From IMG/VR virus record IMGVR_UViG_3300040801_000898, positions 1-41,407 of that record: a DNA stretch of 41,407 bases; one strand, written 5' to 3'. The notes below the pieces were generated by a model. That model searched no databases. It saw only the letters and a program-made list of their open reading frames with translations, and was not told the origin of the DNA. The stretch is from a virus. Below, piece after piece: positions 1 through 41,407 of the stretch (positions are counted from its first letter, which is position 1; every line of letters begins with the position of its first letter). The position numbers and the translations under genes are program-made.

Positions 1-2
1 CG

Positions 3-125
3 GAGTTGCGCGATAAGCTGGCAGACGTGATGGGCGCTGCCCCGTATTCAAGCATTTACAGGGCGCTTTACGAATACCACAAAGCCATCCTCGCACTGAT
101 GGAGGACACGGACGATGCCTCTTGA
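3..125 (+). CDS. 3' part of a gene split by the window ends
   Basis: An open frame runs from the left edge to a TGA at 123-125 with no start of its own. The frame continues exactly from the open frame that leaves the right edge (41242-41407): the last G plus the first two bases CG make an Ala codon, and the joined protein is 96 residues. The joined segment reads as one Ala/Glu/Arg-rich helix (EREACA-A-ELRDKLADVM). Function unknown. The junction is the main evidence that the sequence is circular. Confidence 0.7.
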   Translation, partial: ELRDKLADVMGAAPYSSIYRALYEYHKAILALMEDTDDAS

Positions 126-327
126 TGAAGCACCCAGACAACACGGCGAAAACGGATGGAGATGGTGGACCCCCGGACAGCCCGAACATGGCTTACAGGG
201 TTTTTGCACCCGCGAAGATCGTGACGCCTTTAGTGCAGGCGGCAACGGGCCATTCCGTCGCGTTGCCATGCCCGGTGGCCGCACCCTTCCACAAATGCCC
301 AGAACAAAGGACACCCCCAATGACTGA
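115..327 (+). CDS. Hypothetical protein, 70 aa (uncertain)
   Basis: The ATG at 115 has a GGAGG about ten bases upstream and overlaps the end of the preceding gene. The frame ends at 327, overlapping the next start at 320. A competing frame starting at ATG 125 (TGATGA overlap) runs through to 562, so the coding frame between 125 and 320 is not certain. The product is rich in Gly, Pro and Arg and shows no recognisable domain. Confidence 0.35.
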   Translation: MPLDEAPRQHGENGWRWWTPGQPEHGLQGFCTREDRDAFSAGGNGPFRRVAMPGGRTLPQMPRTKDTPND

Positions 328-562
328 CGCGGTGGCAATACACAATCAAAAGATGGGTCTGGTGATCCATAAAGAGTACATGGGCGAGTACACTATACAC
401 GCCCAACGCCTGACGGGAAAACTCAGCGCTAACGCGGTATTTATACAGGTACGCAGCAAAAACAATGTCAAGATGATTGAATTTGCGATGACGCTTGAAC
501 AGCTTTACACTCGCAGTATACTTGATGAAGTACGTAGCAGAACAGCAGGGATGACAGTATGA
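320..562 (+). CDS. Hypothetical protein, 80 aa
   Basis: The start ATG at 320 follows AAAGGACACCCCCA, and the stop overlaps the next ATG at 559, as expected for translational coupling. The product begins MTDAVAIHNQ and looks like a compact alpha/beta fold with charged residues. No family is recognised. The same frame is open back to 125, so a 146-residue form with a Pro-rich N-terminus cannot be excluded. Confidence 0.6.
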   Translation: MTDAVAIHNQKMGLVIHKEYMGEYTIHAQRLTGKLSANAVFIQVRSKNNVKMIEFAMTLEQLYTRSILDEVRSRTAGMTV

Positions 563-1122
563 TTGTGCTTTTGGGAGACAGCAATATTGAGTTTGATGGA
601 CACGGCTGGGATGCGGCGTTTAGGCGCTTGCAAACAACGTATCCGCTAGTGTCTATACCGGGCGGTACTTCTAGCGACGTTCTGGCTGTACTCAAGAATG
701 AGCGGACATGGTATCAATTTATCCGACACCTTATGGACCCTGACGCGCCTACGGTGGTAAAGACAAACAGCACTTGGCATTTTATCATCAACACGGGCAT
801 TAACGACATGATCCAGAAGGAAGGATATTTTCGTTACGTCAAAAACCATATCGACATGCTGCGCCATATTAAAAAGCAGCGCGGGTTGGTGTGTTCGCGG
901 GCTAACGTGTACTTCATGCCCTCACACTACACCGGGCATTGGAAACTTGAGTTGCGTCGTAGGATGCTGCAAGCGGCTTGCTGGTTCGTTGACGCAGAAT
1001 TTATCGACCTAAAGAAGCGCGATCAATACACTGTGTATAATAGCCCAGAAGACCCTTGGCATTTGTTCAAAATGTCATACGAAATTATAGCCCAAGACAT
1101 ACAAGAAAAGGATTTGACATAG
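559..1122 (+). CDS. SGNH/GDSL-like hydrolase, 187 aa
   Basis: The protein has the block pattern of SGNH hydrolases. Block I is GDSN at residues 6-9 with the nucleophile Ser8, a Gly pair lies at 35-36 (block II position), GIND at 80-83 (block III) and DPWH at 165-168 (block V with Asp165 and His168). The family hydrolyses esters or acetyl groups on lipids, sugars or glycans. In a phage it could trim a host surface glycan or an intracellular metabolite, but there is no signal peptide, so it probably acts in the cytoplasm. It overlaps the previous gene by four bases. The triad is visible in the sequence; the substrate is unknown. Confidence 0.7.
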   Translation: MIVLLGDSNIEFDGHGWDAAFRRLQTTYPLVSIPGGTSSDVLAVLKNERTWYQFIRHLMDPDAPTVVKTNSTWHFIINTGINDMIQKEGYFRYVKNHIDMLRHIKKQRGLVCSRANVYFMPSHYTGHWKLELRRRMLQAACWFVDAEFIDLKKRDQYTVYNSPEDPWHLFKMSYEIIAQDIQEKDLT

Positions 1123-1124
1123 TT

Positions 1125-1355
1125 ATGTGGGACCAGCAAGCGAACGAGAGTAGGGCAAAGCCTGTAGTTATTCGTGACGTAGAGTACCCATCACAAGCAG
1201 CGGCAGCGCGGGCTATGGGGGTAACGCCTCAGGCAATCCGCTGGGCGCAGAAATATGGGTCTCTTGATCGCATCGGTACGGTGACCCGGTATCGTGTAGG
1301 TGATTACCCCAAGTTAGGGGATAACAATGGAGAGCAGAGATATGCACTGGATTAA
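1125..1355 (+). CDS. NUMOD1/HTH-like small protein, 76 aa
   Basis: I take the ATG at 1125, preceded by AAAAGGAT twelve bases upstream, rather than an earlier in-frame ATG at 1056 that lies inside the hydrolase gene. Residues about 19-45 (VEYPSQAAAARAMGVTPQAI) look like the NUMOD1-type helix-turn-helix found in phage and homing-endonuclease proteins, which binds DNA. A copy of the dispersed palindrome near the 3' end encodes YPKLGD. It could be a small regulator; the evidence is a weak motif only. Confidence 0.55.
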   Translation: MWDQQANESRAKPVVIRDVEYPSQAAAARAMGVTPQAIRWAQKYGSLDRIGTVTRYRVGDYPKLGDNNGEQRYALD

Positions 1356-1527
1356 ATTGACATTTGCGAATGACGCTGGTATAGTATGGGTAAACTTGGC
1401 TGAGTGCGGTATGATCCAACCTGACCCACAAGGTAACGGATGCCACATCTTTACGAAGCGCACAGGGCCAGTACACGTGCGCCAGTCTATTGAGCAAGTA
1501 CTTAACGCCAAAGCCTATGGAGCATGA
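1342..1527 (+). CDS. Hypothetical protein, 61 aa
   Basis: The start at 1342 (MHWIKLTF) is preferred because GGAG lies nine bases upstream. An in-frame ATG at 1327 is also possible, using the GGGG of the dispersed palindrome as its ribosome site. The protein appears to be a small beta-rich domain with no recognised family. It overlaps the preceding gene by 14 bases and ends just before the next start. Confidence 0.55.
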   Translation: MHWIKLTFANDAGIVWVNLAECGMIQPDPQGNGCHIFTKRTGPVHVRQSIEQVLNAKAYGA

Positions 1528-1531
1528 TAAA

Positions 1532-2041
1532 ATGATGGAAACTGATACAGAACGCAGAGCAAGCGCCGCAGGGTACATGCGCGAACATCGGGCTGCATGG
1601 CGATCTGCAGGGTTTAAGCCTAGTCAGATGATGCTGCATGAGGCAGACCGCAAGAAGGTTACTGCATACATGGAGCTTGTCAAGTACGAGCGCCTTCTTA
1701 CCCTAGTCAAGGGGAAAGACGAGGAAGCCGTTGACCTAGCGGCGACGCGCAACACGCCTAAGCTACCGCCATATGACATAGTAGAGGATTTCCGCGCGAA
1801 GCTAGAAAACGTAGACAACGACGCAGCGCGATCTGCTAACCAGTTGTTCGGAGCAGTGCGGCATTACAGCAAGCTATACAGGGAGCACAAAGCAGCGTCA
1901 AACCTAGACGAGTTTGATGACGAAAAAGCAGCGCTAGCTGTCGTGTACGGTAACCTAGCTAGCGCGGCGTTTAAGCTAGCTAAGGCAACCGTTGAGAGCG
2001 CACTAGAGGAACTAAAGAAAGGTAAAGACGATGCCGGGTAA
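1532..2041 (+). CDS. Hypothetical helical protein, 169 aa
   Basis: The start is placed at ATG 1532 with GGAG eight bases upstream; in-frame ATGs at 1517 and 1535 are alternatives. The product is strongly helical and charged, with Ala-, Glu- and Lys-rich segments that may form coiled coils, and ends in a Lys/Asp tail. A dispersed palindrome at 1700-1714 encodes LTLVKGK. The N-terminal part (AAGYMREHRAAWRSAGFKPS) resembles short phage helical proteins of unknown role. No function is assigned. Confidence 0.65.
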   Translation: MMETDTERRASAAGYMREHRAAWRSAGFKPSQMMLHEADRKKVTAYMELVKYERLLTLVKGKDEEAVDLAATRNTPKLPPYDIVEDFRAKLENVDNDAARSANQLFGAVRHYSKLYREHKAASNLDEFDDEKAALAVVYGNLASAAFKLAKATVESALEELKKGKDDAG

Positions 2042-2516
2042 GGCACCGCAAATCGGTAACAACGCTATGGGAGACTGGGTACTGCGCCAGCGCCAGTTAT
2101 CGCCAGCGCAGGTTGTTGCAGAAGAACAGCGCATAGCTTTTAGTACAAATGTTATGTCAAACTACCTAGTACCGTTTGACAATCCAGATACTGTAACGCC
2201 GTGTGTAAGTTGTGGCGCGTTGGTCACAATTAAGTTTGCAGTCTGCCCGTTTTGCGACAAGGAAACTAAATATGTACAACGTTATAACTCAGCATATAGT
2301 GCTGGAAATCCCGAAGAACGGCAGCAGGACACTAGTACAGGCCACTACCCTAACTTGGGGGAAGAAAAGCATGAAATGCATGGGTCACGCTACGTTGAAG
2401 CAGTTGTTAGAAGACCGGATACCGGCGCAGGTACGGAAGGAGAAACAACCGAAACCGCCGTATCAGGTAGTGGCGGTGATAAGAAACCCGATGACCCGCC
2501 TAGAGAGCATGATTAA
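2031..2516 (+). CDS. Zinc-ribbon protein with disordered tail, 161 aa
   Basis: The start at 2031 has AAGGTAAAGACG in front and overlaps the previous gene by 11 bases. Two CxxC knuckles (CVSC and CPFC, residues about 57-75) indicate a zinc ribbon, typical of nucleic-acid or protein contacts. After the ribbon the sequence becomes low-complexity (Gly, Glu, Asp, Pro). This tail overlaps the sulfotransferase-like gene out of frame by 245 bases. The ribbon is convincing; whether the whole tail is translated is less sure. Confidence 0.55.
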   Translation: MPGKAPQIGNNAMGDWVLRQRQLSPAQVVAEEQRIAFSTNVMSNYLVPFDNPDTVTPCVSCGALVTIKFAVCPFCDKETKYVQRYNSAYSAGNPEERQQDTSTGHYPNLGEEKHEMHGSRYVEAVVRRPDTGAGTEGETTETAVSGSGGDKKPDDPPREHD

Positions 2517-2853
2517 CGAGTACATGAACATAAAGGGCGCTAGCTTGAATGACGCAATGAAGGCGGCGGCTGAGCAATCGCATATCATCTTTAAGCCGCA
2601 ATGGCACTTCATAGACACTGACGGTGGCGTTGACTGTGAGTTACATATGTTTTCTATGGAGCGCATACACAACGCTGTGAAGTTTATAACAAGTGACAAG
2701 ATTACGGCAGCGCCTAGAAAGAATGATGGTCGGGGGAGGCGCAAGGTAGCGTTCCCGCACATAAAAGAGCATAATATGTGTTCCGAAGTGCTGTCACTGT
2801 ATGAGCCTGACTTCTACATCTACGAAAATCTTACCCTAAGAGAGAGGAAATGA
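2272..2853 (+). CDS. Sulfotransferase-like protein, 193 aa
   Basis: The N-terminus has IPKNGSRTL (residues 13-21), which matches the 5'-phosphosulfate loop of sulfotransferases. VVAVIRNPMTRLESMINEYM (residues 66-85) matches the 3'-phosphate-binding RNPxxRxxS region, and the end LSLYEPDFYIYENL has the usual C-terminal pattern. The family moves sulfate from PAPS to hydroxyl or amino groups. The start at 2272 follows AAGGAAACTAAAT; longer in-frame starts add only unrelated residues. A dispersed palindrome at 2347-2361 is read here as TLTWGK. The target is unknown; a host metabolite or surface group is possible. Confidence 0.65.
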   Translation: MYNVITQHIVLEIPKNGSRTLVQATTLTWGKKSMKCMGHATLKQLLEDRIPAQVRKEKQPKPPYQVVAVIRNPMTRLESMINEYMNIKGASLNDAMKAAAEQSHIIFKPQWHFIDTDGGVDCELHMFSMERIHNAVKFITSDKITAAPRKNDGRGRRKVAFPHIKEHNMCSEVLSLYEPDFYIYENLTLRERK

Positions 2854-2856
2854 CTA

Positions 2857-3225
2857 ATGCTTGAAGTAATCAAAGAGTTGATACCGCTATTGGATGGCGC
2901 TAAAACTGGTGCTATCTGGTTGATAGCAGCTTACTTGGGCTTGCTAGTGCTGCAAATATTTGCCTACGCAACTTGTTTTGCGTTTCTAGTATGGGCTGCT
3001 AAAGAGGTTATCACATATGGTATCCGTATGGGTACTAGTGACGCAGTAAACCGTAACATTCATCATGTACGTTTTGAGTATGATGGGCGCAAAGCTGAGT
3101 TGATGGTTACTAATGACGTGTTAGCGCAACTTATGACCGAGATTGTGGCTCCAAACAGGCTTTACATTGACAACAGCGATATTGTTGAGGCTACAGCCAC
3201 CTTGAGAAAGGCGAAGCAAAAATGA
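2857..3225 (+). CDS. Membrane protein, 122 aa
   Basis: Residues about 18-50 form a long hydrophobic stretch (IWLIAAYLGLLVLQIFAYAT and on) that could make one long or two short membrane helices. A soluble, charged C-terminal half of about 70 residues follows. The gene starts after AGAGGAAATGACTA, where a degenerate dispersed palindrome (2833-2847) supplies the ribosome site. The stop overlaps the next start by four bases. Function unknown. Confidence 0.65.
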   Translation: MLEVIKELIPLLDGAKTGAIWLIAAYLGLLVLQIFAYATCFAFLVWAAKEVITYGIRMGTSDAVNRNIHHVRFEYDGRKAELMVTNDVLAQLMTEIVAPNRLYIDNSDIVEATATLRKAKQK

Positions 3226-3428
3226 GATTTATGGTAGAACGAGACGAGCTAAAGTCTTGGGCTTACCTAGTAACTGACTTGCAGGCTGGCGAAGACCTAG
3301 CCCGGTTCAAGCAGGCACAGGACGCCCATGATTATGCTGCGTGGATGAACGCGCAAGTACTTACCCTAAATGCGGGTAAAGCTCAAACCGGGGGAACCCA
3401 TGCGAAAGCTGATGAACATACAGATTGA
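3222..3428 (+). CDS. Hypothetical protein, 68 aa
   Basis: A small acidic protein starting with ATGA overlap to the membrane protein gene and preceded by AAGGCGAAGC. It overlaps the helicase gene by 29 bases. A palindrome variant at 3363-3377 encodes TLNAGK. No domain recognised. Confidence 0.55.
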   Translation: MRFMVERDELKSWAYLVTDLQAGEDLARFKQAQDAHDYAAWMNAQVLTLNAGKAQTGGTHAKADEHTD

Positions 3429-4725
3429 AGACAGCGACAGAATGGCTAGTGAGGGCGACCTGCCTAACTATAGCCTAGCTGGCACTGGTAAAACACTGTC
3501 AACGCTGGAAGCGTTCAAGAAGGCTGGCCATAAACGTGGTCTAGTACTCTGCCCCCCAATTGCTGTGGCTATGTGGGAAGAAGAAATTAAGAGTTGGTTA
3601 GGCGCTGACGTGCAAGTACTCAAGAATGGTGGTACAACTATACGCAAAGCCGCAGACTTTGTTGTGTGCGCCTTCGATACTGCTAAAGGCACACAGCGCC
3701 CATACATTTATAAAGCCTTTGACGAGGGCGCTATGATCCTTGACGAGGCTCACTATTTACGTAGATACGACAGCAAGCGCACCTGTGCTGTATTCGGCAA
3801 TAGGACCGATGGTGCAGGCGGATTTAGCGAGAAATTTGACCAAGTGTGGTCGCTTACTGGTAACCCGATCTACAGGCACCATGACGATTTGTGGAGCCAG
3901 CTAGCGCCCCTGTTCCCTGACGTGTTAGATCAGTACGGCTGTTTAGAGTATGAAGACTTTGTGCGTAACTTTTGCGTCGCCAAGCTGAAAAAACATCATC
4001 CTAATATGGAGCCTAGACTTACTATTATTCGGTCGCAGAATGAGCCTATCATCAACAAGATTTTGTACAAGGACATTCGCGCAATCCGTAGGTTGGAAGC
4101 GCCTGATTTGCCTGAGTTGGTCACTAGCAGGTTGTTCCCCGCAATGGGGGTAATACCTAGCGAGTATGCTAAGCTGGTAAATAAAATGTCTGAGGGAGAT
4201 TTGTTAAAAGCGCTGGTAAGTACTGACAAAGATGACGAATACATGATGCAACAAGTATGGCAAGCTGTAGCGCTGGCCAAGGTAAAAAGCGGTAGCGAGT
4301 ACATAGCAGAGTGTGTAAGGACAGCGCCTGTACTGGTGGGGGTCTGGAACAGCAGTGTGGGTGAAGCTTACTTGGACGCGCTAAACAAGATGGGCGTAAC
4401 GGCCAAACGAGTGTACGGCGCTACCCCACAATCAGAGCGTGAGGCTATCAGGGATGCCTTTAACAATGGCGACATTGACTGCATCATTGGCCAGATGCAA
4501 GCTATGGGGGTTAGTTGGAACCTACAAAAAGCAAGTAACCGGGTAGTGATTGCGCAAGACCACTTTAGCCCGTCAGTGATTGAGCAGTTTTATAAGCGCG
4601 TGTACCGTACAGGGCAAAAGAACAAAACGTACTTGGACTTCTTTACGTCTAAACATCCGCTGGACATGGCTATCGAAAAGATACGCAGACAGCGGCAACG
4701 CTCTCAAGAAAAGTCTCTTGGGTAA
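3400..4725 (+). CDS. SNF2-type superfamily 2 helicase, 441 aa
   Basis: ATP-dependent DNA translocase or helicase. Walker A is AGTGKT (residues 27-32), the DEAH box is at 114-117, motif III is LTGNP (151-155), and the C-terminal lobe ends with QFYKRVYRTGQKN, the motif VI of SNF2-type phage helicases. The start at 3400 follows GGGGGAACCC. Only about 26 residues precede Walker A, so the usual upstream Q-like segment is short or missing. It probably works in replication or recombination with the Cas4-like nuclease downstream. Confidence 0.85.
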   Translation: MRKLMNIQIEDSDRMASEGDLPNYSLAGTGKTLSTLEAFKKAGHKRGLVLCPPIAVAMWEEEIKSWLGADVQVLKNGGTTIRKAADFVVCAFDTAKGTQRPYIYKAFDEGAMILDEAHYLRRYDSKRTCAVFGNRTDGAGGFSEKFDQVWSLTGNPIYRHHDDLWSQLAPLFPDVLDQYGCLEYEDFVRNFCVAKLKKHHPNMEPRLTIIRSQNEPIINKILYKDIRAIRRLEAPDLPELVTSRLFPAMGVIPSEYAKLVNKMSEGDLLKALVSTDKDDEYMMQQVWQAVALAKVKSGSEYIAECVRTAPVLVGVWNSSVGEAYLDALNKMGVTAKRVYGATPQSEREAIRDAFNNGDIDCIIGQMQAMGVSWNLQKASNRVVIAQDHFSPSVIEQFYKRVYRTGQKNKTYLDFFTSKHPLDMAIEKIRRQRQRSQEKSLG

Positions 4726-4726
4726 T

Positions 4727-4741
4727 CCCCTAAACGAGGGG
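4727..4741. repeat. Dispersed palindrome copy, intergenic
   Basis: CCCCTAAACGAGGGG directly after the helicase stop and 25 bases before the next start. In RNA it could fold as a five-base-pair hairpin with a five-base loop. Confidence 0.8.
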
Positions 4742-4765
4742 AAACAGCAAAAGAAAGGCAATACT

Positions 4766-5077
4766 ATGGGTATCGAAGACTACAACGACAGCCACACGTT
4801 TAAGAAAAACCATAGCGACGAACACATGAAGAACATGGACGAGCTTATTGAACGACACATCACTGCGCTATTCGAAGAGGCGAACGTTAGAAATATTTGC
4901 GGAGAGTGTATTATTAAAAGCTTGATGGTATCTATTATGGGAACCGCGCTAGTAAATTTCGGACTTAAAGATGGTGTGCAGACTATGGAAACTGCTGCTA
5001 AGCTAAGCACTTTGGACTTTATGACGGGCCGCAAGCTGTCAAAAGTTATTCGCGTTAACGAACAAAAGAAACATTAA
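4766..5077 (+). CDS. Hypothetical protein, 103 aa
   Basis: The ATG at 4766 follows AAAGGCAATACT. The frame is open upstream into the helicase gene, but those residues look non-coding. The product is mainly helical with His- and Asp-rich N-terminal residues, two cysteines in NICGECI, and a hydrophobic middle. It is the last gene before a clear promoter at 5086, so it probably closes the first transcription unit. No family recognised. Confidence 0.6.
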   Translation: MGIEDYNDSHTFKKNHSDEHMKNMDELIERHITALFEEANVRNICGECIIKSLMVSIMGTALVNFGLKDGVQTMETAAKLSTLDFMTGRKLSKVIRVNEQKKH

Positions 5078-5085
5078 AAAAGTGC

Positions 5086-5114
5086 TTGACAACAGTTATA
5101 GAGTATGCTATAAC
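5086..5114 (+). promoter_or_regulatory. Sigma70-like promoter with overlapping operator dyad
   Basis: TTGACA (5086-5091), a 17-base spacer and TATAAC (5109-5114) lie 25 bases upstream of the Cas4-like gene. A perfect inverted repeat, AGTTATAG (5094-5101) and CTATAACT (5108-5115), covers the spacer and the -10 box. This is where a repressor would sit. Confidence 0.8.
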
Positions 5115-5138
5115 TGGTAGTAAGAAAAGGGTCACTTC

Positions 5139-5918
5139 ATGCACGAACGTATAAAGCTTATTGCCCCCATTGTGGACCATGTTATGCAGACTTCTGCACC
5201 TGATACATGGCCTACATATGATGGCAAGATGCTTGATCGTACGCGCTATGTTACGTCGTCAGAAGCTGGATTTTGTATTCGCCGCATATGGTTCAGCAAG
5301 AACATTACCCTACCTGAGGGTAAAGTTAAGTGGGGATTTTTTGAGCGCGGACATAGCCACGAAGCGTGGTTAGTAAGTAAGTTGCATCAAGCAGACTGTG
5401 AGTTAAAGTTTAAGTTTGTGGGTGACGAGCAAGTTTCGTTTTACGCCGGGTATCAAAGCGGTACGCCAGACGGTGTTGCTTACAACTACGAAACTAATGA
5501 GACAATACTGCTTGAGTTTAAGAGCATTGACCCTAGAACAAAAGTTAGCGCTCTCCCTAAAAAAGAGCACGTGCTACAGACTATACAGAATATGGACTTA
5601 GTAGAAGAGTGCTTAGACATAGTGTTCGACTATGCAGTAATAGCCTACTTTGATGCTAGTGACTATTCTATGGTTTACGAGTTTATGATTGACCGTAGTA
5701 ACCCTAAGGTAGGGGACGTTATGGTTGCCTTAGAAGCCCGCGCCGAGAGGGTAATGAAAGCTACTTCGGCAGATGAGTTAGAAGCTGAGGGTATGTATAA
5801 CGGTGGATGTAAATACTGCCCATTCACAAGCCAGTGTTCAGCTTCCGTAACAGCGACAAAACAGGAGAAACAGAATTATGACCGCATCGGCAAAACAAGC
5901 AACGCAGTCTTTGGATAA
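5139..5918 (+). CDS. Cas4-like PD-(D/E)XK exonuclease, 259 aa
   Basis: A RecB/Cas4-type nuclease is indicated by GTPDG with Asp111, LLEFKS with Glu126 and Lys128, a following Gln-containing helix (QTIQNM), and four cysteines placed as in Cas4: Cys46, and CKYCPFTSQC with Cys224, 227 and 233. These would bind a 4Fe-4S cluster. His74 lies in GHSHE. Such phage nucleases resect DNA ends for recombination or replication; no CRISPR array is near. It is the first gene after the strong promoter and starts after AAAAGGGTCACTTC. Two dispersed palindromes lie inside (ITLPEGK, NPKVGD). Confidence 0.8.
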   Translation: MHERIKLIAPIVDHVMQTSAPDTWPTYDGKMLDRTRYVTSSEAGFCIRRIWFSKNITLPEGKVKWGFFERGHSHEAWLVSKLHQADCELKFKFVGDEQVSFYAGYQSGTPDGVAYNYETNETILLEFKSIDPRTKVSALPKKEHVLQTIQNMDLVEECLDIVFDYAVIAYFDASDYSMVYEFMIDRSNPKVGDVMVALEARAERVMKATSADELEAEGMYNGGCKYCPFTSQCSASVTATKQEKQNYDRIGKTSNAVFG

Positions 5919-6207
5919 TATCAAGCCGCTCATTAAGCGCTTGTTGGACCTTCGCCAAGACAAGAAAGACATTGAAGCTGAGATTAAAGAGCTTGACGCA
6001 GAAGTGCGCCCGGTGATTGCTCAGCGCGGTAAGATGCAGATTGACAACTACATCTTTGAGTGTAAAGAGCAGGCTGGCCGCAAGTCTATTGACAAGGTAG
6101 CGCTGGCTGCGTTCCTTGAGCAACACGGCAAGAGCGTCGAAGACTTTGAAAAGCAGGGCGCACCGTTCACAACGCTCAATGTCACAGAAGCCGCGAAGGT
6201 GCTGTAA
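5878..6207 (+). CDS. Coiled-coil protein, 109 aa
   Basis: A good ribosome site (AGGAGAAACAGAATT) precedes ATG 5878. Residues about 18-50 are a heptad-like charged helix (LIKRLLDLRQDKKDIEAEIK and on), followed by a small domain. It overlaps the nuclease gene by 41 bases, suggesting coupled expression and perhaps a nuclease partner. Phage single-strand-annealing accessory proteins can look like this, but no family can be named. Confidence 0.7.
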   Translation: MTASAKQATQSLDNIKPLIKRLLDLRQDKKDIEAEIKELDAEVRPVIAQRGKMQIDNYIFECKEQAGRKSIDKVALAAFLEQHGKSVEDFEKQGAPFTTLNVTEAAKVL

Positions 6208-6260
6208 TGGCCACCAAAGACCCGGTTAACGCTATATCGTACTGTTGTCGGTGTGTTTGA
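6207..6260 (+). CDS. Possible 17-residue mini-ORF
   Basis: ATG 6207 overlaps the preceding stop (TAATG), has AAGGT seven bases upstream, and ends at TGA 6258-6260. The peptide contains CCRC. It may be a coupling or leader peptide before the structured region that follows. Could be chance. Confidence 0.25.
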   Translation: MATKDPVNAISYCCRCV

Positions 6261-6265
6261 GAAAT

Positions 6266-6280
6266 CCCCTCACTGAGGGG
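6266..6280. repeat. Dispersed palindrome copy, intergenic
   Basis: CCCCTCACTGAGGGG, a perfect palindrome with seven-base arms around one central C. It lies between the coiled-coil gene and the structured leader of the first Acb2-like gene. Confidence 0.85.
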
Positions 6281-6282
6281 TA

Positions 6283-6357
6283 GCGCTGTCGCCTCATTTC
6301 CACCACGTCTTAGTCACACGGTGGGGTTCTGTCCCGAACTCACCGAGGCGGCAGCGC
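6283..6357 (+). promoter_or_regulatory. Structured RNA leader of the first Acb2-like gene
   Basis: A 13-base closing stem pairs GCGCTGTCGCCTC (6283-6295) with GAGGCGGCAGCGC (6345-6357) with one G-U pair. Inside, CCACC (6300-6304) can pair with GGTGG (6320-6324). Alternatively GGTGGGGTTC can pair with GAACTCACC. The two inner stems exclude each other, as in attenuators or riboswitches. The ATG follows 20 bases later. Structure is inferred by eye. Confidence 0.55.
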
Positions 6358-6377
6358 GCAAAACAAAAGAGGTCACA

Positions 6378-6770
6378 ATGGGAGTGGACAACCCGAACCG
6401 CGAGAACAAGCGCTACCTTCCAGAGCAGCGCCCAACACGGGACTATAGCGATAGCCCGCTACATAGAGGAAAGCCACGTATGGCAACGGAAAAAGATAGC
6501 CTTACCAAGAGCGTCGGTCAATGGAAAGTCGGCGCGGACTTTAATCCTAGCGGCGCGTCGTCTGTCAACGCTATCAAGACAGTATGCGCGGACGCCATCG
6601 ACACGATTAATCGCTTTGTAGATGACAAGCTTGGGTACGGACAGCCCGGCGATGCTTCTTGCGCTGTCGAGTACTTTAAAGAAGTTGAGCGTCTGCGTAG
6701 CCAAGCGGTCGATCAGATTGAAATGGCTGCTATGCTAGCGGTCAAGGCGGTCACGAAATCCCCTCGCTGA
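6378..6770 (+). CDS. Acb2/Tad1-hook-like protein, 130 aa
   Basis: The C-terminal half has VGADFNPSG (residues 51-59), then a helical region ending in QIEMAAMLAVKAVTK (about 113-127). This is the pattern I associate with the Acb2/Tad1 hook family, small phage proteins that bind cyclic nucleotide signals and so block CBASS or Thoeris defence. The first 40 residues are polar and variable; an in-frame ATG at 6480 would give only the hook part. The gene's last codons lie in a dispersed palindrome (6760-6774). Family call from motif memory; ligand binding is inference. Confidence 0.55.
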   Translation: MGVDNPNRENKRYLPEQRPTRDYSDSPLHRGKPRMATEKDSLTKSVGQWKVGADFNPSGASSVNAIKTVCADAIDTINRFVDDKLGYGQPGDASCAVEYFKEVERLRSQAVDQIEMAAMLAVKAVTKSPR

Positions 6771-6774
6771 GGGG
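6760..6774. repeat. Dispersed palindrome copy over a stop codon
   Basis: CCCCTCGCTGAGGGG; the TGA inside it is the stop of the first Acb2-like gene. The flanks match the copy at 6266 (AAATCCCCT before it). Confidence 0.8.
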
Positions 6775-6782
6775 AAGGTATT

Positions 6783-6863
6783 AGCAGGGTTCCTTGTCCC
6801 CCAAGACTTGCCCCTGCTGATAGCGACCTAACGGGCGGCTGTCGCTCAAGAAAATAGCCGCCC
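6783..6863 (+). promoter_or_regulatory. Structured leader before the 261-residue gene
   Basis: Two GC-rich hairpins are visible: AGCAGGG (6783-6789) with CCCTGCT further on, and GGGCGGCT (6833-6840) with AGCCGCCC (6856-6863). Together with the leaders at 6283 and 7710 they form a set of structured upstream regions for three consecutive genes. Confidence 0.45.
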
Positions 6864-6886
6864 ACTACCCATATGAGGAATGACAA

Positions 6887-7672
6887 ATGGGAAATGAAGT
6901 AGCAAAGCCGTTTGGCAACAGCGCGGTTCTCAAAGACCGCGAGACTATGGCCCGTCGCGCAGCCGAAAGCGCTCAGACAGGCGCACGTGGCGGCGCACCC
7001 GATGGTTCAGATTATATGAACTTTTCTGGTAAGCGCGGCATATACACCATTGGCCAAAGCAAACGCCGCGTTGAAAATGACGAAATGTGGTTGCTCAATA
7101 TTGCGTCGCTTGAAGACGGTTGGGTGTGCTGGAAGGGCGGCAAGCCTGCAAGCACCCGAATGTCAAACATCTTTACTGGCGTCCCTATCCAAGCACCTGA
7201 CCCTGAGGAAGGCGGACCGTTCGACCACGGACGCGGTGAGGGCTGGTTTCAGGCGAAAGCATGGGTAGCTAAGTCCCTTGATAACGACGAACAAGGATAT
7301 TTCAAGATCAACAGCGTTAGCGGAGTTGGCGAAATGGCCGACATGATCGAAGAAATTTCTCGTCGCTTGGCTGTTGGTGAGCCGTGCTGGCCTGTGTTCT
7401 TCTACGACATGGAAGAATTTGAGGCACAAGGCTACAAAAATTTTAAGCCCGTGTTTAAGGTGCATGGTTGGATTGATGATGAACAGCTTGAAGTGTTGGC
7501 AAAAGACGATGACGCCGACATTGACGAGTTGATTGAAATGGCTGCTGTCGCGGCTATGGGCAACAAGCCCAAGGTTGCAGACAAGAGCGACAAGAAAGAG
7601 GCGAAGTCGGAAGAAGCCACCACTGACGACGAGCCTCAAGCTCGGAGCCGCCGCCGCAGGCGCGCATCCTGA
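6887..7672 (+). CDS. Putative ssDNA-binding-like protein, 261 aa
   Basis: No family is firmly recognised. The middle (about 45-195) looks like a globular, aromatic-rich beta domain. The C-terminus is an acidic region (DDDADID) followed by a Lys/Glu-rich stretch ending in a run of five arginines. Size, acidic tail and position next to nuclease and polymerase genes fit a phage single-strand DNA-binding protein, but that is inference. It has a good ribosome site (GAGGAATGACAA) and its own structured leader. Confidence 0.5.
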   Translation: MGNEVAKPFGNSAVLKDRETMARRAAESAQTGARGGAPDGSDYMNFSGKRGIYTIGQSKRRVENDEMWLLNIASLEDGWVCWKGGKPASTRMSNIFTGVPIQAPDPEEGGPFDHGRGEGWFQAKAWVAKSLDNDEQGYFKINSVSGVGEMADMIEEISRRLAVGEPCWPVFFYDMEEFEAQGYKNFKPVFKVHGWIDDEQLEVLAKDDDADIDELIEMAAVAAMGNKPKVADKSDKKEAKSEEATTDDEPQARSRRRRRAS

Positions 7673-7709
7673 GCCACTTAGTAGCCGGTTAACGCCGGTG
7701 GCTGAGTGA

Positions 7710-7748
7710 GGGGCGCGGCTAGGTTCTGACCCGCCTACGCCGCGCCCC
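7710..7748 (+). terminator. Strong GC hairpin between genes (terminator or leader)
   Basis: GGGGCGCGGC (7710-7719) pairs perfectly with GCCGCGCCCC (7739-7748), extended by TAGG with CCTA inside. It is followed by GCTTTCTT, a short weak T tract. A second hairpin (AGCC...GGCT around 7683-7703) precedes it. It could end or attenuate transcription before the second Acb2-like gene. Confidence 0.55.
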
Positions 7749-7760
7749 GCTTTCTTAAAC

Positions 7761-7775
7761 ACCCTAACTGAGGGG
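7761..7775. repeat. Dispersed palindrome copy acting as ribosome site
   Basis: ACCCTAACTGAGGGG is followed by AACCTCT and then ATG 7783. The GAGGGG is the only purine-rich segment at ribosome-site distance, so the element seems to serve translation of the next gene. Confidence 0.75.
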
Positions 7776-7782
7776 AACCTCT

Positions 7783-8139
7783 ATGAACACTGATAAAATA
7801 GCCACAAAAATTAACGCCCATATCTCGCAGGTCGTTGAGCACGTCAAGCTACTTCCAGAAAGCAGAGAGCGGTCTGTAGCGCAGACGCACCTTGATACGG
7901 CGATGCTTTGGCTGCGCGTTGCAGTAGAGGAAGCGCGTGGTGCTGAACGCCTTGAGACCAAGTGTTGCGAAGAGTACGAAGAAGAACCAGTGAAAAGGGA
8001 TCGTGACCCTTGGCTGCAATATAGCCAAGCCGAAGTGCATGATCTTATCACGAAGGCCGTTATCAATGAGCGCAACCGGATTGCTGAGCAAATTAGACAC
8101 AACGCTTATGAGCAAGAAGCCTGCGACGAGGGCTTTTAA
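7783..8139 (+). CDS. Second Acb2/Tad1-hook-like protein, 118 aa
   Basis: Residues about 24-50 (LLPESRERSVAQTHLDTAML) resemble the Acb2 signature in which a Ser-Arg-Glu turn is followed by an amphipathic helix with a conserved W (here MLWLRVAVEE). An acidic, Cys-containing linker and a second helical half follow. If correct, the phage carries two different nucleotide-signal sponges within 1.4 kb. The alternative is an unrelated helical protein. It ends three bases before the polymerase start. Confidence 0.5.
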   Translation: MNTDKIATKINAHISQVVEHVKLLPESRERSVAQTHLDTAMLWLRVAVEEARGAERLETKCCEEYEEEPVKRDRDPWLQYSQAEVHDLITKAVINERNRIAEQIRHNAYEQEACDEGF

Positions 8140-8142
8140 TCC

Positions 8143-9996
8143 ATGCCAGCTTCATATGCCAATGCGGAAGCGCTGCTAAAGAAAAGTAACGCCCAATACC
8201 GTCTCATTGGTATGGACGAAGCAAAAGAGTTGCTGGAAGGTATGGACGAGTTTGCGCTGGACTTTGAAACGACAGCTCTTCATCCTAGAGACGGTCAGAT
8301 ACGCATTACTTCGATCTGTAATGACGAGCACCATTTTATCATTGACCATTTCATTTCCGGCCCGTTCCAGCAACTCTTACCCTCACTGAGGGGAAAGCGT
8401 ATGTGGGTCTACAACGCCAAGTTTGAAAGCCGGTGGTGTGACTACTACTGTGACACTTGGTCGTATGACGATCTTCTAGAAATCTGTGACATAGACTTTC
8501 TTGCGAAGGCTAATATTGGCGGGCATCCTAGCAGCTTGGCGAAGATGGTGGCGCGTGATCTAGATGCGCTGTTGAGTAAAGAAGAACAGAATAGCGATTG
8601 GGGTAGGCAAGTATTAACACAAAGCCAGATGGACTATGCCGCGTTCGATAGCTATGTGACGTGGGAAGTTTTCAAGTATTGGGACGAAAGGCTTAGCGAT
8701 GAACAATTTGATGCCGCACTATTCGTGTTCAACAGCGCTGTCAGGGGGACCGTGGAGTGCGAAGACACCGGACTATATCTTCACTCTGAGCACCACGAAA
8801 ATACAGTGGCGCTATGGGAAACCAAAAGAGATACCTTTGAGCGTTATCTCCGTAGATATACCGACGAAGGGACAATCAAAAACCTTCGTAGTGATATGCA
8901 AATCGGGAACTTTCTTGAGACGCAACTCGACAAGGCTGCCATTGCTGCATGGCCAAGGACAGCTAAGAAAAAGCAGATGCAATTCGAGGGTAAATACCTT
9001 CGGTCGGTTTCGCGGCACTTTTCTTATCCGTTTTCCCGCTGGCTTGCGGCACTCGCGGGCTACAAGTATTACAACAAGTACCTTTCCACTTACGGGGATA
9101 ACCTTCTCACAACAGCAGCCATTGCAGGGAAAATCCATTCGCGCTTTAATATCGCGCAAGCGGCGACCGGGCGCTATTCGTCGTCGTCGCACAACTTGCA
9201 AAACATTCCGAGGAAGCCGGTAGTACGCAAGGCGTTCCATTCCCCTAATCCGGGGGAACTTCTAATGTGCCTTGCTGACTACAAAGGCATCGAAATCAGG
9301 GTTCTTGCGGAGATTAGCGATGACGTACAACTGCGACATGACGCCATATACTCGGATGTACACGCTGCGTCTGCCGCTGCTATCTTTGGCTATGAGGTGG
9401 ACTACGTTACCGAAGTCCTACAATCGGAAGGACAGGGACGATTTGCTAACATCTATCCAGTCATTAAAGAACAGCGTACTAAGGCAAAAGGGTTCACTTT
9501 TCAGCTACTCTATGGGGCTGGGCCAGCGGCGCTTAGTGACGTTCTACGCTGTTCGTTTGACGAAGCGGTAGAAGCCGTTAACGCCTGGGCAACGCGCTAC
9601 CCTAACGCCTACAATTATCGCAACATTCAGTACGACGCGATGATAAACAACAATGGTTACTTGCCAGTCTGGGATGGGCGCACAATCAAGGTCTTCAAGG
9701 ATGACCAGACTATCCCGGTTGCGGCTAACTATGGCGTACAAGGCGCTGCCGCATCTGTCATGTATCGTTGTGTCTATAGGGTTCACAGAAACTTCTTTGA
9801 AGCGGACATTCCTGCGTGGTGCGCTGCTACGGTCCACGACGAAATGCTGAGCTACGCAGAAACCGACTATGCTCAGGAAGCTATGGACTTGCAGATTAGG
9901 GGCATGATTGAGGCTTGGACAGATATATTCCCAGAAACCAACACCGACAACATGGTGGATTATGCGATAGGTGAAACATGGGCAGCGAAGCCGTAA
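8143..9996 (+). CDS. PolA-family DNA polymerase with 3'-5' exonuclease, 617 aa
   Basis: Replicative family A polymerase. Exonuclease motifs are DFE (Asp40, Glu42), NAKFE (91-95, with Glu where Asp is more usual) and YAAFD (165-169). Polymerase motif A is DYKGIEIR starting at Asp379. Motif B carries Arg445, Lys449, Phe453 and Tyr457 in RTKAKGFTFQLLYG, and motif C is HDE at 565-567. Phe453 matches E. coli Phe762; Phe or Tyr here has been linked to virulent phages. A 5' nuclease domain is absent. Dispersed palindromes encode LPSLRGK (79-85) and SPNPGE. The start follows GAGGGCTTTTAATCC. Confidence 0.95.
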   Translation: MPASYANAEALLKKSNAQYRLIGMDEAKELLEGMDEFALDFETTALHPRDGQIRITSICNDEHHFIIDHFISGPFQQLLPSLRGKRMWVYNAKFESRWCDYYCDTWSYDDLLEICDIDFLAKANIGGHPSSLAKMVARDLDALLSKEEQNSDWGRQVLTQSQMDYAAFDSYVTWEVFKYWDERLSDEQFDAALFVFNSAVRGTVECEDTGLYLHSEHHENTVALWETKRDTFERYLRRYTDEGTIKNLRSDMQIGNFLETQLDKAAIAAWPRTAKKKQMQFEGKYLRSVSRHFSYPFSRWLAALAGYKYYNKYLSTYGDNLLTTAAIAGKIHSRFNIAQAATGRYSSSSHNLQNIPRKPVVRKAFHSPNPGELLMCLADYKGIEIRVLAEISDDVQLRHDAIYSDVHAASAAAIFGYEVDYVTEVLQSEGQGRFANIYPVIKEQRTKAKGFTFQLLYGAGPAALSDVLRCSFDEAVEAVNAWATRYPNAYNYRNIQYDAMINNNGYLPVWDGRTIKVFKDDQTIPVAANYGVQGAAASVMYRCVYRVHRNFFEADIPAWCAATVHDEMLSYAETDYAQEAMDLQIRGMIEAWTDIFPETNTDNMVDYAIGETWAAKP

Positions 9997-10313
9997 TACA
10001 TCAATACCTGCAAAAGGCAATGGAAGAAGAGCATGAGCAACTACGACGAACAATAAGTTACCCTTACGTAGGGGAAGCTTTAGGCGGTCCAGCGCACGGA
10101 CAGCTAATATTTTCACACAGCCCTATGTACCGTGTGCCGGTTATTAGCGAGCTAGACCTTGCAAGCGTAGCTAAGTCTAACGAAATTGTCAGTGGGGGCG
10201 TTAAATACGTTACTTACCATTACGCAACTGGTATTTTTGTTGTAGAAGGGTGGGATGGTCTTGTAGAAGACTTAGAGGCAACCATAGAGGATGTGGCTGA
10301 TGATGAAGCCTAA
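9978..10313 (+). CDS. Hypothetical protein, 111 aa
   Basis: Overlaps the polymerase gene by 19 bases and starts after AGGTGAAAC. It has a helical Glu-rich N-terminus, a palindrome-derived SYPYVGE segment, a beta-rich middle and a very acidic end. No family recognised; its coupling to the polymerase suggests a replication role. Confidence 0.6.
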   Translation: MGSEAVIHQYLQKAMEEEHEQLRRTISYPYVGEALGGPAHGQLIFSHSPMYRVPVISELDLASVAKSNEIVSGGVKYVTYHYATGIFVVEGWDGLVEDLEATIEDVADDEA

Positions 10314-10515
10314 GGTCTATAAAGGGTCTGGTCAGACGCTGCGTAACCGAGAGTACAGAAGCCACAATGACTATGACAAATTGTCCATAGAAGACTTGTG
10401 CAAGCCTCTTTCTGGAAAGATAACGCCTAAGTCCAAGAGCTACTTTATAGGAGGGAGAGAGCATGAGCAAGAAACTTCTGTTCAAAATGAGCCTAGGGAT
10501 CAAGGCAATCAGTAA
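10300..10515 (+). CDS. Hypothetical protein, 71 aa
   Basis: The start at ATG 10300 (or 10303) uses AGAGGATGTGGCTG upstream. The protein is basic and polar with no domain recognised. It overlaps the RusA gene by 53 bases, and the C-terminal part beyond 10463 may only reflect that overlap. Confidence 0.4.
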   Translation: MMKPKVYKGSGQTLRNREYRSHNDYDKLSIEDLCKPLSGKITPKSKSYFIGGREHEQETSVQNEPRDQGNQ

Positions 10516-10942
10516 GGGGCGTCCTAGAGCGGCGAAAGGTGGACACTTCTATACTCCGCCGCGTACTCGTGAGTATGAGCGCCAAGTCAGGGAAGCTGCA
10601 GAAGTTATGATGCTGCGCCCACCTGCAGAGTGTCCGGTACATCTTATTATCCACATAGAAGTAACGCCACCGACAAGTTGGCCTAAGTGGAAAAAAGAAA
10701 TGGCGCAGTACATTTCCCCTAAGAAAGGGGATTTAGATAACAAGGTGAAGGCAATCAGTGATGCTCTAAATGGTATAGCGTTTGTGGATGATGTGCAAAT
10801 TAATTGGTTGGAAGCGCAGATGCAATATGGGTCAGATAATCGCGTCTTCGTTGAATTGTATCAGAACGGCATGACGGAAGCGGAAGCTAAGGGACGGTGG
10901 CATGAACAGAATAACAAAGGCAGCGCTAGAGTGGGCGGCTGA
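10463..10942 (+). CDS. rusA: RusA-type Holliday junction resolvase, 159 aa
   Basis: RusA dimers cut four-way DNA junctions. The protein shows the family order: an N-terminal KGRPR strand, the catalytic DLDN (Asp90 and Asp92) and FVDD with Asp109/Asp110, spaced almost as in E. coli RusA (Asp70, Asp72, Asp91). At 159 residues it is somewhat longer than the 120-residue E. coli protein. The start follows AGGAGGGAGAGAGC. A dispersed palindrome encodes SPKKGD immediately before the DLDN motif, so the repeat abuts an active site. It likely resolves replication and recombination intermediates before packaging. Confidence 0.9.
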   Translation: MSKKLLFKMSLGIKAISKGRPRAAKGGHFYTPPRTREYERQVREAAEVMMLRPPAECPVHLIIHIEVTPPTSWPKWKKEMAQYISPKKGDLDNKVKAISDALNGIAFVDDVQINWLEAQMQYGSDNRVFVELYQNGMTEAEAKGRWHEQNNKGSARVGG

Positions 10943-12920
10943 CGGGATACCTGTCTTTCCGTGTGCGCCCAACAAGCAGCCTATGACAGAGAACGGCTTT
11001 TACGACGCTAGCACTGATCCTGCGGCGGTGAAGCGTATGTTTGAGCTTGCTGGCGATGCGTGTATGATCGGCGCTAGAATGGGCAAAGAGAGCGGCCTCT
11101 TTGCATGTGACTTCGACATATACAAAGATGGTGCTGCTGGTGAAGCGGCACAGCGCTACATGGCTGATCTGATAGCGCAAGGGGTTTTGCCTGATAGCCA
11201 GCGTCACCGGACTATGAACGGTGGCTTGCACATTATTTTCGAGAGCGACAAAGACTGGCCCAACTGCAAGCCTTGCGCTGGTGTCGAGATTAAAGGCGAA
11301 GGCGGGTACATCATTCTTCCCCCAAGTGAGGGGTATTCTATTGAGGATGACGCAGGGTTTAGGAAAGCCCCAGATGCGTTGATTGACGTATTGGTTAAGG
11401 CCAAGCGCACACATACTGACAAGACGGTGGACCAACATGAGCAAGCTATTATTGCTGGAAGAGACTTCCACGACAGTATCACGTCGATGGTGGCAAAACT
11501 TTTTAGGCGCGGCTATACAGCAGCGGAAATTTATGACAGGGTTCAGGCGGCACTCCAAGCGTCAGTGGCTAGAAACCCTCACCACCCTAGACATGAACGT
11601 TGGTTGGGACTTAGCCAAGACGCCGGGGGGGAAGTCAGTAGAATTATCAACTCCGGGCGCAGCAAGTATGACCAAGCAGCCAAGACCCAAGCAGCAAGAG
11701 ATAGCGCAGATGACAGCACAATCGAACGACTTAGAAAGGCTGCTGAGGCAGCAGGCTTCGCTCCTTCGCCTTCAAGCTATAGTGAGAGCGAGAACCACGA
11801 CGAAGATGTACCTGAAATCGACTACAACGGCGAATGGCCGTTTGATGGTGATGGGTACTTCGCAGATGAAAGTCTTGATATATCTAATCAGCATTTCAAT
11901 CTGTACCCAATTTATGCGTCTAGCGAAAGCGTAGTTATTGCTGCAGACCCGAAAAGCGGTAAGACAGCAATCAGCCTAAAACTGGCGGTAGCGCTTGCCG
12001 CTGGGCGTAGCCTAGGACCGTTCAAGGTTACTGAGCCTAAGGGTGTGCTGTATTACGCCCTTGAAGGTACACGCGCCATCAAGTTACGCCTTGAGGCTGA
12101 GAAACGGTCACAGGCAGAGGTAGGGACGCCCTTGCCTGATAACATGCCGCTGTTTGTTGTAGAGCGCCCAACTAACTTTATCAACGCCTCTAAAGCGAAC
12201 GTAAGCAAGGTGGTTGCGGCTAACGAGTGGATGATAAAGAACAAAAGTGTAGCGTTAGGGCTGGTGGTGGTGGACACCTTGACTAAAGCTATGCCGGGAT
12301 CGGATCAAAACAGTGTGGACGACACGTCAGCGCTATTTGATTTTACTACGCAATTACGAGCACACGGCATCACTGCTACAGTTGTTTACGTCCACCACAC
12401 CGGCAAAGACGGTAAGACGCGCGGCAGCAGCAACATTGAAGCTGAGGTTGACGTTGTGCTAAAGATGCGGAAACAAGAAGACGGTAGTACGATTATGTAT
12501 GTCCATATGGCTCGTAGTATTGATGATGACAGACTATACCGCTTTGAGCTTAGCAGCTTCAACTTGGGCGAAACGTCTCAGGGCATTATTCAGACAGCGC
12601 CTATAGTTACCCTCAGCGAGGGGAACCCGGAAGTTGAGCAAAGCACAGACGACGCGGTGCGCGCCAACAAAATCGCACCCTTCCTAAAAGCGCTGATGCT
12701 GCAAGGTGGAGGTACGTACACATTGAAGCACCTGTACGAGATTTGGAAGGACGCTAACCTATTTGTCAAGCGGCAACGGCGCGCTGCAGTGGTCGAGGTG
12801 TTAGACTTGATTTTTGACAGGGAAGCCGCAGTGACCTACAAAGGTCATATTATTAGGGTAGATAAAGACAGTGACGGAACGTATAGCTCCGTCACTGTCA
12901 AAGAGCCGGGAGAGGTTTAA
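10902..12920 (+). CDS. Prim-pol / RepA-type primase-helicase, 672 aa
   Basis: The N-terminal bifunctional primase-polymerase domain (about 1-170) has the catalytic DFD (Asp70, Asp72), GGLH with His110, and VEIKGEGGYIILPPSEG. A RepA/AAA_25-type helicase follows, with Walker A DPKSGKT (349-355) and Walker B LVVVDT around Asp458, then a winged-helix-like C-terminus. It should prime and unwind at the origin together with the PolA enzyme. It overlaps rusA by 41 bases. Palindromes encode PPSEGY within the prim-pol motif and TLSEGN. It is the last gene of the + early arm. Confidence 0.9.
   Translation: MNRITKAALEWAADGIPVFPCAPNKQPMTENGFYDASTDPAAVKRMFELAGDACMIGARMGKESGLFACDFDIYKDGAAGEAAQRYMADLIAQGVLPDSQRHRTMNGGLHIIFESDKDWPNCKPCAGVEIKGEGGYIILPPSEGYSIEDDAGFRKAPDALIDVLVKAKRTHTDKTVDQHEQAIIAGRDFHDSITSMVAKLFRRGYTAAEIYDRVQAALQASVARNPHHPRHERWLGLSQDAGGEVSRIINSGRSKYDQAAKTQAARDSADDSTIERLRKAAEAAGFAPSPSSYSESENHDEDVPEIDYNGEWPFDGDGYFADESLDISNQHFNLYPIYASSESVVIAADPKSGKTAISLKLAVALAAGRSLGPFKVTEPKGVLYYALEGTRAIKLRLEAEKRSQAEVGTPLPDNMPLFVVERPTNFINASKANVSKVVAANEWMIKNKSVALGLVVVDTLTKAMPGSDQNSVDDTSALFDFTTQLRAHGITATVVYVHHTGKDGKTRGSSNIEAEVDVVLKMRKQEDGSTIMYVHMARSIDDDRLYRFELSSFNLGETSQGIIQTAPIVTLSEGNPEVEQSTDDAVRANKIAPFLKALMLQGGGTYTLKHLYEIWKDANLFVKRQRRAAVVEVLDLIFDREAAVTYKGHIIRVDKDSDGTYSSVTVKEPGEV
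12867..12899 (-). terminator. Terminator hairpin for the - strand late operon
   Basis: GACAGTGACGGA (12867-12878) and TCCGTCACTGTC (12888-12899) form a perfect 12-base stem with a nine-base loop. On the - strand it is followed by TTTATC. It sits inside the end of the convergent primase gene, just beyond the last late gene. Confidence 0.7.
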
Positions 12921-12930
12921 TCCTCCCCGG
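12906..12930. terminator. Hairpin over the convergent stop codons
   Basis: CCGGGAGAGG (12906-12915) and CCTCCCCGG (12922-12930) form an imperfect stem. Its loop holds the overlapping stop codons of the two convergent operons. It may work in both directions. Confidence 0.5.
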
Positions 12931-15076
12931 CACTGCCCGCAGGCGCGAAGGCTGGCAGACCCCTAAACAGGGTAGGCAAGTTTTTCATCAATTCTTCGTT
13001 GACAGCACGAGCGCCTACCAAGGCGTTAGGCTCAAGCGCAGCAGCGAGCGATTTAGCTGTAGCAACGTCACCTACACCACCAGCGTTAAGGCCGGTAGCA
13101 GCTTGACGCCGTAAAGCACCAAGACCAAGAGACGACGACACAGGACCGTTAGGAATAAGCGCACCAGCGCCTAGGCCAAGGTCAGCGATCATTCCCATAA
13201 GGTCTTTGCGCTTGTTGTAAATATTAGGCGCAGCGTCGTCTACGCCCTTAGTAGCGCTTTGCACAGTGATATACCGCTCAATCTGTTGTTCAAGCGCTTG
13301 ACGGGTTTCTTTACCAGCAACAGCTTCAACTAGATCAAACTTCTCTGGGTTATTACCAACATAGTTTTCAAGCGCTGTAGGGCTGGACTTTTTATTGATG
13401 TTCCTGACAAGCTCAGATTTAACACCCTCTAAGAACGAAGAAAGCTGTGCTGGGCTACGATCTGTAGCTAGCATGAAAGCTTCGTACTTGGCTGTGTTAC
13501 CGCCCTTGTTGTCTTTGAACGCATCAGCACCAGCCTCGTAAGCGTGACGCAGCAGCACTTCGTCCGAAAATTCTTCGTCAACTTGCTTGATGCCGGGGGC
13601 TACTTGATAAAGCCTGTCTTTCAATACTGCGCGCGCCGCAGACACCTTGGGCAACATAGACCGCTTGATAGAAGCGTCTGTCAGCGCACCAGTACCAGCA
13701 AATTTTTGCGAGTAAATAGCGTCGTCAAAGCTTTGACGCAACAGCAATAGCTGTCGTGGAGTAAGCTCTGTCAGGCGCTTGTTTCTGCCGTAATTTGTGT
13801 AATCGTCTGGAAGCTCAGCCAACAGGCGGTCACGGATATCTCTTTCGGACGTTAGCTTATGGGCATTTGGAAACTGCTTACTGATAGCTTGTCTCAGGTC
13901 GCGTACTTTAACGCCCTTGGCTTTGCCACCACCAGCGCGGGTTGCGGCAGCGAAGGCTTCGTCATATCGCGGCTGCAGAGCTTGCCGGGTAGCCTGACCT
14001 TGGTTGATAAGGGCTTGCGACGATCTGACATTGGCAGACATAAGGGTTTCTGCCACTGCTCCCCTAAATTGGGGTAAAGATGCCTTACGCGCGTTGACCA
14101 TAGAAGCAACGAGCTTGTTGACAACCGAGCTTACCTCTAGGTTCTGGTCAGTGCTAAGTGCTCGAATAGTCTTTGGGAACGCATTAGGCGCAAGCGTCGC
14201 CAAGCTAGCGTCTTCTGCACCAGTGTTGCGCATCATGCGCGCAATAGCGTCTACGTTAAGCTGCTCTCTGCCGAAAGCAGTTTCCACAAACTCTTCTCCC
14301 ATTTTTTGTTTAATAACTTCTACTATATTTTCTGCGACTTCTTTCTGTGTGCCTTTACCAACAAGCGGCTTAAACACATTTACGATACCGCCGATCAATT
14401 CAGACATAGGTTGGGCCGCACCGCCGCCAAGCGCGCCTAGCATAGCGTCGTACCCTGCTTCGCCCAAATCAGCGCCACTTAGCGTAGAGTAAGCAAAAGT
14501 TTCGCCAGCACCGATAGCGCCAGTAAAGCCAGTACGTGCGGCGAGGCTCGTAGTACCTTTACCAAGCATGTAGCGAGCTAGTGCAGGAGTAGCTTCGATG
14601 CCCTCTTGCAGACCTCTAGCGAGTACCCTAGGCCCGCCCGTTAGCGCCCCACCAACTTCTCCAATCAAACCAGCTTCTTCGTTCATCAACTCGCCAATTT
14701 CTTGGCGTCGTTGATTAAACGTCTTGTCGTCTGTTCCTGCTATACGAGCGCCTATTTCTTCTCCAGCAGCGTTCAGAGTAGGGATAGCGCCCATCATAAT
14801 CCCTTGAAACGCTCCTGTAGCCCCTTTTTGAAACTCGTTAATTGGTGATCCAGCAGCGCGCGCCTGTTCTGTACGCTCTCTCCAGTTACCAAACGGCACC
14901 GCCATCTGAGCACCTTTAGCCAGCCCCTCACGTAGAGTACCTTTGCCTTCCCCTACTTGAGGGGAAAACTCGCCAGTGCGCTCAGCCGCCCGGCGCTGAG
15001 CATTGTCAATCGCTTCATCAAGCCGCCCCGTTTCTTGTAGGCGCTTCATCTTTTCCAAAAACTCTTGATCGGCCAT
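12917..15076 (-). CDS. Large virion (ejection) protein, 719 aa
   Basis: Last gene of the late operon. The protein is large, helical and Ala/Gly-rich, with a hydrophobic Gly-rich segment around residues 140-230 (several IGGAL, GAIGAG stretches) that could insert into membrane. This is typical of podovirus internal virion proteins ejected with the DNA. No enzymatic motif is seen. Palindromes encode SPQVGE, LPQFRG and PTLFRG. The start is three bases after the previous stop. The function is inferred from position and composition. Confidence 0.65.
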   Translation of the reverse strand: MADQEFLEKMKRLQETGRLDEAIDNAQRRAAERTGEFSPQVGEGKGTLREGLAKGAQMAVPFGNWRERTEQARAAGSPINEFQKGATGAFQGIMMGAIPTLNAAGEEIGARIAGTDDKTFNQRRQEIGELMNEEAGLIGEVGGALTGGPRVLARGLQEGIEATPALARYMLGKGTTSLAARTGFTGAIGAGETFAYSTLSGADLGEAGYDAMLGALGGGAAQPMSELIGGIVNVFKPLVGKGTQKEVAENIVEVIKQKMGEEFVETAFGREQLNVDAIARMMRNTGAEDASLATLAPNAFPKTIRALSTDQNLEVSSVVNKLVASMVNARKASLPQFRGAVAETLMSANVRSSQALINQGQATRQALQPRYDEAFAAATRAGGGKAKGVKVRDLRQAISKQFPNAHKLTSERDIRDRLLAELPDDYTNYGRNKRLTELTPRQLLLLRQSFDDAIYSQKFAGTGALTDASIKRSMLPKVSAARAVLKDRLYQVAPGIKQVDEEFSDEVLLRHAYEAGADAFKDNKGGNTAKYEAFMLATDRSPAQLSSFLEGVKSELVRNINKKSSPTALENYVGNNPEKFDLVEAVAGKETRQALEQQIERYITVQSATKGVDDAAPNIYNKRKDLMGMIADLGLGAGALIPNGPVSSSLGLGALRRQAATGLNAGGVGDVATAKSLAAALEPNALVGARAVNEELMKNLPTLFRGLPAFAPAGSAGED

Positions 15077-15079
15077 ATG

Positions 15080-18064
15080 TCACTCCATTTCCATAATGGA
15101 TTGTTTGAAGTCTCTGTAGAACACAAAGCGCTTAGATGGGTCAGCGTTCTCAACGTAGATAACTGTGTTATCTGTCAAGTTGCCATTAGCCTCCCACTGC
15201 GAAATTGTATCAATAAGCTCTGGGCTAGAGGTATTGATCTTAGGTAGGGCGTCTTTTCCGCGCGCGGCCATTTGTTCTTCAAGCCATGCGTTTTTGGCGT
15301 CTGCATCGAACAGCTTTTCTGGGTTATCTTCGTTTTTGATAGCCCAGCGAAGCTCAGCTTGGTTGTATGCCTGTCGCGCTTCGTAGTCTCGTACCATACT
15401 CTGAGCCAAGATTGCGCGTTTGATGTTACTGTCCGTAGTAGCAGGAAAGCCCTGCAGAATAAGCGTAACATCCATGTCAGACAGCGCGCCAGCAATATCA
15501 GCACTAGCGGAACCGAAGTACCTACCACGATAGCCTTCAAGGATACGGTTAGCAACGTTACGATCTGTGTCAAGAAACAGTCCCTCGGCCTCGTCGCCAA
15601 GCAAGTCAGTAGCAAAGCTTTGCATCCGCGTAAGAACGGTACCGCTCCAAGGGCCGTTTTCAGAAGGCGCGCCATTTGCTGCCAAATCCCAAATGTCTTT
15701 CATGGCCATAGCCACAGGACGTTGCTTTCTGATAGCCTCAGCGCCCTCTGAAATACCGTCAATCTCGTTATTTAGCGCCCGCTCTTTAGCAGGTGACAAA
15801 GAGCCACCAGCCTCAGCAGTACGCATCTTAATTTCGAGAGCCTGCAACTCAGGATTGTCACTGAGGATTTGCAACGATTTGATCTTGTCTGGCGTCCCAA
15901 ACTGCTCTCTAAGTTGCAGACCCACCTCTTTAGCGCTGTCAAGGTCAGTGATGCTGCTAATAAGGTCTTTGGCAGCAGGATCATCGTACACTTGAGCAAG
16001 CCCAGCTTTCATGCGGGCAACGCCTTCTTGTTGACGATCAAACTCGCGCTTTTCAAGCGCCTCGTCGCGCGCCTGAAACGCTACGTCAACGCCAGCAGCC
16101 GCAGCAACTTTACCCTCAGTTGGGGTAAGTACGCCAGTGTCAACCAGCGCCTGAGCTTCTCTCTCACGCATTTGTTGATCTGCCATACCTTCGCCAGCAG
16201 CCTCTGCTTGCTTAACTAACCCTTCTCCGCGCGCCGAACGTACTTGCTCAGCGGCGTTTGGGTCTTGCTTGGCTAACTCAATCATTTCTTCCGGCACACC
16301 AGAGTTACGAGCGATCTGCGCCTCTAGGTCACTAAGAGGCTCAGCCATTTCAGCTACTTCGCCGCCTGCCTCAATCAACGCTTTCTTAGCGTCATCAATG
16401 TTGGCTTGCGTAGGGTTACGCAACATGCTGTCAATGTTTTGGCGTACAGCAGGATCACTCATGTAAGGTGCAGCAGAGTTATAAATACCCTCGGCCTGAT
16501 TGATGCGCATACGGTCTTCCTGTGCCTGACGCTCAGCAGCAGGGTCAGGCATGATTAGCGTCTCCATCATCTGCGCGCCAATGTCCGGCATCTGCGCGCC
16601 AACGCGAGCTTGGTCTGCAGTAGCACCAGCTTGCCGCAAGGCAGTTTCTCTAGCTTGAGGGGACATTTGCAAGAACGCATCGACTTCGCTAGGCTTGCGA
16701 GTTGACAGAGTTTGGTACGCTTGCGCAGCCGTAGCAAACCCGTCAGGGCCAGACATAGCCATACGAGCTAGCCCTGTCTCTCCCATACCAGCCAAGTTTT
16801 GTGCCAACACTTGCGCTTGCTGCGCTTGCTGAGCTTGAAGCCGTTGCTGTTCTTCTTCTTCGCGTGTACGAATATCGCGGCGCTCCCACTCGGCGCGCTG
16901 GTTCTGCAGCGTACCGCCAAGAGACACAGCCCCACCACGAGTAGACATTTGGCCCAAGCCCACTGAAAGCGTTTCAAGCATCTGCGCCGCGTGAAGGCGG
17001 CGGCGCTCTTTGCGCTCAGCTTCTTCGTCACTATCCCCTTCTTGAGGGGAAGTTGCAACAGCAGCCTTTGCCTCAGCAACAGTCTTAGGCGCATCCTCAG
17101 GATCAATACCCATGTCAAGGGCCGTGTCAGCGCTTACGCTACGGGCAACTTGGTCAAATTGGCTGTCGCCCTCGGGCAGCGCTTCTATAGGCATAGGCCG
17201 CGCAGGCGGCCCTTCTGGGCGAGTTGGCATAGTGTACGGCAAACCAGCGCCGGGACCGCGTTCGTCGCCTGAACCGGGCAACGTAGGACGTGTGCGCTGG
17301 ACCTCGGGCGGTGTCATAGGTGTAGGCATCTGAGGCGAAGCCATGTCTTGACGCGGACCCTCGGAGTTCATAGCCCCCTGCATACGCTCAAGCCCCGGAG
17401 GCGTCATGTCGATCTGAGGGGCGGGCGATGGTCGAGATAGTCGCGCAAGCTCTTTAAGAATTGCATTTGCATCCTGACCGTCACCGGGCAGATCAAATCG
17501 CAATCTGTTTGGATCGTTCATAACCTGTTCGCGCTCTCGGCTGAGAGCTTCCCCTTGCTGAGGGGAATATTGCAGACCGGGCTGTACTCCGTTGGGATTA
17601 CCGCCAGCGAACATATCATAAAACATTTTGCCGTAATCCCCCCGTTGGGGGATGTGCTGCGATGCAGGGCGGATATACTCTTTAGCAATAGCCATAGCGC
17701 CCTGCGCCGGGTCGCCTGTTTCTTCGATAATTTGGCGCGCACGTGCGTAGTTGGCACGTTCTGGGCCTTCCATACTTTCCCATACTTGATACTGAGCTTG
17801 CAGCATCAAGTCATTAGCCGTAGCTCCGCGTTCTTTTGCAAACCGATCCAAGCGGCTGGCGCGGCCAGCGTTCCATTGCAAGATGCCACGGCTATCGCTC
17901 CCGTCGCTACCATCTTGCGGGTTAAGCGCGCCGGGGTTGGCTCGGCTTTCAGCGTGGACGTTAGCCAAGTTGGCAGCAGCTTCGACGGGAGACATACCAG
18001 CAGTACCTGTGTAGTAGTCCCACAGTTGCTTATAATTGTCGTAGTTTTGAAGCCTCTGGTTCAT
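15080..18064 (-). CDS. Internal virion protein with tail lysozyme domain, 994 aa
   Basis: The N-terminal 150 residues match the phage tail lysozyme fold: YKQLWDYYTG, then EAAANLANVHAESRANPGA with the likely catalytic Glu at about 39, SRGILQWN, and a C-terminal Tyr/Arg helix. The rest is a long Gln-, Glu- and Ala-rich, largely helical region suited to an ejected protein. It probably opens the peptidoglycan at entry, like the T7 gp16 transglycosylase. Four dispersed palindromes interrupt the coding sequence (IPQRGDY, SPQQGE, SPQEGD, LTPTEGK). Confidence 0.8.
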   Translation of the reverse strand: MNQRLQNYDNYKQLWDYYTGTAGMSPVEAAANLANVHAESRANPGALNPQDGSDGSDSRGILQWNAGRASRLDRFAKERGATANDLMLQAQYQVWESMEGPERANYARARQIIEETGDPAQGAMAIAKEYIRPASQHIPQRGDYGKMFYDMFAGGNPNGVQPGLQYSPQQGEALSREREQVMNDPNRLRFDLPGDGQDANAILKELARLSRPSPAPQIDMTPPGLERMQGAMNSEGPRQDMASPQMPTPMTPPEVQRTRPTLPGSGDERGPGAGLPYTMPTRPEGPPARPMPIEALPEGDSQFDQVARSVSADTALDMGIDPEDAPKTVAEAKAAVATSPQEGDSDEEAERKERRRLHAAQMLETLSVGLGQMSTRGGAVSLGGTLQNQRAEWERRDIRTREEEEQQRLQAQQAQQAQVLAQNLAGMGETGLARMAMSGPDGFATAAQAYQTLSTRKPSEVDAFLQMSPQARETALRQAGATADQARVGAQMPDIGAQMMETLIMPDPAAERQAQEDRMRINQAEGIYNSAAPYMSDPAVRQNIDSMLRNPTQANIDDAKKALIEAGGEVAEMAEPLSDLEAQIARNSGVPEEMIELAKQDPNAAEQVRSARGEGLVKQAEAAGEGMADQQMREREAQALVDTGVLTPTEGKVAAAAGVDVAFQARDEALEKREFDRQQEGVARMKAGLAQVYDDPAAKDLISSITDLDSAKEVGLQLREQFGTPDKIKSLQILSDNPELQALEIKMRTAEAGGSLSPAKERALNNEIDGISEGAEAIRKQRPVAMAMKDIWDLAANGAPSENGPWSGTVLTRMQSFATDLLGDEAEGLFLDTDRNVANRILEGYRGRYFGSASADIAGALSDMDVTLILQGFPATTDSNIKRAILAQSMVRDYEARQAYNQAELRWAIKNEDNPEKLFDADAKNAWLEEQMAARGKDALPKINTSSPELIDTISQWEANGNLTDNTVIYVENADPSKRFVFYRDFKQSIMEME

Positions 18065-18876
18065 TATTTGCCCCCCAAGTAGGACGAGCCTAGACCAGCG
18101 CCAAGACTGAGATAATCCAGCGTACCCGGCTTGTAGGTCTCTGTACGTGTTTGGTTGCCACCAAGCGGATTACCTTGTACGCCAGCAAGGGCAGTACCAA
18201 GAGCCGTTTGCGGGTAATTGATGTAAGCGTCGTACTGACCAGTAGCTTGATCCAACAATCCTTGCAGAAAATCGCGTTGCTGTTGCCCTGCCCCTTGTTG
18301 CATACCAAGAGCCTGTTGCCCAAACTGCATACCTTGCTGAGCTTGCTGCCCTTGCTGAGCAGCAGCCCCCATAATTTGGCCGATACGCGATTGCCCGAAG
18401 CCTGCAGCCGTATTAAAGCCTTGATGGGCCATCTGCCCAGCAGCTTCGTACATGTTGCGATTGTAGCGATCCATAAGCTCGGCTTCCACCAGTCCCTGCC
18501 GTGCGCCACCGTAAGCAGAAGACTGAGCCGCCTGCCCGCGTACCATGTTCAAGTCCTGCATCTGCCTGTCACGCAGACGCGACAGCGTATCACCGATGAC
18601 TTGATCTTGATAGGGGTTCAGGTACTGGTTCATCGTTGCTGGTACTGCAAATGGGCTTGCAGCAAAGTTAGTGTTACCTACGCCTGCGTTGTACTGCCCA
18701 GCGGCTGTGTCGAACACGTTTGGCTGTCCGTTAGGATTTGTCGTACTAGTCGCTGATGCGTTGTACCCAGCAGCAGACGATCCCGGCGCACCGTTTGGAA
18801 GCGTAGAAGTTTGTGGCGCTGCAGCCTGCGTAGGGCCGAAGAACATCCCATACGGGTTAAATTGCTGGTTCATCAT
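18064..18876 (-). CDS. Gln/Gly/Ala-rich virion protein, 270 aa
   Basis: The middle contains YLNPYQDQVIGDTLSRLRDR and SSAYGGARQGLVEAELMDRY, a pattern common in proteins encoded next to podovirus ejection proteins. Residues 150-200 are Gln-rich repeats (AAQQGQQAQQG). The C-terminus is Gly-rich. It is probably a small internal or tail protein. The start overlaps nothing, with the previous stop ten bases upstream; its stop shares a base with the next start. Confidence 0.65.
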   Translation of the reverse strand: MMNQQFNPYGMFFGPTQAAAPQTSTLPNGAPGSSAAGYNASATSTTNPNGQPNVFDTAAGQYNAGVGNTNFAASPFAVPATMNQYLNPYQDQVIGDTLSRLRDRQMQDLNMVRGQAAQSSAYGGARQGLVEAELMDRYNRNMYEAAGQMAHQGFNTAAGFGQSRIGQIMGAAAQQGQQAQQGMQFGQQALGMQQGAGQQQRDFLQGLLDQATGQYDAYINYPQTALGTALAGVQGNPLGGNQTRTETYKPGTLDYLSLGAGLGSSYLGGK

Positions 18877-18886
18877 GTGAGCGCCC

Positions 18887-19528
18887 TCATGCTTTCTGTC
18901 CGTTTGGATCGTAGTACGGGTTGCTTACTGGCGTAAAACCAACGACTTGGCCATCTTGACCGTAGATTGGGGACTGCATGAACGGAGTATTATAGCTACT
19001 CGGGCCCCATACTTGGTTACCACCAGAATAGCCCCCAGCAGGCATACCCATGCCGCCACCCATACCGCCCATAGGCGACATTGGCCCGTACATACCGGGC
19101 ATCCCGCCACCCATACCGCCGCCTCTGGTACGCGCAGCAGCGTCTTTGTACCCTGCGATGATCCTTGCACGTTCGTCCTGCACAGATTGTGGCACACTAG
19201 CCGCAATCTGTTCATCGTAAGCGTCGCCAGTACCGTAACCTACAATGCCCATCGCGTTAACGCCTGTAGGGTCAGGCATGTAGTCGCGTGTAGCGGCCTG
19301 ATCTGGTACAGCTAACCCGAACGCCCCAGCAGGTCGGGTCATCGCAGTGTTTTGCGCTGTCATTTCTGCAGGCGACAAAGCTGCCACCGTAATTCCCCTA
19401 TTTGGGGTATATGGGATCGAAGCACTTTCAAGAGCAGCCGCTAGGGTCTGGGACGCGCCTTCCTGTAGTCTAGGGTCAATCTGGACTGCAGACTGTGTTT
19501 CGCCACCTTTTCCGCCGCCGCCGCTCAT
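18887..19528 (-). CDS. Gly/Met-rich virion-associated protein, 213 aa
   Basis: The N-terminus is SGGGGKGG, a middle region carries DPTGVNAMGIVGYGTGD, and the C-terminus is a flexible Gly/Met/Pro stretch. Such low-complexity proteins sit in the tail-ejection cluster of many podoviruses. A palindrome variant at 19395 encodes TPNRGI. Its ATG overlaps the stop of the previous gene. Confidence 0.6.
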   Translation of the reverse strand: MSGGGGKGGETQSAVQIDPRLQEGASQTLAAALESASIPYTPNRGITVAALSPAEMTAQNTAMTRPAGAFGLAVPDQAATRDYMPDPTGVNAMGIVGYGTGDAYDEQIAASVPQSVQDERARIIAGYKDAAARTRGGGMGGGMPGMYGPMSPMGGMGGGMGMPAGGYSGGNQVWGPSSYNTPFMQSPIYGQDGQVVGFTPVSNPYYDPNGQKA

Positions 19529-19965
19529 TGGTCAATCTCCATCTGCAAAAGGGTCATGGTCTTTTTCCATCCTACAGCTTTGCCAGCGCGCTCCCACCCG
19601 TCGCGCCCGGTCAGTGTCAGTTTTGCGCAGCCGCGTTCTCTGGCCACTTCTTTGAAAAACGATACTTTTGCAAACATACTTTCCATATTGCCACCAGCAA
19701 TGAAAAAGTGAAAAGTCTTGTACTGAGGAAACATGTTGATAGTGGTAAGGGTGAAACAGTCACCAAAATCCCAAAGCTCAAGCTTACCGTTCATAACGTC
19801 TGCCGCAATGTCATCGAACGAATAAGTATTCTGTGCTACTTTAAGCGCGCGGTTAATTTGCTTCTCCCACTTCATAAGGGTAAGCATCAGGTCGGCAATG
19901 CGGCCAGCCAAGTTCCCCTCTTTGCGGGGAACATAGAGACTGTTGTGGGTAGCTTGTACGTTCAT
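19525..19965 (-). CDS. Internal virion protein A-like, 146 aa
   Basis: A compact alpha/beta protein whose end (FFKEVARERGCAKLTLTGRDGW) resembles the acetyltransferase-like fold of T7 gp13-type proteins. It lies, as there, just before the ejection proteins. GNAT catalytic residues are not evident. A palindrome at 19915-19929 encodes VPRKEGN. It overlaps its neighbours by four bases on both sides. Confidence 0.5.
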   Translation of the reverse strand: MNVQATHNSLYVPRKEGNLAGRIADLMLTLMKWEKQINRALKVAQNTYSFDDIAADVMNGKLELWDFGDCFTLTTINMFPQYKTFHFFIAGGNMESMFAKVSFFKEVARERGCAKLTLTGRDGWERAGKAVGWKKTMTLLQMEIDQ

Positions 19966-20696
19966 TCGTTTAGCCCTATCAAAGTAATCGCAAGTCTGGC
20001 AAAAATGTTTTGATAACCTGTTATGTCGTGTGCTGAACCAAACCTTGTGTCGCTGTCGGGAGTGTTGACTACCATTGCGTAAGTCTCGCCGCCTTCTGGC
20101 ACGGTGACCTGTCCGCGAAACGGCACGACATGGGTTGCTTCGTTAGCGCCGTTAGTTGGGATAATCAATGTACCCATCCTAACAGTTCCTACAGGCGTTG
20201 TCAAGTCACTACTTTCAGCCAGATATCCAGCAAAACTTTTCTCGCCGCCAGACACTTTAGTGAGTGACACAAAACCTTCGATGTAGTACTTCCCCCTGCT
20301 TAGGGTAAAGTCAGTAGTCCCAGAGTTAAATGTTGCCCAAGGCGCGACTTCTACTTCTGCAGTGTCAAACGGTACCTTAGCCCCGCCTGTTGTGATCGTA
20401 GCACCGTCTGTAGTCGCTGCAGTATCGTAACTAATAGCGAATTGCGGGGTGTTTCTAAGGGGTTCCCAAGCGCCTGTCTCAGATACTACAGGGGTGTCGT
20501 AGTCTGGGTCAAATAGCAAAATACCATTGACTGCAGCACGCTCCATTACACCTTGGGTGCGGTGCGGTAACAGTACAGGCAACGGATCGTTGTCTTCGCC
20601 AGCGCGAGTTTGCGCCAGAAAAAACTCGTAGAGTTCTGTCGCCCACTCATTAAGTGAACGAAACTCTGACGGGCTTGGAGGTAACGCTCTTGCCAT
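19962..20696 (-). CDS. Virion protein with beta-sandwich domain, 244 aa
   Basis: After a helical N-terminus (FRSLNEWATELYEFFLAQTR) the protein turns into a beta-rich domain from about residue 85. It has FTLSRGKYYIEGFVSL and alternating hydrophobic strands, like the jelly-roll heads of phage fibres and decoration proteins. It is probably a tail or fibre component. The start follows AAGGTAATTAA. A palindrome (20292-20306) encodes TLSRGK. Confidence 0.6.
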   Translation of the reverse strand: MARALPPSPSEFRSLNEWATELYEFFLAQTRAGEDNDPLPVLLPHRTQGVMERAAVNGILLFDPDYDTPVVSETGAWEPLRNTPQFAISYDTAATTDGATITTGGAKVPFDTAEVEVAPWATFNSGTTDFTLSRGKYYIEGFVSLTKVSGGEKSFAGYLAESSDLTTPVGTVRMGTLIIPTNGANEATHVVPFRGQVTVPEGGETYAMVVNTPDSDTRFGSAHDITGYQNIFARLAITLIGLNE

Positions 20697-20700
20697 TTAA

Positions 20701-22239
20701 TTACCTTCTCGGAGTGTTCATAGGCGCAACGTCAAACCTTGCGCTACCGTGTTCATTATCTGCCCTTGTAAAGTCAATCCTAAAGGCTATCTCTCTACCC
20801 ATTGCTCTAGTAGGGATCGGGTCTTCTCTTTGATAAGTGTAAGGACCGTACTCATATTCAGTGGCGTTAGGTAACTGCCTACCATACAGTCTATAACTGA
20901 TGCCGGTGTTCCCCTCTGATGCTGGGTAAATGTAGCGAACAGCCATATTCTGTTCGCCCTGACCAAGTTCAAGAGGCCCACTCTTGACGAACACATCCCC
21001 CTCACCTAGGGGAAAAGTGTCGTCAAGCTCATGATTAAAAATCTCACCCGCACTGTTGACCATAATAGGAACAAGCAACACGCCTTTATCTTCACCGGCA
21101 GTCCGGTCAATACGTCCCATGTTCCAGCTATTAGAGCGGTAGTCCCAGACCACATAGCTGTCAACTTCTGTCGTCGTAGTACTCAACGACTGATAAAGCC
21201 ACCAGACTTCGCTATAGTCTGTGTTAGTGAAGCATGTGATCTTGCTAACCTGTTGCGGGTCAAGATCGTCGTACAATGCGTCAATAACGTCACATGGAAG
21301 CTGTTGTACTGACCCGTCATAAATCCAGAAGTTACGTTCACCCCACCAGACTGCGAAGCGGTCAGTACGTGCAATAGCCTCAGCCGCCAGCGGCCCACAG
21401 TTTTCGCCAGCAAGGTCAATACTGTAGACGTAAGGTGCGTTGATGTATCTACCTACGTGCGCGTCCGTTTCTCCAAGGATAAGAACCTGCCTCAGTACGT
21501 TGACGCATCGCAGCAAACGACCAGTGCCGGGCAATACTCGGTCAATAGCTTGGTTATTAATGCGCGGTGTCCAGTCAGTGCGATCCTCAATTTCAGACGA
21601 TTTTACCCGCCTAGGTTCACCCTCAGCGCCAATAGTGAACACCTGCCGCTGGTCAGTAACGCACAAGTCTTGAATAACGGAAGGCGCGTTTGTCACCGCG
21701 CTCAGAGTAAGGGTACTAAGGTCAAGCTCGTACACGCCGCCATTGTTACGAGAACCAGTAAGCAGCACCTCACCGAAGTTATCAAAGTACCAGCGATTAG
21801 GCGGAATTGGGTCAGCGCCGACAAGGTTATTAGCAGCGCCGTAAGCACCCACCCCGTAAGGGTTCTGACCATAACCAGCCGTTACCTGCGCGTCTTTTGA
21901 TGCGTTGCTGGCAGTATATCCGGCGTAAGTAATGTCAGTCACTACACCAGCGTTGTTGAGGTGACACAGCCCAAGGTTTGATCCAAAGACAGCGTTTTGA
22001 TCTTGGTTGTTATCTCGCCAAGAAAATATGTCCCTCACAGCTTCAAGTGTAGGATCAGCGATAAGGGTGTCAACGTCCCCCGCACCAGCCGGTTTTTGTC
22101 GCTTCACCCAACCACCGATAGGGCGAATAGACCCGTCGTGCCAACGCACAAGGTTGCCATCTACCCAACGACCTTTTCTGTCGTAGGGCGTACCGTTCTT
22201 AAACATCCCCTCAGGTAGGGTAATTGGGATAAGCGGCAT
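20701..22239 (-). CDS. Tail structural protein, beta-propeller-like, 512 aa
   Basis: Repeating strands with WYFDNFGEVLLTG, VRDIFSW and FWIYDG-like motifs suggest a beta-propeller, as in the P22 gp10-type tail stabilisation proteins and their marine-phage relatives. The N-terminus (MPLIPITLPEGMFKNGTPYD) is encoded partly by a dispersed palindrome at 22207. The likely role is closing the head-tail channel. The start follows GGAGTGCCTTAA. Confidence 0.6.
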   Translation of the reverse strand: MPLIPITLPEGMFKNGTPYDRKGRWVDGNLVRWHDGSIRPIGGWVKRQKPAGAGDVDTLIADPTLEAVRDIFSWRDNNQDQNAVFGSNLGLCHLNNAGVVTDITYAGYTASNASKDAQVTAGYGQNPYGVGAYGAANNLVGADPIPPNRWYFDNFGEVLLTGSRNNGGVYELDLSTLTLSAVTNAPSVIQDLCVTDQRQVFTIGAEGEPRRVKSSEIEDRTDWTPRINNQAIDRVLPGTGRLLRCVNVLRQVLILGETDAHVGRYINAPYVYSIDLAGENCGPLAAEAIARTDRFAVWWGERNFWIYDGSVQQLPCDVIDALYDDLDPQQVSKITCFTNTDYSEVWWLYQSLSTTTTEVDSYVVWDYRSNSWNMGRIDRTAGEDKGVLLVPIMVNSAGEIFNHELDDTFPLGEGDVFVKSGPLELGQGEQNMAVRYIYPASEGNTGISYRLYGRQLPNATEYEYGPYTYQREDPIPTRAMGREIAFRIDFTRADNEHGSARFDVAPMNTPRR

Positions 22240-22260
22240 TTAAGGCACTCCGAGTGAATA

Positions 22261-22518
22261 TTATTCTTTAGGCGGCTTAACGGGTTTGTACTTACCTACC
22301 TTACCAACGGTAACAGTAGCACGTTGTCTAACGACGCTTTCCCATACGCCTATAGGCGAGTAGTTTAACACGTATAAGTCAAAATCATCGTCTGCGTAAG
22401 GCAACGGCATCGACACAAGTACGGCAGGCAAGTCTTTGGATTTGTACTCGACTACCATTTGGTTGTGGTCGTTGTCAACTTCTTTGACTTCGTAATCGTA
22501 TTCCGGCGTTTCCATCAT
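22261..22518 (-). CDS. Hypothetical protein, 85 aa
   Basis: The ATG at 22518 overlaps the stop of the Gly-rich gene (ATGA). The small protein has an acidic N-terminus (ETPEYDYEVKEVD) and a Lys/Pro-rich end. No family recognised; by position it may be a chaperone or adaptor for the tail tip. Confidence 0.6.
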   Translation of the reverse strand: MMETPEYDYEVKEVDNDHNQMVVEYKSKDLPAVLVSMPLPYADDDFDLYVLNYSPIGVWESVVRQRATVTVGKVGKYKPVKPPKE

Positions 22519-23249
22519 GTTATAGCCCCGCTTCTTGTTCCTGTGTTGATCCAAGTAATATTCGAGTTGCCTACTACCGCCGCGCCAGCGGCACCACCGA
22601 CACCGGGACCAGTAGCAAAAGGCACGGGGTTACCGCCAGTATTACCGTTACTGCCCCAGACACCACCAGCGCCGCCAGTACCACCAGCAGACGCGCCAGC
22701 AACGTCACCAGTACCGCCAAAGCCACGAGACGCAAACGTACCAGCAGTACCCCTAGGGATACCAGCAACGGAGTTTGTACGACCAGTTTGCCCGCCGCCG
22801 CCACCGCCACCGCGAAGGAAAGCAAAACCAAAGTTGTTTGTACCACCACCGGCACCGCCGCCGCCGCCACCGCCGCCGATAGTCCCTTGGTTGTCTATGT
22901 CAATCGCGCTGTCGACATCTAGCGCCGTACCGCCCGGTAGGCCCGGCAAACCACTAAGGTTGCTTCTACCGTTGCCACCTGCACCGCCCATACCGATGAT
23001 AAAACCGTTGTTTATCAGCAACACACCGTTAGGGAACACACCATCAACTTGCAATGCGGGCGTAGTCGTAACATTAGACGATACAACAACGCCTGTATCA
23101 ATGGTAACAATCAGAGCGTCCCGCTCGTTCCAGCCGTTTGTGGCAGCGTAGTCTCGAAGATTAAGGTTAGTCTGGTCAGTAGCAATCAACAACTCGAAAG
23201 TTGCCCCAAGAAACCCTAGACCGACTGTTTTGATCCCCGGAAGTGGCAT
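22515..23249 (-). CDS. Gly-rich receptor-binding tip-like protein, 244 aa
   Basis: The N-terminal half (about 1-85) is a beta domain. The C-terminal part is a series of poly-Gly blocks (GGGGGGGGAGGG, GGGGGGGG, GTGGAGG) separated by short variable loops. This is the layout of T-even gp38-type tip proteins, where glycine helices form a layered sandwich and the loops bind the receptor. It directly follows the tail fibre gene. It is probably the host-range determinant. The family match is by composition only. Confidence 0.6.
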   Translation of the reverse strand: MPLPGIKTVGLGFLGATFELLIATDQTNLNLRDYAATNGWNERDALIVTIDTGVVVSSNVTTTPALQVDGVFPNGVLLINNGFIIGMGGAGGNGRSNLSGLPGLPGGTALDVDSAIDIDNQGTIGGGGGGGGAGGGTNNFGFAFLRGGGGGGGQTGRTNSVAGIPRGTAGTFASRGFGGTGDVAGASAGGTGGAGGVWGSNGNTGGNPVPFATGPGVGGAAGAAVVGNSNITWINTGTRSGAIT

Positions 23250-24100
23250 TAGCTTATGTCCGCGACTAAAGCGACAAGAATTTTAGTGGACGACAACACT
23301 TGATAAAACAGTATGTCCTCAGCAGCAGCAGTTGTTGTTAGTTCAACAGCATCGCCGCCAGAAAATACGTAGTTAGCGCCGAACGCCAGTGTGCGAGAGC
23401 CTGTAGCGTCCTGCACAACGCGGATATAACCAGACTGTCCCTGCTTGGCGTTTGTCGGATTGTCAAGCGTCCGGTTCCCTGCAAGCGTTACCGTGAAGTT
23501 GATACCGCTGTCAAGGTCAAGAGAAATGTTCGCACCGTCAGTCAAGGTGACTTCTGCAGCGGCGCCCCAAACCGTGTCGGTTTCTAGTACCTTGTCGGCA
23601 GTGTTATCTCGAAAATTAGCAACGCTAGCAAGGTCTGGGTTTACATTGATCCAACCAGACCCGTCATATCCCTCAAAAAACCCTGTCTCTGAGTTGCGAC
23701 GAAACATCCCCTCACTTGGGGTAGGTCGCTCGGACGTGTCACCCACAGGAATAGCGAACGCGTCTGTCTTGCTTCCAGCATCAATAGACACGGCAGCAGC
23801 GGTTGATTTGCCGAGACTGATAGTGCCTACGCCACTGTCGAGCAGGAACGTACCAGTGTCCGTAAGAGTAACAGCATCGCTAGTAGTCAGCGTGGTGAAC
23901 GCGCCTGTACTTGGGGTGACTGCACCGATTGGAGTACCATCAACAGACCCACCGTCAATGTCGATACCATCTACCGGAGTAGTGCCATCCAGTAGGTCAT
24001 CCATGTCAGACCAGTTAGAGTTTAGATACCCGCCCCACAGGTTTGTGTCGCCACCTACCGTAGGAAGAAGAAAGCTGTAACTAGGGGTGTTATCCGCCAT
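23249..24100 (-). CDS. Tail fibre protein, 283 aa
   Basis: The N-terminus (SYSFLLPTVGGDTNLWGGYLN) is a form often seen at the attachment end of podovirus fibres. GVDGTPIGAVTPSTGAFTTLTTS-like repeats typical of trimeric beta-helical fibres follow, then a C-terminal beta domain. The ATG at 24100 is preceded by GAGGGTAAAACAA, where the GAGGGT is part of a dispersed palindrome (24108-24122). The gene overlaps Rz1 by 11 bases. Confidence 0.7.
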   Translation of the reverse strand: MADNTPSYSFLLPTVGGDTNLWGGYLNSNWSDMDDLLDGTTPVDGIDIDGGSVDGTPIGAVTPSTGAFTTLTTSDAVTLTDTGTFLLDSGVGTISLGKSTAAAVSIDAGSKTDAFAIPVGDTSERPTPSEGMFRRNSETGFFEGYDGSGWINVNPDLASVANFRDNTADKVLETDTVWGAAAEVTLTDGANISLDLDSGINFTVTLAGNRTLDNPTNAKQGQSGYIRVVQDATGSRTLAFGANYVFSGGDAVELTTTAAAEDILFYQVLSSTKILVALVADIS

Positions 24101-24341
24101 TTGTTTTACCCTCAGTTAGGGGACATTCTCTATCCCAAGTAGCGTTAGTTTTGAAGTCGCGGCGCAAGTTCCAAGGTGCGTTAGCAGACCGCCAATCAAG
24201 CTCTGCTTGAGTAAACCTACGCGGTTCCTCTACATCGCAGAATAAAGGCGCTTCGTTTACCTCAATCGGTTCCGGTTGGCCGCAACCAGTGAGTAGGAAC
24301 GTCAGTAAGAGCACCGTCGGGAAGCCTATCAATTTCAGCAT
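24090..24341 (-). CDS. Rz1: Rz1-like outer-membrane spanin lipoprotein, 83 aa
   Basis: A signal peptide ends in the lipobox LLTGC with Cys20 as the lipidation site, giving a short periplasmic protein. It starts inside the Rz-like gene in another frame, the classic overlapping spanin arrangement. With Rz it would fuse inner and outer membranes at lysis, which implies a Gram-negative host. Its last codons (PLTEGK) come from a dispersed palindrome that also sits before the fibre gene start. Confidence 0.8.
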   Translation of the reverse strand: MLKLIGFPTVLLLTFLLTGCGQPEPIEVNEAPLFCDVEEPRRFTQAELDWRSANAPWNLRRDFKTNATWDRECPLTEGKTNGG

Positions 24342-24507
24342 CGCTTTTTAAGTCCTTAATTACGTTGTCTAGCCTAGCACCACAAGCGCGCAACTCGATA
24401 TTCTGGACTTGTGCTTGTTCACGCAAAGAGTTTATCTCATAACGCTGTACAACAATTATACCGATTATCATCGCAACCACCACCGATGCAACAGCTAATC
24501 TGGTCAT
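24262..24507 (-). CDS. Rz: Rz-like inner-membrane spanin, 81 aa
   Basis: One N-terminal membrane helix (LAVASVVVAMIIGIIVVQ) is followed by a short periplasmic coiled coil (YEINSLREQAQVQNIELR), the usual i-spanin form. The ATG overlaps the end of the endolysin gene, and the 3' part overlaps Rz1. Confidence 0.75.
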   Translation of the reverse strand: MTRLAVASVVVAMIIGIIVVQRYEINSLREQAQVQNIELRACGARLDNVIKDLKSDAEIDRLPDGALTDVPTHWLRPTGTD

Positions 24508-25142
24508 TTGTCACCCTCCGCCCATTTTTTAATGCGTTCACGAAAGACAATGACAAGCGCCACGGCGATGACCGCAAGAGCGGCAACCACAATCACTTGG
24601 GCGTTACCATCCAAATTGCTAACTGCCGTAGCGCCAGCCGTTGCTGTTGCAGCACCACCAGCTACCGTGGCCTGTAATGTTTTCGACGCAGCCTTGTTAG
24701 TCCTAGGCTGGTGAGCGCGGCGGATAGCGATAACTTCGCGCGCAAGGTACTTAGTTATGTTCACCTGATTATTCTGGTTACCGCCGAGTACTTCAACGTA
24801 CCCACCAGAGCGACCAGCAAGAAAACCTACATGGCCCTGCCAAGACTGACTACCGCGATTGAAGATCAAAATGTCTCCCGGTTCGGCCATGTCTAGTGAC
24901 GGTACTTCTTCCCCCCATTTAAGGTAAGATTTGGCCAGTAGGCTTCCAGTGTTACGGATACCAACGCGAGCAAGGACGCTGCCAACAAAAGCAGCGCACC
25001 ACGGCACTTCATCCTTGCGAATTTCAGGATGCCCGCTGTCTGCGTACATAGCCAACACTTTAGGATTATGGTCTTCACCAGCCCATTCCCAAGTTCCAAG
25101 GTGCTTGCGCGCCTCAGCAATAATGAGTTCACCTGCAGACAT
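24504..25142 (-). CDS. CHAP/TIGR02594-type endolysin with C-terminal membrane helix, 212 aa
   Basis: ATG 25142 is chosen because AAGGA lies at ribosome-site distance and it abuts the upstream stop; in-frame starts at 25163 and 25223 exist. The enzyme domain has WCAAFVGSVL with catalytic Cys49, GDILIF, and GHVGF with His104, as in TIGR02594 peptidoglycan hydrolases. After an Ala/Thr-rich linker a C-terminal hydrophobic helix (VIVVAALAVIAVALVIVF) and a basic tail follow. The tail helix would anchor the lysin to a membrane, or act like a fused holin. Confidence 0.8.
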   Translation of the reverse strand: MSAGELIIAEARKHLGTWEWAGEDHNPKVLAMYADSGHPEIRKDEVPWCAAFVGSVLARVGIRNTGSLLAKSYLKWGEEVPSLDMAEPGDILIFNRGSQSWQGHVGFLAGRSGGYVEVLGGNQNNQVNITKYLAREVIAIRRAHQPRTNKAASKTLQATVAGGAATATAGATAVSNLDGNAQVIVVAALAVIAVALVIVFRERIKKWAEGDK

Positions 25143-25143
25143 A

Positions 25144-25347
25144 TCACTTATCCTTTCTATCATGGTAGTAGGCACGGTTACGCCCAACAGATCGCCAACT
25201 ATTGCGGACGCCAGCCCACACATATGGCGCTATAAGCAAAGCGTTAAGCGCTAAAGACAGCATAAACAGAGCACCACTAACTTCACCACGGATCGTAGTG
25301 TCAATAGCGATAAAGAAGCTTTCCCAAAGTCCGTCAGAGTTGTTCAT
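25144..25347 (-). CDS. Small membrane protein, holin candidate, 67 aa
   Basis: One hydrophobic segment at about 25-46 (ALFMLSLALNALLIAPYVWA) lies between a polar N-terminus and a basic C-terminus. It stands immediately upstream of the endolysin and spanins, the usual place for a holin. The start follows GAGGTGAAGT. A single-helix class III-like holin is possible; the function is inferred from position. Confidence 0.55.
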   Translation of the reverse strand: MNNSDGLWESFFIAIDTTIRGEVSGALFMLSLALNALLIAPYVWAGVRNSWRSVGRNRAYYHDRKDK

Positions 25348-25948
25348 ACTTCACCTCAAATACGTCGCTCATGGCCCCATTGTAAGGTTGGTAAATACCG
25401 CAATTAATAGGCACTATACGTGGAAAGTATGTGTAGCGACCAGCAGGCAAAAAGATAGGCACTTTGATAGACAAAATAAACGAAGTAAAGTCTTCTGTTA
25501 CTGGCGCTTGCACAGCGCGGACTGTTTCGCCAGCGATCCGCGCACCTGTGTCTACGTTGATAAACGCATGATCTACGTCCGTAGAACAATCGGCATTACG
25601 GCGCAAGTGAAACAGCAGCCGTAAGCTACCTCCCTGAGGTATAGTTTTGCTACTTAATATCATAGCGTGGCCGTTAAATTCTACTAAGTGCGGCCTAGCA
25701 AGCGGCATAAGCCTAGCGTTAATTTCAGCAACTTTGGTAGGCAACTCTAAGAAAGGGTCAAGATAGGGCTTGACAACAAACCAAAATCCACTGCCTAGGA
25801 CACCTAAGACAGCAGAGATAGTCAAAATATCTCTCGCCATCGCCATAAGCTGATAGCGCACGGTTATTTTTCCTTCTTGGCTCAAATCTCTCACTTTCTC
25901 TTTCCCCTCAGTTAGGGTATTAGACTTTTCGTCTGGTCTGTGGAACAT
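25334..25948 (-). CDS. Single-pass membrane protein, 204 aa
   Basis: A charged N-terminus of about 35 residues (with palindrome-derived TLTEGK) is followed by a membrane helix (ILTISAVLGVLGSGFWFVV) and a 140-residue beta-rich external domain. It belongs to the lysis-membrane cluster by position. It may be a holin partner or an envelope protein; no family recognised. It overlaps both neighbours. Confidence 0.6.
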   Translation of the reverse strand: MFHRPDEKSNTLTEGKEKVRDLSQEGKITVRYQLMAMARDILTISAVLGVLGSGFWFVVKPYLDPFLELPTKVAEINARLMPLARPHLVEFNGHAMILSSKTIPQGGSLRLLFHLRRNADCSTDVDHAFINVDTGARIAGETVRAVQAPVTEDFTSFILSIKVPIFLPAGRYTYFPRIVPINCGIYQPYNGAMSDVFEVKYEQL

Positions 25949-26591
25949 GGCGATGGGGCTTCATCTTTAATGGTGATCCGCCGTATCTCACTTGACGCTT
26001 ATCCTCGTCAAGAGTACTGAGCAGAGCGTCTTGCTTTTCGCCCTTCCAAACAGGGATGCGTTCGTCTTCTCTCAAAAACGGAGCGCAGTGCGAAAGCACC
26101 GTGTACGTGTACAAATCAAGGTAGTCGTCGGCCAACCAACTAGCATCTTCTGCCGAGAAGTCAGGTACCGCAGTACGGTACGTCAGGTCAAAGCTGCCCG
26201 GATTAGCGGCGCTGAACGGCCCCACCAAGTACAGAGTGTTGGCGGAAGCCCCCCTCTGCACGTAGTAGTACGGTTCAATGTACTGGCTCTCAGTACGCGC
26301 CCGTAGATCAGCAATATTAGACTTCGTGCTTTGATGAAACTCGCCACCACGGCGCTGCCGGTCAGGCTGCAGGTTAGTCAAAGAAATGACTTGCTGGAAG
26401 TCTGCAGGCAAAGCGTAGTCTTCTGTTTCAGGTGCGATAGTAGTAGACACCTCTCGGCGCTGAATGTCGAGCTTTCGGTTAAGCTCGTGGTGTGCCATAA
26501 GAATGAGGTTGTCCAAGTTGTTCACTAGGACAGTATCATTATCTTTCCAGAGGAAAGTAGCTAGGTAAGATTTGAAGGCTGCGTAATCCAT
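25920..26591 (-). CDS. Head-tail adaptor-like protein, 223 aa
   Basis: The N-terminus (YAAFKSYLATFLWKDND) and the pattern YALPADFQQVISLTNL match the adaptor (gp11-like) proteins found in SU10- and P22-type podoviruses, which join the portal to the tail. The C-terminus is basic. It follows the capsid genes, as expected. Confidence 0.7.
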   Translation of the reverse strand: MDYAAFKSYLATFLWKDNDTVLVNNLDNLILMAHHELNRKLDIQRREVSTTIAPETEDYALPADFQQVISLTNLQPDRQRRGGEFHQSTKSNIADLRARTESQYIEPYYYVQRGASANTLYLVGPFSAANPGSFDLTYRTAVPDFSAEDASWLADDYLDLYTYTVLSHCAPFLREDERIPVWKGEKQDALLSTLDEDKRQVRYGGSPLKMKPHRHVPQTRRKV

Positions 26592-27121
26592 CAGTTACCT
26601 ACCCTAAATCTACGATAATCAATATCGTTTTTGATCCGGTTTTTGGCAAACTGAGCGTACTCTTTAGTCCCAATCTTGAGACCAGTTTCTTTAGCCCAAT
26701 TTGCAGCGGTAACAGGGTCAATCCCCCCAATGAGAGACGCACCGGCGACCTTATCGTTACGCTTGTTAACGCCGATAATTTCGCCGTAGTCTTTCATTGC
26801 GTTCATAATAGGTTCTGCGTCCACTGTCTTAGTGACGTGGACGCAGCCGTGCGCATCTACACGATACGTGGTCTTTTCCTTGCTGTAGTACCGTCTACGG
26901 CACTCAGCTAGAAGCTCGTTTTCTGCGACGCTTAGAGGCAAACCGAGAGCCAGTTTCTTGCGCACCAACTCCAGCGTCAGCCGAAGCATCCTCGCTTGCT
27001 TCTCCTTCGTCAGCGCTTCCAGCCTCGCCAGAGGGCTGAGCGTCGTCGGGTCCACCGTCGAGCGCCGCTTCATCTGTTCCGCTGTCAGGCCCGTCTCCGT
27101 TGTCATCATCTGCTGGGTCAT
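26591..27121 (-). CDS. Hypothetical virion-cluster protein, 176 aa
   Basis: A helical N-terminal half with QARMLRLTLELVRKKLALGL and a conserved-looking ECRRRYYSKEKTTYRVDAHG segment is followed by a basic C-terminal domain. The frame overlaps the preceding gene by 218 bases, with both reading frames intact. An internal ATG at 26989 with AGGAG upstream would shorten the overlap to 86 bases. Unknown function. Confidence 0.6.
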   Translation of the reverse strand: MTQQMMTTETGLTAEQMKRRSTVDPTTLSPLARLEALTKEKQARMLRLTLELVRKKLALGLPLSVAENELLAECRRRYYSKEKTTYRVDAHGCVHVTKTVDAEPIMNAMKDYGEIIGVNKRNDKVAGASLIGGIDPVTAANWAKETGLKIGTKEYAQFAKNRIKNDIDYRRFRVGN

Positions 27122-27290
27122 CTTTGAACAGGTCTTCCATGTGGACCCTGATGTAGCCTAAGCGATGATAGTGCTGTGCTGTCTCTTTGTTCAGCATTGC
27201 TGTATCACCGCGCTTTACGTATTGTCCGCGACTGTCCCTGATTTTCGCGGTACGCACTACTTGAAAGGGTCTAAGGTCAGATTTGGTCAT
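26904..27290 (-). CDS. Small acidic-tailed protein after the capsid gene, 128 aa
   Basis: The N-terminal 55 residues look like a small SH3-like or head-completion domain (QVVRTAKIRDSRGQYVKRGD). A very acidic, disordered tail (Asp, Glu, Gly, Ala) and an end of basic residues (KRRRKRASS) follow. The start follows GAGGACTAT. The whole acidic tail overlaps the next gene out of frame. Confidence 0.6.
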   Translation of the reverse strand: MTKSDLRPFQVVRTAKIRDSRGQYVKRGDTAMLNKETAQHYHRLGYIRVHMEDLFKDDPADDDNGDGPDSGTDEAALDGGPDDAQPSGEAGSADEGEASEDASADAGVGAQETGSRFASKRRRKRASS

Positions 27291-27320
27291 ATAGTCCTCA
27301 CGACTGTCTATGTATGTTGA

Positions 27321-27345
27321 GGGTTCCCCTCATTGAGGGGAACCC
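27321..27345. terminator. Extended palindrome after the major capsid gene
   Basis: The dispersed palindrome (27326-27340) is extended to perfect 12-base arms, GGGTTCCCCTCA and TGAGGGGAACCC, around one central T. It lies nine bases after the capsid stop. No T tract follows on the - strand, so it may protect or process the capsid mRNA rather than terminate it. Confidence 0.6.
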
Positions 27346-27354
27346 GATTAGTGC

Positions 27355-28374
27355 TTACGAAATCGCGTTGCTGGTGTCACGGATGACGCCGTGCGCTTTT
27401 TCGTTGTCGATTTGCAGGCCGTATTCACACCAGACGAGGGTACGCATGGAGTGACCAGTTTCTGCAAGCGGCTTCTGCTGCACTTCATCAAGGTACGCAA
27501 TAGCTGCATACTCAGGATCAAGTACAAAGACGTTGTAGCTGTCATCGTTTCCACCGGGGTTGTTGGTCGGCTGGAAGCGGTTGGGCACAATCGTCAATTC
27601 GCCAAAGTCACTGTCATAGAAGTCAACAGAGTTGATAATCTGTTTGTCAACAGTGTCTTTGTAGCGGGTCGCGTTCCCAGCAAAAGCTGTGGAAATCCGA
27701 CGCTTGTTACCAGAGTTGACCATAATGAGCGTCGGGTTACCACCCTCTTCCCAAATGTCTTCAATAATAGCGTTCAGATCAGCTTCGGCAAAAAGCGCAG
27801 AGGCACCAGTACCTTCGGAAGCCGCAGTAGCAGCAGCGTCAGGGAAGCCCTCAGTAGTCCCGCTGAGCGTCGGGTCAGCACCAGCAGTTTGAAACAGAGT
27901 ATTAGTGCTAAGCCATGCAGGCAGACCAGCCGTTTGCCGCGCGTTACCGGACGAACCAGCACTTGCAGCGATGTTGGAAAGCAGCATGACTTCTTTATCA
28001 CGCTTCATTTCCTTCATCTTGATAACCACCTGCTCCGACAGGCGCTGCACGTTCTGGGCGGCGGCATCAACAGCCTGCGCAGTGTGCGACACTTCGGCCA
28101 CCTTGTCAGAAATCTGCGTGTAGTTGGAGAAACGCAGGGCAAGCGTCGGTGCGTCGTTACCGGGCGACGCTTCGCCTTCAACGACACGGTTGGTTGCGTC
28201 TGTAGCGGCCAACTCCACGACAGGCCACTCAAACAGGGTGCTGGAAGCCGTTTCAGTGCGGATAGCCGACTGGAACGGGGTTTCTTCCGGTGAAATCATC
28301 GTGTAAGCCTCTTGGAGGTCTTCACGAATTACGTTGTTGTCGTACGTCTCGGACGTATTTGCATTAACAGCCAT
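27355..28374 (-). CDS. Major capsid protein, SU10/DUF5309-like, 339 aa
   Basis: The HK97-fold shell protein. The N-terminus (VIREDLQEAYTMISPEETPF) and the patterns VEGEASPGNDAP, SDKVAEVSHTAQAVD and GNPTLIMVNSGNKR match the DUF5309 (SU10-type) major capsid family. Order scaffold then capsid and size fit. The start follows AGAGGCTAAAA. It is the only large gene in the region with no copy of the dispersed palindrome inside; one lies just after the stop. Confidence 0.85.
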   Translation of the reverse strand: MAVNANTSETYDNNVIREDLQEAYTMISPEETPFQSAIRTETASSTLFEWPVVELAATDATNRVVEGEASPGNDAPTLALRFSNYTQISDKVAEVSHTAQAVDAAAQNVQRLSEQVVIKMKEMKRDKEVMLLSNIAASAGSSGNARQTAGLPAWLSTNTLFQTAGADPTLSGTTEGFPDAAATAASEGTGASALFAEADLNAIIEDIWEEGGNPTLIMVNSGNKRRISTAFAGNATRYKDTVDKQIINSVDFYDSDFGELTIVPNRFQPTNNPGGNDDSYNVFVLDPEYAAIAYLDEVQQKPLAETGHSMRTLVWCEYGLQIDNEKAHGVIRDTSNAIS

Positions 28375-28376
28375 TT

Positions 28377-29495
28377 TTAGCCTCTTGGTTTCATCAGGGT
28401 TGCAGCCACGTCTTTTACCTTACCCGTCTTGCGGGCTTGTTCCGTGACCTTTTTCTGCTGTTCAGCTTTCCGCCGGGTTTGAGACTTGATCTTCGTAGCG
28501 CCTGAGCGCAGCGTTCGAGGACGTTTGCTTGCTTGACCGTCAAGATTTTTCACTGTTTCTGTCTTTCTCGTGACTTTGCCACGCGCTTCGTGATACTTCA
28601 TCAGGTCATACATCATAAGATACATTCGATGGTCACTGGCAACTTTAAGCTCGTCAGGGGAAAAGCCGTAGACGTTCACTGCGACGTCCTGCATACCCTT
28701 CAATACTTTAGGTGCCTTCTCTTTGTCAGAGATAACCGGCAGCTTTTTTACTAGCTGCTGCGACTGTTGCTTACGATAGTCTTCAATGTCCTTCTGCAGA
28801 GCGTCTTGGTTTTGCTTGATAAGTTGGCGAATTGCGTCCTTACCTTGGCTAACACGCTCTTGGTCCGCTTGGTAATCGTCCAGTTGGATTAGATACTTTT
28901 GCGGGTCTTGCTGCTTTAGCGCCGGATCAGGTTTTGCGACCGCTGGCTGGAATACAACGTCTTCAAGTCCAGATAGAGCGTTCGTCAAATTCCGGTGGGC
29001 TATACTAAACTGCTCAAGAAGCTGCGTGTGGTCCGCTTGTGCTTGCTTACGGGCCTCAGTAGCTTCTTTAAGACGCTTTTCAATAGCGCCTTCTCCTGAC
29101 AAGGCTTTCTTGGCGTCAGCGATACTCCGCAGGACAGTTTCACCGTCTATCTTAACCTCAATGAGGTCATCATCGTCTACAGCAAGATATCCGTCATCCT
29201 GAGGGTCGTCTTCGCTTTCCTCTTCCTCGTCTACTTCGTCGTCTTCGCCTTGAGCTTCGTCGTCATCCTCAAGGTCGTCCTCTGGCGTATAATTAGGATC
29301 ATCAGAGTAGTCAACTTCGTCGTCAGTCTCGTTTTCCCCTACCTGAGGGGAAGTATCGTCAGTGTCTTCTGCGTCGTCCACAGGGGTCTGGACTGCTTTA
29401 ACAATATCGCTGTCTGCGATATCAGCGTCATCCGACTGCTGAGGGCTGCGAATAAACTGCGCAATGTCGTGTACTGACTTCTTAGCTTCGGCCAT
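28377..29495 (-). CDS. Scaffolding-like protein, 372 aa
   Basis: A very acidic first third (Asp/Glu-rich, SPQVGE from a dispersed palindrome), a long Gln/Lys-rich coiled-coil middle and a basic C-terminus (RTLRSGATKIKSQTRRK) make a typical capsid scaffold. It lies between the portal and capsid genes and ends two bases before the capsid start. It is not related by sequence to a family I can name. Confidence 0.75.
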   Translation of the reverse strand: MAEAKKSVHDIAQFIRSPQQSDDADIADSDIVKAVQTPVDDAEDTDDTSPQVGENETDDEVDYSDDPNYTPEDDLEDDDEAQGEDDEVDEEEESEDDPQDDGYLAVDDDDLIEVKIDGETVLRSIADAKKALSGEGAIEKRLKEATEARKQAQADHTQLLEQFSIAHRNLTNALSGLEDVVFQPAVAKPDPALKQQDPQKYLIQLDDYQADQERVSQGKDAIRQLIKQNQDALQKDIEDYRKQQSQQLVKKLPVISDKEKAPKVLKGMQDVAVNVYGFSPDELKVASDHRMYLMMYDLMKYHEARGKVTRKTETVKNLDGQASKRPRTLRSGATKIKSQTRRKAEQQKKVTEQARKTGKVKDVAATLMKPRG

Positions 29496-29703
29496 ACTGA
29501 TTTATCCTATGTTCAAGCGCATCTGCTATGTCGTGGCGTCGATTTGCTTCTACCAGTGCGTCAGGTGACGCATTAGGCACGATAAGGTCTTGAATACACT
29601 CTTTTTTAATGAGTGTCAAGAACTTTTTAAGGTCGGGGTTCTTAGCTAGGCGTTGACCCGCCAGAGCTAGCTCCGCCTGTTCCTGTTTGGTCAGGTTTAT
29701 CAC
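29482..29703 (-). CDS. Small protein between portal and scaffold, 73 aa
   Basis: There is no ATG start. A GTG at 29703 with AGGAAG nine bases upstream is most likely; a TTG at 29730 is possible. The product is helical and charged (LTKQEQAELALAGQRLAKNP). It overlaps the portal end by 62 bases and the scaffold start by 14, which is typical coupling. Function unknown. Confidence 0.5.
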   Translation of the reverse strand: MINLTKQEQAELALAGQRLAKNPDLKKFLTLIKKECIQDLIVPNASPDALVEANRRHDIADALEHRINQYGRS

Positions 29704-31765
29704 GGTTGTTCGCTTCCTGCTTGCTTTCAATCATTGCGTTGAGGCGTTGTTCGCCCATTTCGCGCAGCTTAATCATACGCTCCTGCACAAGCCGATCACG
29801 CTCAATATCCAGCTTCTCGACGCTTTCAGTAGCCTTAAACTGCAGATCAAGCTCTTTCTGGCGCGCGTCGCTGGTAATTTCCAGCTTACGGATACTGGCT
29901 TTAAGCTGCTCGACCTGCAACAGTGCCTTGCTAGGGTCCATCGGCGGCGGGTTTTGCTGCGCCTGCGCCTGCGCCGCTTTCGCGCGTTCCTGTGCGATTT
30001 GCTGCTCCATCTGAGGCGTAACGACTTGGAAATAGCGCCCCGGATCGCGCATACCACCCATTTCTACAATATCCTCCAACGTGTTGTACATCTGGGACAG
30101 GTTCGTGAAGGGGTTATCCATACCAAATTGCCCGATGATCTGTTCTTGCTTTTGTAAGATGAAGTTGAGAGTTGCCAGCTTTTCCTGATGGCTAGCGCTA
30201 CCAAGTCCAACATTAGGCTCAGCCGCCAAGTCAGGATCGAACATAGTAACGTCAATAGGTAAGACAAGACCTTTTGTCCTCACTACTTGTATCCGGTCCA
30301 TATGGCGGATGGAAAGCCGAAGAAGTTTCTTGAACACTCCGATCAAGCCAGTCTCGACAATGTTGCGCGCCATAAGCTCGACTTGACCTTGGCTAAGTTG
30401 AATAGTGTTGAGCACCGCGTCTTTGTCGGTTGATTGCAAAGCGTCAGGATCAAGCCCCGTCGCTGCCTTTGTAATACCAACGCGGTTTTCTGTATCCTTT
30501 TCCATGTACTCCATGAACGGAATTAGGTTAGCGCCAGTAAACGGAATGTCGATAATCTGCAGATTGGAAGCACCCCTCGTCTTGATCGGAGCGCCTACTG
30601 CGTTGTTCATAACGTCATCAAAGTCTGCACTGTTAGGATCACCCGCAATGCGGGGATTATTTGCCATGTGCGCATTGTCAATAATGGCCCTCAGGATAGA
30701 GGTTTCATTATCTTGCATTTCGATGGTCAAATCGGCCAAGCTGCGCCCGATAACCGTGTATGGCATGGGATCAATGGCCACTAGATCAATGCAATAGTCT
30801 TCAATTTCGTGGTGAGAAATGTACTTATACCCTGTGCCGCCAAGGTAAAATACGTAGCGTTCTTCACGACCGTCGCCGTCCAGATCGTATTTGCAGTACA
30901 CCTCAGTAAGCAAAATCTCTTTCTGGGTGATATCTTCGCTGTCGTTTTCGTCCGCGTCCACAGAGTAGCCGCGTCTTGCACGTGATTGCGCACTAGCGTA
31001 CTTGTTTTCTGGGTCCGTACCGACTAATTCAGTCCAGTTATCATACTCAAGCCCCATGTCAATCGCCTCTGCGACCGTAATAGAGCGGTGATGACCGTGT
31101 ACACGGGCGTCTTCTAGGCTGGTAGCGTTTCGAGAGACAAAAAACTCATAAATTGGGAAGTCTTCGACGCAAATCTTACCATTTGTCAGGTACTGGCGGC
31201 ATGTAACCTCGTAAAACTCAACATCCCCTAAGTTAGGGGCATCTACAACGTAATCTTCGACCGTCAATACTTCAACATCCGGCGCAGCTTTGATCTGCTC
31301 CACTTCTTCGGCGGTCAGGCCAGTAAACCGATGGAATTTTGGGGTAGGGTTTTCTTCCCAGAAGGTCTTGATCGGCCCCGCCTTCAATTTCAGCGCCTGA
31401 TCTACTGCGTTACTAAGGATTTTATATCCGCCGCTAGCAGAAAATAGCTGAGAAACGTAGGTACTTTGTTGATGAATAAACCCAGCGTGGCTGATGTGGC
31501 TGGGTATATACTCGACAGGCTTCCGTGACTGAAACAAAACCCGCATAATATTAGGCTTAGCAGCCCGAATAATATCACGCACTTCGGTCTTCACAGCATT
31601 AGAGCGACCCTCCTCGGTAGGAAGATCGCACCCGCCTGCGTAGTAACGCTCCGCTTTCGCCCAATCTTCTTCAAACTCGCTCCACATGAAGTTGATTGCT
31701 TCTTCAACCTCGTATTGAAGCTCGTTTACCGCGTCGTCAAGCGTAATGCCGTAGTCGTTAGCCAT
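29642..31765 (-). CDS. Portal protein, SU10/P22-like, 707 aa
   Basis: The dodecameric DNA gate of the capsid. The size, the order after terminase, and segments such as AKPNIMRVLFQSRKPVEY, EVTCRQYLTN and MQDNETSILRAIIDN fit the P22/SU10 portal group. The C-terminus is a long Gln- and Ala-rich barrel helix. Palindromes encode APNLGD and NPRIAGD. The start follows GGGTAACACT. Confidence 0.85.
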   Translation of the reverse strand: MANDYGITLDDAVNELQYEVEEAINFMWSEFEEDWAKAERYYAGGCDLPTEEGRSNAVKTEVRDIIRAAKPNIMRVLFQSRKPVEYIPSHISHAGFIHQQSTYVSQLFSASGGYKILSNAVDQALKLKAGPIKTFWEENPTPKFHRFTGLTAEEVEQIKAAPDVEVLTVEDYVVDAPNLGDVEFYEVTCRQYLTNGKICVEDFPIYEFFVSRNATSLEDARVHGHHRSITVAEAIDMGLEYDNWTELVGTDPENKYASAQSRARRGYSVDADENDSEDITQKEILLTEVYCKYDLDGDGREERYVFYLGGTGYKYISHHEIEDYCIDLVAIDPMPYTVIGRSLADLTIEMQDNETSILRAIIDNAHMANNPRIAGDPNSADFDDVMNNAVGAPIKTRGASNLQIIDIPFTGANLIPFMEYMEKDTENRVGITKAATGLDPDALQSTDKDAVLNTIQLSQGQVELMARNIVETGLIGVFKKLLRLSIRHMDRIQVVRTKGLVLPIDVTMFDPDLAAEPNVGLGSASHQEKLATLNFILQKQEQIIGQFGMDNPFTNLSQMYNTLEDIVEMGGMRDPGRYFQVVTPQMEQQIAQERAKAAQAQAQQNPPPMDPSKALLQVEQLKASIRKLEITSDARQKELDLQFKATESVEKLDIERDRLVQERMIKLREMGEQRLNAMIESKQEANNRDKPDQTGTGGASSGGSTPS

Positions 31766-31805
31766 AGTGTTACCCGCAGTCAGCGCCTAAGCGGCGTCTA
31801 GGAAG

Positions 31806-31985
31806 TTACTTCATCCACCGCGACACGGCAGGCGCAACGCCAACGACGTTTTTAGACGCTTCTTTTTTACCGTAGCGGGGTCCGGTTTTGTCTTTCATAA
31901 TGGAACGCCGCATGTAGCTACCGTTACCACCATTTGTAGTAGACTTGTTAGGAACGTTCTCTCGGGTCATCATCTTGCGTTTCAT
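31806..31985 (-). CDS. Small basic protein, 59 aa
   Basis: Starts MKRKMMTREN and ends SRWMK, rich in Lys and Arg. The ATG overlaps the stop of the preceding gene by four bases. It lies 40 bases before the portal gene. Similar small basic ORFs stand between terminase and portal in some podoviruses; a DNA- or capsid-associated role is only a guess. Confidence 0.6.
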   Translation of the reverse strand: MKRKMMTRENVPNKSTTNGGNGSYMRRSIMKDKTGPRYGKKEASKNVVGVAPAVSRWMK

Positions 31986-32206
31986 TTCGCTGTCCCTCGT
32001 TTCAGACCCATGTTGGTGTAGTGAGACGATCCCGGCGACGTGCCGCTGTTACGGCCCTTAGTCGGACCCTTCCTGTCAGAGGCCATAGCCCCAGACTTCA
32101 CGTCGCTATGCATAAACGAACTACCGGAACCGCGTTGTTTAAATACTCCGGTTGCATCGGGTTTCTTAACAGGTACTGGATTTTTAGCGCCACGAATACC
32201 AGCCAT
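31982..32206 (-). CDS. Small basic Gly/Ser-rich protein, 74 aa
   Basis: A basic, Gly-, Ser- and Lys-rich, probably disordered protein (PVPVKKPDATGVFKQRGSG). Its ribosome site, AAAGGAGGGTAAAGC, lies inside a dispersed palindrome (32212-32226). Function unknown. Confidence 0.6.
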   Translation of the reverse strand: MAGIRGAKNPVPVKKPDATGVFKQRGSGSSFMHSDVKSGAMASDRKGPTKGRNSGTSPGSSHYTNMGLKRGTAK

Positions 32207-32229
32207 GCTTTACCCTCCTTTAGGGGAAG

Positions 32230-32280
32230 TCATTTCTTTTTACCGCCTTTGCGGTAGCCACCTTTTTTCTTACAAGCCAT
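32230..32280 (-). CDS. Lys-rich 16-residue peptide gene
   Basis: ATG 32280 has GGAGAG eight bases upstream and encodes MACKKKGGYRKGGKKK before a TGA at 32230-32232. It is the first reading frame after the late promoter. It may be a packaging or condensation peptide, or a leader for the genes after it. Confidence 0.45.
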   Translation of the reverse strand: MACKKKGGYRKGGKKK

Positions 32281-32365
32281 AAAACTCTCCAAGGTTAATG
32301 CGACAGCCGCGCAGACAGGGAGAAAACCACACGACTGTCGCTGGCTAAATCCACAAGCCAAGCGC

Positions 32366-32394
32366 ATCATGCCAGATTTCTTATTATTTGTCAA
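32366..32394 (-). promoter_or_regulatory. Late promoter for portal/capsid genes
   Basis: On the - strand TTGACA (32389-32394), a 17-base spacer and CATGAT (32366-32371). A leader of about 80 bases follows in which GCGACAG and CTGTCGC (32300-32341) can pair. It would drive the whole structural operon independently of the terminase promoter. Confidence 0.65.
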
Positions 32395-32403
32395 TAGGCT
32401 AAT

Positions 32404-33840
32404 TTAACGGAAACCGGGTGCCCGGTATGATAAGGTATCCACCTTTTTCCAGTTGCTTTTCCAAGCACCAGAAGACACAGCGCCCTCATGGGAAAACGTC
32501 AGGACGAACGCATCAGCCAAGTTAGGCGACTTCATACCGCGCCGCTTCATCTGCTCTTTACTCTCAATATCCACTTTACCGCTAGACATAATCCGTTGTT
32601 CCACTGACGCCAATTCTTCGATAAACTCTTGCAGCTTGTTCAACTGGCTAGGGATAAACTTGTCATATGCCTCAAACCACTCACGAGCTTTGTACCACAC
32701 CTCAGCGCGCAGCCTCATGTACCGCTCGTTCATAGAAGCCGCCTCACTAACGTTCACCGCCACCACCGGCAACCCCAACTCTTGCAGACGGTCGTACACC
32801 CCAGCGCCAAGGCCGATGCTGTCAACATAAATATTCTCAGGGCGACGATTACTAGGTGTCTGGTCCCACTTTGTCTTGATCCACCCCACCAGCTTCATCA
32901 AGTTATCAAATCGCAACTCATGTAACTCCAACACAGCATTTTTGGACCGAACCACAAACCCACTCGGGTCGCCACCACGCCCCGGATCAATCCCCCAAAC
33001 GAGGGGATAATCCTCAACGTGTACATCGCGGTCAACGGCGCTCTCAATAAACTGGCGCGGGATGACCGCATCCGCCCCGCTCTCGGGAAAGTCACCGAGC
33101 ACACGAACAGCAAATTCGCGGCTGTCGCGGCCATAAGTACGCTCTTGTGACCGAATGTAATCTTCATCGACCCGCGTACTGTCCATGCAGCTAACCTTGC
33201 GGGTCAGCCACAAATCGCTCAACACTGTTTGTGTCTTATAGAAAAACCCGCTCGGCTTTGTAGGGTTACCAATCAGAATAGCAATAGCGCCTTTGGTACT
33301 CAACGCGCCCTGACCAGTTTCATATACCACTTCGTCAACGCCGCTGGCTTCGTCAACGATAATCAAGACATGCGACGCGTGGACCCCGGCTAAAGCCTCA
33401 GGGTTTTCTTTCCGCGCTGTTCTAAATGAGATAAAGTTATTTTTACCGTTCGGCAAACGTACAATACGGTCGGATATACTATCAATGCTAGAACGCATCC
33501 AATCTGGCACCCTAGACAACCATTTTTGGACTTCCGGTATAAGCCCGTCGTTCATCTGCTTGAAGCTAGGAGACGTAACGATCACTTTCACGTCATCGCG
33601 GAACAGCAAAAAGTGAATGGCGTTCCAGCTACAGAACGCTGTTTTGCCGACGCCATGCCCAGACCTAATAGACAACTTTGTTTCGCCGTTGTCCAGCGCC
33701 TGCAGCATTTCCATCTGCCAATCTTCGATGTGCTCAACGCCCAAGACGTGCTTGACAAAATACACGCGAGACCGAGCACACTTAACAATTACTTCTTCTG
33801 CTAGCGCCCTCTGGGCGTCGTTCATATAGCTCAGGTCCAT
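32404..33840 (-). CDS. terL: Terminase large subunit, 478 aa
   Basis: The packaging motor ATPase and nuclease. Walker A is GHGVGKT (61-67), Walker B is VLIIVDEA, the coupling motif is IGNPTKPSG, and the RNase H-like nuclease has GIDPGRGGDPSG and YVDSIGLGAG with the metal-binding aspartates. The palindrome at 32992-33006 encodes YPLVWGID, so it forms part of the first nuclease motif. Another palindrome (33847-33861) lies at ribosome-site distance before the ATG. Confidence 0.95.
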   Translation of the reverse strand: MDLSYMNDAQRALAEEVIVKCARSRVYFVKHVLGVEHIEDWQMEMLQALDNGETKLSIRSGHGVGKTAFCSWNAIHFLLFRDDVKVIVTSPSFKQMNDGLIPEVQKWLSRVPDWMRSSIDSISDRIVRLPNGKNNFISFRTARKENPEALAGVHASHVLIIVDEASGVDEVVYETGQGALSTKGAIAILIGNPTKPSGFFYKTQTVLSDLWLTRKVSCMDSTRVDEDYIRSQERTYGRDSREFAVRVLGDFPESGADAVIPRQFIESAVDRDVHVEDYPLVWGIDPGRGGDPSGFVVRSKNAVLELHELRFDNLMKLVGWIKTKWDQTPSNRRPENIYVDSIGLGAGVYDRLQELGLPVVAVNVSEAASMNERYMRLRAEVWYKAREWFEAYDKFIPSQLNKLQEFIEELASVEQRIMSSGKVDIESKEQMKRRGMKSPNLADAFVLTFSHEGAVSSGAWKSNWKKVDTLSYRAPGFR

Positions 33841-33873
33841 GGATTTACCCTAATTGCGGGGAATGTTATTATT

Positions 33874-33902
33874 AACGTACACGTGTACATATAACTTGTC
33901 AA
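33874..33902 (-). promoter_or_regulatory. Terminase promoter with palindromic operator
   Basis: On the - strand TTGACA (33897-33902), a 17-base spacer and TACGTT (33874-33879). The perfect palindrome GTACACGTGTAC (33877-33888) overlaps the -10 box and would let a dimeric regulator block it. Confidence 0.6.
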
Positions 33903-33917
33903 TCTCAAAATTCAGGC

Positions 33918-33946
33918 TTGACATGATACCTGAAAAGCCTTATATA
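33918..33946 (+). promoter_or_regulatory. Rightward promoter into the non-coding region
   Basis: TTGACA (33918-33923), a 17-base spacer and TATATA (33941-33946). No credible + strand gene follows until 35738, so its transcript would be a long leader, an origin primer or a non-coding RNA, partly antisense to the small terminase. Confidence 0.6.
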
Positions 33947-34144
33947 TCAATTGCTTTCCTGCTGTATAAACATGTTAGATAAACTGTGGGGGTTTGACAT
34001 GTAGCTGAGGCGGGCAGAGGGGGTGCTATACCAGATAGCGCCCCCTCACTTCCCCCAACTGAGGGGACGTTTTCCAAAAAATTATATAAAAATTTTTTCT
34101 GTAGGGACGTTACGTCGCTATAAAACACATACTAAATTTTTTAC

Positions 34145-34230
34145 CAGAACGTTTCTTGTCACATACCAAATTTTTCCCCAGAACATTTCTCGTCCCGCTG
34201 CGAAAAAATTTTCACAGAACATTTCTCGTC
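34145..34230 (+). repeat. Three CAGAACATTTCTCGTC direct repeats
   Basis: Copies at 34145-34160 (with two changes), 34179-34194 and 34215-34230, spaced 34 and 36 bases. Each is preceded by an A/T-rich block (AAATTTTT). The core AGAANNNTTCT is itself palindromic. A fourth decayed unit may lie at 34090-34116. Confidence 0.75.
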
Positions 34231-34315
34231 ACACAGAGGGTGGTCCAAATAAAACATGGGCCGCGGTACGATTGAAGGGGGGGTCTAGCGCTCAACCGGC
34301 TGGCGAGTGGTCGGA

Positions 34316-34417
34316 TAGTTTAACGTTAAACTATTTTGCACCTAAATTAGTTTAACATTAAACTAAATGTAGTTTAACGTTAAACTATTGGCGCGCGACG
34401 ATGGTTTAACGTTAAAC
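34316..34417. repeat. Four GTTTAACGTTAAAC palindromes, phased
   Basis: Perfect copies at 34316-34333 and 34370-34387 (18-base palindromes with flanking TA), a one-change copy at 34348-34365, and a 14-base copy at 34404-34417. Centre spacing is 32, 22 and 32 bases, close to whole helix turns, so all sites face one side of the DNA. They are iterons or operators. Confidence 0.85.
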
Positions 34418-34440
34418 TAAGTGTGCTCACCTGCCATGTT

Positions 34441-34455
34441 ACCCGCAATGCGGGT
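34441..34455. repeat. Dispersed palindrome variant, extended arms
   Basis: ACCCGCAATGCGGGT with flanking TT and AA makes a perfect nine-base-arm palindrome. It belongs to a GC sub-form of the family also seen at 30641 and 38049. Confidence 0.7.
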
Positions 34456-34466
34456 AAATCGGTGGA

Positions 34467-34498
34467 GTGTACCGATACTAGGCCACGGTGTACCGATA
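34467..34498. repeat. Two GTGTACCGATA direct repeats
   Basis: Copies at 34467-34477 and 34488-34498, 21 bases apart (two helix turns), followed by a partial third (TTGTACCGG at 34499). Confidence 0.6.
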
Positions 34499-34550
34499 TT
34501 GTACCGGAGTTATGCGCCTAATGCATATGCGTCTGAGAGGCTCAGAATTG

Positions 34551-34620
34551 GCCGCTGAGTGCGGGTTATGGATTTGGCTGGCAAGGGTAGCCGGAACATG
34601 CGTTGCCCCTACTCAGCGGC
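34551..34620. repeat. Long inverted repeat, structured element
   Basis: GCCGCTGAGT (34551-34560) and ACTCAGCGGC (34611-34620) pair perfectly around a 50-base loop, which holds GGCAA...TTGCC. A small hairpin CTGAG-AGG-CTCAG (34533-34545) stands just before it. It could be a structured RNA or a nick/packaging site. It lacks tRNA T-loop and anticodon-arm geometry. Confidence 0.6.
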
Positions 34621-34707
34621 GATTTCTACTATAACATGTAAGAATTGATTTATAACCGTTATGGTTGAACCCGCCAGAGCGGCGCTGCAAGGGGGTCTAC
34701 AGTGCCG

Positions 34708-35097
34708 CTAGGTGTTGTCGGCACCCTCACCCCCCCGAGACCCCTTAGGCGCGTTCTCAGGCAGGTCATAGGCGCTCAGGCGGGCAAGCGACGCGGCAAC
34801 GGCGTCTGATACGTTGCCCGATAGGGTGACTGACATTTCTCGTTTGATGGGCGGGCCATAGGCGCGATTGAGCGCCAACTCAATCAGTTTGGCCTGTTCG
34901 CTGGGGCGCAAGCGTTTGAACCCGGAAGACCGCAGCAATTCGTCAAGCCGCTCAGCGGCGGTGTGGCCCGCAGACTGCAGCAAGGCCCAAGTTGCAGGGG
35001 GTATCCCGTCTGGCGCATCGGACCGCACTGACGGAGCGTCTGTGTCGCTCTCCGGGGGCGCATCGACACTGGCAATTGTGGGCGGTTGAAATTCCAT
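34708..35097 (-). CDS. Putative small terminase subunit, 129 aa
   Basis: A Pro/Asp-rich N-terminus is followed by a helical region (TAAERLDELLRSSGFKRLRP, then LIELALNRAYGPPIKR) and a C-terminal segment LSGNVSDAVAASLARL. Position upstream of terL and the helical DNA-binding look fit a small terminase, but it is separated from terL by 0.85 kb of repeats, and no family can be named. If correct, the repeats in between may be its recognition site. Confidence 0.45.
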   Translation of the reverse strand: MEFQPPTIASVDAPPESDTDAPSVRSDAPDGIPPATWALLQSAGHTAAERLDELLRSSGFKRLRPSEQAKLIELALNRAYGPPIKREMSVTLSGNVSDAVAASLARLSAYDLPENAPKGSRGGEGADNT

Positions 35098-35200
35098 GTT
35101 AACGCTCTCTCTAAAGTTGTCCGCATCCTGATAAGGCGGCTTTCAATTGACGTGTCCCGCCCCCCTAAAGGGGGGGACCGTCAACAGCCTCAGGATGTGC

Positions 35201-35401
35201 TAAAAAACCCAATAAAATCAAGTACTTATCCAATAACATATAACTATCAAAAGCAACTAAAACCCACCTCAAATAAACTCAATAAAATCAAGCACTTACC
35301 ACCACAATCCCGATAACTTGTAACTTTTACAAAAAAAGATTGACCTGAATTAAAAATAACATGTAACCGCAGCTAAAAAACCCAATGAAATCAAGTACTT
35401 A
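35201..35401 (+). repeat. Three composite repeats with CAATAAAATCAAGTACTTA
   Basis: Copies at 35201-35228, 35271-35298 and 35374-35401 (one or two changes each). Each is followed at 33, 43 and 43 bases from its start by a TAACATGTAA-like site (35234, 35314, 35417), so the spacing differs by one helix turn. Confidence 0.8.
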
Positions 35402-35432
35402 ACAGCCAATCAGGATTAACATGTTTACACGT

Positions 35433-35444
35433 CTAACATGTTAG
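35433..35444. promoter_or_regulatory. CTAACATGTTAG operator candidate
   Basis: A perfect 12-base palindrome. Related sites are at 33969, 34632, 35358, 35417 and, between the boxes of a promoter, at 37497. Likely a dimeric regulator site. Confidence 0.6.
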
Positions 35445-35623
35445 GTCACTAACCCATTGATTTTAAACGGTTTTTTATCCCCTAAAATAGGGTAAAAATA
35501 ACTCATGAAACCTCTTGCAATCCGGTGAAATATGCCTATTTTAAGGGTCAGGGCGCCAGCTATGCCCTACGTTCTTTGACATTGCAAAACATGACTAGGC
35601 ATAGGGGAAACCCGATAATTGCT

Positions 35624-35647
35624 GTGATATTGTCATTTGTGGGATTG
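35624..35647. repeat. Left 24-base inverted repeat
   Basis: Matches the complement of 37123-37146 at 23 of 24 positions. It lies 90 bases before the start of the 448-residue gene. Confidence 0.85.
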
Positions 35648-35648
35648 T

Positions 35649-35695
35649 CGCGCACTACCGCCTTCCCCCGTTTAGGGGAAGACAGTAGCGCGCGG
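35649..35695. repeat. Long hairpin with embedded dispersed palindrome
   Basis: CGCGCACTAC and GTAGCGCGCG form the outer stem and CTTCCCC with GGGGAAG the inner stem, the latter being a 14-base variant of the dispersed palindrome (35665-35678). It adjoins the left inverted repeat. Confidence 0.65.
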
Positions 35696-35737
35696 CAATC
35701 CCGCCGCATACGAACGCAAGTAAGTAGGAAAGCACAA

Positions 35738-37084
35738 ATGACAAACACAACTAAAAACCCCGCGATTGACTGGCACAACGAAACGCAATTCATTGACGTT
35801 CACCCAAACGCCGATGCGCCTGAGGCGCTGGCGACTATTGTACGCGTTGAATTGCAAGCCGGTCGGACCGTTGCAGACGGTGAAAAGGTGAAGCGCGCTG
35901 CATGGCGTGTTCGTGCCTTTCATGAGGGGAACACTTACCCAGATGCAAATGCGCCCCAATGCGCAAATGCTAAGGGTGCTATCAGTGCTGTTATCAAGGC
36001 GCTGTTTGGAGGGTCTAAGCATCATGATATTGACGCTGCAGCGGCGCAATTCAAACTGCCCGAATTGGCAGAAGAGGAAAGCGAAGAACCTGCAGTGAAA
36101 TGGACTGAGCGCGAAGACGTAGACCATTTGCGTCATTTGCAGGAAAGCGCAGATCAAGCCGCGCAAAAGTATCTGAGCGGCGAAGGCGATATGCGGGACG
36201 GGTTTTATAACCTGTCGCGCGACGTTGCAGAAGTTGCCGAAACGTTGAGTGCAAAAGAGTTTGGAGAGTGGACGAAAGCAGGCGGCGAAACACTGCGCAA
36301 GGTGTTGTCAGGTAAGAACGCGAAAGCGGAATTCCTGAAAATTGGTCGCTTGCCGCGTGATTACTTTGACGCGATGCCCGAAACGTCTAACAGCGCTAAG
36401 GCATATGAGCGCAACGTTAACCTTGATAAAGTTGACGTTGCAGAAGCGGTCGCGATTGAGGCATGGGGGAAAAAGAAAAACTCCCCTAAGCCGGGGGAAG
36501 TGCTCAAGGCGCTGTCGTCTGAATTGGCGGCGATGTCAGAAGACAAAAAAGCACCCCGCCGCGCAATTTTCGCTCAGCACTGCCAGACGTTCCTTGATAA
36601 ATGGCTTGACGGTTTCCAGATCAATCCTTTTGAGATTGATGGGGAAAGCGGTCTTTTGGTCCCTGCCAAGGAAAAGGCGGGAGAGCGCAACGGTATGTAT
36701 ATTGCACCTATCCAATTCGGGACCGGCAAGCGCGCACATGAGCTTGTGCAAGCTGTGTGCAAGGCGGTCAACGCGATGACGCCAGAAGCGAAAGCGGAGG
36801 CGGAAACAGCGGAAACCGAAAAAGAAGTTGCAGCGGCTGTTAAGCCGCGCACCTTTGCTCAGTACGGTGTGACAGAAGCGGCAATGCACTTGGCGCGCAT
36901 CCTGTCGGCACATGAGGATTACAATGCAATCCTTGATACGATGGGCGACATGGCAGACCGGGCAGACAAGGCCGGGGAAAACGGCTGGTCTGAGGTGCTA
37001 GCAGACGTTGCAAATCAAGTAAGCGCTGAGAAAGCGGAGGCAGAAGAGGCGGAAGCGGAAACAGACGCCGATGACGCGGCCTAA
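35738..37084 (+). CDS. Unknown early protein, 448 aa
   Basis: The start at ATG 35738 follows AGGAAAGCAC; the frame is open further upstream, but that region holds only regulatory repeats. The protein is soluble, helical, rich in Ala, Glu and Lys, with a Glu/Ala tail. A beta-rich first 100 residues (HNETQFIDVHPNADAPEALA) is followed by a long helical body. A palindrome encodes SPKPGE. It is flanked by 24-base inverted repeats and followed by a hairpin. No family is recognised; size and leading position suggest an abundant early protein. Confidence 0.75.
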   Translation: MTNTTKNPAIDWHNETQFIDVHPNADAPEALATIVRVELQAGRTVADGEKVKRAAWRVRAFHEGNTYPDANAPQCANAKGAISAVIKALFGGSKHHDIDAAAAQFKLPELAEEESEEPAVKWTEREDVDHLRHLQESADQAAQKYLSGEGDMRDGFYNLSRDVAEVAETLSAKEFGEWTKAGGETLRKVLSGKNAKAEFLKIGRLPRDYFDAMPETSNSAKAYERNVNLDKVDVAEAVAIEAWGKKKNSPKPGEVLKALSSELAAMSEDKKAPRRAIFAQHCQTFLDKWLDGFQINPFEIDGESGLLVPAKEKAGERNGMYIAPIQFGTGKRAHELVQAVCKAVNAMTPEAKAEAETAETEKEVAAAVKPRTFAQYGVTEAAMHLARILSAHEDYNAILDTMGDMADRADKAGENGWSEVLADVANQVSAEKAEAEEAEAETDADDAA

Positions 37085-37090
37085 GAGACA

Positions 37091-37116
37091 GTGAGGGGCA
37101 GGCAACTGCCCCTCAC
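37091..37116 (+). terminator. Perfect hairpin after the 448-residue gene
   Basis: GTGAGGGGCAG (37091-37101) and CTGCCCCTCAC (37106-37116) with a GCAA tetraloop. No T tract follows, so it may stabilise the mRNA or pause transcription. Confidence 0.6.
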
Positions 37117-37122
37117 AACTGG

Positions 37123-37146
37123 CAATCCCACTAATGACAATATCAC
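37123..37146. repeat. Right 24-base inverted repeat
   Basis: Complement of the left copy at 35624-35647 with one mismatch. The pair encloses one gene and its hairpins, about 1.5 kb. Confidence 0.85.
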
Positions 37147-37178
37147 GTCACCACACGCAAAACGACAAAGGGTCAAAC

Positions 37179-37295
37179 ATGACATTCACAGGATTTATCA
37201 ACTATCTGGCGGCGGAAATGCCGCTGGCGCTTGCTTTCGCCTTCTGGGTCACGCTGGCGGGAGTGCTGGTCTACCGCCACGTGTTCAAGGATTGA
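37179..37295 (+). CDS. Small membrane protein, 38 aa
   Basis: ATG 37179 follows AAAGGGTCAAAC, a leader shared with other early genes here. It encodes one hydrophobic helix (LALAFAFWVTLAGVLVY) with a short basic end. A strong terminator follows five bases after the stop. Confidence 0.65.
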   Translation: MTFTGFINYLAAEMPLALAFAFWVTLAGVLVYRHVFKD

Positions 37296-37299
37296 GCCA

Positions 37300-37338
37300 A
37301 TACCGGGCAAGGATACCCCCCTTGCCCGGTATTTTTTT
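37300..37338 (+). terminator. Rho-independent terminator
   Basis: ATACCGGGCAAG (37300-37311) and CTTGCCCGGTAT (37321-37332) form a 12-base stem with a nine-base loop, followed by seven T residues. It is the clearest intrinsic terminator in the window. Confidence 0.9.
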
Positions 37339-37446
37339 GCTTCGAAAAATTTTTGTGAAAAACATCATGCGTGTTTGGGCGCGCGTATATGCACGAGATC
37401 GCGCCTAGTAAGGTGGCCGATTTTAGCTGCAAAAGCGTGAAATTTT

Positions 37447-37461
37447 CCCCTAAAGCGGGGG
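37447..37461. repeat. Dispersed palindrome copy before a promoter
   Basis: CCCCTAAAGCGGGGG flanked by AATTTT and AAAAAAT, 22 bases upstream of the -35 box. With the T/A flanks it could also be a weak terminator. Confidence 0.75.
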
Positions 37462-37483
37462 AAAAAATAGTTTAAAAAAGTTA

Positions 37484-37512
37484 TTGACATTCATTCTAAC
37501 ATGTTGTAGAGT
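37484..37512 (+). promoter_or_regulatory. Early promoter with operator in the spacer
   Basis: TTGACA (37484-37489), a 17-base spacer and TAGAGT (37507-37512). The spacer holds TAACATGTTG (37497-37506), like the palindrome at 35433, so one regulator could control both places. Confidence 0.7.
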
Positions 37513-37562
37513 GTAGATAACGGTTGTTGAAGACCGTGGGTCAGACTTTTGGAGTGGATAAC

Positions 37563-37763
37563 ATGAAAGACCGTGTGGAAAAAATCATTGCGTATCAGAC
37601 GCAGTATTGGGGTAGCAGCCTGTATGAGGCAATCATGGCTGTGGCTGACGTTTGTGATCTGGACAACGAAGAATTGGACGCGCTGGAAATGGATTTGGCG
37701 TTTGGTCCTGCGGCGCGGGAAATGGTCTTTGTGCCTTGCTTTCCCCTTCCTGAGGGGAAGTGA
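37563..37763 (+). CDS. Hypothetical acidic protein, 66 aa
   Basis: ATG 37563 follows GGAGTGGATAAC; an in-frame ATG at 37524 lies too close to the promoter. A small helical, acidic protein whose last codons (FPLPEGK) come from a dispersed palindrome, which also gives the ribosome site of the next gene. Confidence 0.6.
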   Translation: MKDRVEKIIAYQTQYWGSSLYEAIMAVADVCDLDNEELDALEMDLAFGPAAREMVFVPCFPLPEGK

Positions 37764-37766
37764 CCG

Positions 37767-38513
37767 ATGGCTGATATCAACAAAATCCGCGAGAAACTGG
37801 CAGCGCTGCTGTCTCGGGCGCGCGATGCTGGGTCAAGTGAGGCTGAGGTTGCCGCTTGTATGCAGCGCGCAGAAAAACTGATGGCCCAATATGGGCTGTC
37901 AGAAAGCGATTTGGACGATGTAACCGCGAAAGACTTTCGGGAGTACACTATTAACCCGCCTGAGGGTCGGTCTGCGCATGATCCGATTGTGCGCTATCTT
38001 GCCCCAGCGATCGGTAGGCTCACAAGCGTTACTTTTTACATCGACAATACCCGCAATGAGGGGAAGTTGGCACCTATTGTGTCGTTTGGTCTGGAAGCAG
38101 ACGTAGAGTACGCGCACTGGTTGATTAAGTCTCTGCGTACCTTTATGGACGATCAATGGGTTGACTACAAGCAATGGCAGCTTGGCGCGTGTACACGTAA
38201 CGAATTGAAAGCAGAGCGTATCGGATTTGTGCGCGGCTTTGTGGACGTTGTTGCTGCGCGCCTCAAAGAAATGACTGCAGACCGGGCAGAGGGTGGTGCG
38301 GAGAGTGGCAGCACGTCGCTTGTAGTCAAGAAAAACGATTTGGTAGCGAAAGCGCTGGCAGACCGTGGCATCAATTTGGGGCGCGGTGCGAGCCTGTCAG
38401 GAAATGGTCGCGGTAGCGACACAGGCCGACAGGCAGGCGCAGTTGCTGGCAACAGCGCTAACATTGGACGTGGCGTAGGCCAGTCTTCAATCGCAATCGG
38501 GGATGGGCGCTAA
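37767..38513 (+). CDS. DUF2786 family protein, 248 aa
   Basis: The N-terminal 50 residues (IREKLAALLSRARDAGSSEA, then EVAACMQRAEKLMAQYGLSE) match DUF2786, found in many phages and bacteria with unknown role. A mixed domain with WLIKSLRTFM follows, then a C-terminal Gly/Ser/Arg-rich tail. A palindrome encodes TRNEGK. The start lies ten bases after the palindrome at 37743-37757. Confidence 0.8.
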   Translation: MADINKIREKLAALLSRARDAGSSEAEVAACMQRAEKLMAQYGLSESDLDDVTAKDFREYTINPPEGRSAHDPIVRYLAPAIGRLTSVTFYIDNTRNEGKLAPIVSFGLEADVEYAHWLIKSLRTFMDDQWVDYKQWQLGACTRNELKAERIGFVRGFVDVVAARLKEMTADRAEGGAESGSTSLVVKKNDLVAKALADRGINLGRGASLSGNGRGSDTGRQAGAVAGNSANIGRGVGQSSIAIGDGR

Positions 38514-38521
38514 GCGCCTAT

Positions 38522-38536
38522 CCCCTCAGATAGGGG
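38522..38536. repeat. Dispersed palindrome copy as ribosome site
   Basis: CCCCTCAGATAGGGG followed by AAATATC and ATG 38544. Between two genes, with no other ribosome site. Confidence 0.8.
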
Positions 38537-38543
38537 AAATATC

Positions 38544-38906
38544 ATGGGACTACAAAACGAAAAACCGGGCGCTGGGTCGCTGGATATTGAATACGTAGGG
38601 GTATTCAATAAGCTAGCGCGCACCTTTGCCGAGCAAGCCGACAAGCGGTATTCATTTTTCAGCGATTTGATCTATGACGCAAATCTTGTGCTGAAAGAGT
38701 TGGAGAGCGTTACGCCTTCGCAAGCTGGGCAGCTTTACTGGTATATCCGGCCTATGGGCACATACATGCGTCATGCTGGTAACGGCATTGACTTTGCCGT
38801 ACCCTGCAGCGCTGGTTATGTCATACTGCTGGATAAGTTGGAATACGGCACACCTCTTGTAGAGTTGCGGGAGTTGTATGGTCCTTTTAACATGGGGGCG
38901 GCTTAG
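38544..38906 (+). CDS. Hypothetical protein, 120 aa
   Basis: A mixed alpha/beta soluble protein (FNKLARTFAEQADKRYSFFS near the N-terminus). No family recognised. Its ribosome site is the palindrome at 38522. Confidence 0.65.
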   Translation: MGLQNEKPGAGSLDIEYVGVFNKLARTFAEQADKRYSFFSDLIYDANLVLKELESVTPSQAGQLYWYIRPMGTYMRHAGNGIDFAVPCSAGYVILLDKLEYGTPLVELRELYGPFNMGAA

Positions 38907-38913
38907 GCCGCTT

Positions 38914-38928
38914 CCCCTAAGCGGGGGG
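38914..38928. repeat. Dispersed palindrome copy as ribosome site
   Basis: CCCCTAAGCGGGGGG followed by AAAGCT and ATG 38935, the start of a one-helix peptide. Confidence 0.8.
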
Positions 38929-38934
38929 AAAGCT

Positions 38935-38997
38935 ATGATGAAACTTATCGTATTTGGTTTCGCCGTATATGGCGCTTACATATTCTTTCTGGCATGA
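38935..38997 (+). CDS. One-helix membrane peptide, 20 aa
   Basis: A short frame of almost only hydrophobic residues (KLIVFGFAVYGAYIFFL), started after the G-rich palindrome and ending in an ATGA overlap with the next peptide. Too short for database families; the coupling and ribosome site argue that it is made. Confidence 0.5.
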   Translation: MMKLIVFGFAVYGAYIFFLA

Positions 38998-39062
38998 GTT
39001 TGTCAGATGTGGTGGTGCTACTCATATTCTACGGCGCGTTGTCGCTGATAGGTATGTTTTAG
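38994..39062 (+). CDS. Second one-helix membrane peptide, 22 aa
   Basis: Starts in the ATGA overlap at 38994 and encodes MSLSDVVVLLIFYGALSLIG plus two residues. A pair of coupled membrane peptides could form a toxin-like or membrane-modifying complex; that is a guess. Confidence 0.5.
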   Translation: MSLSDVVVLLIFYGALSLIGMF

Positions 39063-39083
39063 AGCATAGAGAAAGGGTCAAAC

Positions 39084-39401
39084 ATGGATAAGCTACAACA
39101 CGTGTTCAAAGTAGGTAGGGCGGTGGTCTCTGTAAAGACTAACCAAGCTAGGCCGGGGGCGCTGTTTTTGAAAATCAAGGTGGTAACACTTGTGCCGGGA
39201 CATACTCGCACTAAGAACCAGCGCGGCGAGGCTCAAACTGGTTACGTGTCCGCGTATCATAGGACGTTATATGAAGGCCGCTTGATTGTGATGCCGAGTG
39301 CGCTAGAGCGCGCCAGTCTCACTAGGATAGCGACGGATCACCTTGATATACACTACCCTAAGTGGCGTAGGGATCATGACAGACATTCCCGCGCAGCTTG
39401 A
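39084..39401 (+). CDS. Hypothetical protein, 105 aa
   Basis: Starts after the shared leader AAAGGGTCAAAC. A basic, beta-rich small protein with VSVKTNQARPG and a His/Arg-rich end. No family recognised. Confidence 0.65.
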   Translation: MDKLQHVFKVGRAVVSVKTNQARPGALFLKIKVVTLVPGHTRTKNQRGEAQTGYVSAYHRTLYEGRLIVMPSALERASLTRIATDHLDIHYPKWRRDHDRHSRAA

Positions 39402-39525
39402 GCAGGAATTGCAACGCATCGGTGTTTCCCCCAAGCGGGGGGAACATGCACAGGTCACATGGCCGAAACCTGCTAAAAGGGGCGTTGGCGAAAGCTGTCC
39501 CATAGCAAACCCGGAGGAAATCTAA
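39376..39525 (+). CDS. Hypothetical protein, 49 aa
   Basis: ATG 39376 overlaps the previous gene by 26 bases; its stop overlaps the next ATG (TAATG). A palindrome encodes SPKRGE in the middle. A small soluble peptide, unknown. Confidence 0.5.
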   Translation: MTDIPAQLEQELQRIGVSPKRGEHAQVTWPKPAKRGVGESCPIANPEEI

Positions 39526-39815
39526 TGGGTCATAGATTGAATTGCAAGACGGTGCGCGAGTTGTCGCACAAGGTTAACGTTGGGCTTGGCGTCGGTACGC
39601 GCGCCGGGTACCCTATCAATTATAGCCGGTCGTGGTATATCGGCGCAGTGGTGCTGGACAATGTGACTGGTAACCTGTGGGAAGTGGGCGTTGTCACTAC
39701 CACTAGCGGCGGCACCACTAGCCTAACACGCGGCACCTTGCGCGAGTGCTACAACTACCTGCAGGGTATGCACAAAGCAGTTACCCTAAGTAAGGGGATG
39801 GCAGATGCCGCATGA
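39525..39815 (+). CDS. Hypothetical protein, 96 aa
   Basis: GGAGGAAATCTA precedes ATG 39525. A beta-rich protein with WYIGAVVLDNVTGNLWEVGV and a Thr/Gly turn. The palindrome at 39783 encodes TLSKGM near the end. No family recognised. Confidence 0.65.
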   Translation: MGHRLNCKTVRELSHKVNVGLGVGTRAGYPINYSRSWYIGAVVLDNVTGNLWEVGVVTTTSGGTTSLTRGTLRECYNYLQGMHKAVTLSKGMADAA

Positions 39816-40026
39816 TGACATAGCAGACAACGCATATCGTGAAGGTATGCAGAAAATGCGGGACATAGCTACCAAGCGGTTGTCTGAGAAGCGGGAGGCG
39901 CTAGCGTATTGCTGGCTTGTTGCGAACAATCTTATCCAGCAAGGCGAAGCTTTGCCCCATAGCAAGGTGGTCGAGGGGCTGGAAGGGATACGCAAAAGAT
40001 GCGACGAGGTGCTACACGATGGGTGA
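39805..40026 (+). CDS. Hypothetical helical protein, 73 aa
   Basis: Overlaps the previous gene by 11 bases. A soluble, helical protein (MQKMRDIATKRLSEKREALA). Function unknown. Confidence 0.6.
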   Translation: MPHDDIADNAYREGMQKMRDIATKRLSEKREALAYCWLVANNLIQQGEALPHSKVVEGLEGIRKRCDEVLHDG

Positions 40027-40753
40027 AATAGCAGATGAAATGATCGAAAGGATGATGTTTCCTGATTATGACACGGTAGAACGCAGAGCGTACAGCGCTA
40101 GCTTGTCGTCGTATAGCCCGACTACATACGGCAAATGTAAATGCGGTCATAGTATGGAGCCAGCACCGCCTAATTTACAAGATAGGCGCTTTCATGCTGG
40201 AGGCAGACCGTTTGTTGTAGATTACTATTGTAGAAAGTGCAAGTATGTGCATGTCACATACGAGAGCGGTACTAAAGTAGCTTGGCCTATGAGTAGGCTC
40301 AAACCGGTAGGCGAAGCTTCCCCTAAGTTGGGGTATCAGAAGAAGACAGCAGCAAAACAAATCTTTGGAAAGGGTCAAGACATGACACAGAAAACACTCT
40401 ATGAAGTTACCGTTGACGGGAAGATTACCTACGGTCACAAGCTGGCAGTCAACAGCAAGGGCCAGTGGGTGCTCGAAGAGAAGGGTACAGGCAACGTCCT
40501 TACCGTCGAGAAGGCATACGTGGCCGAGGTTATGCCGTACACCGTCGCTATCAAGTTCTGCGGTGTCGGTAATGATTACAACTTCTTCGCAAAAGAAGGT
40601 GACGTTGAAGTTGGCGATATCGTCTATGTCCGAGGTTACAATGATTGGGGCAGAGTGTCGGCTATCGGCACTAAGTCCAAGCGGGCAACCGTATGGCTGA
40701 ACGGCGCCAAGCTGGCGTCAACCGAAATCATTAACGAAGGGGAGGCAGACTGA
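40019..40753 (+). CDS. Zinc-ribbon fusion protein, 244 aa, with internal start
   Basis: The N-terminal part (about 1-121) has a CKC...CRKC zinc knuckle pair. The C-terminal 123 residues form a beta-rich domain (VTVDGKITYGHKLAVNSKGQ). ATG 40383, in frame, is preceded by AAAGGGTCAAGAC, the leader used by other genes here, so a shorter product (40383-40753) is likely made as well. A palindrome (40320-40334, SPKLGY) marks the junction. It may be two genes joined in frame. Confidence 0.6.
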   Translation: MGEIADEMIERMMFPDYDTVERRAYSASLSSYSPTTYGKCKCGHSMEPAPPNLQDRRFHAGGRPFVVDYYCRKCKYVHVTYESGTKVAWPMSRLKPVGEASPKLGYQKKTAAKQIFGKGQDMTQKTLYEVTVDGKITYGHKLAVNSKGQWVLEEKGTGNVLTVEKAYVAEVMPYTVAIKFCGVGNDYNFFAKEGDVEVGDIVYVRGYNDWGRVSAIGTKSKRATVWLNGAKLASTEIINEGEAD

Positions 40754-40869
40754 TGGACTTCCTTGGCGCAACTATAGCCCTTTTGATCTGGGCAGCACTA
40801 GCCATTGCGGCGCTTGTCGTCGGGTTCTTTGTGGTCGGGCTGCTGGCGGTCAACCTCGGGATAGTGTAA
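40753..40869 (+). CDS. Small membrane protein, 38 aa
   Basis: Starts in a TGATG overlap after GGGGAGGCAGAC. Almost entirely hydrophobic with one long helix (ALLIWAALAIAALVVGFFVV). A hairpin follows. Function unknown. Confidence 0.6.
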   Translation: MDFLGATIALLIWAALAIAALVVGFFVVGLLAVNLGIV

Positions 40870-40874
40870 AACTT

Positions 40875-40904
40875 ACCGCTGGCGGGAATTGTCTCGCCAG
40901 CGGT
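40875..40904 (+). terminator. Hairpin after the small membrane gene
   Basis: ACCGCTGGCG (40875-40884) and CGCCAGCGGT (40895-40904), a perfect ten-base stem. No T tract follows, so it may attenuate rather than stop. Confidence 0.55.
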
Positions 40905-40921
40905 CCAATCAGGGGGCTGAT

Positions 40922-41245
40922 ATGGACTATTTCAACTATCTAGTTTCTAACAGGGAGGGTACGTGCATCCGGCAAGAAGGCGTTGATGCTATCTGGCCAG
41001 ATGATGACAGAGCGCCGCTAACTGTTGACGGTAAAACGCCGTTCAAACTGCCGCCCACTTGCGCTGAAAACGTGCAGACATTCGAAGAACAAGTTGGTTA
41101 CGACACTCTACTAGCGTTCATAGACGGGGAGCCGTTACCGCCCCCAGCTATACCGTTACCTAGCAGCGCGGTCTTGTTGGTTACAGCGCTAGTGGTAATT
41201 TTTATTTTTATACGTAATTACCCTAACAGGGGGGAACAGAAATGA
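40922..41245 (+). CDS. Tail-anchored membrane protein, 107 aa
   Basis: ATG 40922 follows AGGGGGCTGAT; an in-frame ATG at 40889 lies in the preceding hairpin. An acidic soluble part of about 75 residues, then a helix (SAVLLVTALVVIFIFI) and a short tail encoded by a palindrome (NYPNRGEQK). Function unknown. Confidence 0.6.
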   Translation: MDYFNYLVSNREGTCIRQEGVDAIWPDDDRAPLTVDGKTPFKLPPTCAENVQTFEEQVGYDTLLAFIDGEPLPPPAIPLPSSAVLLVTALVVIFIFIRNYPNRGEQK

Positions 41246-41407
41246 CTGATTATCCTGAGCGCATCAATATATCCCCCGTGCATCACCAGAAGCGCGAGGA
41301 TGATTTCTACCTAGTGGACCGTGAGGCGTTTCCCAACAGAGGCGTTGAATACACCCGCACCGACGTTGCCCTCGCTATGGTAGCGGCGGAAAGGGAGGCG
41401 TGTGCCG
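41242..41407 (+). CDS. 5' part of a gene split by the window ends
   Basis: ATG 41242 overlaps the previous stop by four bases. Its ribosome site is the GGGGGG of a palindrome at 41220-41234. The frame leaves the window after 55 codons and is continued in frame at position 1, ending at 125. The joined product is 96 residues with a helical Ala/Glu/Arg-rich second half, a form common in small phage proteins. Confidence 0.7.
   Translation, partial: MTDYPERINISPVHHQKREDDFYLVDREAFPNRGVEYTRTDVALAMVAAEREACA

Follow-up and report, generated by a model that had tools for sequence, protein, structure and literature searches.

Evenly spaced, lineage-specific palindromes in a phage genome as putative sites of a phage-encoded protein

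The closest published precedent for sites distributed over a whole phage genome is the stoperators. In the part of the published description drawn on here, there are up to 30 stoperators per phage genome with one motif per phage; they are asymmetric 13-bp sites which lie predominantly one way along transcription, and the repressor is known (PMC6550527). The same part of that source compares syntenic sites and finds that the distance between stoperator motifs correlates with the distance between repressors. Phage tf of the LUZ24 group carries, in the portion of its description used here, 14 nick sites with an asymmetric 9-bp word on a single strand; its relatives have a putative nick site similarly placed with the word altered, and a co-evolution of nickase and site was proposed (PMC3517423).

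The DNA analyzed here is a stretch of 41,407 nucleotides from a virus, called the window in the following. The first-pass annotation described a family of about 50 short palindromes of 15 bases all over this genome. The family is borne out and is slightly larger, with 53 strong copies and the 19-bp consensus TTMCCCTMANTKAGGGKAA (symmetrised weight matrix). The length has to be revised, as TT/AA flanks extend the palindrome to 19 bp (unsymmetrised column counts). The exact 15-mer [AC]CCCTNANTNAGGG[GT] is present just 8 times in the window. The symmetrised 19-bp matrix finds 53 sites at a score of at least 15 and 55 at a score of at least 11. Lowering the score to 9 yields 63 positions in the window, with overlapping registers counted, compared to 1.3 on average in 10 shuffles, and a matrix re-estimated by EM gives 57 sites compared to 0.5 in 10 shuffles. 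The pattern [AC]CCC-N7-GGG[GT] has 54 matches, which include three overlapping registers (11319/11320 and 35160-35162) and a match at 12959 with a matrix score below 6. This half-site spacing is enriched; N6 has 26 matches, N5 has 12 and other spacings have at most 6, and several of the N6 and N5 matches are N7 sites seen in a different register. The shuffled-genome count which had been proposed as a check is near zero: the arms CCCT-N5-AGGG occur 26 times in the window, while 200 dinucleotide shuffles gave a mean of 0.37 and a maximum of 2. Seven motif-bearing records were tested with their own motifs, and the counts were 29-57 against shuffled means of 0.4-1.4. It was also correctly seen that the arms are conserved and the centre variable; much of the centre variation follows the reading frame.

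The mean spacing of the sites in the window is 739 bp, with a coefficient of variation of 0.54 compared to 0.97 by chance, and none of 20,000 simulations was as even. Even spacing is found at p <0.02 in 11 of 15 motif-bearing records; four fragments do not reach significance (G015, p 0.08; G016b, p 0.26; G106, p 0.11; G019, p 0.06). When ten records are pooled only 7 of 335 intervals are shorter than 150 bp, the summed per-record expectation being about 55. The density is 1.67 sites per kb in the early arm and 1.13 in the late arm. Copies lie both inside and between genes, as first described: 39 of 57 window sites are coding (50.9 expected) and 18 are intergenic (6 expected). Within proteins the sites favour variable, gap-prone stretches; thus the sites sit where the cost is low. 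The claim that the motif points in the direction of transcription holds weakly, since asymmetric sites, oriented to the transcription direction, are A...G rather than C...T in a ratio of 20 to 7 (binomial p 0.019). The sites and the genes discussed below are presented in Table 1.

Table 1. Palindromes and selected genes in the window. Sites are 19-bp palindromes; a bare number in the last column is the weight-matrix (PWM) score.
Position	Strand	Feature	Evidence
1304..1322	.	site TTACCCCAAGTTAGGGGAT	23.8
1698..1716	.	site	19.9
2345..2363	.	site	22.3
2831..2849	.	site, one arm degraded	17.7
3361..3379	.	site	22.7
4135..4153	.	site within SNF2-like helicase gene; same place G005, G010	22.8
4725..4743	.	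site	23.6
4763..5077	+	small early protein, ~100 aa, bearers only in this comparison; start set by eye	alignment
5305..5323	.	site within Cas4-like exonuclease gene; same place G001, G005, G010; G021 3.5 bp off	23.2
5699..5717	.	site; same place G001, G010	15.9
6264..6282	.	site, intergenic	22.2
6758..6776	.	site at stop codon	24.0
7759..7777	.	site, intergenic	21.5
8377..8395	.	site within DNA polymerase gene; same place G001, G005, G010, G021	27.0
9240..9258	.	site within DNA polymerase gene; same place G001, G010 (1 bp shift), G020 (other dialect)	21.2
10058..10076	.	site	22.5
10463..10942	+	RusA-family resolvase, bearers only in this comparison	Pfam PF05866
10714..10732	.	site; same place G001, G010; also G003, G020, each in own dialect	21.2
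11317..11335	.	site; same place G001, G010, G021, G020	22.6
12607..12625	.	site; same place G001, G010	24.5
14059..14077	.	site	22.0
14948..14966	.	site; same place G001, G010	25.2
16110..16128	.	site; same place G010	24.5
17033..17051	.	site	21.8
17549..17567	.	site; same place G010	23.8
17635..17653	.	weak copy, doubtful	12.3
19392..19410	.	site; same place G001, G002, G010, G021	15.7
19913..19931	.	site; same place G010	21.9
20290..20308	.	site	21.4
20996..21014	.	site; same place G002	22.0
22205..22223	.	site; relatives' copy ~36-40 bp away	22.6
23706..23724	.	site	20.6
24106..24124	.	site; same place G008/G009 (overlapping records, probably one virus)	22.7
24909..24927	.	site, one arm degraded	19.5
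25902..25920	.	site	25.1
27324..27342	.	site, symmetry perfect except centre; same place G021	27.9
29334..29352	.	site	25.5
30639..30657	.	site, GC-rich centre variant	16.0
31223..31241	.	site within portal gene; same place G002; also G021, G003, G020, own dialects	20.4
32210..32228	.	site	24.1
32990..33008	.	site within large terminase gene; same place G005, G006, G015	20.7
33845..33863	.	site	23.9
34050..34068	.	site, intergenic	22.7
34439..34457	.	site, GC-rich centre variant	20.1
35160..35178	.	weak C/G-run copy, doubtful	13.1
35477..35495	.	site upstream of orphan early gene A1	21.5
35662..35680	.	site upstream of A1 start	17.7
35738..37084	+	A1, orphan 448-aa early protein, first gene of + early arm, first candidate binder; start chosen by alignment	6-member profile
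36481..36499	.	site within A1	18.1
37445..37463	.	site, intergenic	21.1
37741..37759	.	site directly before phrog_421 gene; same place G001, G015	23.7
37767..38513	+	phrog_421 / DUF2786-DUF7168 protein, second candidate binder or partner	Pfam
38047..38065	.	site; same place G001, G015 (<=1 bp)	22.3
38520..38538	.	site, intergenic	23.0
38912..38930	.	site, intergenic	24.4
39426..39444	.	site, intergenic	23.1
39781..39799	.	site	23.3
40318..40336	.	site	23.8
41218..41236	.	site	22.4

The lineage dialects of the palindrome are a new result. Relatives bear sites of 18, 19 or 20 bp with altered flanks and a similar density, about 1.0-1.4 sites per kb in records of 39-43 kb; the length is 18 bp in G021, 19 bp in G000 and G001 and 20 bp in G020 and G003. 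With the matrices of G000, G001, G005 and G021 no more than 5 sites are found in G020 or G003, and no more than 4 in the reverse search. The separation is incomplete, the G021 matrix matching 29 window sites and the G026 matrix 25 sites in G021. Part of the sites keep their orthologous position to within 3 bp across dialects, e.g., 4 of 18 aligned sites for G000-G020 (0.10 expected), 5 of 23 for G000-G021 (0.07 expected) and 3 of 17 for G003-G020 (0.07 expected). Most aligned sites are at differing places across dialects, e.g., 14 of 18 for G000-G020. The capsid tree unites the bearers in one clade; G026, which lies outside the main clade and whose contig is without its early region, has a site family of its own. 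Four non-bearing relatives have 0-4 copies, which is chance-like.

Two early proteins, A1 and the phrog_421/DUF2786 protein, track the presence of the sites. The latter is found in all 5 long bearer records and in none of the 4 non-bearers. A1 is found in the same five records and above threshold in 0 of 5 non-bearer records. Its equivalents in G020 (5e-8) and G003 (1e-6) are weak profile matches at maximum sensitivity, backed by synteny and missed by the first profile search; the best non-bearer scores 0.66. It should be noted that the bearers are a single clade, so that genes which track the sites may track ancestry only. No Pfam or PHROG family matched A1. Two structure models have a mean pLDDT of 55.5 and 64.8, and a Foldseek comparison of the second to PDB and viral models gave nothing at E <=0.001; a recognised DNA-binding fold was found in none of the candidate binders. 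Among distant phages with phrog_421 relatives, RDJL6 (40 kb read) and phiM12 (30 kb read) have no comparable palindrome family and DSS3P8 (40 kb read) has a different, clustered one.

The model we favour postulates that each palindrome is bound by a phage-encoded protein of symmetric build, either a dimer or two-headed. Selection would act on the genome to keep one site per ~0.7 kb in either arm, as far as the coding sequence allows. Co-evolution of the protein with its ~50 sites would give a dialect per lineage with a good part of the sites staying put. The most likely role would be genome-wide and independent of the individual genes: the protein would sit on the phage DNA at regular intervals or bridge it, and might thereby organise this DNA or label it as self while it is replicated and packaged. 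The differing versions of the word in relatives, often at the same places, suggest that every virus has a matching protein by which its own DNA is marked or organised. It is very probable that the palindromes are recognised as DNA, by a symmetric protein which is presumably a dimer. The site specificity follows the phage lineage, which points to a reader encoded by the phage; we consider this likely, with A1 as first and the phrog_421 protein as second candidate. The architectural or self-marking role is a tentative proposal, with a little less than an even chance, and the model taken as a whole may equally well be right or wrong.

The sites could instead be roadblocks for a phage repressor which, in a dormant state, silences transcription all over the genome, as the stoperators of cluster A mycobacteriophages are. 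The dialect divergence does resemble immunity groups. This is at variance with the symmetry and the weak orientation bias of the sites, and roadblocks have no obvious need for even spacing. Furthermore, a search of 9 records, including 5 bearers, gave no match to tyrosine integrase, serine recombinase or HTH_3 in any of them, and a scan of species genomes showed no dense copy of the window's dialect which would mark a prophage. We regard this model as unlikely. Somewhat less probable still is that the palindromes serve as nick sites or two-way Chi-like sites and guide a phage nuclease/recombination complex (SNF2-like helicase, Cas4-like exonuclease, RusA resolvase). Replication-recombination genes are present in the window, RusA is restricted to bearers in this comparison, a regularly spaced two-way signal would protect both ends, and the tf nick sites are a precedent. 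However, those sites are described, in the portion used here, as asymmetric and on one strand only (PMC3517423), non-bearers have the helicase, exonuclease and polymerase as well, and pCB2047-A has an annotated RusA but lacks a comparable palindrome family.

A reader supplied by the host, e.g., a nucleoid, division or segregation factor, with the phages matched to the dialects of their hosts, would explain both the missing recognisable binder and a change of dialect with a change of host. A scan of a collection of 84,980 species genomes with the 19-mer of the window's dialect alone gave 67 stretches. The genomes which recur among these belong to Bacteroidota, a Mucilaginibacter genome of 5.1 Mb having 18 copies and a Bacteroidaceae genome of 2.0 Mb having 8; in each of three proteobacterial genomes, counted in full, there was a single copy. 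We regard a host reader as improbable.

The first-pass annotation offered three readings, of which one, binding of a phage protein at the sites, draws support from the symmetry in the absence of pairing covariation, from the dialects and from the positional conservation, the binder being putative. The second, a mobile micro-element inserted repeatedly, would fit with the alignment gaps, which lie close to sites more often than to control positions, and with the insertions, which overlap the site in 76 of 411 comparisons and 1239 of 26105 control positions. When sites are compared with aligned site-less orthologues, however, 335 of 411 comparisons (which share sites and are not independent) have no insertion and 11 have one of 5-8 residues; copies which are so rarely insertions do not behave as a mobile element. 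Positions are also inherited both within and across dialects. The reading is contradicted already by the gap counts and is very improbable. The third, an RNA hairpin working in every transcript, has in its favour that the consensus can be folded as a 7-bp stem with a 5-base loop. Pairing of facing bases summed over variable columns is, however, below independence in 9 of 9 genomes (181 Watson-Crick pairs in the window, 190.6 under independence), single columns in some genomes being slightly above, and 25 of 53 window sites have an A-G or C-T mismatch at one position. The half-sites are read independently of each other, which argues against a hairpin and for a DNA site of a symmetric protein; the pairing counts contradict the hairpin already, and it is likewise very improbable. 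Chance or codon usage as the sole cause, for which the influence of the reading frame on the site centre could be cited, has practically no probability and is already contradicted by the shuffle counts, the excess of intergenic copies and a protein identity at sites below that elsewhere. The other refuting condition named in the first-pass annotation, codons shared by orthologous genes, was looked at too, and orthologues in non-bearing or other-dialect phages lack these codons.

The preferred model, with a phage protein reading genome-wide sites, can be compared to several known systems. The conserved inverted repeats of phage phiC31 are repressor operators in ~18 copies, mainly between genes of a temperate phage, and are similar in being inverted repeats at many loci of a phage genome. 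The Noc boxes and matS, bound by the ParB-family protein Noc and by MatP, are palindromic sites spread over the chromosome and bound by architectural host proteins; they are similarly spread, but are chromosomal, far sparser and read by host proteins. HIP1 is dense in its genome, and is a cellular, ungapped word of 8 bp. As a dense short palindrome it resembles the present family, which differs in being phage-borne, 18-20 bp long, variable in the centre and split into lineage dialects; the available part of the source describes HIP1 (highly iterated palindrome 1) as a short palindrome of cyanobacteria (PMC6604393). The localized single-strand interruptions of tf/LUZ24, as far as their partial description goes, share with our family genome-wide short sites, convergent gene arms and similar places with a changed word; the ~53 palindromes here are, unlike these, readable from both strands. 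Stoperators, two of whose features were tested here and not found, are the nearest known kind. From the part of the source used, the sites of the immunity repressor Rep have in common with ours one motif per phage, tens of copies, lineage specificity and syntenic copies (PMC6550527). The palindromes described here differ from stoperators in being 18-20 bp long, present at ~1.0-1.4 per kb and evenly spaced, and in a half-site spacing which changes between lineages.

The family of palindromes proposed in the first-pass annotation is real: the word CCCT-N5-AGGG occurs 26 times in the window against 0.37 in dinucleotide shuffles (200 shuffles), counts which rule out chance as its source. The looser form [AC]CCC-N7-GGG[GT] gives 54 matches in the window, and other spacings are not comparably enriched. 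With its flanks the full site is 19 bp, TTMCCCTMANTKAGGGKAA, as read from column counts made without symmetrisation, in which flanks and centre of the window sites are mirror-like. There are 53 sites in the window at a matrix score of at least 15; a regular-expression match at 12959 was left out of the site count. It should be noted that the matrices are symmetrised by construction and thus give no test of site symmetry, and that each genome served both for training and for counting, with shuffles as controls. In the relatives it is exact 4-mer inverted repeats that are enriched. The palindrome word is its own reverse complement, hence both strands carry it (46 and 46). Codon usage alone as the source was rejected on comparison with orthologues and on reading-frame data. 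Of 39 coding sites, 3, 21 and 15 have their central base at codon position 0, 1 and 2, and the centre letters are mostly stop-avoiding in each frame, e.g. CTM ANT GAG vs CCT AAN NTA GGG.

The window, an IMG/VR virus record of 41,407 bp, encodes an SNF2-like helicase, a Cas4-like exonuclease, a DNA polymerase, a primase-helicase, RusA, a major head protein, a portal protein and a terminase match; named relatives of the portal include those of Sinorhizobium phiM5 (30.6%) and Sulfitobacter pCB2047-A (28.3%). The palindrome GTTTAACNTTAAAC, which is different from the site studied here, is also found in some related records (three copies in G001, four in G006, two in G015 and one each in G020 and G021) and in none of seven other contigs searched.

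Features of the window with their coordinates
Position	Strand	Feature	Remarks
1-12.9 kb and 35.5-41.4 kb	+	Arms with replication and early genes	
12.9-35.1 kb	-	Arm with mostly structural genes	
559-1122		GDSL-like esterase/lipase in the early arm	Weak match under cut-off
6321-6770 and 7783-8139		Two proteins, candidate anti-defence nucleotide sponges	Match to Acb2/Tad1 hairpin domain, just under Pfam cut-off
31223-31241		Palindrome site in the portal gene	Place also occupied in G021, G003 and G020, in the dialect of each record
34318-34417		Four copies of GTTTAACNTTAAAC	Non-coding, near a small terminase-like gene; possible operator or origin
35209-35401		Direct repeats CCAATRAAATCAAGYACTTA in the AT-rich early-arm leader	One copy with mismatch; core CAAGTACTTA recurs at 1495 and 3354; possible promoter-like control repeats
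35738-37084	+	A1, orphan protein of ~450 aa	First gene of the early + arm
37767-38513	+	phrog_421 protein	phrog_421/DUF2786-DUF7168 profile match at 37767-38510, E 1.2e-36

The sites in the window are evenly distributed, with a mean interval of 739 bp and a CV of 0.54, where random placement gives 0.97; such evenness was reached in 0 of 20,000 simulations. Intervals below 150 bp make up 7 of 335 across ten motif-bearing records, where the per-record expectations sum to ~55. Helical phasing of the intervals was not seen (vector length 0.062 vs 0.055 expected). The density is 1.67 sites per kb in the early arms and 1.13 per kb in the late arm. In the window 18 of 57 sites are intergenic, where 6 are expected, on a coding map that leaves out nine open frames as alternative or overlapping and has two gene starts (35738, 4763) placed by eye. 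Within genes the sites occupy the variable parts of the proteins: in alignments with four non-bearing phages, 13-15 window sites have a residue identity of 0.25-0.30 and control positions one of 0.42-0.44. The low identity together with the intergenic placement suggests that sites are put where the protein cost is least, and this would fit selection that acts on the presence of a site in each stretch of DNA and not on control of a given gene.

Among 468 loci of capsid-protein relatives 80 were kept, and 78 of these, besides longer contigs, were scanned for inverted-repeat families with no motif assumed. Relatives with a capsid identity of at least ~68% have an enriched family, the shortest fragments with no more than 3-6 copies. 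These palindrome-bearing records (bearers) are metagenomic and often fragments, with gene starts partly set by eye; G010/G012 and G008/G009 look like one virus each, with the same sites, and are not independent. Five records of 39-43 kb, treated as near-complete with no completeness value given, have 44-57 sites each. The spacing is evener than random (p <0.02) in 11 of the 15 motif-bearing records (G000, which is the window, G001, G002, G003, G005, G010, G017, G018, G020, G021 and G026) and not significantly so at this level in the fragments G015, G016b, G019 and G106.

Lineage-specific versions (dialects) of the palindrome site
Dialect	Records
TTCCCCTMANTKAGGGGAA	Window, G001, G015, G010, G002
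T.MCCCTAANTTAGGGK.A	G005 (matched via portal)
TTCCCCTAATTAGGGGAA	G021
ASTCCCCACTAGTGGGGAST	G020
ASTCCCTANYRNTAGGGAST	G003
AGTCCCCCGNNCGGGGGACT	G017, 11 sites
TCCCCCASTGGGGGA	G019, seven sites

Cross-scoring of the matrices gives two separate groups of dialects. With the matrix of the window, 57, 43, 16 and 45 sites are counted in G000, G001, G005 and G021, but 4 and 3 in G020 and G003. G020 has 40 sites by the G003 matrix and G003 has 36 by the G020 matrix; neither of the two finds more than 4 in the G000/G001/G005/G021 group. Inside this first group the separation is partial, the G021 matrix matching 29 window sites. Four non-bearers tested have 0-4 matches of any dialect. The fragment G026 (IMGVR_UViG_3300028388_000361; loci L130 and L197), whose contig is devoid of the early genes, carries TACCTAWWTAGGTA in 36 copies in 20 kb, dense and even; its matrix matches 25 sites in G021, and it falls outside the bearer clade of the capsid tree.

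Most of the more distant relatives scanned have no palindrome family, the cultured portal relatives MW202711, phiM5, pCB2047-A and MW805364 have none comparable, and none of 49 further loci (L212-L260) came above the z 8 cut. Locus L127, with 7 copies of TAGG-N5-CCTA, was rejected as a bearer; in its whole record, G025, the copies are clustered (CV 1.46). The repeats of Roseobacter phage DSS3P8 (L201) were likewise rejected as the same family: at 80-120 kb there are 18 GTCA-N7-TGAC against ~0.9 expected, clustered and uneven, and they probably belong to a different regulatory family.

Many sites have kept their place. Among records that share the dialect of the window, G001 has a site within 3 bp of 12 of 28 aligned window sites (0.11 expected), and G010 of 14 of 18 (0.17 expected). 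Across dialects the counts are 5/23 for G000-G021 (0.07 expected), 2/18 for G000-G003 (0.07), 4/18 for G000-G020 (0.10) and 4/11 for G001-G003 (0.04); for G003-G020 the count is 3/17 (0.07). All 15 pairs tested are above expectation, and across dialects most sites still differ in place. Apart from the place in the portal gene, there are places where a site has shifted its register by 1 bp or lies ~40 bp away.

The first-pass annotation had offered a mobile micro-element and an RNA hairpin among its readings of the family, and neither stands up. Of 411 comparisons of a site in a bearer's gene with an aligned site-less orthologue, 335 are without insertion and 11 have an insertion of 5-8 residues; the comparisons share sites and so are not independent. 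These counts contradict a mobile palindromic element of the REP/REPIN type, with copies inserted into ancestral sequence. Control positions are without insertion in 24,866 of 26,105 cases; sites are thus gap-prone more often than average, yet most were not born by insertion of the word. A family of RNA hairpins should be maintained by compensatory base-pair changes, and a few single columns do have more Watson-Crick pairs than independence predicts. Summed over the variable symmetric columns, however, pairs are below independence in nine of nine genomes, and among the 53 window sites a single column has 16 A-G and 9 C-T mismatches. That facing letters are unmatched speaks against hairpins and in favour of two half-sites, each read by itself in the DNA.

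A host protein as reader of the window's dialect seems unlikely. For sites of the Noc, matS, KOPS and HIP1 type one would expect the motif to be dense in the host chromosome; in a scan of species genomes made with the window's dialect alone, Bacteroidota were the only genomes where the 19-mer recurs. Mucilaginibacter myungsuensis (G031) and a Bacteroidaceae MAG (G032), at loci such as L029 and L060, have chromosomal repeats that match near-perfect forms of the window palindrome exactly, in 18 and 8 copies, and these repeats are likely unrelated to the phage family.

The specificity follows the phage lineage, so the reader would most simply be phage-encoded. We followed 15 of the 61 listed window frames with profiles and compared all 61 by tblastn. 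Four of the 15 are found in the long bearer records and are absent from five non-bearer records: A1, the phrog_421/DUF2786-DUF7168 protein, the RusA resolvase (10463-10942) and a protein of ~100 aa (4763-5077). The 14 bearers form one clade in the capsid tree (support 0.998), and co-occurrence of gene and site is therefore confounded by ancestry. The phrog_421 family, matched in all five long bearer records, also has members in unrelated phages, where the stretches read show no such palindromes, and for this reason A1 is ranked as the first candidate reader. Equivalents of A1 in G003 (1e-6) and G020 (5e-8) were found at maximum sensitivity only, with a profile of six clear members (best non-bearer 0.66; eight members in later comparisons), and lie at the same place upstream of phrog_421. 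A1 diverges fast: the closest relatives are 44-47% identical to it, those in G005 and G021 30-33%, and those of the other dialect group 21%. The window's A1 matches no Pfam or PHROG family; other members have scattered single-member matches there, none better than E 0.02. Models of A1 reach a mean pLDDT of 55.5 (4 sequences) and 64.8 (8 sequences), with best Z of 4.8 and 5.4 against PDB, a level common for unrelated helical folds. For the second model Foldseek gives nothing at E <=0.001, neither in PDB nor among viral models, and a sequence search gave no solved relatives (best E 0.14 for A1, 0.11 for the phrog_421 protein). Such poor matches of predicted structures would not amount to a new fold.

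The best-supported step of the mechanism we propose is that a co-evolving phage protein would occupy the genome at regular intervals; its role might be bridging, compaction or self-marking. Tentatively, and with somewhat more doubt than belief, we go further and picture an apparently virulent podovirus-like clade with a genome-wide code of identity and architecture, in which dialects switch together under competition. There would be one palindrome per 0.7-0.9 kb, sites would avoid each other at short range, and a phage-encoded reader would recognize them; sets of ~50 sites would switch dialect together, half-site spacing included, many staying in place, and relatives competing during co-infection would drive the switch. 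If true, this is the first phage system known to us in which sites that organise or self-mark the chromosome change specificity across lineages together with their reader. It has long been a problem how the specificity of a regulator can change along with that of all its sites; in this family ~50 sites of one genome have altered word and half-site spacing in concert, many of them without moving, and there are natural replicates in 40-kb genomes which can be tested whole. An architectural or self-marking role would add a new level to the way phage genomes are organised, and the orphan A1 proteins could then be a new class of sequence-specific protein.

Searches of open-access PMC gave no title or abstract in which such a phage palindrome family is described, which for open-access papers alone is weak evidence of absence. 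The nearest known kind are the stoperators, which according to PMC6550527 are asymmetric and run mostly one way along transcription. The window sites, in contrast, are mirror-symmetric, with a symmetric consensus and a residual asymmetry relative to transcription of 20:7 among the 27 asymmetric A-G/C-T sites. Stoperator motifs diverge with their cognate protein and the sites are syntenic; here there are dialects and syntenic sites, with candidate proteins for the reader. Stoperators belong to temperate phages, where the immunity repressor bound to the site stops transcription elongation. Integrase (PF00589), serine recombinase (PF00239) and HTH_3 (PF01381) gave no match at E 0.01 in nine of nine records, five of five bearers included, in a search that covered these three families and the sequence present in the records. 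The tf nick sites, according to PMC3517423, are asymmetric and one-stranded and keep similar positions with a changed word. In the last respect they resemble the palindrome sites. Phage nick (sci) sites are single-strand interruptions in virion DNA with a word confined to one strand, whereas the palindrome word is on both. Should a repressor or a nickase turn out to lie behind the family instead, stoperators or nick sites would be known from a new group as well, in an unusual geometry.
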